A stretch of DNA of 64,000 nucleotides from Isoetes taiwanensis (taxonomy: Eukaryota; Streptophyta; Lycopodiopsida; Isoetales; Isoetaceae): NCBI GenBank assembly GCA_021234155.1, contig JAJEKV010000064.1, positions 6,014,001 through 6,078,000 on the forward strand. Reading direction: 5' to 3'. A model generated the notes under the pieces. The model saw only the letters and a program-made list of their open reading frames with translations. It had not been told where the DNA came from and made no database searches. The translations under genes were made by a program, and so were the position numbers. How positions within the stretch are numbered: position 1 is the first letter of the stretch; the number at the start of each line of letters is the position of its first letter. Positions 1 to 64,000 of the stretch are shown here, in pieces.

Positions 1-24
1 GATTTGGGGCAACGAAGACAAATA

Positions 25-110
25 GGAAACCGGTGAAGCAACTCAGTTTTGTAGAGCAGAGTATGCTGGAAACCGGTGAAGCAGCTCAGTTTTGTAGAGC
101 AGAGCATGCT
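25..110. repeat. 43-bp direct tandem duplication
   Basis: Two adjacent 43-bp copies (25-67 and 68-110), each beginning GGAAACCGGTGAAGCA, differ at only two or so positions. No coding content is apparent. Confidence 0.9.
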
Positions 111-303
111 GGAATTCATCTGGTATTTTATAAGGATACATGATATACAAGAAGTTGCTTGTGCTTGTAGGGGTATTTTATTTGACATGCTTGCATTTCC
201 TCATGATTGCAGAAGGCACAGTTCATCCTTAGAACTTTGAAGGCTATAGCTTGTGCTTTCTGTGAAGTAAAGCGAGAAGAGTGCAGGATTGGATTTGATG
301 TGG

Positions 304-864
304 TTAAATTGGGCGGTCGCCAGATTTAACTTGTATCGGCAGACGCTTTCTTTGACTTTCTTTTCAAACACACAGGGAAATGTTTGGAGTGGGTGCCAAA
401 TTTGCTTAGCAAAACTTCTGTTTTGAAGTTTATGGAGGCTAAATTGGGCAGTCGCCAAATTTAACTCCATAACATATGCTTTGTTTGGATTCTTCAGATG
501 AAACGAAGCTTACCTTATGCTTTATATTTGTTGACGGTAAGTTGGGCGGACTTCATTGGCTTCATGTCTTTCCTTAAATTGCAGATTCGCTGAAGTATTT
601 CACAGAAGAAACCCACCATCTAGAGAGCTTGTTTTGTTAGAGTGCAGGTGCTTGTCTATGAAGTGTAGGTGCAAAAGAACGCGAATCAGTTCAGACAGAT
701 CTAGGTTTTCTGGAGAGCCACTGCATCAATTACCTATTCGAAGATACAGAGCAACCGTTGTTTGCTGCAAAGCTTGGGCTATTGAAATTGAAGTGTAAGT
801 GATTTCAATAACATAAACTTTTTAGATGAATTCGAGGAGACTAAATTGGGCGATCGCCCAATTT
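304..864. repeat. cluster of three near-palindromic motifs
   Basis: Three related palindromic motifs lie at 304-329, 440-463 and 843-864. The third is a perfect 22-bp palindrome centred on GCGATCGC with AAATTGGGC arms. The other two keep the TAAATTGGGC and CGCC..ATTTA halves with small mismatches. A weaker half motif (AAGTTGGGCGG) sits near 539. They could be binding sites or remnants of a dispersed repeat; no function is assigned. Confidence 0.75.
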
Positions 865-1004
865 CCTTCTATTGATTTAACTTTTATTGACCAGGGAGTT
901 GCATGTGTTTGATAGCAGAGAGCAGAATATAGCTTGATATTTGAATCAAGAAGAGGCTAGCAGACTCGGTAATAGCACTTCCGACCAGATATGGTTACAA
1001 GAGA

Positions 1005-1076
1005 AAATCCTTTCTCACTAAATCCCGTAAATCCTTTCTCACTAAATCCTGTAAACCCTTTCTCACTAAATCCCGT
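1005..1076 (+). repeat. 24-bp minisatellite, three copies
   Basis: Three 24-bp copies (1005-1028, 1029-1052, 1053-1076) read AAATCCTTTCTCACTAAATC plus a variable CCGT/CTGT end. In one frame they would encode NPFSLNPV repeats, but the surrounding frame has no other protein-like features. Confidence 0.9.
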
Positions 1077-1887
1077 AAATCCAGGCCACATAAATCTACA
1101 TCAAATCCGACCACAGATTCTAACTTCGGTTTCTAACTTCCAGCGGTTTGCTAAAACATCGCTCTCCTCTTGCAAGCCACGATCTCTATTTTATTCTTTT
1201 GCACATATGCACGCCTTCTTGCATGCTCAGTGCACGCCTTCTTGCATGCTCAGATCTGCCTTTTCAACAAAAATATTATCGACATTTGTTTTGCCATGTC
1301 ATCATGAGTGCATATTATGTTATGATTCAAAATGCTGGATGATGATTTCAACACAAGTCTTTGGTACTCCTACTATCTATGAATATAATCTGTAGTTTAT
1401 GTGTTGGAATGTTGTAAATATAATCTGTCGTTTATGTGTTGGAATGTTTCTCTTTTATTGGTTGCCTTAATCCTGGAGAATAAGGTAATATTTGTATGGA
1501 GCTTGCCAAAGTATCGAGTGATGCTATTATGTTCCATGGTTTCACTCCTAAAACCTTGTATTCTAGACAATTTAAATCACTTTGGGATGTTTATGGACTT
1601 GGAAAAAGTCCATATATAATGAAATTGTGCTTAATTAACCTCCCATCAGTTGAGTATGCTTAAACCACAAACAAACATAGGTTAATTTCAGGGCATCTTG
1701 AAGATGAGAATGCATTGCGCAATTCTGGAGCAAAGCATGCAAATATTTGGGCAAGAGGTACCCAAAGAATCCCATGACTGGACGTCATCCAGATTTTAAT
1801 TCAGTTGCCAACTTAGTAAAGTTTGCTTGTGAAGGTAAATCAGGTTTGCTTGGATATTGCACAGACATGATGCAATAAAGTGGTCAA

Positions 1888-3199
1888 TTGTTGGCCGAAA
1901 TTCACAGATTATTAAGGTGCATGTATGAACGAAATGAAGAATTTTGTAATTTAGCAAGAACAAGCATGTCAATGGAAAGTGCAATGAAGGAGAAAGAGAA
2001 GACAATCATAAAATTAAAAAATGACATATTGCAGCTTGAAGGTGATAAAATGCTTGCTAATTGTGTGTTGAAATTGATGCAGCGATGTGAGTCAAAGAGC
2101 AATCATGCAAATGACTTGAAGAGGAAACTTGTATGTGCTGAGAAGAGATTGGCCCGGATGAAGAGGACCCCTCTTGGATGGCGAGAAAGGAAGAAAGGAA
2201 AAAAACCAATTGAGAACTTGAATATGAGGTGTGGTGCTTCCAAGAGAAGAATTTATGCAATGAAGAATGTGTTAAACACAAAGAGGCCACACAACAGTTC
2301 AAGAGGTTTGTGATATTGCTGGGATCAGTAAGCAGGGCTACAAGTTGCTGTTCAAGCCATTTCATTCAACACAAAGAAAATTGTCATCCCTAGACCCTAC
2401 AACTTAGAGCTAATCAAAAGGAGGAAAGGCATTTCAGTAAGTGAAGTATTAGGAAGCATGCATTCTCTGGAATGCGGTTTTCCTGTTGCAGCTTCAGTTA
2501 CAGTTGGGAACAGTAAGGGCGCCAAAAAAACTAGAAAAGATCCCAAAAAAGGCTCAGGAGAGAGATATTCTTGGATTGCATGCCAAAAATAACGTGTGGT
2601 TTGAATTGGATAAGATTTTAAATTTCATGGTTGTTTATTATAACATACAAGAGGCAGAGGTGAATGGGCAACTCGAAATTTGCTTGAAGCTGGATGAGAT
2701 GGAGATGTCACACAGAACAAAGTACGAGAGAGTATCTATAACTCTGATGAACATAGCATTCACAAGCAATTATGATGAGGAAAGGAACAAAAAGAAGAAA
2801 ATTAGGGATCCAGATTGGTTTTCTGTGCAATCAGAAGACCATATTTGGTGGTTGGGCATATTCCAGGTTCAGAAAGAGAACTACAACGTTTTGAAATGGG
2901 TTTTTGATTAGACAGACATCCCAAGGCTGCTAGGTTTGCATGGCAATGGTGGGAAATTAAGTGTTGCAGACCATGATTTCTTTATTGTTAATTTCCATTT
3001 GGCATGTGTCCTGAAGACAGAAAAGGCTATGTATAACATAAGTTCTTCAGGTGCCAAGACTATAAGGAATTGTATTTATTGCTGCTATACATTGAAGGAG
3101 GAGAAGAAGAAAGGATCCAAGAGCACTCTCGACATAGCAGAAGATTCGACAGAGCAGCAATCCACAGTTGCATACATGGGTCGGAAGGATGAACCCTAA
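1888..3199 (+). pseudogene. decayed coding region, possibly from a DNA transposon-like gene
   Basis: Three collinear coding blocks in different frames: 1888-2313 (basic, Lys/Glu-rich, coiled-coil-like, with a KEKEKTIIKLKNDILQLEGD stretch), 2486-2911 and 2936-3199. A further out-of-frame piece near 2300-2390 reads QEVCDIAGISKQGYKLLFK. The last block contains FHLACVLKTEKAMYNIS followed by a CIYC pair. That arrangement (acidic or polar residue, Lys, then a CxxC) resembles proteins of uncharacterised transposon-like families in plant and animal genomes. That assignment is inference from pattern memory only. Frame changes and stops between blocks indicate decay, unless unrecognised introns separate them. 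There is no clear promoter and no terminal repeats. Confidence 0.4.
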
Positions 3200-3358
3200 A
3201 CTTTAAGATAGACTTTTCCTGCCATCATATATCCCACACGATCAGCTAAAAAAAAAGCACATCATATATAAGCAATTCCATATGAATTGCAATTGGTTTG
3301 GGTCCTCGTGGAGAAAGGAATCCCTTCTCCATATGGATCCATTCCTTTTGTCAAAAAA

Positions 3359-3438
3359 CTGGTTCAACCAACATCCTTTTGTTGATTGATGTTAAAAACT
3401 GGTTCAACCAATATTCTTTTGTTGATTGATATTAAAAA
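3359..3438. repeat. 40-bp tandem duplication
   Basis: Two 40-bp copies (3359-3398 and 3399-3438) begin CTGGTTCAACCAA and end TTAAAAA. They are followed by three shorter, looser copies of a TTTTCGTTGAATCTAC motif up to about 3540. Confidence 0.85.
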
Positions 3439-3613
3439 TTTTCGTTGAATCTACATTCATTCATGTTACAAGTTTTCGTTGAATCTACCATGTTACAAGT
3501 TTTTGTTGAATCTACCATTGTATACATTCATTCACGTTAATTTCTTTACTGAAATTTGGTGAAAGCCATTGGATGCACGTTTCAAAGCATGAAGTGCATT
3601 TTCAAAGTAAGAA

Positions 3614-3893
3614 TTCAACCCATGAAATCTTAAATCAAAGAAGTGTTTCATAGCATGGTATTCTAGACATGGTTACATTGTTTCTTGTTAAATTTAACCT
3701 ATTATGGGCACACCCATAGTTCAACCCATGGGATATTAAATGTAAGAAATGATTCGTACCATGGTTTTCTAGGCATGGTTACATTGTTTCTTGTTAATTT
3801 AACCTATTATGGGCACACCCATAGTTCAACCCATGGGATGTTAAATGTAACTAAGTGATTCATACCATGGGTTTTCTAGGCATGGTCACATAT
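3614..3893. repeat. about 106-bp tandem repeat, 2.6 copies
   Basis: Copies start at 3614, 3720 and 3825, each with TTCAACCCATG, and the two complete ones end with TATTATGGGCACACCCATAG. The third is truncated near 3893. Together with the 40-bp duplication this fills the gap between the decayed gene and the GC-richer segment at 3.94 kb. Confidence 0.9.
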
Positions 3894-4074
3894 ATTGAAC
3901 ATCAACCCATATATTGAACATTTGCAAAAATATTGAGGTGGGTGGCTTTGGTCCCGCGGGAAGAAATTGTATGCATGCAAACTTCCCTTTCTTCTCTTCG
4001 CTTCTTTCCCAAAATTTCGCCTCCCCCTCCTTTAGCTCCAATCCGTCCATCTTCCTCTCCCGAATTCGAGCTCC

Positions 4075-4331
4075 ATGGCCGGGACCAAGGTAACAGAGGC
4101 GAGACCTACTCTATTGTTCCTGCGAGCTCGACGCCAGCTCGATCAGAGTTTGTTTCTTCATCCGGTTACAGTGGTGGCTAGGTTCACTCCACCTGAAGTT
4201 GAGAAGCTTATTGAGGCTGGAGTTGTCTGTTCTTGCAGGGTCCTTGAATGGGTTGATCGAGCCTACCCAGATTAGGAGCGTATCCTGGAAATGAAGATGT
4301 ATGCCATGGAAGACGACCTGCATATAGAGCT
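4075..4331 (+). pseudogene. gene fragment, unrecognised
   Basis: A GC-richer segment has an ATG at 4075 in a fair context and reads on to a TAG at 4273-4275, with a protein-like stretch FTPPEVEKLIEAGVVCSCRV. Past the TAG the same frame continues as ERILEMKMYAMEDDLHIELR until about 4348. That looks like one exon broken by a single stop. I do not recognise the family. It lies upstream of the seryl-tRNA synthetase remnants, but I cannot show it belongs to that gene. Confidence 0.35.
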
Positions 4332-4348
4332 GAGGATGCCCCCCGCTT

Positions 4349-5271
4349 GAAGATCAAGCATATTGTCAGCCTTTCTGTATACTAGTTTATAGTTTTTTTT
4401 TTTTTAAGCACGCCAGCCTAACCAAGCATGCAACCCTCCTTGCAATTCTAACCTATCCACGTAGCACCTCCACCGCATCAAAAATTGAAGTGGCATTAAT
4501 TTTTACTGTAAGATCTATTTTTTTCTAAGATCTACGGTTAAGGAAATTAGAAAATGGGCAGAAATACGACACGGAGATACAAAAGGTCACGACCATAGTT
4601 TACCGCCTTTTGAACTCTGCGAGCAAGCCTAGAGTGATGGAGATAATTTGAAGCTATAGCCTAAAAAAGAAAAGCAACCTCTTTAGATGCCGCTTGGCCA
4701 TAAGTCGAGCCTCTGTCCTCGGATTTATTACCCCAAAAGCATGAGCCCATCGATTCTTCAACTGGGTATGCCCGATTTGAGCTTTATAAAAACCGCTTAT
4801 TTTAAGAGTGAGGCAAAAAAATTGCCTATCAGGTGAAGGTATGCCGTGAAGGGTTTTATTCATTTGCATACTTCGGCTATGGCTCTTGCATAGATTGTTC
4901 CGCGTACTGGCGAGATTCCCAAACCATTTGCCTGCTTCTAGCTCTTTTTTGAATTTGTAACTTCTGTCCTGCTTCAATATGAAAGTGGAACTCCACAAAT
5001 TCGCAGCTCCAAAAGCCCGCTCTGGACCATAGTGTTTTCACAAATCGAAAGCAGAGTGCTAATCCATTTCTGACTATTGCCCTGGGCCACGGCAATGGCA
5101 AGCACCATAGGAGTCGCCTTCAACCTTACCTTCGTTCACTATGCAGTCACAAAAATGCCGCATTGTCGGCCCACAATTCCGACATAAACAGCTCTCTTAT
5201 CCTGGTGGAATACGATTTCTGTGCAATGCTGTTTCTCAGTTGGAAAAGATACTGGAAGTGGACCAAGCTGG
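4349..5271. other. no gene recognised
   Basis: The stretch contains a T tract near 4394-4406 and several short frames on both strands, none of which resembles a known family. The segment 5141-5271 is open and runs into the first recognisable synthetase exon, but in a different frame. Confidence 0.5.
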
Positions 5272-7560
5272 CGAGCCAACATCGATTTTAAATGGATTCT
5301 TGATAACAAGGACGCAGTGGCTGCAAATATTCAGCGCAGGAAATCTGGACTGATGTTGATTTACTTGTGAAGCTTTATGAACAATCCTGTAATCTGACAG
5401 CGGTAAGCTACATTTCTATTGTTAAATTGGATACCATCTTGTATTGATGGTAAGAGCTTCATTCTCTTTTGAGATACTTGTGCATCTTTTAGATGGTCTT
5501 TCAACTCCATTCTGCAATAAATCCTGTATTTTTTTTATCCTAGATTTATAGATGATTTAAAGGGTTACAACGCGATTTTTTGGGCTGTTTTATGAAGGAC
5601 TTCTCAGATACCAGAACTGCTATATTCAGCCCGTAATTATAAGATCCTTCAGATATTGTCCTCATAATTGTAAGGTTTCATCATATATATGCCTCAAGAT
5701 GAGCTCTTATTCACGCTCAAGCATTGATCTAGTCTTGGGATCTGGGAATCAGAACAAAATGGTCTCCATATGCATAATTACTTGGTTGGAAACCATGCTG
5801 CCAAGTCTGAGATTTTCATCTGAGATGCATCCTTGATCTCAGCCACATATCATGTCCCATGTGATCAAAATCACAACACTTATTGTACTCATGTATGGTA
5901 TATCCTCTGGGTTTTTTATGACTTTGACCCAGTAGATATTTAGTTATCATATTCTTAAAATCAGTTGCTTTCTAGACTGTGAGGTTTCTATAAAGAGCAA
6001 GTTTTGCCACTGGAGGACCTTTCCAGAAGTGCTGAGCATGTATACAGTTTTTCTTATTATGTTTAGTGCTTATGCATTTGTTCTTAAAACAGATTCATGA
6101 ATAAAAGTTTGTTTCCTTTTGTTATAACTTTTCTAAGTCTGTGTAGCCTAACACAATCAAGAACTGTGTAATATCACAGAAAGTCAATAAGATGTGGCAG
6201 ATGCAATGAAAGGGAAGCTAGAGTTGTTACAGAGGCAAGAGCTTATAGAAGAAGGTATGTTGTACTCTGCTTTATAGATTGTTCCATACAATATTTGTAG
6301 TCATGCATTGCTTTTAGGTAAAGAATTAAAGGAGCAATTATCTGTTCTCGAGGCTAATCTCACATCAGTATCGGATGTGCTTCAGCGGTAAGGACAGAGG
6401 ATACCAAATATGAGCCGTCCGGATGTTCCCAATGGTTCAGAAGAAGCAGCAGTACTGCGGAACGTTGTATGCATCAGCTTAGGTTTTTTTTAACTTACGA
6501 AAGTAGAAAGACAAAGGTTTTTGAATAAGCATGGTAACATGCTTTGTTTGCATTGGGCTTGGTAGGTTGGACAGAAGAAGGATTTTGATTTTCCGATTAA
6601 AGATCATATAGAACTAGGACAGATATTGGATTTAATTGACTTTGAGGCAGCTGCTGAGGTTCATTCTAGAAAAATAGAGTTTGGAATTGAATGAGAACTA
6701 TCTTTGATGACTGATTTGCTGGAGTTTGTCTTTTCTTGCCTTCTTTCTCGCCTTACAGGTTAGCGGAAACAAATTTTATTACCTGAAGAATGGGGCAACC
6801 TTATTGGAGCTTGCTATTATCAATTGGTCATTGATAGAGCTGGTCAAAAGGGGTTTTACACCCCTTACTACCCCTGACCTAGTCTGTCCAACTGTTGTTG
6901 AGGTGTGGTTTCCAACGTCGAGGCCAGAATACCCATTATGGCTGTTAAATGAAAACGAACCTGTCAATGGTTAGTAAAAACTTCCAGAATGCTCCTCTTT
7001 CAACAAATTCGGGCATGTGCTATTTGATGATAGCAAATGGTATGGTTAATGGCTATGCATCTGAAAATCAACAGAGAATGCATCAATGCTTAAATTGTAA
7101 TTTTTTTGAAATACTCCTTTCACTATTCAGGTGTACTCTGTTGAAGGGATGGATCTTGCATTGGCTGGAACAGCAGAGATTCTTGTGGCTGGCATGTACA
7201 GGACTAAGTCGTTATCGCGAGGTAATATTGCTCATTTTGTGGTCAGCAATGTTTTAAATAAAGTAGAAAATCATTTGTCCTCTTTTTTGTTCAGATATCA
7301 AGTGCATCCATTGTACAGATTATCAAAGCAGATGTTTAAATATCCGGTACAGGGTATCTAGTGATGAAACAAAAACATCTAACAAAAGGGGAAAAGCAAC
7401 TTGCCGCCACTAAAATTTGTTCATACTCTAAATGCAACCACTTGTGCTGTGCCACGAATGATTCTTGGCATACTGGAGAATTTCCAACAGAGTGATGGTT
7501 CAGTCCTTGTTCCTGAGGTGCTACAACCTTTTATGGGAGAACTTAAAAGTATTTTGCCAA
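5272..7560 (+). pseudogene. SerRS: organelle-type seryl-tRNA synthetase pseudogene
   Basis: Class II seryl-tRNA synthetase charges tRNA-Ser; this copy matches the plant organellar form. Collinear exon-like blocks separated by introns can be read: 5272-5402 (IDFKWILDNKDAVAANIQRR, N-terminal coiled-coil arm), 6190-6254 (MKGKLELLQRQELIEE), 6318-6470 (GKELKEQLSVLEANL, then IPNMSRPDVPNG), 6566-6658 ([18 protein letters not shown]), 6759-6955 (FYYLKNGATLLELA, RGFTPLTTPDLVCPTVVE), 7131-7221 (VYSVEGMDLALAGTAEI) and 7295-7560 (CTDYQSRCLNIRYR, then [20 protein letters not shown], class II motif 3). The exons that should carry motif 2, between GTAEI and the CTDYQ block, are absent. There is an in-frame stop near 6390, and frame breaks lie near 5335, 6900 and 7315. 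Retained introns make it a duplicated or relict gene, not a processed copy. Confidence 0.88.
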
Positions 7561-8158
7561 ATTCCGCATCATGATATTTGATGCCTAGGTCAATATTTAT
7601 CCCAGTTTCTATGCTGTTACAAGTACTTGTACTTTACTGCTATTCTCCTTTGAGGGTTCTTCTGCGATTCCTGCAATTCTCAGAGCACTGCTTGGAAACA
7701 CTTACGCGTACACTAGAAGGCTTCCCAATATGAAAATGGAATGTAAACCTTACTATAGCAACTTGAATGGAATTGAGGATACGGATCTAATAGCTCCACA
7801 ATACACCTATATGAATGAATTGGGCTGATCTTTTGGATACCTTCACGTAAATGATTTCGAGTCACTCTTCTGTTCTTTTATGAATGCATCTTGTCTCTTT
7901 TTTACTCCAAAATGCTTGACATTCAAAAGAAGAAATTCTATTTGTCATCATGTCATCAAAAAGGTTTAATGATGGATTAACTTGATGCATGAATTCATTT
8001 TCTTAGTAATTATGCAATTAGATGTCATAAGAAAGATGATCCAACATTTCTTTCTATCGCATTAACCACAACAAATACAATTCAATTTATACTACTTTTT
8101 GCCCAATTTTTCTATACTTTTATTTTTTATAGCCTCTGGCGTGCCTTTTTGCTAGTTT
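7561..8158. other. no gene recognised; 3' flank of the synthetase remnant
   Basis: AT-rich sequence with no convincing frame. It ends at the (TA)n tract where the first retroelement unit starts. Confidence 0.5.
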
Positions 8159-8187
8159 TTATATATATATATATATAAATATATATT

Positions 8188-9168
8188 CACTGTCCCCTGA
8201 CTTGCATAATACTCCCTTGTCAGCTACACAAATTTGCAGCCTCACTTGTTGGTCTTGAGGCCCTTGGTTGGCAAGAAGGTAATTACCCTCTTGTATGCTT
8301 AAGTCCACACCCTATTGTTCTTAAGACCCTGGTGTGACGTAAAGGAAATTACCCTCTTTTAGGCCTAAAGGCACACTTTACTAAGATAATATTAACATTC
8401 TAAATACATACATTCTTCTACTAATCTAGTGTTATGACTGACCAATAGAATTCCACTTTTCATAAAAAACATTTGACAATTTGTTCTCACGAACAAGTTT
8501 GACATCTTTTAGAGTTGTCCTCTTGTTAACTTTGGATCACCATAGTAATTAGTGACCAACTTGTCTATATTACCATTGTGCATCATTAAGTATATCAAGA
8601 CTGTATGGGCCTTACAGCTTAACTTGAGGACATGGACTTGGAAAAGCTGGATATGAGGCACGCAAACTAAAGATGGTCATAACGCACCTTGATTGGCTAA
8701 ATTTTGATATTTTTACTTTATTAAAAGGAGACTCTGCATAGGCTAACACCCTCTAATCATGATACGTTCACCCACCAACTTTAACGTTTACTAGGAATAA
8801 TAGGGCCCTAATGGTTGACCACATATACTCTTTAAAGTATGGTTGTACAAGAAATGGACTATTAGGGTATATCACATTTATTGCCTGTTCACTGCCTGCG
8901 CGCAAATGATGCTCGAGCATAACCTAAGGAGCCGAAGTTAGGCTTTGCTCAAGAGCCTGAATACGGCCGACGGCGCCTATGCAGAAAGATTTGGTGAAAA
9001 AAGATGCACAGGACGATTTGGAGCAGAGGACCATACGCTTGGAATGACCAGTGGCTGGACTCTTCCAATAAAATTTCAAATCAAATCAAATCGAATATGA
9101 TCCTTTGCATAGACTGGTATTTTCTTCCTTCACTCTTGTTTGCTCTGTTCTCAGCTTTGCATGCGCCC
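8188..9168 (+). promoter_or_regulatory. 5' non-coding region of unit A with conserved hairpin
   Basis: About 1 kb without open frames is conserved nearly base for base in all four units (15836, 23459 and 31100 onward). An imperfect inverted repeat at about 8912-8956 pairs CTCGAGCATAACCTAA with TTAGGCTTTGCTCAAGAG around a GGAGCCGAAG loop. It is followed by a GC-rich patch (CGGCCGACGGCGCC) 200 bp before ORF1. It could be promoter or 5' UTR; no transcription start can be placed. Confidence 0.5.
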
Positions 9169-9170
9169 GA

Positions 9171-9796
9171 GAATGATCTGATTGGAGTTAAATAACGAAG
9201 AGGAGAATATTCTTAATGAATTCCTCAAGCTGTGCATTGACAGCCGCCCTGATTCTAGTTGTCCTTATATCAGAACAAAATGTGCTTGCTCTAAACCTAA
9301 TGAGCATTTGCAACAGAGGCTGCATATTTCGGCAGCTGATAAAGAGGAAGTTGATTTCATATTCTCCGGTAGAGCTGGAGTTCTAGCTGAATATTGTTTC
9401 TGTGAGGGTTGTTTGGAGTGTTTCTGGAAGGTTGATAACATGGGCAGGACAAAGGGCGCCCCTAATAGCAGTGCCACTAGAAATGACATTATCAAAGTTC
9501 TTACTAAGGCTGCATTGCTCAATGAGCATGGAAGGGCTGATGGCACTCCAACGAAGGATTTAGCAAAGAATACTTTGATGGATATGATTACCAAAGCTGG
9601 CCTCAACTCTGAACTGCAGAATGAGGTAAACAAAAGAACACAAAGTAGCGGTCTGCAACAAACACAGCTACGAGTTGGCAACTATGGAAAAAACAATAGC
9701 ACAAATGATGACATAGTGGAGCTAGCTGAGGACACACCTAAATGCATGTTCATGCAAGACCAAGACTCGGATGAGGAGGATCTGCCACTAAATCAG
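9171..9796 (+). pseudogene. ORF1, unit A
   Basis: Same protein as the better preserved copy in unit B. The region around the start (CAGAATGATACAG in units B and C) is altered here, so the first ATG is out of frame; the frame is open from 9182. Motifs present: the Cys cluster CPYIRTKCACSKP, a second Cys group CFCEGCLECF, a helix pair (NDIIKVLTKAALL and NTLMDMITKAGL) and an acidic stretch DQDSDEEDLPLNQ ending at an AG|GT donor. The altered start falls on CAG sites and may be a sequencing error. Confidence 0.6.
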
Positions 9797-10023
9797 GTCC
9801 CATTGCATGGTTATACTAGAAAAGACATGATGATTATTGATTTTGCTTGTTTGGTGTCTACAAAAGTTGATTTTGCTCTTATGAAAATTTCTCTATTCTT
9901 TGCTTAGCTAAAACTAATATGCTAATGGGCAAAGGGCGATAAGCCAAGGATCCCTACAGCTTACCTGACGCCCCTTACCCTGTTACCTTGATTAAAGCTA
10001 ATTGTGGTCATGTTTGGGTGCAG
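9797..10023 (+). other. spliceosomal intron after ORF1 exon 1, unit A
   Basis: The donor AATCAG|GTCCCA and acceptor GGGTGCAG|GTAACC are conserved in units A, B and D. The diverged sister element at 38279-38677 has the intron at the same place and phase (after codon LNQ, before VTGV). Read-through also leaves an open frame for about 110 nt. Confidence 0.6.
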
Positions 10024-11695
10024 GTAACCGGGGTTCCTTTTCCCATCTCTGTGTATCTGTTTCAGCTATCAAGTTTGCATGGATGAAGTTGCTTTCTCGA
10101 ACTTCTCTTAGTGCAGTTCTTGTTATGTTTTCCCTTAAAACATTTGTGTTTACGACATATGGTATGCTTCTTTATCTCCTCTATTTTGAGACAACGTAAT
10201 ACAACGATATAACTTGAATGAGATAAGTAAGTTTGCTGCCCTGTCTGCTAAGCAGCATAAACTATTTGAATGCTTGTCTATTCTATGTTTTTCATTTGAG
10301 ACTCATTACTATAATATGGAAATATGTTTTTTTTTTTTTTTTTTAAAAAAGGGAGGAGGTACTGCTATCTAATGCATGCATTGTTCAAACTTGATGCTGT
10401 CTGTATATGATGAGACTGCATGGATACTTTAGATAAACATAAACACGCGGGAACATTCTACAGCAGAGCAGCCTGATAGAATAAAGTCTTTGATGCATAT
10501 TTATCGTACATAATGGCATAGGCCTGAATAATGCATAGTTTACCGCTGATATATGGTGAAATGCAGGCATTAGATTGCAGTATTTATGTTCTTAAAGTAG
10601 CTCAAATAATCAGGGGAATGGCTTGCTTATATTCACCAAGCACATAGGCATGCAAATGTTTTATATTGCTTAAAAAAAATAACATATGGTGTTCACTACA
10701 CATTTCTTGGATCTAGGACTAGTTTGTACAACAGGTCGAGCAATGCATACAGTCCTGCACGTTATTTGATAACAGCATGCATGAGCATGTTTATGTTACT
10801 CGAAATTTCTGATATTTCTCTTTGTTCACTGCATACATTTACATGCAAGTATTCCTCGTGGCATGCAGAAATACCATGTTGTATTCCCTTAGCATTTCTT
10901 GAATTTTTGTCTTGGATGCACAATATAAAGGGGTAATGCACACAGTCCTGCATCATATGTGACTACTGGTATATGGATATAACCTCTCTGATTAAGGCAT
11001 ACCTTAGTAGTAGACCCAAACTATCGTCTTTAATCTCTTGCTGCATATCTTGGTTTTAGTACTACAAATGCCTACTGTTCTACCATTAATGCACCATACA
11101 TGAACAGTCTTAGCTAGACAGACCTTTCCTTCATGCCCCTTCTAATGACCTTTCATGATTTACTAGTATTTAAACCAGTATAGGATACTCCAAATCCTAG
11201 AAAAGTAACTACCTCTTTGGGCATAGGTATTTCATAAGGTTGTTGAATAAATCCCCCCGGTTATGCTACTTAAGTACAGAACACGATTAAAACCTAAACC
11301 TGAATCTTAAGAATATGCTACTGTTATCTCTCTAAGCTGCTAGCTAGTCTTACTGCTAACACCCCTAAGTTTATTATGACTTTGTAGTTTTCACTTCATA
11401 TGGTTCCTAATGGCTTCCCATGATTAAATGGGTCTGATAAGCTCTGATCTGGAAAGGTCACTGCATAGATAGCTATATATTCCTAGACTTCGGATTGCTA
11501 GTATAACTAGCATGAGTCTTAGGAACCATCATACGGAACAAACCTTTTGAGACCCTTATTTCCTGCTCCATGCATGATTCGATGCCCACATTAATCTTTT
11601 TACCTGGCACAATCTTTTTACTTGGCTATATTGGTTTACATGTTCTAAATAGCATAGCATGTTTTCTAATTCAGTGTCACTTTACTGAAATTTAG
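10024..11695. other. region between ORF1 and ORF2, unit A
   Basis: After the acceptor the frame reads VTGVPFPISVYLFQLSSLHG and then stops. The remaining roughly 1.6 kb has a T/A tract (10327-10350, variable length between units) and no convincing gene. It ends at the acceptor TGAAATTTAG|GAC of ORF2. It may be a long intron or an intergenic spacer. The same holds for 17671-19332, 25071-26961 and 32939-34673. Confidence 0.5.
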
Positions 11696-13317
11696 GACTA
11701 TACCAATGAAGGCTCACAGCTGCATATTCTACCTGATGTTAGGAGTGCTCCAAATATTGAATGGATACCAGAGCTTAAAGATATGGGCTATCTTTTGCAT
11801 CGGAGCAATCCCCTAATAAAGTCGCAGCGACTCATCTTGGGATGCATCAAAAGGTCTGAAATTCACAACCATTTCATTCTACACGAGAACAATCTGAAAG
11901 AAGGTGATCATTCCGCCATCATGTTTCTTGGAACCAATAACATGCTAGCTCTTGCAGCCAAGTTTAATGAAACTGGTTATGATCCTCGGCTTTCTTTCGC
12001 CCTCATTCTTCGATTCCTATGCACGCTTTGCACGAAGCCATTTATGAGGCCACAATGGCTGACTCTACCAATGTGCAGAAATACATCAAAGGGCTTACAG
12101 CTCTTGAAAAGGCCAATGGGGTAAAAGTTACCAACCCCCCACTGAATAAAGCTGCTATTAAATCACAGGCAAATTGTGCACCTACCAATATCTTCAGCAC
12201 ATGTCTTTTTGACATCAACACTCTTTCTGAAACTGATAAAAATGCTCTGCTTGGCATCAGCCCCACCAGCAGTAATATCTCTAACACTGCCAATACTGAG
12301 ATAGCTGACAATGCAGATGAGTATAGACTGAGACAACTTAATTTAGCTAATTGTAGCTGCTACCCTATCCTTTCCCCTCGTCTTGTGGAATCATTTGGCC
12401 AAAGACATGACCAAGCTCTCTGGAAATCCAAAAATCTCGGCATTATTGCACCCCTTAGCCTTGAATCCTGGATTAAGCTTGCTGGCATTACCCCTGCAGA
12501 GATTGAACAAGCTTACAATGATGCAGATAATCTGATTCGAAGGGTTGATAGACTGGAAATTGAGCTGCCATTCAGCACTAGCTTCTTTGGTAAAGAATGC
12601 AACAAAGGGGATGGATTCATCATGGGCGGAAAGGATCACATGGCCAAGACGTAAGAAAAAAAGAAATGAATTTTACCTTAAAAAATCTGGAGGACACACT
12701 TTGCCATATATCAAATGCAACTGTCAAAAATACACAAGAGGGAAGAAAGATTGCACGGATGGCGGCATCAAATGGATTGATCACGCACTCACGGTATCTT
12801 ATGAACCACACGGACACCATCCGCCAGCTCATTCATCTACAAGATGGTTTGCCCTATTCTCGCTCTATTCGAGGGCTCCACCAATGCGTCCGCCATTATA
12901 GCATACATTGGTTTCCTAAAAGTGCGGAAAATGCTGATTGATATGACCCGATATGATATGCCGAGGACCAATCTGCTGACCTTAACCTTGAATTTGGAAA
13001 CACCAAGCTTCTTCGATGTGCTTGAAAAGACCATACGCCCAATGAAATTTCTGGTAGGGAGATCTGCCACTAGCCGCACTGATAGTTCTTCAAACAAAAG
13101 AAAACAAATCATCATTGAGGATGAGCACTCTGATATAATACTTCCACCTTCAGTTCTACAAAAACCCATACCTGCAAGCACTCCCAGCAGCAGCAGTGTT
13201 GTCATTCTGGATGGGCAGACTAGCAACAACTCTAATGCTGAAAATTCGGTTAATAAGAGCAACCCCAGCAGCTTTGCACGAAATCCTGAAATCCAAGGAA
13301 GCAAGATCATCTATTAA
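11696..13317 (+). pseudogene. ORF2, unit A (frame-broken)
   Basis: Homologous to the ORF2 of units B, C and D. Here the frame breaks near 11790, 11985-12030, 12650 and 12700-13020, so only blocks such as 12019-12654 and 12844-13317 are open. Nearly every break lies where the other units have CTG or CAG. For example, 11981-12020 is altered at each CTG of the unit D segment 34961-35000. The C-terminal block keeps the Ser/Asn-rich tail (SSSSVVILDGQTSNNSN) and ends at TAA 13315-13317. Probably one intact frame in the organism; this is inference. Confidence 0.65.
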
Positions 13318-13322
13318 CATAG

Positions 13323-13570
13323 GTACTACTATTTCTTACTATTTACTGGTCTCATTTTGCATTTATCGCTACTTTTTTACTTTTGTATAATATTACATGG
13401 TTGCATTATGGTTTGCATGCTTAAATTATTTTTTATCTTCTCTGCTATATACCTGCATTTCTTGTTTGTATTCCATATGGGATGTTCCCAAAATATATGG
13501 CCCATTCTATGGGTACAGGGATAAAACCCTAACTTTTTCTTTAATAATGATACATTCGTACTCACTACAG
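13323..13570 (+). other. putative intron between ORF2 and reverse transcriptase, unit A
   Basis: A GT donor (AG|GTACTACT) stands 5 nt after the ORF2 stop. A pyrimidine-rich stretch leads to CTCACTACAG|AATGAGGG, where protein-like sequence (NEGVKKWRILNKNEEGRWRL) begins. The open frame upstream encodes only an unlikely hydrophobic peptide from ATG 13397. Equivalents end at 21202 and 28832. The ORF2 stop before the donor leaves open whether ORF2 and the RT are joined. Confidence 0.45.
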
Positions 13571-15697
13571 AATGAGGGGGTAAAAAAGTGGAGAATACTC
13601 AATAAAAATGAAGAAGGCCGATGGCGCCTCATGACAGTTAAGGAGTCACAAAATGTAAAGTATGTGCATTTCACATTCTTCTCCAAAGCCATAGATGGCA
13701 TCAGATTTGATAAGACATTCAGGGAAGTTCTTGAAAATATGCTACCTGTTGTGGGTACTGAAATGATGGATAACACTAAGTTTGGCTGGAGCTATCTAAA
13801 AAACTTGAAAAGTTTGTTGTACAAACCAAGACTTGTCTTTGCAGAAGACACCACACTGAAATGCCCTTGTACCAATCCTAGTCTAAGAAGGTTTGTAGAT
13901 CCCAGTATAGGGCATATCAGAACAACCGAGTTGAGCATTGTACACTGTGCAGCCTTGAGAAATTGGCTGAAAATTGGACTGAATCATATTCCTGACTTTC
14001 CATTCACTGTGGAAATGTTTGTGAAGGAGATGAGTAAGTCTATAGAACAGTTTTTCTCAGTTCATCAATTCACCATCAGGGATATACCTGCAGCAAGAGT
14101 TCAGCATACCAAAAGCTGCCTTCTTAATGAAACCATAAAACTAGCCAGAGAATACATCAAGGATAATCAGGTATGCAAGAAATTTATGATCAAAGATGAT
14201 GCCGTACACAGGAATATTATATGGCTCAATGAGAACATCTATGTTGCTGGCATTGACAAAGCTAGTAACAATCCTTCTTTATATGTCCAAGGACATATCA
14301 GAGAAGAAGCCTATAAAAGACTAGAAAGCTCTGATTTTAGCAAGATTGATATGAACAGTGATGATCTAAAGTTCAAAATCGCCCAAGAGATACAGATCTT
14401 TATTGGGTTCTGGCCACCCAATACAAGCACCCTGCCCTATCTTCTAGGTATCTACAAGGCCCATAAAAAAGAATACCGATGGATCACAAATGCCCATGAG
14501 ACTATTTTTTCTCTTCCAGCAAAAATCATAGCAGCTGGGCTTAACTGTATCCTAGAAATCTGGCCAAGGATTTGTCAAGAAAAATGTGCTCGGTATAATT
14601 TCTTTCATAAAGAAAAGGTCAAGGCCTCCTGGGTTATTGGATCGATATATGATATAGCTTGCAATCTTCCAAGCAATATACACGAAGTTTTCGTAGCAGA
14701 CATTACCAAATGCTACGAAAACATACCTATTGATGGAGATTCAGGAATTTGTTCCACCATGCAGAAGGTATTTCAGCTAGCATGGTACAGCCAAAAGCAG
14801 TTGAATAAAAACTTTAACATGTGGTACAAGACTGGCTATAAAGGTGAAGCTGAAGTGAAATGGTCACATACTAAACCTCCCAGCAACCAATGGACGCTAA
14901 TGGATCAACAGATGTTTACAGAATTGAATGCATGGTTGCTTAACAATTGCTTTCTGCAGATGGGCAGCTCTATCTGGAAACAAATTAGAGGAATTGCTAT
15001 GGGTTTTGCATGTAGCCCAGGTTGGTGCAACCTTTATTTATCATGGTTTGAACTCACCTTCATCTTGAATCTACTTAAAACAAACCAGAGAGAAATTGCT
15101 CTTACTTTCAACAATATGCATAGATACATGGATGACTTGTTAGGAATTAACAAAGCAGGAACATAACGAGATATATCTTGACCGGAAAACCAAGTGATGA
15201 CAACTGAATTACTGCAGTTATATGACCTAAAAGTGTTGAAAGTCAAAGATGAAACAGAATACTGGGGTATTGAAGGTTTACTCAAATTCAAGGGAAGAAA
15301 GGTTAATTTTCTGAACATGACCATCGAAGTCATTAATCCGGAGCATGGTACTTTTGAAACTTACGATATACGATAAAAGGCTCAAATTGCCCTTTGCTGC
15401 AGCCGTGTTCATTGATGCTTCAAGTCGCAGACCTTATCATCAGGCCTGCAATGTAATTTTGTCACAGATTATGCCTTACCTATATGTTCATAAGCAATCC
15501 GGTGAAAGCTGCACAAGACATTAGGGAGCTTATACAAGTCTTTATTCTCAAAGGCTTCTTCCACCAAGATGTTTGGAATCTTGTCATCACGGACACTCAA
15601 TACTGCATTCACTATCCCGGACTCTTATTTGACATCAAGGATATGACCAGGCAATTTGCTAACTTACAGGTATTTATTATACTGTATTTTTCTTTAA
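13571..15697 (+). pseudogene. Penelope-like reverse transcriptase, unit A
   Basis: Longest RT frame of the array (open from 13397 to 15166, 589 codons from ATG 13397), then frame-broken to the stop at 15697. Motifs in order, numbered from that ATG: GIDKASNN at about 285-292 (equivalent of the DKG motif of Penelope-like RTs), LGIYKAHKKEYRW (fingers), VADITKCYENIP with catalytic Asp 435 (motif A), RGIAMGFACSPGWCNLYL from 531 (motif B), RYMDDLLGIN with Asp 579-580 (motif C). Beyond the break come KVNFLNMTIEV, the thumb-like SRRPYHQACN region and PYLYVH. These match the Penelope-like RT plan rather than LINE, LTR or telomerase RTs. No GIY-YIG endonuclease follows. The break near 15155-15180 coincides with altered CAG/CTG sites. 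Full product about 700 residues. Confidence 0.88.
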
Positions 15698-15712
15698 AAC
15701 TTAGTTGGCAGG

Positions 15713-15800
15713 GAGGGCCCCTATAGCAGTATAGGGACCCTCTCAGCCCTTATACTGACTAACATGGGACCACCCTGCCTTCCGGTAGGAGGTAGGCCAA
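15713..15800 (+). promoter_or_regulatory. structured 3' end of unit A (hairpin plus kissing arm)
   Basis: Stem GAGGG-C-CCCTATA (15713-15725) pairs with TATAGGG-A-CCCTC (15730-15742) around the loop GCAG. The loop-side CAGTA is complementary to TACTG at 15753-15757, 10 nt after the stem. A second, imperfect hairpin (CCTGCCTTCC / GGAGGTAGG, about 15773-15797) precedes the (TA)n tract. Near-identical sequence ends unit B at 23335-23420; a noisier copy ends unit C. A likely role in 3' end formation or RT template recognition is inference. Confidence 0.6.
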
Positions 15801-16816
15801 ATTTTTATATATATATACATATATAAATATATATTCACTGTCCCCTGACTTGCATAATACTCCCTTGTCAGCTACACAAATTTGCAGCCTCACTTGTTGG
15901 TCTTGAGGCCCTTGGTTGGCAAGAAGGTAATTACCCTCTTGTATGCTTAAGTCCACACCCTATTGTTCTTAAGACCCTGGTGTGACGTAAAGGAAATTAC
16001 CCTCTTTTAGGCCTAAAGGCACACTTTACTAAGATAATATTAACATTCTAAATACATACATTCTTCTACTAATCTAGTGTTATGACTGACCAATAGAATT
16101 CCACTTTTCATAAAAAACATTTGACAATTTGTTCTCACGAACAAGTTTGACATCTTTAGAGTTGTCCTCTTGTTAACTTTGGATCACCATAGTAATTAGT
16201 GACCAACTTGTCTATATTACCATTGTGCATCATTAAGTATATCAAGACCGTATGGGCCTTACAAAAAACTTGAGGACATGGACTTGGAAAAGCTGGATAT
16301 GAGGCACGCAAACTAAAGATGGTCATAACGCACCTTGATTGGCTAAATTTTGATATTTTTACTTTATTAAAAGGAGACTCTGCATAGGCTAACACCCTCT
16401 AATCATGATACGCTCACCCACCAACTTTAACGCTTTACTAGGAATAATAGGGCCCTAATGGTTGACCACATATACTCTTTAAAGTATGGTTGTACAAGAA
16501 ATGGACTATTAGGGTATATCACATTTATTGCCTGTTCACTGCCTGCGCGCAAATGATGCTCGAGCATAACCTAAGGAGCCGAAGTTAGGCTTTGCTCAAG
16601 AGCCTGAATACGGCCGACGGCGCCTATGCAGAAAGATTTGGTGAAAAAAGATGCACGGACGATTTGGAGCAGAGGACCATACGCTTGGAATGACCAGTGG
16701 CTGGACTCTTCCAATAAAATTTCAAATCAAATCAAATCGAATATGATCCTTTGCATAGACTGGTATTTTCTTCCTTCACTCTTGTTTGCTCTGTTCTCAG
16801 CTTTGCATGCGCCAGA

Positions 16817-17443
16817 ATGATACAGTTGGAGTTAAATAACGAAGAGGAGAATATTCTTAATGAATTCCTCAAGCTGTGCATTGACAGCCGCCCTGATTCT
16901 AGTTGTCCTTATATCAGAACAAAATGTGCTTGCTCTAAACCTAATGAGCATTTGCAACAGAGGCTGCATATTTCGGCAGCTGATAAAGAGGAAGTTGATT
17001 TCATATTCTCCGGTAGAGCTGGAGTTCTAGCTGAATATTGTTTCTGTGAGGGTTGTTTGGAGTGTTTCTGGAAGGTTGATAACATGGGCAGGACAAAGGG
17101 CGCCCCTAATAGCAGTGCCACTAGAAATGACATTATCAAAGTTCTTACTAAGGCTGCATTGCTCAATGAGCATGGAAGGGCTGATGGCACTCCAACGAAG
17201 GATTTAGCAAAGAATACTTTGATGGATATGATTACCAAAGCTGGCCTCAACTCGAAAGGCTGCGGGAATGAGGTAAACAAAAGAACACAAAGTAGCGGTC
17301 TGCAACAAACACAGCTACGAGTTGGCAACTATGGAAAAAACAATAGCACAAATGATGACATAGTGGAGCTAGCTGAGGACACACCTAAATGCATGTTCAT
17401 GCAAGACCAAGACTCGGATGAGGAGGATCTGCCACTAAATCAG
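16817..17443 (+). CDS. ORF1 exon 1, unit B (Cys-containing, helix-pair protein)
   Basis: Open from ATG 16817 to the donor AATCAG|GT at 17444, giving 209 codons; the frame upstream is also open but lacks a nearer ATG. Order: acidic N-terminus (LELNNEEENILNEF), Cys cluster CPYIRTKCACSKP (about residues 30-45), second Cys group CFCEGCLECF, basic GRTKGAP linker, two short helices NDIIKVLTKAALL and NTLMDMITKAGL separated by about 25 residues (reminiscent of SAP/HeH-type DNA-binding helix pairs), polar stretch, acidic end DQDSDEEDLPLNQ. The sister element's ORF1 keeps the helix pair and the PLNQ end. A nucleic-acid-binding partner of the RT is plausible but unproven. Exon 2 would begin at 17671 (VTGVPFPIS) and stops after about 20 codons. 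Confidence 0.6.
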
Positions 17444-17670
17444 GTCCCATTGCATGGTTATACTAGAAAAGACATGATGATTATTGATTTTGCTTGTTTG
17501 GTGTCTACAAAAGTTGATTTTGCTCTTATGAAAATTTCTCTATTCTTTGCTTAGCTAAAACTAATATGCTAATGGGCAAAGGGCGATAAGCCAAGGATCC
17601 CTACAGCTTACCTGACGCCCCTTACCCTGTTACCTTGATTAAAGCTAATTGTGGTCATGTTTGGGTGCAG
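17444..17670 (+). other. spliceosomal intron after ORF1 exon 1, unit B
   Basis: Same donor and acceptor as in unit A (AATCAG|GTCCCA, GGGTGCAG|GTAACC), 227 bp, phase 0. Confidence 0.6.
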
Positions 17671-19332
17671 GTAACCGGGGTTCCTTTTCCCATCTCTGTG
17701 TATCTGTTTCAGCTATCAAGTTTGCATGGATGAAGTTGCTGCTCTGAACTTCTCTTAGTCTGGTTACTGTTATGTTTTCCCTTAAAACATTTGTGTTTAC
17801 GACATATGGTATGCTTCTTTATCTCCTCTATTTTGAGACAACGTAATACAACGATATAACTTGAATGAGATAAGTAAGTTTGCTGCCCTGTCTGCTAAGC
17901 AGCATAAACTATTTGAATGCTTGTCTATTCTATGTTTTTCATTTGAGACTCATTACTATAATATGGAAATATGTTTTTTTTTTAAAAAGGGAGGAGGTAC
18001 TGCTATCTAATGCATGCATTGTTCAAACTTGATGCTGTCTGTATATGATGAGACTGCATGGATACTTTAGATAAACATAAACACGCGGGAACATTCTACA
18101 GCAGAGCAGCCTGATAGAATAAAGTCTTTGATGCATATTTATCGTACATAATGGCATAGGCCTGAATAATGCATAGTTTACCGCTGATATATGGTGAAAT
18201 GCAGGCATTAGATTGCAGTATTTATGTTCTTAAAGTAGCTCAAATAATCAGGGGAATGGCTTGCTTATATTCACCAAGCACATAGGCATGCAAATGTTTT
18301 ATATTGCTTAAAAAAAATAACATATGGTGTTCACTACACATTTCTTGGATCTAGGACTAGTTTGTACAACAGGTCGAGCAATGCATACAGTCCTGCACGT
18401 TATTTGATAACAGCATGCATGAGCATGTTTATGTTACTCAAAATTTCTGATATTTCTCTTTGTTCACTGCATACATTTACATGCAAGTATTCCTCGTGGC
18501 ATGCAGAAATACCATGTTGTATTCCCTTAGCATTTCTTGAATTTTTGTCTTGGATGCACAATATAAAGGGGTAATGCACACAGTCCTGCATCATATGTGA
18601 CTACTGGTATATGGATATAACCTCTCTGATTAAGGCATACCTTAGTAGTAGACCCAAACTATCGTCTTTAATCTCTTGCTGCATATCTTGGTTTTAGTAC
18701 TACAAATGCCTACTGTTCTACCATTAATGCACCATACATGAACAGTCTTAGCTAGACAGACCTTTCCTTCATGCCCCTTCTAATGACCTTTCATGATTTA
18801 CTAGTATTTAAACCAGTATAGGATACTCCAAATCCTAGAAAAGTAACTACCTCTTTGGGCATAGGTATTTCATAAGGTTGTTGAATAAATCTGCCCGGTT
18901 CTGCTACTTAAGTACAGAACACGATTAAAACCTAAACCTGAATCTTAAGAATATGCTACTGTTATCTCTCTAAGCTGCTAGCTAGTCTTACTGCTAACAC
19001 CCCTAAGTTTATTATGACTTTGTAGTTTTCACTTCATATGGTTCCTAATGGCTTCCCATGATTAAATGGGTCTGATAAGCTCGATCTGGAAAGGTCACTG
19101 CATAGATAGCTATATATTCCTAGACTTCGGATTGCTAGTATAACTAGCATGAGTCTTAGGAACCATCATACGGAACAAACCTTTTGAGACCCTTATTTCC
19201 TGCTCCATGCATGATTCGATGCCCACATTAATCTTTTTACCTGGCACAATCTTTTTACTTGGCTATATTGGTTTACATGTTCTAAATAGCATAGCATGTT
19301 TTCTAATTCAGTGTCACTTTACTGAAATTTAG

Positions 19333-20949
19333 GACTATACCAATGAAGGCTCACAGCTGCATATTCTACCTGATGTTAGGAGTGCTCCAAATATTGAATG
19401 GATACCAGAGCTTAAAGATATGGGCTATGCCATCATCGGAGCAATCCCCTAATAAAGTCGTGGCACTCATCTTGGGATGCATCAAAAGGTCTGAAATTCA
19501 CAACCATTTCATTCTACACGAACAATCTCGAAAGAAGGTGATCATTCCGCCATCATGTTTCTTGGAACCAATAACATGCTAGCTCTTGCAGCCAAGTTTA
19601 ATGAAACTGGTTATGATCCTCTGGCCTGTACTGCCCTCATTACTGATTCCTATGCACGCCTGCCTGAAGCCATTTATGAGGCCACAATGGCTGACTCTAC
19701 CAATGTGCAGAAATACATCAAAGGGCTTACAGCTCTTGAAAAGGCCAATGGGGTAAAAGTTACCAACCCCCCACTGAATAAAGCTGCTATTAAATCACGT
19801 GCAAATTGTGCACCTACCAATATCTTCAAAGACATGTCTTTTGACATCAACACTCTTTCTGAACCGATAAAAATGCTCGCTTGGCATCAGCCCCACCACC
19901 AGCGTAATATCTCTAACACCGCCAATATCTTTGAGATAGCCGACAATGCGGATGAGTATAGACCGAGACAACTTAATTTAGCTAATTGTAGTCTGCTACC
20001 CTATCCTTTCCCCTCGCCTTGTGGAATCATTTGGCCAAAGACATGACCAAGCTCTCTGAAATCCAAAAATCTCGCATTATTGCACCCCTTAGCCTTGAAT
20101 CCTCGGATTAAGCTTGCTGGCATTACCCCTGCAGAGATTGAACAAGCTTACAATGATGCAGATAATCTGATTCGAAGGGTTGATAGACTGGAAATTGAGC
20201 TGCCATTCAGCACTAGCTTCTTTGGTAAAGAATGCAACAAAGGGGATGGATTCATCATGGGCCAGAAGGATCACATGGCCAAGACAGAAGAAAAAAGAAA
20301 TGAATTTTACCTTAAAAAAATCTGGAGGACACACTGCCCATATATCAAATGCAACTGTCAAAAATACACAAGAGGGAAGAAAGATTGCCTGGATGGCGGC
20401 ATCAAATGGATTGATCACGCACTCTGGTATCTTATGAACCACCTGGACACCATCTGGCCAGCTCATTCATCTACAGTAAGGTTTGCCCTATTCTGCTCTA
20501 TTCTGAGGGCTCCACCAATGCGTACCGCCATTATAGCATACATTGGTTTCCTAAAAGTGTGGAAAATGCTGATTGATATGACCGACAGATATGCCGAGGA
20601 CCAATCTGCTGACCTTAACCTTGAATTTGGAAACACCAAGCTTACTGATGTGCTTGAAAAGACCATACGCCCAATGAAATTTCTGGTAGGGAGATCTGCC
20701 ACTAGCCGCACTGATAGTTCTTCAAACAAAAGAAAACAAATCATCATTGAGGATGAGCACTCTGATATAATACTTCCACCTTCAGTCTACAAAAAACCCA
20801 TACCTGCAAGCACTCCCAGCAGCAGCAGTGTTGTCATTCTGGATGGGCAGACTAGCAACAACTCTAATGCTGAAAATTCGGTTAATAAGAGCAACCCCAG
20901 CAGCTTTGCACGAAATCCTGAAATCCAAGGAAGCAAGATCATCTATTAA
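19333..20949 (+). pseudogene. ORF2, unit B (few frame breaks)
   Basis: Starts at the acceptor TTTAG|GACTATACC. The first frame block breaks near 19428-19530 and again near 19870-20075; from 20080 the frame is open to TAA at 20947-20949 (289 codons). Content of the open part: helical ITPAEIEQAYNDADNLIRRV, the Cys cluster THCPYIKCNCQKY with a following KKDC, aromatic WIDHALWYLMNHLDTIWP, then a basic KRKQIIIEDEHSDIILPP and a Ser/Asn-rich tail ending KIIY. No similarity to known enzymes is apparent. The CPYI..C.C motif echoes ORF1. The breaks lie at CAG/CTG sites when compared with units C and D. Confidence 0.65.
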
Positions 20950-21202
20950 CATAGGTACTACTATTTCTTACTATTTACTGGTCTCATTTTGCATTTATCG
21001 CTACTTTTTTACTTTTGTATAATATTACATGGTTGCATTATGGTTTGCATGCTTAAATTCTTTTTTATCTTCTCTGCTATATACCTGCATTTCTTGTTTG
21101 TATTCCATATGGGATGTTCCCAAAATATATGGCCCATTCTATGGGTACAGGGATAAAACCCTAACTTTTTCTTTAATAATGATACATTCGTACTCACTAC
21201 AG

Positions 21203-23318
21203 AATGAGGGGGTGGAGAATACTCAATAAAATGAAGAAGGCCGATGGCGCCTCATGACAGCTTAAGGAGTCACAAAATGTAAAGTATGTGCATTTCACAT
21301 TCTTCTCCAAAAGCCATAGATGGCATCGATTTGATAAGACATTCAGGGAAGTTCTTGAAAATATGCTACCTGTTGTGGGTACTGAAATGATGGATAACAC
21401 TAAGTTTGGCTGGAGCTATCTAAAAAACTTGAAAAGTTTGTTGTACAAACCAAGACTTGTCTTTGCAGAAGACACCACACTGAAATGCCCTTGTACCAAT
21501 CCTAGTCTAAGAAGGTTTGTAGATCCCAGTATAGGGCATATCGTAACAACCGAAAGTTGAGCATTGTACACCGTGGCAGCCTTGAGAAATTGGCTGAAAA
21601 TTGGACCTAATCATATTCCCGACTTTCCATTCAATCGTGGAAATGTTTGTGAAGGAGATGAGTAAGTCTATAGAACAGCTTTTCTCGGTTCATCAATTCA
21701 CCATCGTGGATATACCTCGCAAAGAAGAGTTCAAAGATACCAAAAGCTGCCTTCTTAATGAAACCATAAAACTAGCCAGAGAATACATCAAGGATAATCA
21801 GGTATGCAAGAAATTTATGATCAAAGATGATGCCGTACACAGGAATATTATATGGCTCAATGAGAACATCTATGTTGCTGGCATTGACAAAGCTAGTAAC
21901 AATCCTTCTTTTATATGTCCAGCACATATCAGAGAAGAAGCCTATAAAAGACTAGAAAGCTCTGATTTTAGCAAGATTGATATGAACAGTGATGATCTAA
22001 AGTTCAAAATCGCCCAAGAGATACAGATCTTTATTGGGTTCTGGCCACCCAATACAAGCACCCTGCCCTATCTTCTAGGTATCTACAAGGCCCATAAAAA
22101 AGAATACCGATGGATCACAAATGCCCATGAGACTATTTTTTCTCTTCCAGCAAAAATCATAGCAGCTGGGCTTAACTGTATCCTAGAAATCTGGCCAAGG
22201 ATTTGTCAAGAAAAATGTGCTCGGTATAATTTCTTTCATAAAGAAAAGGTCAAGGCCTCCTGGGTTATTGGATCGATATATGATATAGCTTGCAATCTTC
22301 CAAGCAATATACACGAAGTTTTCGTAGAGACATTACCAAATGCTACGAAAACATACCTATTGATGGAGATTCAGGAATTTGTTCCACCATGCAGAAGGTA
22401 TTTCAGCTAGCATGGTACAGCCAAAAGCAGTTGAATAAAAACTTTAACATGTGGTACAAGACTGGCTATAAAGGTGAAGCTGAAGTGAAATGGTCACATA
22501 CTAAACCTCCCAGCAACCAATGGACGCTAATGGATCAACAGATGTTTACAGAATTGAATGCATGGTTGCTTAACAATTGCTTTCTGCAGATGGGCAGCTC
22601 TATCTGGAAACAAATTAGAGGAATTGCTATGGGTTTTGCATGTAGCCCAGGTTGGTGCAACCTTTATTTATCATGGTTTGAACTCACCTTCATCTTGAAT
22701 CTACTTAAAACAAACCAGAGAGAAATTGCTCTTACTTTCAACAATATGCATAGATACATGGATGACTTGTTAGGAATTAACAGCAGGAACATACGGAGAT
22801 ATCTTGGACTGGAAAACCAAGTGATGACAACTGAATTACTGCAGTTATATGACCTAAAAGTGTTGAAAGTCAAAGATGAAACAGAATACTGGGGTATTGA
22901 AGGTTTACTCAAATTCAAGGGAAGAAAGGTTAATTTTCTGAACATGACCATCGAAGTCATTAATCCGGAGCATGGTACTTTTGAAACTTACAGATACGAT
23001 AAAAGGCTCAAATTGCCCTTTGCTGCAGCCAGGTTCATTGATGCTTCAAGCTGCAGACCTTATCATCAGGCCTGCAATGTAATTTTGTCACAGATTATGC
23101 CTTACCTATATGTTCATAGCAATCCGGTGAAAGCTGCACAAGACATTAGGGAGCTTATACAAGTCTTTATTCTCAAAGGCTTCTTCCACCAAGATGTTTG
23201 GAATACTGTCATACGGACACTCAATACAGACCACTATCCTGGACTCTTATTTGACATCAAGGATATGACAGCTCAGCTGCTAACTTACAGGTATTTATTA
23301 TACTGTATTTTTCTTTAA
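21203..23318 (+). pseudogene. Penelope-like reverse transcriptase, unit B (frame-broken)
   Basis: Same protein as unit A. The N-terminal part is broken near 21210, 21310, 21555 and 21635. An open block at 21601-22410 covers the DKA-type motif and fingers. The frame changes at 22327, where AGCAGAC of unit A reads AGAGAC. A 342-codon block (22290-23318) then carries ADITKCYENIP-like motif A (first residues altered by the shift), motif B RGIAMGFACSPGWCNLYL, motif C RYMDDLLGIN (Asp codons at 22761-22766), NFLNMTIEV, DASSCRPYHQACN and PYLYVHSNP to TAA 23316-23318. This is the best copy of the C-terminal half and gives the true end of the protein. Confidence 0.85.
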
Positions 23319-23332
23319 AACTTAGTTGGCAG

Positions 23333-23424
23333 GGAGGGCCCCTATAGCAGTATAGGGACCCTCTCAGCCCTTATACTGACTAACATGGGACCACCCTGCC
23401 TTCCGGTAGGAGGTAGGCCAAATT
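23333..23424 (+). promoter_or_regulatory. structured 3' end of unit B
   Basis: Repeats the unit A hairpin (GGGCCCCTATA / TATAGGGACCC), the downstream TATACTG kissing arm and the second hairpin CCTGCCTTCC / GGAGGTAGG, immediately before a (TA)n tract. Confidence 0.6.
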
Positions 23425-23455
<31 letters not shown>

Positions 23456-24442
23456 ATTCACTGTCCCCTGACTTGCATAATACTCCCTTGTCAGCTACAC
23501 AAATTTGCAGCCTCACTTGTTGGTCTTGAGGCCCTTGGTTGGCAAGAAGGTAATTACCCTCTTGTATGCTTAAGTCCACACCCTATTGTTCTTAAGACCC
23601 TGGTGTGACGTAAAGGAAATTACCCTCTTTTAGGCCTAAAGGCACACTTTACTAAGATAATATTAACATTCTAAATACATACATTCTTCTACTAATCTAG
23701 TGTTATGACTGACCAATAGAATTCCACTTTTCATAAAAAACATTTGACAATTTGTTCTCACGAACAAGTTTGACATCTTTTAGAGTTGTCCTCTTGTTAA
23801 CTTTGGATCACCATAGTAATTAGTGACCAACTTGTCTATATTACCATTGTGCATCATTAAGTATATCAAGACTGTATGGGCCTTACAGCTTAACTTGAGG
23901 ACATGGACTTGGAAAAGCCGGATATGAGGCACGCAAAACTAAAGATGGTCATAACGCACCTTGATTGGCTAAATTTTGATATTTTTACTTTATTAAAAGG
24001 AGACTCTGCATAGGCTAACACCCTCTAATCATGATACGTTCACCCACCAACTTTAACGTTTACTAGGAATAATAGGGCCCTAATGGTTGACCACATATAC
24101 TCTTTAAAGTATGGTTGTACAAGAAATGGACTATTAGGGTATATCACATTTATTGCCTGTTCACTGCCTGCGCGCAAATGATGCTCGAGCATAACCTAAG
24201 GAGCCGAAGTTAGGCTTTGCTCAAGAGCCTGAATACGGCCGACGGCGCCTATGCAGAAAGATTTGGTGAAAAAAGATGCACAGGACGATTTGGAGCAGAG
24301 GACCATACGCTTGGAATGACCAGTGGCTGGACTCTTCCAATAAAATTTCAAATCAAATCAAATCGAATATGATCCTTTGCATAGACTGGTATTTTCTTCC
24401 TTCACTCTTGTTTGCTCTGTTCTCAGCTTTGCATGCGCCAGA

Positions 24443-25070
24443 ATGATACAGTTGGAGTTAAATAACGAAGAGGAGAATATTCTTAATGAATTCCTCAAGC
24501 TGTGCATTGACAGCCGCCCTGATTCTAGTTGTCCTTATATCAGAACAAAATGTGCTTGCTCTAAACCTAATGAGCATTTGCAAATGAGGGTCGCATATTT
24601 CTAAAATGGTGATAAAGAGGAAGTTGATTTCATATTCTCCCAGAGAGCTGGAGTTCTAGCTGAATATTGTTTCGTGGAGGGTTGTTTGGAGTGTTTCGAA
24701 GGTTGATAACATGGGCAGGGACAAAGGGCTTCCTAATAGCAAAGGCCACTAGAAATGACATTATCAAAGTTCTTACTAAGGCTGCATTGCTCAATGAGCA
24801 TGGAAGGGCTGATGGCACTTCAACGAAGGATTTAGCAAAGAATACTTTGATGGATATGATTACCAAAGCTGGCCTCAACTCTGAACTGCAGAATGAGGTA
24901 AACAAAAGAACACAAAGTAGCGGTGCGCAACAAACACAAATTACGAAGTTGGCAACTATGGAAAAAACAATAGCACAAATGATGACATAGTGGAGCTAGC
25001 TGAGGACACACCTAAATGCATGTTCATGCAAGACCAAGACTCGGATGAGGAGGATCTGCCACTAAATCAG
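24443..25070 (+). pseudogene. ORF1, unit C (frame-broken)
   Basis: ATG at 24443 opens the same acidic N-terminus and CPYIRTKCACSKP cluster but meets a stop at about 24602. Frame resumes at 24667-24990 (helix pair NDIIKVLTKAALL, NTLMDMITKAGL) and, in another frame, at 24990-25070 (acidic end DSDEEDLPLNQ). The breaks correspond to CAG/CTG positions of unit B (CAACAGAGGCTGCAT there, CAAATGAGGGTCGCAT here). Confidence 0.6.
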
Positions 25071-26961
25071 GTCCCATTGCATGGTTATACTAGAAAAGAC
25101 ATGATGATTATTGATTTTGCTTGTTTGGTGTCTACAAAAGTTGATTTTGCTCTTATGAAAATTTCTCTATTCTTTGCTTAGCTAAAACTAATATGCTAAT
25201 GGGCAAAGGGCGATAAGCCAAGGATTTCTACTGACTTACCCGGCCCCTTACCCCTGCTACCTTGATTAAAGCTAATTGTGGTCATGTTTGGGTGTGTAAC
25301 CGGGGTTCCTTTTCCCATCTCTCGTATCCGCTTTCAGCTATCAAGTTTGCATGGATGAAGTTGCTGCTCTGAACTTCTCTTAATCTGGTTACTGTTATGT
25401 TTTCCCTTAAAACATTTGTGTTTACGACATATGGTATGCTTCTTTATCTCCTCTATTTTGAGACAACGTAATACAACGATATAACTTGAATGAGATAAGT
25501 AAGTTTGTCGCCTGCCACAATCGCTAAGCAAAGATAAACTATTTGAATGCTTGTCTATTCTATGTTTTTCATTTGAGACTCATTACTATAATATGGAAAT
25601 ATGTTTTTTTTAAAAAAAGGGAGGAGGTACTGCTATCTAATGCATGCATTGTTCAAACTTGATGCTGGTCTGATATGATGAGACTGCATGGATACTTTAG
25701 ATAAACATAAACACGCGGAACATTCTCTACAGAGAGCGTACCGATAGAATAAAGTCTTTGATGCATATTTATCGTATATAATGGCATAGGCCCGATAATG
25801 CATAGTTTACCGCTGATATATGGTGAAATGCAGGCATTAGATTGCGGTATTTATGTTCTTAAAGTAGCTCAAATAATCAGGGGAATGGCTTGCTTATATT
25901 CACCAAGCACATAGGCATGCAAATGTTTTATATTGCTTAAAAAAAATAACATATGGTGTTCACTACACATTTCTTGGATCTAGGACTAGTTTGTACAACA
26001 GGTCGAGCAATGCATACAGTCCTGCACGTTATTTGATAACAGCATGCATGAGCATGTTTATGTTACTCGAAATTTCTGATATTTCTCTTTGTTCATCGTG
26101 ATACATTTACATGCAAGTATTCCTCGTGGCATGCAGAAATACCATGTTGTATTCCCTTAGCATTTCTTGAATTTTTGTCTTGGATGCACAATATAAAGGG
26201 GTAATGCACACAGTCCTGCATCATATGTGACTACTGGTATATGGATATAACCTCTCTGATTAAGGCATACCTTAGTAGTAGACCCAAACTATCGTCTTTA
26301 ATCTCTTGCTGCATATCTTGGTTTTAGTACTACAAATGCCTACTGTTCTACCATTAATGCACCATACATGAACAGTCTTAGCTAGACAGACCTTTCCTTC
26401 ATGCCCCTTCTAATGACCTTTCATGATTTACTAGTATTTAAACCAGTATAGGATACTCCAAATCCTAGAAAAGTAACTACCTCTTTGGGCATAGGTATTT
26501 CATAAGGTTGTTGAATAAATCTGCCCGGTTCTGCTACTTAAGTACAGAACACGATTAAAACCTAAACCTGAATCTTAAGAATATGCTACTGTTATCTCTC
26601 TAAGCTGCTAGCTAGTCTTACTGCTAACACCCCTAAGTTTATTATGACTTTGTAGTTTTCACTTCATATGGTTCCTAATAGCTTCCCATGATTAAATGGG
26701 TCTGATAAGCTCTGATCCGAAAGGTCAACGATAGATAGCTATATATTCCTAGACTTCGGATTGCTAGTATAACTAGCATGAGTCTTAGGAACCATCATAC
26801 GGAACAAACCTTTTGAGACCCTTATTTCCTGCTCCATGCATGATTCGATGCCCACATTAATCTTTTTACCTGGCACAATCTTTTTACTTGGCTATATTGG
26901 TTTACATGTTCTAAATAGCATAGCATGTTTTCTAATTCAGTGTCACTTTACTGAAATTTAG

Positions 26962-28579
26962 GACTATACCAATGAAGGCTCACAGCTGCATATTCTACCT
27001 GATGTTAGGAGTGCTCCAAATATTGAATGGATACCAGAGCTTAAAGATATGGGCTATGCTGCTACTGGAGCAATCCCCCCTAATAAAGCTGTGCAGCTCA
27101 TCTTGGGATGCATCAAAAGGTCTGAAATTCACAACCATTTCATTCTACACGAGAACAATCTGAAAGAAGGTGATCATTCCGCCATCATGTTTCTTGGAAC
27201 CAATAACATGCTAGCTCTTGCAGCCAAGTTTAATGAAACTGGTTATGATCCTCTGGCCTGTACTGCCCTCATTACTGATTCCTATGCACGCCTGCCTGAA
27301 GCCATTTATGAGGCCACAATGGCTGACTCTACCAATGTGCAGAAATACATCAAAGGGCTTCTGACTCTTGAAAAGGCCAATGGGGTAAAAGTTACCAACC
27401 CCCCACTGAATAAAGCTGCTATTAAATCACAGGCAAATTGTGCACCTACCAATATCTTCAGCACATGTCTTTTTGACATCAACACTCTTTCTGAAACTGA
27501 TAAAAATGCTCTGCTTGGCATCAGCCCCACCAAAGATATAATATCTCTAACACCGCCAATAATGAGATAGCTGACAATGCAGATGAGTATAGACTGAGAC
27601 AACTTAATTTAGCTAATTGTAGCTGCTACCCTATCCTTTCCCCTCGTCTTGTGGAATCATTTGGCCAAAGACATGACCAAGCTCTCTGGAAATCCAAAAA
27701 TCTCGGCATTATTGCACCCCTTAGCCTTGAATCCTGGATTAAGCTTGCGGCATTACCCCCCGCAGAGATTGAACAAGCTTACAATGATGCGTATAACCCG
27801 ATTCAAGGGTTGATAGACTGGAAATTGAGCTGCCATTCAGCACTAGCTTCTTTGGTAAAGAATGCAACAAAGGGGATGGATTCATCATGGGCCAGAAGGA
27901 TCACATGGCCAAGACAGAAGAAAAAAGAAATGAATTTTACCTTAAAAAAATCTGGAGGACACACTGCCCATATATCAAATGCAACTGTCAAAAATACACA
28001 AGAGGGAAGAAAGATTGCCTGGATGGCGGCATCAAATGGATTGATCACGCACTCTGGTATCTTATGAACCACCTGGACACCATCTGGCCAGCTCATTCAT
28101 CTACAGTAAGGTTTGCCCTATTCTGCTCTATTCTGAGGGCTCCACCAATGCGTACCGCCATTATAGCATACATTGGTTTCCTAAAAGTGCGGAAAATGCT
28201 GATTGATATGACCGACAGATATGCCGAGGACCAATCTGCTGACCTTAACCTTGAATTTGGAAACACCAAGCTTACTGATGTGCTTGAAAAGAGTATACGC
28301 CCAATGAAATTTCTGGTAGGGAGATCTGCCACTAGCCGCACTGATAGTTCTTCAAACAAAAGAAAACAAATCATCATTGAGGATGAGCACTCTGATATAA
28401 TACTTCCACCTTCAGTCTACAAAAAACCCATACCTGCAAGCACTCCCAGCAGCAGCAGTGTTGTCATTCTGGATGGGCAGACTAGCAACAACTCTAATGC
28501 TGAAAATTCGGTTAATAAGAGCAACCCCAGCAGCTTTGCACGAAATCCTGAAATCCAAGGAAGCAAGATCATCTATTAA
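26962..28579 (+). pseudogene. ORF2, unit C (two frame breaks)
   Basis: From the acceptor TTTAG|GAC the frame reads through DYTNEGSQLHILPDVRSAPN and is open to about 27568. It changes frame near 27530-27560 and again at 27750-27800, then is open from 27887 to TAA 28577-28579. Same Cys cluster, basic segment and Ser/Asn tail as unit B. With both breaks at altered CAG/CTG sites, an intact product of about 540 residues is likely in the organism (inference). Confidence 0.65.
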
Positions 28580-28832
28580 CATAGGTACTACTATTTCTTA
28601 CTATTTACTGGTCTCATTTTGCATTTATCGCTACTTTTTTACTTTTGTATAATATTACATGGTTGCATTATGGTTTGCATGCTTAAATTCTTTTTTATCT
28701 TCTCTGCTATATACCTGCATTTCTTGTTTGTATTCCATATGGGATGTTCCCAAAATATATGGCCCATTCTATGGGTACAGGGATAAAACCCTAACTTTTT
28801 CTTTAATAATGATACATTCGTACTCACTACAG

Positions 28833-30941
28833 AATGAGGGGGTAAAAAAGTGGAGAATACTCAATAAAAATGAAGAAGGCCGATGGCGCCTCATGACAGT
28901 TAAGGAGTCACAAAATGTAAAGTATGTGCATTTCACATTCTTCTCCAAAGCCATAGATGGCATCAGATTTGATAAGACATTCAGGGAAGTTCTTGAAAAT
29001 ATGCTACCTGTTGTGGGTACTGAAATGATGGATAACACTAAGTTTGGCTGGAGCTATCTAAAAAACTTGAAAAGTTTGTTGTACAAACCAAGACTTGTCT
29101 TTGCTTTGAAGACACCACACTTTGAAATGCCCTTGTACCAATCCTAGTCTAAGAAGGTTTGTAGATCCCAAAGATAGGGCATATCGGAACAACCGAAGTT
29201 GAGCATTGTACAATCGTCGACCTTGAGAAATTGGCTGAAAATTGGATCAAATCATATTCTGACTTTCCATTCACTGTGGAAATGTTTGTGAAGGAGATGA
29301 GTAAGTCTATAGAACAGTTTTTCTCAGTTCATCAATTCACCATCAGGGATATACCTGCAGCAAGAGTTCAGCATACCAAAAGCTGCCTTCTTAATGAAAC
29401 CATAAAACTAGCCAGAGAATACATCAAGGATAATCAGGTATGCAAGAAATTTATGATCAAAGATGATGCCGTACACAGGAATATTATATGGCTCAATGAG
29501 AACATCTATGTTGCTGGCATTGACAAAGCTAGTAACAATCCTTCTTTTATATGTCCAGCACATATCAGAGAAGAAGCCTATAAAAGACTAGAAAGCTCTG
29601 ATTTTAGCAAGATTGATATGAACAGTGATGATCTAAAGTTCAAAATCGCCCAAGAGATACAGATCTTTATTGGGTTCTGGCCACCCAATACAAGCACCCT
29701 GCCCTATCTTCTAGGTATCTACAAGGCCCATAAAAAAGAATACCGATGGATCACAAATGCCCATGAGACTATTTTTTCTCTTCCAGCAAAAATCATAGCG
29801 GTGGGCTTAATCAGATCCTAGAAATCTGGCCAAGGATTTGTCAAGAAAAATGTGCTCGGTATAATTTCTTTCATAAAGAAAAGGTCAAGGCCTCCTGGGT
29901 TATTGGATCGATATATGATATAGCTTGCAATCTTCCAAGCAATATACACGAAGTTTTCGTAGCAGACATTACCAAATGCTACGAAAACATACCTATTGAT
30001 GGAGATTCAGGAATTTGTTCCACCATGCAGAAGGTATTTCAGCTAGCATGGTACAGCCAAAAGCAGTTGAATAAAAACTTTAACATGTGGTACAAGACTG
30101 GCTATAAAGGTGAAGCTGAAGTGAAATGGTCACATACTAAACCTCCCAGCAACCAATGGACGCTAATGGATCAACAGATGTTTACAGAATTGAATGCATG
30201 GTTGCTTAACAATTGCTTTCTGCAGATGGGCAGCTCTATCTGGAAACAAATTAGAGGAATTGCTATGGGTTTTGCATGTAGCCCAGGTTGGTGCAACCTT
30301 TATTTATCATGGTTTGAACTCACCTTCATCTTGAATCTACTTAAAACAAACCAGAGAGAAATTGCTCTTACTTTCAACAATATGCATAGATACATGGATG
30401 ACTTGTTAGGAATTAACAGCAGGAACATACGGAGATATCTTGGACTGGAAAACCAAGTGATGACAACTGAATTACTGCAGTTATATGACCTAAAAGTGTT
30501 GAAAGTCAAAGATGAAACAGAATACTGGGGTATTGAAGGTTTACTCAAATTCAAGGGAAGAAAGGTTAATTTTCTGAACATGACCATCGAAGTCATTAAT
30601 CCGGAGCATGGTACTTTTGAAACTTACAGATACGATAAAAGGCTCAAATTGCCCTTTGCTTTGCAGCCGGTTCATTGATGCTTCAAGTGCGGACCTTATC
30701 ATCGGGCCCGCAATGTAATTTTGTCACGATTATGCCTTACCTATATGTTCATAGCAATCCCAAGGTGAAAGCTGCACAAGACATTAGGGAGCTTATACAA
30801 GTCTTTATTCTCAAAGGCTTCTTCCACCAAGATGTTTGGAATACTGTCATACGGACACTCAATACAGACCACTATCCTGGACTCTTATTTGACATCAAGG
30901 ATATGACAGCTCAGCTGCTAACTTACTGGTATTTATTATAA
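28833..30941 (+). pseudogene. Penelope-like reverse transcriptase, unit C (frame-broken)
   Basis: Same RT. Open from the acceptor to 29147, where GCAGAAGAC of unit A reads GCTTTGAAGAC; open again 29231-29821 (DKA-type motif and fingers) and 30025-30678 (motif B, motif C with Asp codons at 30397-30402, NFLNMTIEV). The last block 30675-30941 holds PYLYVHSNP and a slightly earlier stop. Motif A itself (ADITKCYENIP) is intact in sequence at about 29964-30000 in yet another frame. The number of breaks is the highest of the array. Confidence 0.83.
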
Positions 30942-32083
30942 TTTATATTTTCTTTAAAACTTAGTTGGCGGGGGGGGCCCTATAGCAATATAGGGACCCT
31001 CTCACCCCTTATCTTGACTAACATGGGACCACCCCGCGCCTTCCTAGGTGGGAGGTAGGCCAAATTTTATATATATATATATATATATAAATATATATTC
31101 ACTGTCCCCCGACTTGCATAATACTCCTTGTCATTCTACACAAATTTGCAGCCTCACTTGTTGGTCTTGAGGCCCTTGGTTGGCAAGAAGGTAATTACCC
31201 TCTTGTATGCTTAAGTCCACACCCTATTGTTCTTAAGACCCTGGTGTGACGTAAAGGAAATTACCCTCTTTTAGGCCTAAAGGCACACTTTACTAAGATA
31301 ATATTAACATTCTAAATACATACATTCTTCTACTAATCTAGTGTTATGACTGACCAATAGAATTCCACTTTTCATAAAAAACATTTGACAATTTGTTCTC
31401 ACGAACAAGTTTGACATCTTTTAGAGTTGTCCTCTTGTTAACTTTGGATCACCATAGTAATTAGTGACCAACTTGTCTATATTACCATTGTGCATCATTA
31501 AGTATATCAAGACTGTATGGGCCTTACAGCTTAACTTGAGGACATGGACTTGGAAAAGCTGGATATGAGGCACGCAAACTAAAGATGGTCATAACGCACC
31601 TTGATTGGCTAAATTTTGATATTTTTACTTTATTAAAAGGAGACTCTGCATAGGCTAACACCCTCTAATCATGATACGTTCACCCACCAACTTTAACGTT
31701 TACTAGGAATAATAGGGCCCTAATGGTTGACCACATATACTCTTTAAAGTATGGTTGTACAAGAAATGGACTATTAGGGTATATCACATTTATTGCCTGT
31801 TCACTGCCTGCGCGCAAATGATGCTCGAGCATAACCTAAGGAGCCGAAGTTAGGCTTTGCTCAAGAGCTGAATACGGCCGACGGCGCCTATGCAGAAAGA
31901 TTTGGTGAAAAAAGATGCACAGGACGATTTGGAGCAGAGGACCATACGCTTGGAATGACCGGTTGGCTGGACTCTTCCAATAAAATTTCAAATCAAATCA
32001 AATCGAATATGATCCTTTGCATAGGCCGGTATTTTCTTCCTTCACTCTTGTTTGCTCTGTTCTCGGCTTTGCATGCGCCCGAA

Positions 32084-32710
32084 ATGATCTGATTGGAGTT
32101 AAATAACGAAGAGGAGAATATTCTTAATGAATTCCTCAAAATTTGTGCATTGGCCAAAATACGATTCTAGTTGTCCTTATATCGAACAAAATGTGCTTGC
32201 TCTAAACCTAATGAGCATTTACCTTGAGGCCGTCGATATTTCATATTTGGTGATAAAGAGGAAGTTGATTTCATATTCTCCTAGAGAGCTGGAGTTCTAG
32301 CTGAATATTGTTTTACGTGAGGGTTGTTTGGAGTGTTTACGGAAGGTTGATAACATGGGCAGGACAAAGGGCTTCCTAATAGCAGTGCCACTAGAAATGA
32401 CATTATCAAAGTTCTTACTAAGGCTGCATTGCTCAATGAGCATGGAAGGGCCGATGGCACTCCAACGAAGGATTTAGCAAAGAATACTTTGATGGATATG
32501 ATTACCAAAGCTGGCCTCAACTCGAACTGCGGAATGAGGTAAACAAAAGAACACAAAGTAGCGGTGCGCAACAAACCACGACTACGAGTTGGCAACTATG
32601 GAAAAAACAATAGCACAAATGATGACATAGTGGAGCTAGCTGAGGACACACCTAAATGCATGTTCATGCAAGACCAAGACTCGGATGAGGAGGATCTGCC
32701 ACTAAATCAG
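32084..32710 (+). pseudogene. ORF1, unit D (frame-broken)
   Basis: Same protein as unit B with many breaks between 32084 and 32600. The Cys clusters are garbled (32130-32330), the helix pair is readable at about 32395-32520, and the acidic PLNQ end at 32600-32710 precedes the conserved GT donor at 32711. Intron 32711-32938. Confidence 0.55.
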
Positions 32711-34583
32711 GTCCCATTGCATGGTTATACTAGAAAAGACATGATGATTATTGATTTTGCTTGTTTGGTGTCTACAAAAGTTGATTTTGCTCTTATGAAA
32801 ATTTCTCTATTCTTTGCTTAGCTAAAACTAATATGCTAATGGGCAAAGGGCGATAAGCCAAGGATCCCTACTGACTTACTCCGGCCCCCTTACCCTGTTA
32901 CCTTGATTAAAGCTAATTGTGGTCATGTTTGGGTGCAGGTAACCGGGGTTCCTTTTCCCATCTCTGTGTATCTGTTTCAGCTATCAAGTTTGCATGGATG
33001 AAGTTGCTGCTCTGAACTTCTCTTAATCTGGTTACTGTTATGTTTTCCCTTAAAACATTTGTGTTTACGACATATGGTATGCTTCTTTATCTCCTCTATT
33101 TTGAGACAACGTAATACAACGATATAACTTGAATGAGATAAGTAAGTTTGTTTGCCACAATGCGCTAAGCGAAGATAAACTATTTGAATGCTTGTCTATT
33201 CTATGTTTTTCATTTGAGACTCATTACTATAATATGGAAATATGTTTTTTTTTAAAAAAGGGAGGAGGTACTGCTATCTAATGCATGCATTGTTCAAACT
33301 TGATGCTGTCTGTATATGATGAGACTGCATGGATACTTTAGATAAACATAAACACGCGGGAACATTCTACAGCAGAGCAGCCTGATAGAATAAAGTCTTT
33401 GATGCATATTTATCGTACATAATGGCATAGGCCTGAATAATGCATAGTTTACCGCTGATATATGGTGAAATGCAGGCATTAGATTGCAGTATTTATGTTC
33501 TTAAAGTAGCTCAAATAATCAGGGGAATGGCTTGCTTATATTCACCAAGCACATAGGCATGCAAATGTTTTATATTGCTTAAAAAAAATAACATATGGTG
33601 TTCACTACACATTTCTTGGATCTAGGACTAGTTTGTACAACAGGTCGAGCAATGCATCTGATCCCTGACGTTATTTGATAACAGCATGCATGAGCATGTT
33701 TATGTTACTCGAAATTTCTGATATTTCTCTTTGTTCACTGCATACATTTACATGCAAGTATTCCTCGTGGCATGCAGAAATACCATGTTGTATTCCCTTA
33801 GCATTTCTTGAATTTTTGTCTTGGATGCACAATATAAAGGGGTAATGCACACAGTCCTGCATCATATGTGACTACTTGGTATATGGATATAACCTCTCCG
33901 ATTAAGGCATACCTTAGTAGTAGACCCAAACTATCGATTTTTAATCTCTTGCTTGCATATCTTGGTTTTAGTACTACAAATGCCTCTTGTTCTACCATTA
34001 ATGCACCATACATGAACAGGTCTTAGCTAGACGGACCTTTCCTTCATGCCCCTTCTAATGACCTTTCATGATTTACTAGTATTTAAACCAGTATAGGATA
34101 CTCCAAATCCTAGAAAAGTAACTACCTCTTTGGGCATAGGTATTTCATAAGGTTGTTGAATAAATCTGCCCGGTTCTGCTACTTAAGTACAGAACACGAT
34201 TAAAACCTAAACCTGAATCTTAAGAATATGCTACTGTTATCTCTCTAAGCTGCTAGCTAGTCTTACTGCTAACACCCCTAAGTTTATTATGACTTTGTAG
34301 TTTTCACTTCATATGGTTCCTAATGGCTTCCCATGATTAAATGGGTCTGATAAGCTCTGATCTGGAAAGGTCACTGCATAGATAGCTATATATTCCTAGA
34401 CTTCGGATTGCTAGTATAACTAGCATGAGTCTTAGGAACCATCATACGGAACAAACCTTTTGAGACCCTTATTTCCTGCTCCATGCATGATTCGATGCCC
34501 ACATTAATCTTTTTACCTGGCACAATCTTTTTACTTGGCTATATTGGTTTACATGTTCTAAATAGCATAGCATGTTTTCTAAT

Positions 34584-34648
34584 GACATAGCATAGCATAG
34601 CATAGCATAGCCTAGTGGTGTGACATTAAAATACTCTCTCTCTCTAAT
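34584..34648. repeat. 65-bp insertion with CATAG repeats, flanked by CTAAT duplication
   Basis: Absent from units A, B and C, which read TTTTCTAATTCAGTG here. The insertion starts with GACATAGCATAGCATAG (five CATAG) and ends in a short CT run. CTAAT occurs on both sides (34579-34583 and 34644-34648), which looks like a 5-bp target duplication or a filler repair event. Confidence 0.8.
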
Positions 34649-34673
34649 TCAGTGTCACTTTACTGAAATTTAG

Positions 34674-36767
34674 GACTATACCAATGAAGGCTCACAGCTG
34701 CATATTCTACCTGATGTTAGGAGTGCTCCAAATATTGAATGGATACCAGAGCTTAAAGATATGGGCTATGCTGCTACTGGAGCAATCCCCCCTAATAAAG
34801 CTGTGCAGCTCATCTTGGGATGCATCAAAAGGTCTGAAATTCACAACCATTTCATTCTACACGAGAACAATCTGAAAGAAGGTGATCATTCCGCCATCAT
34901 GTTTCTTGGAACCAATAACATGCTAGCTCTTGCAGCCAAGTTTAATGAAACTGGTTATGATCCTCTGGCCTGTACTGCCCTCATTACTGATTCCTATGCA
35001 CGCCTGCCTGAAGCCATTTATGAGGCCACAATGGCTGACTCTACCAATGTGCAGAAATACATCAAAGGGCTTACAGCTCTTGAAAAGGCCAATGGGGTAA
35101 AAGTTACCAACCCCCCACTGAATAAAGCTGCTATTAAATCACAGGCAAATTGTGCACCTACCAATATCTTCAGCACATGTCTTTTTGACATCAACACTCT
35201 TTCTGAAACTGATAAAAATGCTCTGCTTGGCATCAGCCCCACCAGCAGTAATATCTCTAACACTGCCAATACTGAGATAGCTGACAATGCAGATGAGTAT
35301 AGACTGAGACAACTTAATTTAGCTAATTGTAGCTGCTACCCTATCCTTTCCCCTCGTCTTGTGGAATCATTTGGCCAAAGACATGACCAAGCTCTCTGGA
35401 AATCCAAAAATCTCGGCATTATTGCACCCCTTAGCCTTGAATCCTGGATTAAGCTTGCTGGCATTACCCCTGCAGAGATTGAACAAGCTTACAATGATGC
35501 AGATAATCTGATTCGAAGGGTTGATAGACTGGAAATTGAGCTGCCATTCAGCACTAGCTTCTTTGGTAAAGAATGCAACAAAGGGGATGGATTCATCATG
35601 GGCCAGAAGGATCACATGGCCAAGACAGAAGAAAAAAGAAATGAATTTTACCTTAAAAAAATCTGGAGGACACACTGCCCATATATCAAATGCAACTGTC
35701 AAAAATACACAAGAGGGAAGAAAGATTGCCTGGATGGCGGCATCAAATGGATTGATCACGCACTCTGGTATCTTATGAACCACCTGGACACCATCTGGCC
35801 AGCTCATTCATCTACAGATGGGGAGAAAGGGATATGCCAGGTTATCGAGCAAGTTTGCAAACTAGCTTGGACCAATCAGCTGAAAAAGGATAAGAAATAT
35901 AATATGTGGTACACCCGAAATTCTAACGGATCTTTTGAAGTAACCTGGAAAAAGGTAAATCCCAAGGGCAAAAAGTGGACATTGTTAGGGTTGGATGGAT
36001 TTTGCAAAATGAATAAATGGTTGCTTAAGTGCTGTTTTCTTAAAATGGGTAGCTTCATTTGGAGACAGGTCAAGGGAATTCCTATGGGTTTCCCTTGTAG
36101 CCCGTCATGGTGCAATCTGTATTTGGCCTTTTACGAACTGAATTTTATTACTGATCTCTGCAAGGAGGGTAAACTCCAGGAAGCAAACTCATTTAGATAC
36201 TGCAGCAGATACATAGATGATCTGATAGGGATTAATTGCTTCTACATCAGGGAGTACCTCAACATTGTCGGTAATAATCTTAATGATAATAGCAAGTGCA
36301 TTTATGACCTGAATATCCTTAAAATAAAAGATGAAACTGAGTATTGGACAGTTTTGGGAGTTGGGGGCAGCAGTGGAAGAAGAGTAAATTTTCTCAACAT
36401 GACCATTGAGATATTGAATGTGGGGCTCGGAACATATTGCACATATAGGTATGATAAGCGGGACAAGCTTCCTTTTAAAGCATCTAGGTTCGTGCACGCC
36501 AATAGTTGCCGACCTTATAATATGGCAATCAACGTGCTGATCTCACAAGTTTTACCATATCTATATGTACACAGTAACCCCTTTCTAGCAGCTGAAGACT
36601 TGCATAATCTGGTCAAGGATTTCTGTACCAAGGGCTTTAAAGCCAAGGATGTATGGAAAACACTATACAAGGCTTTAAAGGATAATGATTTTCCTGGACT
36701 GCGATACGATATATGCACAATGGTCAAAGAGCTACAAAAATTCAGGTACGAAATCTCGCATACTTAA
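34674..36767 (+). CDS. fused ORF2 N-terminus plus sister-family RT C-terminus
   Basis: Open from the acceptor at 34674 (ATG at 34761, 668 codons) to TAA at 36765-36767. Residues 1-351 are an unbroken ORF2 N-terminal part (helical repeats, Cys cluster THCPYIKCNCQKY, WIDHALWYL). From residue 352 the protein is a diverged RT that starts DGEKGICQVIEQVCKLAW, directly after motif A. It has KGIPMGFPCSPSWCNLYL (motif B, from 438), RYIDDLIGIN (motif C, Asp 486-487), RVNFLNMTIEI, HANSCRPYN and PYLYVHSNP. The fingers and the catalytic motif A Asp are missing, so it should not polymerise. The uninterrupted frame across the junction is notable. It may be a real recombination product, a deletion, or an assembly join. 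Confidence 0.75.
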   Translation, partial: DYTNEGSQLHILPDVRSAPNIEWIPELKDMGYAATGAIPPNKAVQLILGCIKRSEIHNHFILHENNLKEGDHSAIMFLGTNNMLALAAKFNETGYDPLACTALITDSYARLPEAIYEATMADSTNVQKYIKGLTALEKANGVKVTNPPLNKAAIKSQANCAPTNIFSTCLFDINTLSETDKNALLGISPTSSNISNTANTEIADNADEYRLRQLNLANCSCYPILSPRLVESFGQRHDQALWKSKNLGIIAPLSLESWIKLAGITPAEIEQAYNDADNLIRRVDRLEIELPFSTSFFGKECNKGDGFIMGQKDHMAKTEEKRNEFYLKKIWRTHCPYIKCNCQKYTRGKKDCLDGGIKWIDHALWYLMNHLDTIWPAHSSTDGEKGICQVIEQVCKLAWTNQLKKDKKYNMWYTRNSNGSFEVTWKKVNPKGKKWTLLGLDGFCKMNKWLLKCCFLKMGSFIWRQVKGIPMGFPCSPSWCNLYLAFYELNFITDLCKEGKLQEANSFRYCSRYIDDLIGINCFYIREYLNIVGNNLNDNSKCIYDLNILKIKDETEYWTVLGVGGSSGRRVNFLNMTIEILNVGLGTYCTYRYDKRDKLPFKASRFVHANSCRPYNMAINVLISQVLPYLYVHSNPFLAAEDLHNLVKDFCTKGFKAKDVWKTLYKALKDNDFPGLRYDICTMVKELQKFRYEISHT

Positions 36768-36819
36768 TGGATGTTTAAGTAGGGTTCTAGGTGTAACTTT
36801 CTACTTATACAGGTGGAGA

Positions 36820-36905
36820 GGTGGGTCCCTATGTCATATAGGGACCCACCGTTCCCTTGTATGACATAATTAGGGACCTTCCTTTCCTCCCGGGAGGAGG
36901 TAGGC
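36820..36905 (+). promoter_or_regulatory. structured 3' end of the sister element
   Basis: A perfect 13-bp stem GGTGGGTCCCTAT (36820-36832) pairs with ATAGGGACCCACC (36838-36850) around the loop GTCAT. The loop is complementary to ATGAC at 36861-36865, exactly 10 nt after the stem. A palindromic second hairpin CCTCCCGGGAGG and GGAGGTAGGC follow, then (TA)n. The architecture is that of the unit A and B 3' ends with changed bases. Confidence 0.65.
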
Positions 36906-37606
36906 AAATTATATATATATATATACATATATATACATATATATCCAATAGGTTGGTATGTCTAAATGGCTATCATCTGGTAAGGCAGCAGAGCATCAGT
37001 TATATGGCCCCAATAAAAACTCTACTTTGACATATGGTCAGACTGGTGGGCATTATAAAGGTTGTATATCAGGAATAAATGATAAAAACCAAAAAGTATA
37101 ATCTGTCTGAATGGATAGACATTATACAATGAATAGGGTAGTTTGATTGCGCGGAACTAGTTCTGGACTGCACATGAAAGGAATATGTGCTTGGACATTC
37201 TTGAATAAGTCTTAGGGTGTGAACACATGGGGAGTGAACTCCTAGAGAATATAAACACTATAGGGATAACATAACATTTAGTTGTTTGGCTCCATAGGGT
37301 TACTTTTCTTCCTTACTATATTATTGATTAAAATATACTTGGGGTTATTGTAACTTTCATGTTTTCATATGGTAAATCAGATCTGCACATTTAAAGTCAC
37401 ATATAAGCTCTAAATATGGTTAGCAGGGCATACGGTTACAATTAAACTAACCTTGGATGGGTATGATGGTATTGGTAAGATATTATGTACGAAAACGTAG
37501 AATTTACTTAACTCTATGCGGAAGATACGTGTATAGACCAATTAGGGTTCGAATGGGCTAGAAGCTATACACGAAGCAAGGCCGCCGTTTGCAGCAAGTT
37601 ACAGGC

Positions 37607-38902
37607 ATGCTATGCTCTAGTTTCACCGGAATGGGACGCTTAACATGCATTACTGACATTAGGGTACTCTGTTCTTTGCCCTTGGGCCAATTTATTATGA
37701 GATTTTTCAACGGTTCATTTGAAATGAATCCTGATACAGCACGGATATGGATTTGGCGCCTTAAAGAGGTATGGTACAAGCTCATTTCATATGCAATCTC
37801 TGCCTTTATAAACCACGAAATGGGTGGTCCGCCTTCTTTTGCCTTTGGTAATTTGTCTGTGAAAGATTGTGAGATTGAAGCTCCGGAAAGCACCGGATTT
37901 ATTTGTAAGCTCCACGGCTGTGGTGTTAACATGACAAGGCCTGAAGGATCTGGCAACAAAGGGCCAACTAAAGCGGATATTCTGGAAATGCTAAGAGAGG
38001 CTGGAGTGGATTGTAGCTTTGTTGGAAGAAATGAAGGAGCAGCCGTGAAAAAATCTGAACTTATGGAGATGGCTATCAAGGCCGGAATTGATATCATGGC
38101 CAAGAAAAAGGCCAGCAGTAGCAAAAGATCTGCAGCACCGAGAATTCAAGATCTCATGGCAAGAAGAAAAAATGCTTCAACATCTCTTGATCATACCTTC
38201 CCTGGAGCTAATAGCGGTATCAACATCACTTCAAGCCAGATGGACGAGTCTACTTATGGAGATGTTCCTCTAAATCAGGTTCTTATATATTCGTATTAGT
38301 TTGGTAATTGCATTCAATAAGGGAATGGGAATAGATTACTGCAAGGAAAGAAGCGTATAGCCTAATTCTGGTCTTTGGAGTTATGCATTAAGAAGTAAGT
38401 GTTTCTGGATGAATGGCCATAGTTACTAGCAGGAAATGAATGTATCTTGGTTATTTCTATTCTGCTGTAATGCTAACAACAGAAATACATGGACAATGGT
38501 CCTGTCATACACTGATATGGCAGTAAAGGGAGTATGTCTCAACCTTATTTTTGGTATTCTCGTTTAACTAAGTTTCTGAAAATGTTGAAGGGCGTTAAGC
38601 CATGAAACACCATTGCTTACCTGCTAGCAAAGTCAGCCTTACCCTTCTTAGGCTAATGGTTGATTTTTTTGCTGCAGGTAACCGGTGTTTCATCTACATA
38701 CCCGTTTTTTCCTCATGTTTTTGAGCATAAGCAAAGGGAGCACACTGAAGAATGCAAACTGAGCAACAAAGCTTTCTTTGATTTTGTTTTGACACGCAAA
38801 AATGATCTTACTTTTCTGCAAATGAGACTCATCTATAAGATGTTCAGGTCGTATTACTTTCCTAAGGCTTACTGCTGCAAGTGTAATAGTGGAATGGAGT
38901 GA
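37607..38902 (+). CDS. ORF1 of the sister element, two exons
   Basis: Exon 1 37607-38278 (224 codons from ATG 37607; a later ATG at 37631 is possible) and exon 2 38678-38902 (75 codons with stop), joined in phase 0 to about 298 residues. Exon 1: aromatic WIWRLKEVWYKLISYAI, then CKLHGCGVN, basic GNKGPTK, helix pair ADILEMLREAGV and SELMEMAIKAGI, basic KKKASSSKRS and PLNQ at the donor. These align with ORF1 of units A-D. Exon 2: VTGVSSTYPFFPHVFEH, then basic and aromatic sequence ending YCCKCNSGME, a possible zinc-binding pair. Units A-D share only VTGV of exon 2 before stopping. It is the best preserved ORF1 in the window; function unknown, nucleic-acid binding is inferred. Confidence 0.65.
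38279..38677 (+). other. spliceosomal intron of the sister ORF1
   Basis: Donor AATCAG|GTTCTT and acceptor TTTTTTGCTGCAG|GTAACCGG, 399 bp. Position and phase match the 227-bp intron of unit B although the intron sequences differ, which argues for descent of a real intron. Confidence 0.75.
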
Positions 38903-39824
<922 letters not shown>

Positions 39825-40375
39825 CAAAAGGATGGCTCTATTAATGAAATAATTTTCTGGTAAAAAATGTACCCTTTTCTTACGTAACTTCTATTTTGAA
39901 AGCATATGTAGGACCTTGCTGCCACAAACACAAGGAACTTATGTTCATTAACATGTCAGGATATTTTTGAATAGTGGGGAATACTTAACATTAATTTGAA
40001 ACTATATAATGCCGGGCTCAATCTTTTACTTGTATGTTTTGCAATAGTCCTTGTCACTATTTTTGTAAAGCGTCCATGGGACAAATTTTTTATGAAATGC
40101 TTTGTACCTGACTGTTTACAGTTAATGATAGACTTCCTTTCTAAACTATTCTTGTAATCCTTTTTGTATTTTTACTGTTCTCTTAGTTTCCACTGTTCTT
40201 TTGCTTGACTAAACTGTCTATTCTTTTCTGTTGCTGTTCTTTTTTGATACTGTTTCCAACTTGAAATACACACAAGTACTTGGAAGTACATACAAGAATC
40301 TCACACAAGTACAAGAATTTCCTGCAATAAGCTACTTGAAAATCATGCAAACCCTGTTTGGTATTATCAATTGCA
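39825..40375. other. no gene recognised
   Basis: AT-rich unique sequence between the TA tract and the 74-bp repeats. Only short frames without protein-like composition are present. Confidence 0.5.
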
Positions 40376-40625
40376 ACTTGAATTTGGCACAAGTATTAGG
40401 AAGTATAGACTTAAGAATCATGTAAACCATGTTTAATATTTAACTTGCAACTTGAATTTGGCACAAGTATTAGGAAGTACAGACATAAGAATCATGTAAA
40501 CCCTGTTTAATATTTAACTTGCAACTTGAATTTGGCCCAAGTATTAGGAAGTACAGACTTAAGAATCATGTAAACCATGTTTAATATTTAACTTGAATTT
40601 GGCACTTGAATTTGGAAGTACAGAC
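40376..40625. repeat. 74-bp tandem repeat
   Basis: Copies start at 40376, 40450 and 40524 with ACTTGAATTTGGCACAAGTA and contain AGAATCATGTAAACC; a shortened fourth ends near 40625. A looser precursor unit lies just upstream (from about 40302). Confidence 0.9.
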
Positions 40626-43299
40626 TTGAGAATCATGTAAAACTTAACACTAGAATTGTCCCATAATGGACCAAAAATGGTCCATTTGCAATGTTCACTT
40701 TAAAATTCGTATAAAATCAATGGCACAAAATCTATTTGAACCCTTCCTAAGAGTTTATATATGGCAGTCATACTCTACTAGAAAAATATCTAAAAATATA
40801 TACACCTCCATTCTTGTAAGTTATGCTCTAACAAACTCAGGGGGGTCAAGTACCAAAAGGTTCATGTTTAAATAAAGTCAAACTGTTTCGACAAAAAGAT
40901 TTTTTCAAATTTTTTGATTACCACGATATTTTTCTACACGAGATAAAGAAAAAGACACAAAAAAACACATGTCAATCCGAAGTCTGTGAAGAAAGATAGG
41001 GCTATTCAAACATGACACGGTCAAAACTGCTTTCTGCCTCCTCAGAACCAATTATGGTTCCCAGAAGGTAGTTGTAGTTTAAATACAACTACTTTTACAA
41101 GGAAATGTGTTTTGAGCTAATATTTGATATATAAGCAATTGACAAGTTCCTCCATCCCATAAAAATATTGGCTGGCCTTGAGTTAGATATTTGAGCTTTT
41201 ATTTTTTATCTCAATTTTAGGGAACTTGTAATAGTGATTAATATTTCCGTGTATAGAGCAAAAATTAGTCTATGATGTCCTCCAAAAAATCATAGTATGA
41301 AAGTTCAAAATGATATGAAACCAATACAAAAACAAGCTCATTAAAAGTGCAAAAGACATGGTCACAAGAAATCAAGAAAGGTTTCAGTACCTGAGCCCAT
41401 TACTGGTTCATAGGTCCATTGAAAATAAATAACTTCCTTATGTTAATCGATCTCAAGTTGAATTTTGGGATATGAATAGCTTCTGATTTACTCGAGTAAT
41501 TGAAAATATTTGTTGAGCATAACCTTGAGATTTGGATTTATCTTTATAGCATTAACTTCAAATATGTCTTCTATGTTTATTCTAGATTTATGCCTCGAGA
41601 TGTGACTTTGAAAAGTCACACTCTCAAAATGTCCCATTTTATAAAATCAATGCAAAAAAGTTCAAAGAAAAATATGAAAGTTTATGACCATAAAAAGTCA
41701 AGTTAGACGGCTTTATGCAGTTCCACTGCAGACCATTATTGGACCACAGGACTGGAAGTTTAAAAATTAATAGAGGCAACATCTTAATCAATTTTGATCC
41801 CAACTTTGGAATAGAGATTATACGTACAGTTCTCTATAGGATAAAATTGGTTGGTTAGACGAGCTTGCATAATTTGAGGGCAATTTTTAAGCACAAACAA
41901 CTGTGAATTTATAGTGTACTTATTCATCAAATGAATCTACATGGACTTCCACTCACACCTTTCAAAAATTATGTTATTAAATGTAAGAAACCATGGTATT
42001 ATTATAGGGACAAAATGGATAGGGCTAGAGAGAGATATATGCTCTATACAATTGGTCTAGTTATGGACCATAAATGGTCCATGCTTAATTCCAAATAATA
42101 CATTATTTCAATATGAAAATTGAGAGTTGTATTGCAAAGAAGGCTCGCATTCATGAAAAATATAGTGTACATGAAAGATGACCTACATGTAACATTATCC
42201 TACTAAAACTCCAATGCTTTGTAGTAGCAATAGATATACCAGTTTTATACTAGTAAGAAATGACTATGTTTCTCCGTCTTTTTTTGCAAGAAGGCCACAC
42301 AACCTATATAGTGGACCTATATATATGTCCCTTGTCATATTATTGAACCATTTGGAAGGTTTATTTGGAGAGTTATAGGGTGTTCTCTACAAAGCTGAGA
42401 AAGACGCATCAAAGGTCATGTGGTCTAATTACTGATTCTCATAGTTAAACTTCAAGATCTTCACTTTCATTCATCAATAAACATCACTAGCTATGTAAAT
42501 GCGCAGTCTTCAGCCTATAATTTTGGAATTAACTCAAATTTTTAACCTCTAATGTGTTAATCCTGTGGTTGTACATCATCTTTAAATCTAGTTAATTGCA
42601 TGGTTAAACCCTAATTACACTATATGCAAGTTGATAGAGTAATTTTCTATGTAGATATAAGTAGAATGCATCATTCATTACCCTCCTGATACTTATAGAT
42701 GGTGATTTTAGAGGATTTTAACATATAATTTTGTCCAAAATTCTGTATAAGAAATTGTCTATTAAATTTGGAAGTTGATATAACTTATGAACACTCCAAA
42801 AAAACATGATATTGTACTTCATATAGTTAACAACTCATGGCCACAAGAATTAAGCCAAAACTTGTAATAATAAGAGAGAAATAATTCCTAAACCGTAAGC
42901 AGCACTTTTGAAGAAAATGGGGTTTGACGACTTCCACGGATGTTAGATGATAGCAACCAAAGCTGAAAACATACAAATCAATGTGTCCTATCATAGATAA
43001 GCAAACACTTCCAATTTTAACAAGGTTTAGGTCTGCTTATGGTAGGAAAACTCAAGAATGCAGTTCTGGACTGTTGCAGAAACTGCCAAATTCTCTAAAA
43101 TTTGGACAATCACCACAGCATATAGGTGAGTTCATTGGTCGTGAGATTCTCCAAATCATTAAGAATCAAGTAAAGATTGATATGGCAGTGATATATTGTG
43201 AAATTGAAACTTCTATTCTCATATATAATGGTTTAAGTGGCAGTGGGTCAACTGGATCAATTCTGGTCCATGGAGCAGGAATGGTCCCTGGGACAACTC
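40626..43299. other. no gene recognised
   Basis: 2.7 kb of AT-rich sequence without convincing frames, terminal repeats or known motifs. A recurrent phrase, ATGGACCA(T/A)AAATGGTCCAT at about 40664 and 42064, may be a short dispersed inverted motif. Confidence 0.5.
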
Positions 43300-43500
43300 T
43301 AGTGTTAACTTGCAACTGGTATAAGACATGCAACATGAATTTGGCACAAGCATTTGGAAGTACAGACTTAAGAATCATGTTTGATATTTAGTTTGCAACT
43401 GGTATAACAGTCATGCAACTCGAATTTAGCACGTGTGTTTGCAATAACAGACTTGAATCATGCAAGACTTGTTTAGTATTTAACCTGTTTAGTAAAACTT
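43300..43500. repeat. diverged copies of the 74-bp repeat
   Basis: ATGAATTTGGCACAAGCATT, GGAAGTACAGACTTAAGAAT and related phrases recur with substitutions, about 2.7 kb from the main 74-bp cluster. The two clusters probably share an origin. Confidence 0.7.
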
Positions 43501-44997
43501 GTCTATTAATTGCAATTCTATATCAATATCAGGTTTAGTACTCAGGTTTTGTAGGATATTCTGGAATCATAAACTTAGAACATATGAAACTTAGAACTTA
43601 TTCTTATCTTCAGTTTGCTGGAATCATGGTTGACTGGATACAAACAAGCAAGTGAAACATAGAACAATCAATCAAAAAACTTGGTGACTGAATTCAAGCT
43701 GAAAACTTGCTAAATTCATGAAGGAAACCTACTGATATAACTTTAGCAGAACTTGCTGACATGCATTTTAGAGTATCAGGATTTGAACCTGATTTCAACC
43801 AGTATTCTCAACCTTTTTTTTTGCTACACTTTAGTGACAGAAAGTACATCATATTTATCATGAACAACCACCTACTCTACCATTATCCAAGATTAGAATG
43901 CTTAGAGTGCTTAGGGGCTTGCAGTTCTTGCATTGCAGAGGCTCCAGAATGGCGATTCGACTTTGCCATATCATTCAGAATGGCAAAATTACCCTAGAAA
44001 CCAAGTTATATGGCCAGTTTTGCAAAAGAAAGAAACACTTGTACCCTACATGGCAGTATTCAACAGCCACTTCCTAGGCCAATTAACTACGAGTGTGTTC
44101 AACACTAGCTAGTTTGACGCTTTTTCGAGAAGGCTTTTGGCCACTATACTTGGTCCCCAAGACAATGTCGATGTTCTGAATCCATTGGCAAACCAAATCA
44201 CGATTCTGGAGAGGGGATATTTCTTGTTCGTCACCAGTGCCTTCGAGAGAGGACTTTTGGGGCAAGCTGCTTTGGGGGGCTTTTAGGGTCTGTGCTCTGG
44301 TGTCCACCCCCCCTCCCCCCCCCTCCTATGTTAAGATACAACTGCAAGGTCCTGGTCGAATTTGATAAGGATAGAGCCTCCGAAACATAAACCCTGCGAG
44401 TTGCTAGGTTCTTGAAATTTTTGTGTTTTGGGTGTCAAGTTTTGATCTTTTGCACTTGGGACGTGGCCAAGAAGGTGCAGTTGAGAACAGAAGTAAGGGG
44501 AACTGACGGAATAGAGTTTTGATCTGTCCTCCTCCTGTTGTGGCAATGAGAAATCAAGGGCTGCTTTTGCAGTAGCAAGACATTCATAAATTCGTAATTA
44601 ATGCGTACGAAATTAAATTCTGATTTTTTATCAGCTGGCTTTTTAAGTCATCATCAGCATACAAGCCAACTTTTCAAATTCCTAGATAAGGTTTAGATCA
44701 AAGAGTTAGCATTAGAATGGTCCGGGCAACCAAGCTGTCAATCTTTACTAAGTCAAACACGACCAGAACCTTGCACGGCCGTCTTACCAGAGGGGAGAGT
44801 CCGGATCCCAGGAGGTGGGCCCCAAAAAAGTTCCTAAGGCAACCTTTCCTGGCAGCTCTTCCTCGTGGGGGATTGTACATTAATGACCATCCTCCCGAAG
44901 CTCAGTTCCCCTATCTGACCCTTGACATAAAGAATAAAAAACATAATAAAGTAGGATTGAATGCAATAAAGAAGGTTTGATACAATAAGGGGTACAC
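43501..44997. other. no gene recognised
   Basis: A C-rich run lies at about 44309-44325. Two frames (43761-43997 and 44717-44980) have mixed composition but no recognisable domain. A degraded retroelement is possible but not shown. Confidence 0.4.
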
Positions 44998-45240
44998 TAA
45001 CATAAAGAAGGTTTGAACCTTTGAAGCTTGGCCTTGAGAAAATTAGGACAATTTGCCTTAACCATTAGGCCAAGGGGGAAGGGTTGAAAAAATAGCATCT
45101 AAGATAAAAACACAAATACTGCTGATGGAAACCTAACCACTTTAAACCTAACAAAACAAGACTTAAAAAAAAACTACATTTTGGTATGTTGGTAAGGTCT
45201 CCTAGTAGGAGATTGACGATTTTGAGTTCAAGAGCAAGTG
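44998..45240 (-). repeat. tRNA-derived SINE-like copy 1
   Basis: On the minus strand an RNA polymerase III-type internal promoter is visible: A box TGGCCTAATGG (complement of 45062-45072) and B box GGTTCAAACC (complement of 45010-45019), about 42 bp apart. A partner copy at 45593-45835 shares about 240 bp including both boxes. No complete cloverleaf or acceptor stem is present, so it is not a tRNA gene. Confidence 0.55.
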
Positions 45241-45592
45241 AAAAAAAAAACCAGAATTTGTACATAATGTTGATAAACACAAAGACGTAGCTATAGACGT
45301 CGTTTAAGAAGATTGAATTGGGAATAGAAGCATTTGGACTACTAGAATGAAGACAGATGATTATAGAGAAGCATTCGGCACAACAGAATTGTTACTACCT
45401 GACTAGAGTGTAAGGTTGGACCTATGTGGCTAGAAAAGACTTGGTGTTAAATTGAATTGAGAATATAGGCATTAGGGCTGCTAGAATGAACACAAATGAT
45501 TATAGAGAAGCAAAATTAGTTCCATTACCGACGGAATGGTGAATGTATTGTCTTTGGGGGGATTATTATAGGTCCACTATATGGAGCTACAA

Positions 45593-45835
45593 TAACATAA
45601 AAAGGGTTTGAACTCTTGAATGTTGGCCTCGAATTTAAATAACTTCTAACCATTAGGCCGAGGGGGCCAAGGGTTGAAAAAGTAGCAAAGATACAAATAC
45701 AACTGGTGGAAACCTAACTTCTTTAAATCTAAGAAAATAAAATTTTAAGATAAACTACATCTTTGCATGTTGGTAAGGTATTAGTTCTCATAGCAGGGAG
45801 TGAAGAGTTCAATTTCAAGACCAAATTAGAAAGAA
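45593..45835 (-). repeat. tRNA-derived SINE-like copy 2
   Basis: Diverged direct repeat of the element at 44998-45240, with A box CGGCCTAATGG (complement of 45650-45660) and B box GAGTTCAAACCC (complement of 45604-45615). Sequence between the copies is also partly duplicated: TTATAGAGAAGC recurs at about 45360 and 45499, suggesting a tandem duplication of a longer segment. Confidence 0.5.
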
Positions 45836-46339
45836 AAAAAAAAGGAATTGTCTTCACTACAAACGAACACGTAGCTATAGACGTCGTTTAACGACGTCCA
45901 CGACGCTGTCGTTAAACTATGTCTAAGCATCGTTTAAGGACGAACTGTGATTTTAAACTGAAACATGGCGGTATTCCTGCCCCTTATTTTCGAGCAAGCA
46001 AAGCTCATAAAGGAGCATTTTTTGAGGCAATTTTCGGTGCAGATCTACTTTGGGGTCTATTCTAAGTATAAAGTAAGCTTCATAAGGTATGTGCACAAAC
46101 CAACCAACTCTTTTTTCAAATCTAAGCTTGTTTTTTGGTAGATTTAGGGCGTTTTGTATTTGTTGTTTGTTCTTCCATTTCCATTCCATTTCGATCTTAC
46201 TCCACACTTATTCTTCCATTTCTTCCTTCTTCTCTTCTTCTTTTTCCATTCTTCCTTCAATCTTCCTTTCTTGCACCAGGGCCCCAAGCTTATTTGCTTG
46301 CTTCATTGTCCAGGAACAAGCTTGTAGCTATTTCATCAA
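45836..46339. other. no gene; pyrimidine-rich lead-in
   Basis: Includes short inverted sequence around 45880-45930 (GTAGCTATAGACGTCGTTTA, also present near 45284-45308) and a long TTCC-rich run at 46165-46275. Confidence 0.5.
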
Positions 46340-46623
46340 TTCGCACGAGGTCCCACAGGCTACGGATTGAGACAGATAGATGGGAGCGGCCGCAATTGCC
46401 GCGAGAAGCGAGACTATGTACCTGTTGCCAGTTACAGGTTATTGAAGATGAAAGCCATACTCTTCTGAGTTGTCCTGCTTTTGAGATAGTCCGGAATCAT
46501 TTTTTGACCTTAGCATTCCATTCCACGCTTCCACAACTTCTTAGCGCACCATCTGTGCATGACTTGGCATTATACATACTTGAGGTTCTAGATGAACGTC
46601 TTCAATTACTGAGCCCTCAGTAG
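46340..46623 (+). pseudogene. LINE reverse-transcriptase 3' fragment (zinc-binding tail)
   Basis: Reads RSHRLRIETDRWERPQLPRE, then CTCCQLQVIEDESHTLLSC and on to TAG 46621-46623. This is the C-terminal zinc-binding segment typical of plant LINE RTs and aligns with the tail of the LINE at 52.8-53.1 kb (RFCPCCREAVVEDEEHAFLEC). It is the last part of a 5'-truncated insertion; a possible 3' tail of TCTAT repeats follows at about 46780-46797. Near-identical 20-bp flanks at 46202 and 46816 may be the target duplication. Confidence 0.7.
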
Positions 46624-46846
46624 TCATTATCTCCGAGTGTCTAGTATCATCATTACTGCAAAGGTTTTTCCTTTGAAAACCTTTCGAGGCAGGGGTTTTT
46701 TAATCCTAGTAGTAATGATTGTACTAGCCCATTGTATGGGTCCCATGACCTATTGGTCTCCCTGGACGTTAAAAAAATCTATTCTATTCTATTCTTCCAT
46801 TCTTGCATCCTTCTTCCATACTTATTCTTCCATTCCCAATGTCCGC

Positions 46847-47050
46847 TTCTTCTTCTTCTTCTTCTTCTTCTTCTTCTTCTTCTTCTTCTTCTTCTTCTTC
46901 TTCTTCTTCTTCTTCTTCTTCTTCTTCTTCTTCTTCTTCTTCTTCTTCTTCTTCTTCTTCTTCTTCTTCTTCTTCTTCTTCTTCTTCTTCTTCTTCTTCT
47001 TCTTCTTCTTCTTCTTCTTCTTCTTCTTCTTCTTCTTCTTCTTCTTCTTC
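46847..47050. repeat. (TTC)68 microsatellite
   Basis: An uninterrupted TTC run of 204 bp. It generates long spurious poly-Phe, poly-Leu, poly-Ser and poly-Glu frames. Confidence 0.97.
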
Positions 47051-47106
47051 GAATATGTTCTTAGAAAGACTACGGTCAGATAATGTTAAAAAACATTTAA
47101 ACGCCT

Positions 47107-50100
47107 CGTTCAAAGTAAGACATGTCTCCCAATATCTACCCTGGTGTTTTATGCCAGGCCACATCAGGTACTCCTACTTCCATTATCCTTTGGTAAAATC
47201 AAAATTTAAAAATAGAACATTTCACATAGCAGATTCCAAAATTGTACATTTAGATAGAATAATCCATATAATCATTTTCACATTAGTATTTGTACATGAT
47301 AAACATAACGTATAAAGTATAAGGTAATCAATAGATTTTCTTAGAACGTAGTAATATATTTATATCTTATCTGAGCAATATCAAGGTGCAACGTATTCCA
47401 TAAAGTACTTTCCAAGCTATTCCATCAGTTTTCATGTCAACGCCTACTCTACGAGCAAAATAGAGACAATTGGAGGAGAGAACCGTACCTGCAGCCAATC
47501 AATACACAATTAGCGTGAAAACGGTAAATGTGCAAGGGCCAAAAGGTACATTGGGTCTCTCAGTTTATCACTGATCACCAATTGTATCCTTTTGCCCTGA
47601 GGAGAAGACATTAACAAGAAAGGAAATGGAATAATAACTTCGTCCAAATTCACATAAATTTGTATAATTAGTCAATACTAATATCAAGCTATAACATTAG
47701 ACGAGAACCAATTTCTTGATCCCAAATCTAGCTGGTTACTTGACAATTAGTTTTATAGTGCTCAAAAAAGGATTTCCGTCATTTTTATAGCATATAAGGC
47801 GATCATTTTTTCTTTCACTATAAAGCAAGCCAATTATATAGGCTTATGTACTCACCACAAAAACGCACATATAACTCTCCCATAATATCATGTAGAGCTA
47901 CGACTATGCTGTTACATAGAACTATTCCCTATAAAAGAAGGGATTTTCAGATTTGTGCACCTCATTGTGCATCCGTAGGAACTAAAACCCAATATGTAGA
48001 ACTGTGTATTCTAGCATTCATTTAGAAGATGTATTTTAAGAATGTAACCCTGTCAACAATATAAAGCTCAGAGCTATTTCAAAGCCATAGGAAACCATAA
48101 GCTATCTACATCACAAAAATGTGTTCATCATATGTTTTCTTAAGAATCTATATCATTATATGGCATACTATGGCCGTATGAAGATGGGCATCTTATATAA
48201 GCATAAAGTTCAAAGTGCATAAGCTAACCTGAATAGATTTTGCGCTCCATACTTTATAATCCACTGGAACATGTTCCAATCACTTTTGTGGAGAAAAATA
48301 CTCCCAGCTTTGCTCTATGTTTTGGCTTAGCCAGTCTTCTGATATATACCTAGAGCCTCTTCATAATTTCCAATACAAAGCCCTTTGGGCATGTGAGTAT
48401 CAATAGAGTTGTAAAAGCATGTATCAGATCCTTGGGCTCTTTATAGCCTACAGGCAGAAAAGCATAAAAGCACATGTTTTGTGCAGTTTAGCTCCTCATC
48501 AATACACAAAAAACCATGAATTAATTAGCAAAAGCTCTACTTAGCTTGCCTATATGGCGTACTCAAGACCACCTATCTTGAAGCAGAAATGCAAGGTAGT
48601 TGCAGTCTAGATATATTCATTTAAAAAGAAGATTTACCTGGAATATATGAACAGGATAATCAATTTGTAGCAAGGCAGGAACCCAGCCTTATTGTATTTT
48701 CGAGCAAGACAATATGGCCAAAGAGCTCAGCCAGTATGCTCTGCCATCTCTACATTAGAGCTCCAGCCATTTTAATGCAATAAACTTGCCACGCTCCTGT
48801 ATCATGCCAGCATTTTTTGGCATCCTGTATTATGCTTGAAGCCATTCTTGGCAGAAGGCCTTGTATCATCAGCCAGGCATATAGCTGTGTTGCAGAAATC
48901 TGCATCATCCAGTTCTGTACTGGTAACTTTATAATGTGCAAAGGAAATTTCGGTCCAAGACCATCGCCTACTGCATTTCCACATCCCTGCATCTACCAGC
49001 AACCATATATCCAATCGCCCATTTTGAGCATCAAAGCAGCTGCAGGCTGTGAACTTAAGAATAGAATGGAACAATCATGCAAGATAGATGCGATGAGCTC
49101 AAAACTATCTCCCAAAAGCAATTTCGGCCATTATGGCCTTGCTATTTTATTCAAAATCCTCTGTAAAAATAGTTCAAATAGCAACACAAGTACAAGAAAA
49201 CTCGGCATGATCCTGGGTCGCATAAGCAACTCTGATAATATACAAGTCTGCATCCATGTAATCCCTGGAATGCATTCACCTAGAATGGCTACCAATCGGC
49301 CAGAGTATGGAGTTCTTACTTGCGGCTCCATATAACCTAAACCTAAGCTTTATGCAAAATATCCAGATAACCTTTCGAATGGCATTTTGGAAACATGCCT
49401 AGGCAAAAAAATACCCATTTTTTAGCCATGTAGACTCTTGCTTTTAGCATTCGGGATGAAATGCTACGAGAAGCTCCAATGGATATATTCCAAATATTTA
49501 AGTACTTCCATTCAAAGCAAACTAGTCAAAAAGCATCGAACTAGATGCATATGTGCACAAGAACTTACGAAATTAATTTTTAAGGAAACTATATAGCAAG
49601 TAATAACTCTAGTGTTTTTTATTTTGTATACAACAACCATTGAGGTAAAATATTTCAACGGTCCCACCTTTTGAGGCATGCTCTTCCGTGCTAATTATAA
49701 GCCCACAAGATCTTTTACATATGTGTGTACACTTAGAGATTTTCATCCAACTTGCATTTTTGCATGCTTAGTAATGTACACAATTGCACCCTTTAGAGAT
49801 CACGTCCTTGGATTCTTTGAACTTCAATGCTCAATGAATTTACCAATTAGGCAAATTACATCCATATACTTTGTGTACATTGTGTTCTCAAACTGCCCAA
49901 AAATGCAAATTCCATAATCATTCTTTTTTCTTTTTTTGTGGCAATCATGCATGCATCAAAAAAAGATGCAAAGTTTAGAATCCCATTTTGAATATCCCAA
50001 AGGTATTTTCTTTGGAACAATAGCTAATTCGTGTATTACAACACCTTAGCCACTTTTGCAAGCCCACAAATCTTTTTGCATAAATTTTATTAAATGCAAC

Positions 50101-50170
50101 AATATTCCATTTCCTAACCATATAGGGCATGTGGACCATACGCCATATCCTAGCATCTAAGAATAGTTCC
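47107..50170 (+). repeat. old diverged copy (unit 0) of the second array
   Basis: Collinear but diverged from the 3.1-kb units that follow: TACCCTGGTGTTTTATGCC at about 47137 matches 50747 onward, 47460-47640 matches 51052-51220 closely (AATCAATACACAATTAGCGT is identical), and 49945-50040 matches 54605-54710. No coding content. Short frames on both strands are not conserved in the younger units. Confidence 0.75.
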
Positions 50171-52738
50171 ATATCATGGATTTGAAAGACATATCAATCC
50201 CTTAGGACTCTTATAAAAACCATGTCAAATGTTTTATACCCAAGTAGGATATCTAGGAACAATTGAAAGATTCAAAGAGAATTAATGCCATCAAATTCTA
50301 AGGCATAGGTTGTTGCCATCAAATTGAATTCAGTATATTAATAATCATCATCATCACTGAAGATTCAAAAAGAAATATTGGAATTTTCATGTCTAGAACT
50401 TTAGAGAATTAGGTATAGTGGACCTAATCTCTATGCCTTGGCACAATGGACCAAGGATTTTATAGATTTGAGATGTATTATACAGCACAGTGGGCCATAC
50501 ATACTATGGACAACCTGATATAGGTTATGGGCCATTTACCATAACATATGGTAGCAGAACCTAGTTATCCAAAAGCAATAATATTCACACTAACCTGGTT
50601 TTGTAGAAGAGATGTGTTTGCTGAATACCTCCAGCAAATGGATGTCACAGTTTCTTCTTATTCAGATTTACATCCAGATTTACACTATTAATTGTACAAA
50701 AACAAAAAAACAGCTCCATTCAGGATGCAAATGACTCCCAAATATCCACCCTGGTTTTTTAGGCCAGGCCACATCAGGCACTCTACAAACCTTAGCCCAT
50801 ATAGCTTTCACTAATAAAAAAAACAAATTCCAGAAATTGTAAATTTGAATAAAATAATCAGTATAGGCATTTACACATGAATTTGAAAGTGTGAAGTATA
50901 ATGTATAAGTGTAAAATAACATATAATGTATATTGTAAGTGTAAAATAGAAAATGTAAAGTGTAAAAGTTACCAATAACATTCCTGTATTTTATAATTCC
51001 ATTCGAAAGTATTCCATCCGCTTCTACATTAACGACATCCTGGGAAGCAAAATAGAGACAATTGGAGGAGAGAACCCGTACCTGCAGCCAATCAATACAC
51101 AATTAGCGTGAAAACGGTAAATGTGCAAGGGCCAAAAGGTACATTGGGTCTCTCAGTTTATCACTGATCACCAATTGTATCCTTTTGCCCTGGGGTGACG
51201 TTAGCAAGAAACGAAAATGGAATGATGATTTTGAGTCTTATAAGCAGTATAATCAAGTTTAATCAAGTTTTACAACCGTTTCAATCACCCATAGTTGATC
51301 CTTAAAATCCTCAGAGCTTAACAACTACCATATCTTTTATATACACATGTAAACATTCCAAATTTTAAGAACTCAATAACTTATCATTTATCTCTTAAGA
51401 ACATCAAAATTTTATTCTTATAATAGTTAAAGCATAAAGGATATGCATAGGCATCATACCCTTAAGGAATTCAAAGACAATAGCTATAGCAAAGGCCATC
51501 CCAAAGTAATCATATGGATCACATTCTTACAAAGAAGAACATAGAGTCTTCTACATGTGGACATACTATGATAGCTTCCGGTTTTAGTTCTATTCCATCT
51601 TTAAATAATAAGGAAGCTCCAAATTATTCTTTTTATGTTGCAACTACATTACACTAATATAGTGCAAGAAATCACCACTTCCACAAAGAGCTTGTCATTA
51701 TTTCAAAGCTCAAAAGTTCTTTATGGCGGGATTCTTCAACCTAGAACAAACATAACGTATGAGCCTCGCAACTAGAAGTAGACAAGGCCGCATATGCCGA
51801 ACATTCTTATTCATGCAATCCATTCTAATATGCAATCTTATTTCCCTGTGATATCCGAGAGATTTTTCAAAATAGAAAAAAACGAAATTAGATCTTGCTC
51901 TATTTTTCATAAGCAAATGATCAAACCCGTTTGAGAATGCCGGCATATTTTAGCTCCGTTTTCATGCCATGCTCCAGTTTTCTTCCATGCTCTCTTAAGC
52001 ACCATAGAAGATCCGCCATCATATATATTACCGTCTCACCATCACGGTCTCAAAGATCGAGAATAAGAGCTTATCGACCATCTCCCCGATAGAAGGCATT
52101 CAAATAAGGAAAAATCATAAGGAAATGATCGGGCATAGCCCTTTGAGCATCATTTTAAAGCGCGCTTTTACATGACCCAAAGATAGCCGACATAGAATAT
52201 CCGATCAAACATGCTTTTGGCCACTATTACATCATAAAAGAGTATGCTTCACAAGCAAGAAAGCCCACAATATTTTCGTGAGATTTACCTTAAATCTTTG
52301 AACACGCAGGTGTATGCCGAGCCGGACTAGTATAGCAAAGAACTGGTCCCTCGCACTCTTACTCCGGGCCGAGTAGCCATCTCAAAACTTGCCAAGCCGG
52401 ATGATGGCATCACAAATTCAAACTCAGATATGCTAGTAAATGGATCTGTACTAGCCTATATCACCAAGTATGCTCCAACTAGTTATCCATAGGCTCTGCT
52501 ATGAGAAGACGGCACCATGGCCGAAATCTCTAAATCTGAAAATTCGAAATCAGCAGTAAGCATGCAAATCCAGCAGATCGCCATCTCCCTTAATTGGTTT
52601 CCAACAGAAGCCATCGATTTGGCTATGCCCTTTGGGCGGCCGTTTTGGCGCCACACTTTGCTTGGCAAAGCCCTAAATAATTTTTTCTTTAACATATGTA
52701 AAAGAGATATGTACAAGAAATCCTCATAAATGCATTTT

Positions 52739-54385
52739 GATTTTGATTTGATTTTGATTTATTGTCACGCCATTTCAGACCCTCAGGTCCATTAGGCGAC
52801 AAGAGAAATACATGTAGCAAGAAACACTAAACGAGGCCATTTGCCTCAAGATTATCTGCAACATCATTTAGTTCTAAAATTATCTTACGATGTTTCCACC
52901 AAGCTTGAAGGTAAGCTCCTAAGTGGGCTGCTGGTAATGTAAGTAGCATAGAAAAATTCCCATAAATCCCATAGATCTCCCGTATTTCTTCAAACCTGGA
53001 GCATTCAAGGAATGCGTGTTCTTCATCCTCAACCACCGCTTCTCTGCAACAAGGACAAAACCTCATCTCCCTTGGCAAGTCATGTCTGTACTCGATTTCC
53101 AAAGAATGGGAGCGTAGGCGCACTTGGGAGATGAGCTTACGTGTTTTTTTTACCGATATCGACTATTAAGATAGTCCCTGTTCAACATACATCATCATGA
53201 GGTTGACTTTGTTATAATAGAAGCCCAATTTGGGTGCCAAAGGTGGCATCCATATTGTGCTCAACACCTTTTCACGAAAGTAAACTACTTAATCCCCAAT
53301 TCAGTTGCTGGTATCTCATCTATATTTAGTGCCCATCTTTCCAACCATTCCTTCAATTGTGTGTACCAGCCATTTTGGTGTTTCATTGATTCACTTAGAG
53401 CATGTCGAGGTAGCCTATCATCTTCTAGACTTTGTATCCTTCTTAAATATCCAAGTGTCAAACATAGTGCTTCTGCCTCTAGCGGAAGAAATCCTGCCTC
53501 AGCAAGAAGCATCGCATATGGTGTTTGTACTTTGGCACCAAGCTCTGCTATTAAGAATCTCTTTTGTATTTGTTCAATATTTGCCCAATTCTTCTTTGAC
53601 AAGCCTGGTCCCCATACTGGACAACCATATAGAATAACTGGCTGCACTAACATTTTAAATTCTTCAAAGACCATTCCTGGACATGTATGTTCTTCCATAT
53701 GCTCATGATGCTGTATAAAGCTCTCATCCCCCCAGATATTCTCTTACTTACCCCAGCATTCCATTTGTAATTATCCGTGAACTCAACACCCAAATATTTA
53801 TACTGATGCACCTGTTCTAGAGCTTCCCCTTCCAAATAAAAGCTGATATTCTGCCGCTTTCCTATTATCATGACTTTTGTCTTTTCTTTATTCACTGTCA
53901 TGCCTTTCTCCCGACAAAACATCTCCAATGCAGTTAATTCTTTCTGAAGCCCTGTTTCTGTTCTAGAGAGAAGAACCACATCGTCTGCATAAAGCAAAAG
54001 TTGAACAACATATTTATTAAGGTGCACTCCTGTTCCTCCTTCCCTTTCCATCCACTCTTCTAATTCATCAATAAATATTCCAAACAGGGTGGGTGAGAGC
54101 GGGCACCCTTGCTTCACTCCTATATTGCTTTCCACCTTTTCTGGACCATCCATGGGAAATGACAGCTCAACCAAAACCTTTTCATAAAGTCTGATAACCC
54201 CCTGATGCAATTCCCTAGGCACCTTTAGACGCGCTAATCGATGTCCTAGTTTACTTCTCCACACCCTATCAAAAGCTTTAGAAAAATCAACAAAGCAACA
54301 ATATAAAGCATTTCCAGCTCCTTTTGCCCCTTCTGCCACTACACACAATGTGAAAAGATGATCAACAGTAGAGTGTTTTTTTCGG
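52739..54385 (-). mobile_element. 5'-truncated LINE inserted in unit 1
   Basis: Units 2 and 3 give the empty site (ATGCATTTTAAAAGCC, at 57805 and 60942). The insertion is flanked by ATTTT on both sides (52734-52738 and 54386-54390), a 5-bp target duplication. On the minus strand its 3' end is a TCAAAA-type tail (complement of 52739-52762), as in several plant LINEs. The 5' end is truncated inside the RT domain. Confidence 0.9.
52827..54385 (-). pseudogene. LINE reverse transcriptase (ORF2 remnant)
   Basis: Reading on the minus strand from 54385: KIRKKHSTVDHLFTL, motif A CFVDFSKAFDRVWR, motif B GVKQGCPLSPTLFGIFIDEL, motif C LLYADDVVLLS, thumb-like YKYLGVEF. A frame change near 53690 leads to ILYGCPVWG and LGAKVQTPYAMLLAEAGFLP, and a stop at about 53285. 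A last block at 53123-52827 holds the zinc-binding RFCPCC..EDEEHAFLEC tail. The RT core with both catalytic Asp residues of motif C is intact, but the N-terminal endonuclease is missing and the frame is broken, so it is a dead copy. LINE clade not assigned. Confidence 0.9.
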
Positions 54386-55219
54386 ATTTTAAAAGCCATC
54401 AAATGCATTGTTTATATTTGACGACTACGTCTTAGTATTCTTCGTCCTCGTTCCCTTTATTTACAACCATAAAGGTTTTAAACAACTAATCCAAGATGTA
54501 GGAAATGCCATCGGCCCTCTTATTCGTAGTCATATCTCCAAAATATCTCCAAAATAGAACCAACTGGTTCATAAACATTACATGCAATCCAATTTCTCTA
54601 AAGGCAACATGTGGCAAACATGCATGCCTCCAATAAAGCAAACTTTAAAATCCTATTTTAAATACCCCAAGGGTATTATTTGGAACAATAGTTAATTTGT
54701 GAGTTACCATATTGCACATTATGCATATTGTGCATCGAAATTGCAATTTGCACCTTAGGCATATTAGTTTGAGAATTTTGCATGTATTTTGCCAATAAAG
54801 CCCTTCACACAATGTGGCACTATATCATATGCAAGGACTTGCCACTTTCTTAATTTAAGGTGGCGGTTTTATGTGTCAAGCCACCATAATGTAAAAAAAC
54901 ACTTAGAATTCTAATGGTTCCATAATATTTAATATCAATTTTGGGCGCAGTAGCTAACAACAATGTTTTCCAAATATCAAATATAGAATGCAAGCATATT
55001 TTTGGTTCATTGCTAAGAACAGCCAAATCGAGTTGGTGGAACTTTATAGCCCCATGCTAGGCTTTTATCCTTTCGAGCCCAACAAACATAAGTCTAGAGG
55101 CCTAAAGGCCTTTGGGATATTTTTGTATTTTGAATTTCATAGCCCTTATGGTGTTTTTAGATCCAACAATATTTCAAATAAGAGCAAGTTCTTAAGATTT
55201 GAAGATTCGAAGAGAATAT

Positions 55220-55333
55220 TTCTTCTTCTTCTTCTTCTTCTTCTTCTTCTTCTTCTTCTTCTTCTTCTTCTTCTTCTTCTTCTTCTTCTTCTTCTTCTTC
55301 TTCTTCTTCTTCTTCTTCTCCTCCTCCTCCTCC
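55220..55333. repeat. (TTC)n/(CTC)n microsatellite, unit 1
   Basis: About 33 TTC repeats turning into CTC repeats. The equivalent site is (CTC)n of about 45 bp in unit 2 (58427-58471) and only CCTCCTCCC in unit 3 (61781). Confidence 0.95.
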
Positions 55334-55363
55334 CACAATCCCTCCCTCGGGATGTAGAACACC

Positions 55364-55425
55364 TCTTTTTATAAGGAAAGTAGGACCCCCTTATAAAAAG
55401 AGGGGTCCCTACTTCCCTTACGCCG
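55364..55425. repeat. interleaved inverted repeats, unit 1
   Basis: Arm order A-B-A'-B': CCTCTTTTTATAAG, GGAAAGTAGGACCCC, CTTATAAAAAGAGG, GGGGTCCCTACTTCCC. Each arm pairs with the one after next. The same block is present at 58501-58554 (unit 2) and 61816-61870 (unit 3). Confidence 0.85.
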
Positions 55426-55449
55426 AAGAGAAAGCCATTAAGCCGCAAA

Positions 55450-58400
55450 GAAATATTGGAATTTTCATGTCTAGAACTTTAGAGAATTAGGTACAGTGGA
55501 CCTAATCTCTATGCCTTGGCACAATGGACCAAGGATTTTATAGATTTGAGATGTATTATACAGCACAGTGGGCCATACATACTATGGACAACCTGATATA
55601 GGTTATGGGCCATTTACCATAACATATGGTAGCAGAACCTAGTTATCCAAAAGCAATAATATTCACACTAACCTGGTTTTGTAGAAGAGATGTGTTTCTT
55701 TGAATACCTCCAAAGAAATGGATGTCACATTTCTTCTTATTCATTTACATCCGTTTTACACTATTAATTGTACAAAAAAAAAAAAAAAAATTCCATTCGG
55801 GGATGCAAATGACTCCCAAATATCCACCACGGTTTTTAGGCGAGGCCACATCGAGCACTCTACAAACCTTAGCCCATATAGCTTTCACTAATAAAAAAAA
55901 CAAATTCCAGAAATTGTAAATTTGAATAAAATAATCAGTATAGGCATTTACACATGAATTTGAAAGTGTGAAGTATAATGTATAAGTGTAAAATAACATA
56001 TAATGTATATTGTAAGTGTAAAATAGAAAATGTAAAGTGTAAAAGTTACCAATAACATTCCTGTATTTTATAATTCCATTCGAAAGTATTCCATCCGCTT
56101 CTACATTAACGACATCCTGGGAAGCAAAATAGAGACAATTGGAGGAGAGAACCCGTACTGCGCAGCCAATCAATACACAATTAGCGTGAAAACGGTAAAT
56201 GTGCAAGGGCCAAAAGGTACATTGGGTCTCTCAGTTTATCACTGATCACCAATTGTATCCTTTTGCCCTGGGGTGACGTTAGCAAGAAACGAAAATGGAA
56301 TGATGATTTTGAGTCTTATAAGCAGTATAATCAAGTTTAATCAAGTTTTACAACCGTTTCAATCACCCATAGTTGATCCTTAAAATCCTCAGAGCTTAAC
56401 AACTACCATATCTTTTATATACACATGTAAACATTCCAGCCTTTAAGAACTCAATAACTTATCATTTATCTCTTAAGAACATCAAAATTTTATTCTTATA
56501 ATAGTTAAAGCATAAAGGATATGCATAGGCATCATACCCTTAAGGAATTCAGCACAATAGCTATAGCAAAGGCCATCCCAAAGTAATCATATGGATCACA
56601 TTCTTACAAAGAAGAACATAGAGTCCGATTCTACATGTGGACATACTATGATAGCTCGCTTTTAGTTCTATTCCATCTTTAAATAATAAGGAAGCTCCAG
56701 CCCATTCTTTTATGTTGCAACTACATTACACTAATTTAGTGCAAGAAATCACCACTTCCACAAAGAGCTTGTCATTATTTCAAAGCTCAAAAGTTCTTTA
56801 TGGCGTGATTCTTCAACCTAGAACAAACATAACGTATGAGCATGCAACTAGAAGTAGACAAGGCTGCATATGCGTAACATTCTTATTCATGCAATCCATT
56901 CTAATATGCAATCTTATTTCCCTGTGATATCCGAGAGATTTTTCAAAAATAGAAAAACGAAATTAGATCTTGCTCTATTTTCATAAGCAACAGATCAAAC
57001 CTGTTTGAGAATGCCGCAAGATATTTTAGCTCCAGTTTTCATGCCATGCTCCAGTTTTCTTCCATGCTCTCTTAAGCACCATAGAAGATCCGCCATCATA
57101 TATATTACCGTCTCACCATCACAGGTCTCAAAGATCGAGAATAAGAGCTTATCGACCATCTCCCCGATAGAAGGCATTCAAATAAAGGAAATCATAAGGA
57201 AATGATCGGGCATAGCCCTTTGAGCATCATTTTAAAGCGCGGTTACATGACCCAAAGATAGCCAAACATAGAATATCGATCAAACATGCTTTTGGCCACT
57301 ATTACATCATAAAAGAGTATGCTTCACAAGCAAGAAAGCCCACAATATTTTCGAGATTTACCTTAAATCTTTGAACACAGAGGTGTATGCCGAGAGCCGG
57401 ACTAGTATAGCAAAGAACTGGTCCTGCACTCTTACTCTGGCTGAGTAGCCATCTCAAAAACTTGCCAAGCCGGATGATGGCATCACAAATTCGAAACTGT
57501 ATATGCTAGTAAATGGATCTCATACTAGCCTATATCACCAAGTATGCTCCAACTAGTTATCCATAGGCTCTGCTATGAGAAGACGGCACCATGGCCGAAA
57601 TCTCTAAATCTAAAAATTCGAAATCGGCAGATAAGCATGCAAATCCAGCAGATCGCCATCTCCCTTAATTGGTTTCCAACAGAAGCCATCGATTTGGCTA
57701 TGCCCTTTGGGCGGCCGTTTTGGCGCCACACTTTGCTTGGCAAAGCCCTAAATAATTTTTCTTTAACATATGTAAAAGAGATATGTACAAGAAATCCTCA
57801 TAAATGCATTTTAAAAGCCATCAAATGCATTGTTTATATTTGACGACTACGTCTTAGTATTCTTTGTCCTCGTTCCCTTTATTTACAACCATAAAGGTTT
57901 TAAACAACTAATCCAAGATGTAGGAAATGCCATCGGCCCTCTTATTCGTAGTCATATCTCCAAAATATCTCCAAAATAGAACCAACTGGTTCATAAACAT
58001 TACATGCAATCCAATTTCTCTAAAGGCAACATGTGGCAAACATGCATGCCTCCAATAAAGCAAACTTTAAAATCCTATTTTAAATACCCCAAGGGTATTA
58101 TTTGGAACAATAGTTAATTTGTGAGTTACCATATTGCACATTATGCATATTGTGCATCGAAATTGCAATTTGCACCTTAGGCATATTAGTTTGAGAATTT
58201 TGCATGTATTTTGCCAATAAAGCCCTTCACACAATGTGGCACTATATCATATGCAAGGACTTGCCACTTTCTTAATTTAAGGTGGCGGTTTTATGTGTCT
58301 AGAGGCCTAAAGGCCTTTGGGATATTTTTGTATTTTGAATTTCATAGCCCTTATGGTGTTTTTAGATCCAACAATATTTCAAATAAGAGCAAGTTCTTAA

Positions 58401-58585
58401 GATTTGAAGATTCGAAGAGAATATTTCTCCTCCTCCTCCTCCTCCTCCTCCTCCTCCTCCTCCTCCTCCTCCCACAATCCCTCCCTCGGGATGTAGAACA
58501 CCTCTTTTTATAAGGAAAGTAGGACCCCCTTATAAAAAGAGGGGTCCTACTTCCTTACGCCAGAAGAAAGCAGATTAAGCTGCAA
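55450..58585 (+). repeat. second array, unit 2
   Basis: 3136 bp, intact at the LINE site. It lacks about 217 bp that are present in units 1 and 3 (from 54874 and 61438), the junction being TATGTGTCTAGAGG at about 58295. No coding content. CAG/CTG positions are frequently altered (for example TTTCTTTGAATACC at 55695 versus TTTGCTGAATACC at 58830). Confidence 0.9.
58501..58554. repeat. interleaved inverted repeats, unit 2
   Basis: A 58501-58514 pairs with A' 58529-58542; B 58514-58528 pairs with B' 58541-58554 with one bulged A. The two pairings overlap, so they form either a pseudoknot or two mutually exclusive hairpins. Confidence 0.85.
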
Positions 58586-61500
58586 GAAATATTGGAATTT
58601 TCATGTCTAGAACTTTAGAGAATTAGGTACAGTGGACCTAATCTCTATGCCTTGGCACAATGGACCAAGGATTTTATAGATTTGAGATGTATTATACAGC
58701 ACAGTGGGCCATACATACTATGGACAACCTGATATAGGTTATGGGCCATTTACCATAACATATGGTAGCAGAACCTAGTTATCCAAAAGCAATAATATTC
58801 ACACTAACCTGGTTTTGTAGAAGAGATGTGTTTGCTGAATACCTCCAGCAAATGGATGTCACAGTTTCTTCTTATTCAGATTTACATCCAGATTTACACT
58901 ATTAATTGTACAAAAACAAAAAAACAGCTCCATTCAGGATGCAAATGACTCCCAAATATCCACCCTGGTTTTTTAGGCCAGGCCACATCAGGCACTCTAC
59001 AAACCTTAGCCCATATAGCTTTCACTAATAAAAAAAACAAATTCCAGAAATTGTAAATTTGAATAAAATAATCAGTATAGGCATTTACACATGAATTTGA
59101 AAGTGTGAAGTATAATGTATAAGTGTAAAATAACATATAATGTATATTGTAAGTGTAAAATAGAAAATGTAAAGTGTAAAAGTTACCAATAACATTCCTG
59201 TATTTTATAATTCCATTCGAAAGTATTCCATCCGCTTCTACATTAACGACATCACATCCCGGGAAGCAAAATAGAGACAATTGGAGGAGAGAACCCGACT
59301 GCAGACCAATCAATACACAATTAGCGTGAAAACGGTAAATGTGCAAGGGCCAAAAGGTACATTGGGTCTCTCAGTTTATCACTGATCACCAATTGTATCC
59401 TTTTGCCCTGGGGTGACGTTAGCAAGAAACGAAAATGGAATGATGATTTTGAGTCTTATAAGCAGTATAATCAAGTTTAATCAAGTTTTACAACCGTTTC
59501 AATCACCCATAGTTGATCCTTAAAATCCTCAGAGCTTAACAACTACCATATCTTTTATATACACATGTAAACATTCCAGCCTTTAAGAACTCAATAACTT
59601 ATCATTTATCTCTTAAGAACATCAAAATTTTATTCTTATAATAGTTAAAGCATAAAGGATATGCATAGGCATCATACCCTTAAGGAATTCAGCACAATAG
59701 CTATAGCAAAGGCCATCCCAAAGTAATCATATGGATCACATTCTTACAGCAAGAACATAGAGTCTGATTCTACATGTGGACATACTATGATAGCTCAGTT
59801 TTTAGTTCTATTCCATCTTTAAATAATAAGGAAGCTCCAGCCCATTCTTTTATGTTGCAACTACATTACACTAATTTAGTGCAGTAAATCACCACTTCCA
59901 CAAAGAGCTTGTCATTATTTCAAAGCTCAAAAGTTCTTTATGGCAGGATTCTTCAACCTAGAACAAACATAACGTATGAGCATGCAACTAGAAGTAGACA
60001 AGGCTGCATATGCCAGAACATTCTTATTCATGCAATCCATTCTAATATGCAATCTTATTTCCCTGTGATATCCAGAGATTTTTCAAAAATAGAAAAACGA
60101 AATTAGATCTTGCTCTATTTTCATAAGCAACAGATCAAACCTGTTTGAGAATGCCGGCATATTTTAGCTCCAGTTTTCATGCCATGCTCCAGTTTTCTTC
60201 CATGCTCTCTTAAGCACCATAGAAGATCTGCCATCATATATATTACCGTCTCACCATCACAGGTCTCAGCATCAGAGAATAAGAGCTTATCGACCATCTC
60301 CCTGATAGAAGGCATTCAGCGTAAGGAAATCATAAGGAAATGATCAGGCATAGCCCTTTGAGCAGTCATTTTAAGCGCAGTTTACATGACCCAGCATAGC
60401 CAGCATAGAATATCTGATCAAACATGCTTTTGGCCACTATTACATCATAAAAAGAGTATGCTTCACAAGCAAGAAAGCCCACAATATTTTCAGAGATTTA
60501 CCTTAAATCTTTGAACACAGAGGTGTATGCCAGAGCCAGACTAGTATAGCAAAGAACTGGTCCTGCACTCTTACTCTGGCTGAGTAGCCATCTCAAAAAC
60601 TTGCCAAGCCAGATGATGGCATCACAAATTCGAAACTGTATATGCTAGTAAATGGATCTGTACTAGCCTATATCACCAAGTATGCTCCAACTAGTTATCC
60701 ATAGGCTCTGCTATGAGAAGACGGCACCATGGCCGAAATCTCTAAATCTAAAAATTCGAAATCAGCAGTAAGCATGCAAATCCAGCAGATCGCCATCTCC
60801 CTTAATTGGTTTCCAACAGAAGCCATCGATTTGGCTATGCCCTTTGGGCGGCCGTTTTGGCGCCACACTTTGCTTGGCAAAGCCCTAAATAATTTTTTCT
60901 TTAACATATGTAAAAGAGATATGTACAAGAAATCCTCATAAATGCATTTTAAAAGCCATCAAATGCATTGTTTATATTTGACGACTACGTCTTAGTATTC
61001 TTTGTCCTCGTTCCCTTTATTTACAACCATAAAGGTTTTAAACAACTAATCCAAGATGTAGGAAATGCCATCGGCCCTCTTATTCGTAGTCATATCTCCA
61101 AAATATCTCCAAAATAGAACCAACTGGTTCATAAACATTACATGCAATCCAATTTCTCTAAAGGCAACATGTGGCAAACATGCATGCCTCCAATAAAGCA
61201 AACTTTAAAATCCTATTTTAAATACCCCAAGGGTATTATTTGGAACAATAGTTAATTTGTGAGTTACCATATTGCACATTATGCATATTGTGCATCGAAA
61301 TTGCAATTTGCACCTTAGGCATATTAGTTTGAGAATTTTGCATGTATTTTGCCAATAAAGCCCTTCACACAATGTGGCACTATATCATATGCAAGGACTT
61401 GCCACTTTCTTAATTTAAGGTGGCGGTTTTATGTGTCAAGCCACCATAATGTAAAAAAACACTTAGAATTCTAATGGTTCCATAATATTTAATATCAATT

Positions 61501-61901
61501 TTGGGCGCAGTAGCTAACAACAATGTTTTCCAAATATCAAATATAGAATGCAAGCATATTTTTGGCTCATTGCTAAGAACAGCCAAATCGAGTTGGTGGA
61601 ACTTTATAGCCCCATGCTAGGCTTTTATCCTTTCGAGCCCAACAAACATAAGTCTAGAGGCCTAAAGGCCTTTGGGATATTTTTGTATTTTGAATTTCAT
61701 AGCCCTTATGGTGTTTTTAGATCCAACAATATTTCAAATAAGAGCAAGTTCTTAAGATTTGAAGATTCGAAGAGAATATTCCTCCTCCCACAATCCCTCC
61801 CTCGGGATGTAGAACACCTCTTTTTATAAGGAAAGTAGGACCCCCTTATAAAAAGAGGGGTCCTACTTCCTTACGCCAGAAGAAAGCAGATTAAGCTGCA
61901 A
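58586..61901 (+). repeat. second array, unit 3
   Basis: 3316 bp, the cleanest full unit, with an intact LINE site (60942) and the 217-bp segment retained. Non-coding on both strands. The interleaved inverted repeats are at 61816-61870. Confidence 0.9.
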
Positions 61902-62397
61902 GAAATATTGGAATTTTCATGTCTAGAACTTTAGAGAATTAGGTACAGTGGACCTAATCTCTATGCCTTGGCACAATGGACCAAGGATTTTATAGATTTG
62001 AGATGTATTATACAGAGACCGCGGTGGGCCATACATACTATGGACAACCTGATATAGGTTATGGGCCATTTACCATAACATATGGTAGCAGAACCTAGTT
62101 ATCCAAAAGCAATAATATTCACACTAACCTGGTTTTGTAGAAGAGATGTGTTTCTTTGAATACCTCCGGCAAATGGATGTCCACAGTTTCTTCTTATTGA
62201 TTTACATCCAGATTTACACTATTAATTGTACAAAAACAAAAAAACAGCTCCATTCAGGATGCAAATGACTCCCAAATATCCACCCTGGTTTTTTAGGCCA
62301 GGCCACATCAGGCACTCTACAAACCTTAGCCCATATAGCTTTCACTAATAAAAAAAACAAATTCCAGAAATTGTAAATTTGAATAAAATAATCAGTA
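61902..62397 (+). repeat. second array, unit 4 (truncated by Helitron)
   Basis: First 496 bp of the unit, up to AATCAGTA, where all other units continue with TAGGCATTTACAC. Confidence 0.92.
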
Positions 62398-64000
62398 CTA
62401 GTAACGGGTGCCCGGCGTTGCCGGGCATCAATACTGTTGTATGGCAATTGACTTGATTCCTTGCGCCTGTAGATGATGTTGCCTTTTGTTGAATTTGAAT
62501 AATTAGTTGGTTCAAAATTCTTTCTTCTTCTAGCTCTCCTATGGGTTTCTATAACTTTCACATTGAGCCATACAAAGATGGGAACGGTTAACAAAACATT
62601 ACTAATAAAATGATGATCTCGAATCTTACAAATGAGATGAGGTGCATTAACTTTGGGCTAGTTTGATTGTTTTGTATTGGTTCTGGCCTTGGACATTGGA
62701 CATGTAAAATCTAAGTAGAATCCGCACCTTGCCAACATTACCTGGGTTTCGCAACAGTTGTCATCTTAGAGCATGTAATCACGTTGGAGCATGTAGTAAC
62801 AATTTGTGGATGGGAAGGTGAAAGTTGCAAGGCATGTACAATCTAGGTCATGCATATCTTGTTAATTAGTTATGGTTACTAACTTGGTAAGGGGATATAC
62901 ATCGTATGTAGTATATATTGATTGGCAGGAGTACATGAGATTTCGTATTGATGCATCCACACGATATTCAAAACATGAATAAAATATAGAATGTATTGAT
63001 GCATCTATAATTCATACAGAATATACAATATAATGTATATTGATTGGAGTGTACTTTGATTGGCATGAGATTTCATATTGATGCATCTTACACCATATTC
63101 AAAACACGCTCTATAAATGGAACACACCACAATGTGTGTTAGAAAGACATAATATATAACTTAATAACTTGGACAGTTGTCAATATCCTACACATATTCA
63201 AAGACCCAAGATACAATGGCACATCCCATATTGAATGCAAGGAGTCAATGTCGTGTAGAGTTGGTATGTTCATGGACCATGGGCAATGAAACGAACTTAC
63301 AACTTACTTGGTTGATAGAACCAACGTGGTCTAGGTCCAAAGAAGTAAGATTTCTGCAGAATTGTTTATCCCGTGCCATTCCTTTTTGTCAAAACTTAAA
63401 ATATGGAATATCCGAGTTAATAGATTTGCATGCAATAAGGTTACAGCGAGAAAAATAAGCTTATAATGAGAAAAGTATTAAAGAAAGGAATGCGTGCTCA
63501 TGTAGTCCCATTTGCCTATGCACACATTAATAACTATATTAATTCAATTATTATCATGCTCTCCTCAAATTTACACTTCTCTCCTATAAGCTATGTTATT
63601 TGTACCTTGTTTCTTGCAATAATGGACCCATATGAGAGTGCAGAATGTTACTGCCTCATAACAGACATAAATAGTCGGTAGAAATCCATTCCACACCTGA
63701 CATTGATGTTGAATTACTGAGAAAATTACGCACTTGAATCTCTAAGAAAGTTGTGCACTTGGCCGTTTAGGAGCTGGACATTAGCACAACAGACTGCTAG
63801 GAGCTTGCAATATGGATCTATTAACGACAAAAACCATTGAGAAATTGGATATTGGCACAGCAGACTGTTAAGATCTTGCAGTATAATGCTCGTTATACTC
63901 AACAAAAACAACCTGCTAAATAGCAGTCACAATCATTCTTAAATTAAGTTCAACCTCCAATGAGCAAAAAGGGAGATCTAAACTAATAGCCAGAAAGGTT
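62398..64000 (-). mobile_element. Helitron, 3' end at 62398, continues past the window
   Basis: On the minus strand the element ends GCCCGGCAACGCCGGGC (perfect 7-bp stem, 62409-62425), then ACCCGTTA and CTAG (62398-62401): the hairpin plus CTRR 3' terminus of Helitrons. Insertion lies exactly between A (62397) and T of the AT target seen in the empty sites of units 1-3 (CAGT-A|T-AGGC). No helicase-Rep coding is visible in the 1.6 kb present, and the 5' TC end is outside the window. Internal partial duplications occur at about 62928-63108 (TATTGATGCATC) and at 63776-63890 (72-bp period, CAGACTG). The frame at 63177-63458 has no recognised domain. Confidence 0.85.

What the first reader, a model, noticed from the sequence alone, without database searches (positions are those of the whole stretch)
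8159..36910. Tandem, multi-ORF, intron-bearing Penelope-like retroelement in a plant-like genome
Seen: four head-to-tail units of about 7.63 kb, each with ORF1, intron, ORF2, an RT and a structured 3' end. The RT has the Penelope-like plan: DK-type motif, AD(I)xxxYxxIP motif A, GxAMGFxxSP motif B, YMDD motif C, NFLNMT and the (S)CRPYHQACN thumb region. Known: Penelope-like elements form tandem copies and can retain introns, and some lineages lack the GIY-YIG endonuclease. Inference: this is an endonuclease-lacking plant lineage with two extra ORFs not known to me from described families.
Basis: partly seen in the sequence, partly recalled or inferred. Interest (0 to 1): 0.85.

Follow-up and report, generated by a model that had tools for sequence, protein, structure and literature searches.

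The report
Quillwort jumping gene targeting TA repeats
A large family of jumping genes in a quillwort plant seems to copy itself into runs of TATATA by carrying its own short TA template inside a folded RNA, much as telomerase does, without any recognisable DNA-cutting enzyme.

Summary
The repeat is real: three near-complete ~7.63 kb units plus a chimeric fourth, from 8156 to about 39648. The host matches the Isoetes taiwanensis assembly by size. RT motifs look Penelope-like (recalled); no GIY-YIG domain was found; no phylogeny was possible. (1) The terminal repeat (pLTR) runs from a TA-rich box through ORF1 to a fixed site X inside "intron 1": of 12 terminal copies, ten end at X in a TA run, one at X without TA, one stops short. 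(2) X is UAUAUAUU in a conserved, covarying RNA fold, S2. I infer that reverse transcription starts there, paired to TA repeats, as in telomerase. (3) ORF1, ORF2 and RT are phase-0 exons. ORF2 stops 5-13 nt before a donor in 13 of 13 loci with a donor found; the RT exon has no conserved ATG. I infer that skipping the ORF2 exon makes an ORF1-RT protein. A second covarying structure, S1, follows the RT. Priming and splicing are inferred; there were no RNA data. New variant of a known kind.

The parts
8156..39648 (+). whole array: units A (8156, 15802, 23431), chimeric A/B unit (31072-36904) and terminal B pLTR (36905-39648)
8159..8195 (+). TA-box, 5' end of first unit (repeated at about 15802, 23431, 31072, 36910)
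16817..17443 (+). ORF1, exon 1 of unit 2, ends PLNQ|GT in phase 0 (exon ends at 9796, 25070, 32710 and 38278 in the others)
   Evidence: dN/dS of the ORF1 core 0.12-0.19 in 5 pairs
11403..11526 (+). S2 RNA fold of unit 1 around site X (also about 19040-19163, 26669-26792, 34316-34439)
11474..11481 (+). site X, TATATATT: 3' boundary of terminal copies, proposed RT template/start (also 19111, 26740, 34387)
19333..20949 (+). ORF2, exon 2 of unit 2 (about 538 codons; broken by stops here, open in relatives)
13323..13570 (+). intron 2 of unit 1: ORF2 stop TAA at 13315-13317, donor AG|GTAC, acceptor ACAG|AAT
   Evidence: sequence read by eye; pattern in relatives
13571..15697 (+). RT exon (exon 3) of unit 1, phase 0, no start codon at its beginning; frame broken after YMDD in this copy
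15704..15796 (+). S1 structured RNA after RT, ends GGAGGTAGG (also about 23325-23417, 30966-31059, 36812-36904)
35820..36767 (+). family B RT C-terminal half joined in frame to family A ORF2 in the chimeric unit
37562..38278 (+). family B ORF1 in the terminal pLTR (conserved core from about 37931)
39649..39823 (+). (TA)87 run at the right end of the array; a further family-B-like 5' end (TATATATCCAAAAGGATGG) follows it

Best explanation
It is an endonuclease-lacking Penelope-like retroelement with terminal direct repeats (pLTRs). Element order: TA-box / 5'UTR / ORF1 / half of S2 ending at X, then the other half of S2 / ORF2 exon / RT exon / S1, then a second pLTR. Shown by comparison: this layout and its recurrence in diverged copies, the fixed 3' boundary at X in most terminal copies examined, TA runs next to most ends examined, two conserved RNA structures, purifying selection on all three ORFs. 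Inferred: (a) a read-through transcript of tandem units folds so that UAUAUAU in S2 is an exposed internal template; (b) the RT starts cDNA there on a 3' end in a genomic TA run by base pairing, copies backwards through ORF1, S1 and RT, sometimes stopping early, and the 5' end joins at the TA-box; (c) insertion into TA runs, including those at its own ends, builds head-to-tail arrays; (d) exon 1 is spliced either to exon 2 (ORF1-ORF2 protein) or past it to exon 3 (ORF1-RT protein).
For: X boundary: of 36 X-like places found by similarity in the fetched loci, 24 are internal (23 by the script, one relabelled by eye), and of 12 terminal copies 10 run into TA (two of them, tail to tail in L024, share one TA run) and 1 more ends at X without TA (contexts). 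Of 22 exon 2 starts examined, 19 have TATATATT upstream at X, 2 have TATATAAT, 1 has none (L025). S2: 13 of 31 named pairs have changes on both sides, 31 such cells against 10.7 in shuffles (0/500), pairing 90.6% against 31-40% when slid; each of 4 sequences folds alone at z -3.3 to -5.5; the stem enclosing the template pairs 5 of 5 in 15 of 23 copies, 4 of 5 in 4, 3 of 5 in 3, one not scored, with several pair types. pLTR: of 117 RT hits, 44 have a same-strand ORF1 within 3 kb downstream, 38 one 2.5-7 kb upstream, 31 both; opposite strand 0 and 1. pLTR copies align within elements. A pLTR without ORF2 or RT between two TA runs, L069. A 5'-truncated copy that keeps RT end, S1 and an ORF1-like frame, L011. 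Splicing: exon 1 ends PLNQ|GT in 21 copies and exon 2 acceptors are in phase 0 by eye; ORF2 stop 5-13 nt before a donor in 13 of 13 with a donor found, of 14 loci; exon 3 frame relative to ORF2 varies (2 in 8, 1 in 4, 0 in 1); first Met at residues 1 to 88, or none in the first 120. dN/dS 0.05-0.19 in 13 of 14 pairs, one not computable.
Against: No RNA, protein or enzymatic data. No Penelope reference RTs, so no phylogeny; Pfam RVT_1 matched by 11 of 13 members, best E 3.6e-5, and below its cut-off in the member shown; PDB profile search found no RT. L016 ends about 9 nt before X without TA; L061 ends at X without TA; L015 ends at S1. Three of 7 left ends have no long TA run beyond the TA-box. 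TA runs cannot show a target-site duplication, and it is not shown whether they predate the insertion. Recombination between TA-rich sites, or between the two pLTRs, could give some of the same boundaries. Fifteen of the 20 regions fetched for X were not classed. In S2 the number of pair types does not exceed shuffles (388/500) and helix 3 pairs only 73.7%. Two LNQ matches (L017, L022) are not followed by GT and several ORF1 rows had no in-frame LNQ. The 3' half of S2 is absent from a terminal pLTR, so full-length copying needs a tandem source RNA, which is untested.
Confidence: 0.6

Rival explanations
1. Ordinary EN-lacking Penelope-like element that inserts at breaks in AT-rich DNA; the fixed X end is an internal initiation site as in the anole element (PMC11167929), with no base pairing between template and target.
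For: Internal initiation at a site not homologous to the cut DNA and AT-rich targets are reported for a Poseidon element (PMC11167929, main text read). Some ends lack TA (L061, L016; 3 of 7 left ends).
Against: X is TATATATT in 19 and TATATAAT in 2 of 22 exon 2 starts examined, and 10 of 12 terminal copies continue directly into TA, against 1.2% of positions within 33 bp of TATATATA in the long fetched loci and window.
Confidence: 0.25
2. The TA runs are made, not found: the RT copies the UAUAUAU template repeatedly, as telomerase does, on any broken end, then goes on to copy the element.
For: TA runs at right ends are variable and often long (about 9 to 175 nt); the template is short, unpaired in most of the folds and bounded by stems.
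Against: TA runs also lie outside 4 of 7 left ends, as expected if the target was a TA run; microsatellites change length on their own.
Confidence: 0.15
3. Terminal copies at X and lone pLTRs are products of recombination between TA-rich sites (X, TA-box, microsatellites), and the arrays are segmental duplications, not transposition products.
For: X and the TA-box are both TA-rich; L069 has the ends that pLTR x pLTR recombination would give; window units are 97% alike.
Against: The same ends occur with different flanks on different contigs and in families about 50% apart in RT; conserved fold around X; a 5'-truncated copy (L011).
Confidence: 0.12
4. Exon 2 and exon 3 are always spliced together and RT is made by reinitiation or frameshifting after the ORF2 stop, not by exon skipping.
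For: A donor shortly after the ORF2 stop was found in 13 of 14 loci and the stop lies close to the junction.
Against: The frame of exon 3 relative to ORF2 is not conserved and no ATG is conserved at the exon 3 start, while exon 1 end and exon 3 start are both phase 0.
Confidence: 0.25

Closest known systems
Poseidon (Penelope/Poseidon clade), Anolis carolinensis, PMC11167929 (abstract and main text read)
   Same: tandem organisation with pLTRs; multi-copy transcript proposed; reverse transcription starts inside the RNA in a stem-loop; AT-rich targets
   Different: has a GIY-YIG endonuclease and a hammerhead ribozyme; start site not homologous to the target; no ORF2 cassette described in the text read
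EN-deficient Penelope-like elements (Athena; Coprina by recall; Selaginella, Pinus and Picea members), seen only through passages of PMC9033089, PMC12477314 and PMC3846280
   Same: no GIY-YIG; EN-lacking members are listed for a lycophyte and conifers
   Different: those of rotifers and Selaginella are described as telomere-associated; here TA runs adjoin the copies, and of the listed RTs on 14 contigs over 3 Mb whose length I gave the script, one (C1056:27296) lies within 200 kb of a contig end
Penelope families of Adineta vaga, PMC3846280 (passages)
   Same: pLTRs, partial tandems, 5' truncation, introns kept, TATA box near an Inr-like TCACT in the pLTR
   Different: GIY-YIG present; ORF1 in the pLTR and a spliced ORF2 not described in those passages
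Telomerase (TERT with its RNA)
   Same: proposed use of a short internal template in a folded RNA to extend a repeat-ended 3' end; Penelope elements are said to share a common ancestor with TERT (PMC3846280 abstract)
   Different: here the template lies in the mobile RNA itself and the cDNA goes on to copy the element; no similarity to a solved RT was found by profile

Membership tests
Penelope-like elements (PLE) | RT placed with PLE RTs in a phylogeny | not testable with these tools
   no PLE reference RTs in the collections on hand; PDB profile search without RT hits
Penelope-like elements (PLE) | RT core motifs and PLE-type N-terminal and thumb motifs (DK motif, GLxxxPD, NIP in motif A, GxxMGFxxSP, YxDD, FLNxT, RPY) | tested here: inconclusive
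   present and largely invariant in 13 aligned RTs; that they are PLE-diagnostic is recalled
Penelope-like elements (PLE) | tandem or partial-tandem copies giving pLTRs in direct orientation | tested here: met
Penelope-like elements (PLE) | introns kept in genomic copies | tested here: inconclusive
   splice sites of intron 2 in 13 of 14 loci and exon 1 donors in 21 copies; splicing itself not observed
Penelope-like elements (PLE) | 5'-truncated insertions | tested here: met
   one case, L011, read by eye
canonical EN(+) PLE (Penelope/Poseidon, Dryad) | GIY-YIG endonuclease in or next to the RT ORF | tested here: not met
   Pfam scans of RT, ORF1, ORF2; nearest of 121 listed GIY-YIG hits 118,621 bases from any of 117 listed RTs
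canonical EN(+) PLE (Penelope/Poseidon, Dryad) | hammerhead ribozyme in the pLTR | tested here: not met
   Rfam, E up to 1: none in window 7000-39000; in six loci only three miRNA-family matches, at least two of them in TA runs
EN(-) telomere-associated PLE (Athena/Coprina) | position at telomeres or next to telomeric repeats | tested here: inconclusive
   TA runs, not telomeric repeats, at the ends read; one listed RT within 200 kb of an end among 14 long contigs; telomeric repeats were not searched for

The most novel reading that the evidence does not exclude
A retrotransposon that works as a mobile telomerase: a folded RNA within the element carries a TA template with which an endonuclease-free Penelope-type RT pairs to TA microsatellites (and may lengthen them), then runs on to copy the whole element; its RT is made only when a 540-codon cassette exon is skipped.
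Probability: 0.4. Interest if true: 0.88.

Novelty: new variant of a known kind. Interest (0 to 1): 0.76.

Why it matters
How endonuclease-lacking Penelope elements choose sites away from telomeres, and how telomerase-type use of an internal template relates to retrotransposition, are open questions as far as I know. Here the proposed template, its RNA fold and the insertion ends can be read in the genome in diverged copies, which makes a simple primer-extension test possible. It would also be a case of a retroelement that sets the ratio of two proteins by exon skipping, and a link between a mobile element and TA microsatellites in a plant genome.

Tried and rejected
Considered and rejected: S1 as the usual 3' end of the element (of 44 GGAGGTAGG places, 38 have TATATATA or ATATATAT within 33 bp, and most of those read by eye continue into a further unit start; two of the 44, L032 and the minus-strand place of L011, do not show S1; terminal copies end at X instead). 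A known ribozyme or RNA family (Rfam: none convincing). GIY-YIG loci of the same genome as a source of reference Penelope RTs: 121 hits, 8 sampled, GIY-YIG frames near helicase-type ORFs in some and no Penelope-type RT seen by eye in frames of 90 residues or more. Relatives of the RT in viral contigs: none confirmed. ORF2 and ORF1 families: nothing convincing in Pfam or PDB. Profile comparison with the LINE-type RT of the window: no match. Structure models of ORF2 (380 aa) and RT (531 aa) from single window proteins: mean pLDDT 33 and 35, not used. S1 pseudoknot: 12 of 16 own loop/downstream pairs reach 6 bp against 12% of 240 crossed pairs, suggestive only; the set holds related sequences. 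A covariance model of S1 was built but could not be used on this genome.
Full report
OBSERVATION. The window holds a head-to-tail repeat with units starting at 8156, 15802, 23431 and 31072, about 97% alike. The fourth unit is chimeric: it follows family A to about 35817 and then continues with the RT end, 3' structure and ORF1 of a diverged family B. The array ends not at 36910 but at about 39648, where a (TA)87 run begins.

HOST. The window lies at C1072:6014001-6078000 of a genome of 1,658,258,908 bases in 1110 contigs. Passages of PMC8566536 give 1658.30 Mb, 204 scaffolds and 909 unscaffolded contigs for Isoetes taiwanensis, built from nanopore reads and polished with short reads. I take this as the host; the match is by size and contig number only. 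Nanopore errors may explain part of the frame breaks in the window copies; that was not tested.

A LARGE FAMILY. A protein search with the RT scored 117 places out of 3367 first-look candidates, 48 to 100% identical, many in open frames of about 700 codons. The terminal motif of the structure after the RT occurs 324 times against 7 for the reversed pattern.

PROTEINS. Thirteen RT exons align over their length with conserved motifs. Pfam RVT_1 is matched by 11 of 13, best E 3.6e-5, below its cut-off in the member shown. No RT in the PDB is matched by profile and no relative in viral contigs was confirmed. That the motif set is Penelope-like rests on recall. No GIY-YIG domain was matched in RT, ORF1 or ORF2. 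The genome search lists 121 GIY-YIG hits, none within 118,621 bases of any of the 117 listed RT hits; both lists are capped. ORF2 (536-548 codons open in 11 of 13 loci; alignment) matches no known family. ORF1 has a conserved core with two repeats that look helical to me and only weak, scattered Pfam matches. dN/dS is 0.06-0.13 for RT (5 pairs), 0.05-0.07 for ORF2 (3 of 4 pairs, one not computable) and 0.12-0.19 for the ORF1 core (5 pairs).

ENDS OF THE ELEMENT. Comparison within fetched loci shows that after an RT and its 3' structure a copy of the TA-box, 5' UTR and ORF1 often follows and in several loci stops inside intron 1. It stops at a site X; in the exon 2 starts with TATATAT at X this lies 138-288 nt before exon 2. 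Internal copies read ..TATATAT|TC.., terminal copies read ..TATATAT|(AT)n. Of 36 X-like places found by similarity, the script called 23 internal, 11 terminal in TA and 2 other. One of the 11 (L055) reads as internal, so I count 24 internal, 10 terminal in TA, 1 terminal at X without TA (L061) and 1 ending about 9 nt before X without TA (L016). Two of the 10 are the right ends of two elements lying tail to tail in L024 that share one TA run, so there are nine separate runs. Near-identical tandem copies are among the internal ones. Of the 20 regions fetched to look for X, 5 were classed; four more (L051, L057, L060, L062) look like terminal ends by eye and are not counted. L015 is a further exception: it ends at the S1 structure. 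Of 44 GGAGGTAGG places 38 have TATATATA or ATATATAT within 33 bp, against 1.2% of positions in the long fetched loci and the window. Left ends begin with the TA-box; in 4 of 7 the A/T-rich stretch holds a pure TA run of 30 or more, in 3 of 7 not. Of 117 RT hits, 44 have a same-strand ORF1 hit within 3 kb downstream, 38 one 2.5-7 kb upstream and 31 both, against 0 and 1 on the opposite strand; the ORF1 list is incomplete and made with a family B query, so these are lower bounds. Hence the element is pLTR - ORF2 - RT - S1 - pLTR, with ORF1 inside the pLTR.

S2, THE FOLD AROUND X. Of 22 exon 2 starts examined, 19 have TATATATT at X, two (L017, L022) TATATAAT, and L025 none. X lies in a conserved fold. 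On 11 sequences with a named structure, 90.6% of cells pair, 13 of 31 pairs have a change on both sides, with 31 such cells against 10.7 in shuffles (0 of 500 reach it); slid versions pair 31-40%. The number of pair types does not exceed shuffles (388 of 500 reach it), and helix 3 pairs in only 73.7% of cells. RNAalifold finds the same outer stem and two of the hairpins plus a stem that encloses the TA stretch. That stem pairs 5 of 5 in 15 of 23 copies, 4 of 5 in four (L012 twice, L024, L027) and 3 of 5 in three (L018, L019 twice); one (L071) was not scored. Folded alone, four family-A-like sequences have z -3.3 to -5.5 and three family-B-like ones -2.9 to -3.6. The exact core pattern occurs 44 times in the genome against 2 for the reversed pattern.

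S1, THE FOLD AFTER THE RT. On 18 distinct sequences all 7 pairs of the outer stem have changes on both sides; over both helices there are 35 such cells against 11.7 in shuffles. A loop-to-downstream pairing is suggested (12 of 16 own pairs reach 6 bp, 12% of crossed pairs). Its role is unknown to me; a ribozyme, an RT-binding site or a processing signal are possible. Rfam has no match in the window stretch searched.

SPLICING. Exon 1 ends PLNQ|GT in phase 0 in 21 copies; two further LNQ matches (L017, L022) are not followed by GT and several rows had no in-frame LNQ. Exon 2 begins in phase 0 after an AG, read by eye. In 13 of 14 loci a donor was found; in all 13 the ORF2 stop lies 5-13 nt before it, and intron 2 is 204-267 nt. 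Exon 3 opens with conserved RT residues directly after a CAG in the 14 loci, where I set its start by eye; its first in-frame Met is at residue 1 to 88, or absent in the first 120 (L028). The frame of exon 3 relative to ORF2 is 2 in eight loci, 1 in four and 0 in one. So RT is not a simple read-through of ORF2 in most families, and joining exon 1 to exon 3 is the arrangement that would keep frame throughout. This is inference from sequence.

MECHANISM. [quoted passage not shown] Here the internal start site would match the target, as in telomerase. A complete S2 is present only where a pLTR meets the element body, so an RNA of one element would yield a lone pLTR, and full copies would need a tandem source. 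A lone pLTR between two TA runs exists (L069), but recombination between pLTRs would give the same. A 5'-truncated copy (L011) fits copying from X backwards, though its own right end was not read.

KNOWN OR NEW. EN-lacking Penelope-like elements of Selaginella, Pinus and Picea are listed in PMC9033089 (passage). Searches of the open-access library for Isoetes with Penelope gave two papers whose titles are on other matters (listing); for Penelope-like with microsatellite and TA repeats, none. For alternative splicing, ORF1 and pLTR (9 listed) and for telomerase RNA, internal template and cassette exon (12 of 19 listed) no listed title describes this. The main papers on EN-lacking and permuted Penelope elements were not held, so the claim of novelty is limited to what could be searched.

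Noticed in passing
G000, sampled at L073-L080: 121 GIY-YIG (PF01541) hits listed for the genome. In some of the 8 sampled loci short GIY-YIG frames lie near PIF1/Helitron-type helicase ORFs (L075, L076, L080; domain names by eye), which would be an unusual partner for such elements.
   Followed up: partly
window 50369-62401: A second tandem repeat of about 3.1 kb; the minus strand at 53647-54411 encodes an RT matching RVT_1 at 3.1e-30, probably a LINE.
   Followed up: partly
L056, L072, also L025 and L011: A repeat whose end reads like CAAGAAAATTAATACGTCCTACGG next to TA abuts element ends in L056 and L072 and occurs in L025 and L011; perhaps a TA-inserting element sharing the same kind of site.
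   Followed up: no
window 46846-47050, 55220-55319: Long perfect triplet runs (CTT)68 and (TTC)33.
   Followed up: no
L023/L024 (C1028 9866775 + and 9873667 -): Two elements lie tail to tail and share one TA run of about 84 nt at L024 1736-1820; C985 16151210 + and 16158494 - may be a similar pair.
   Followed up: no
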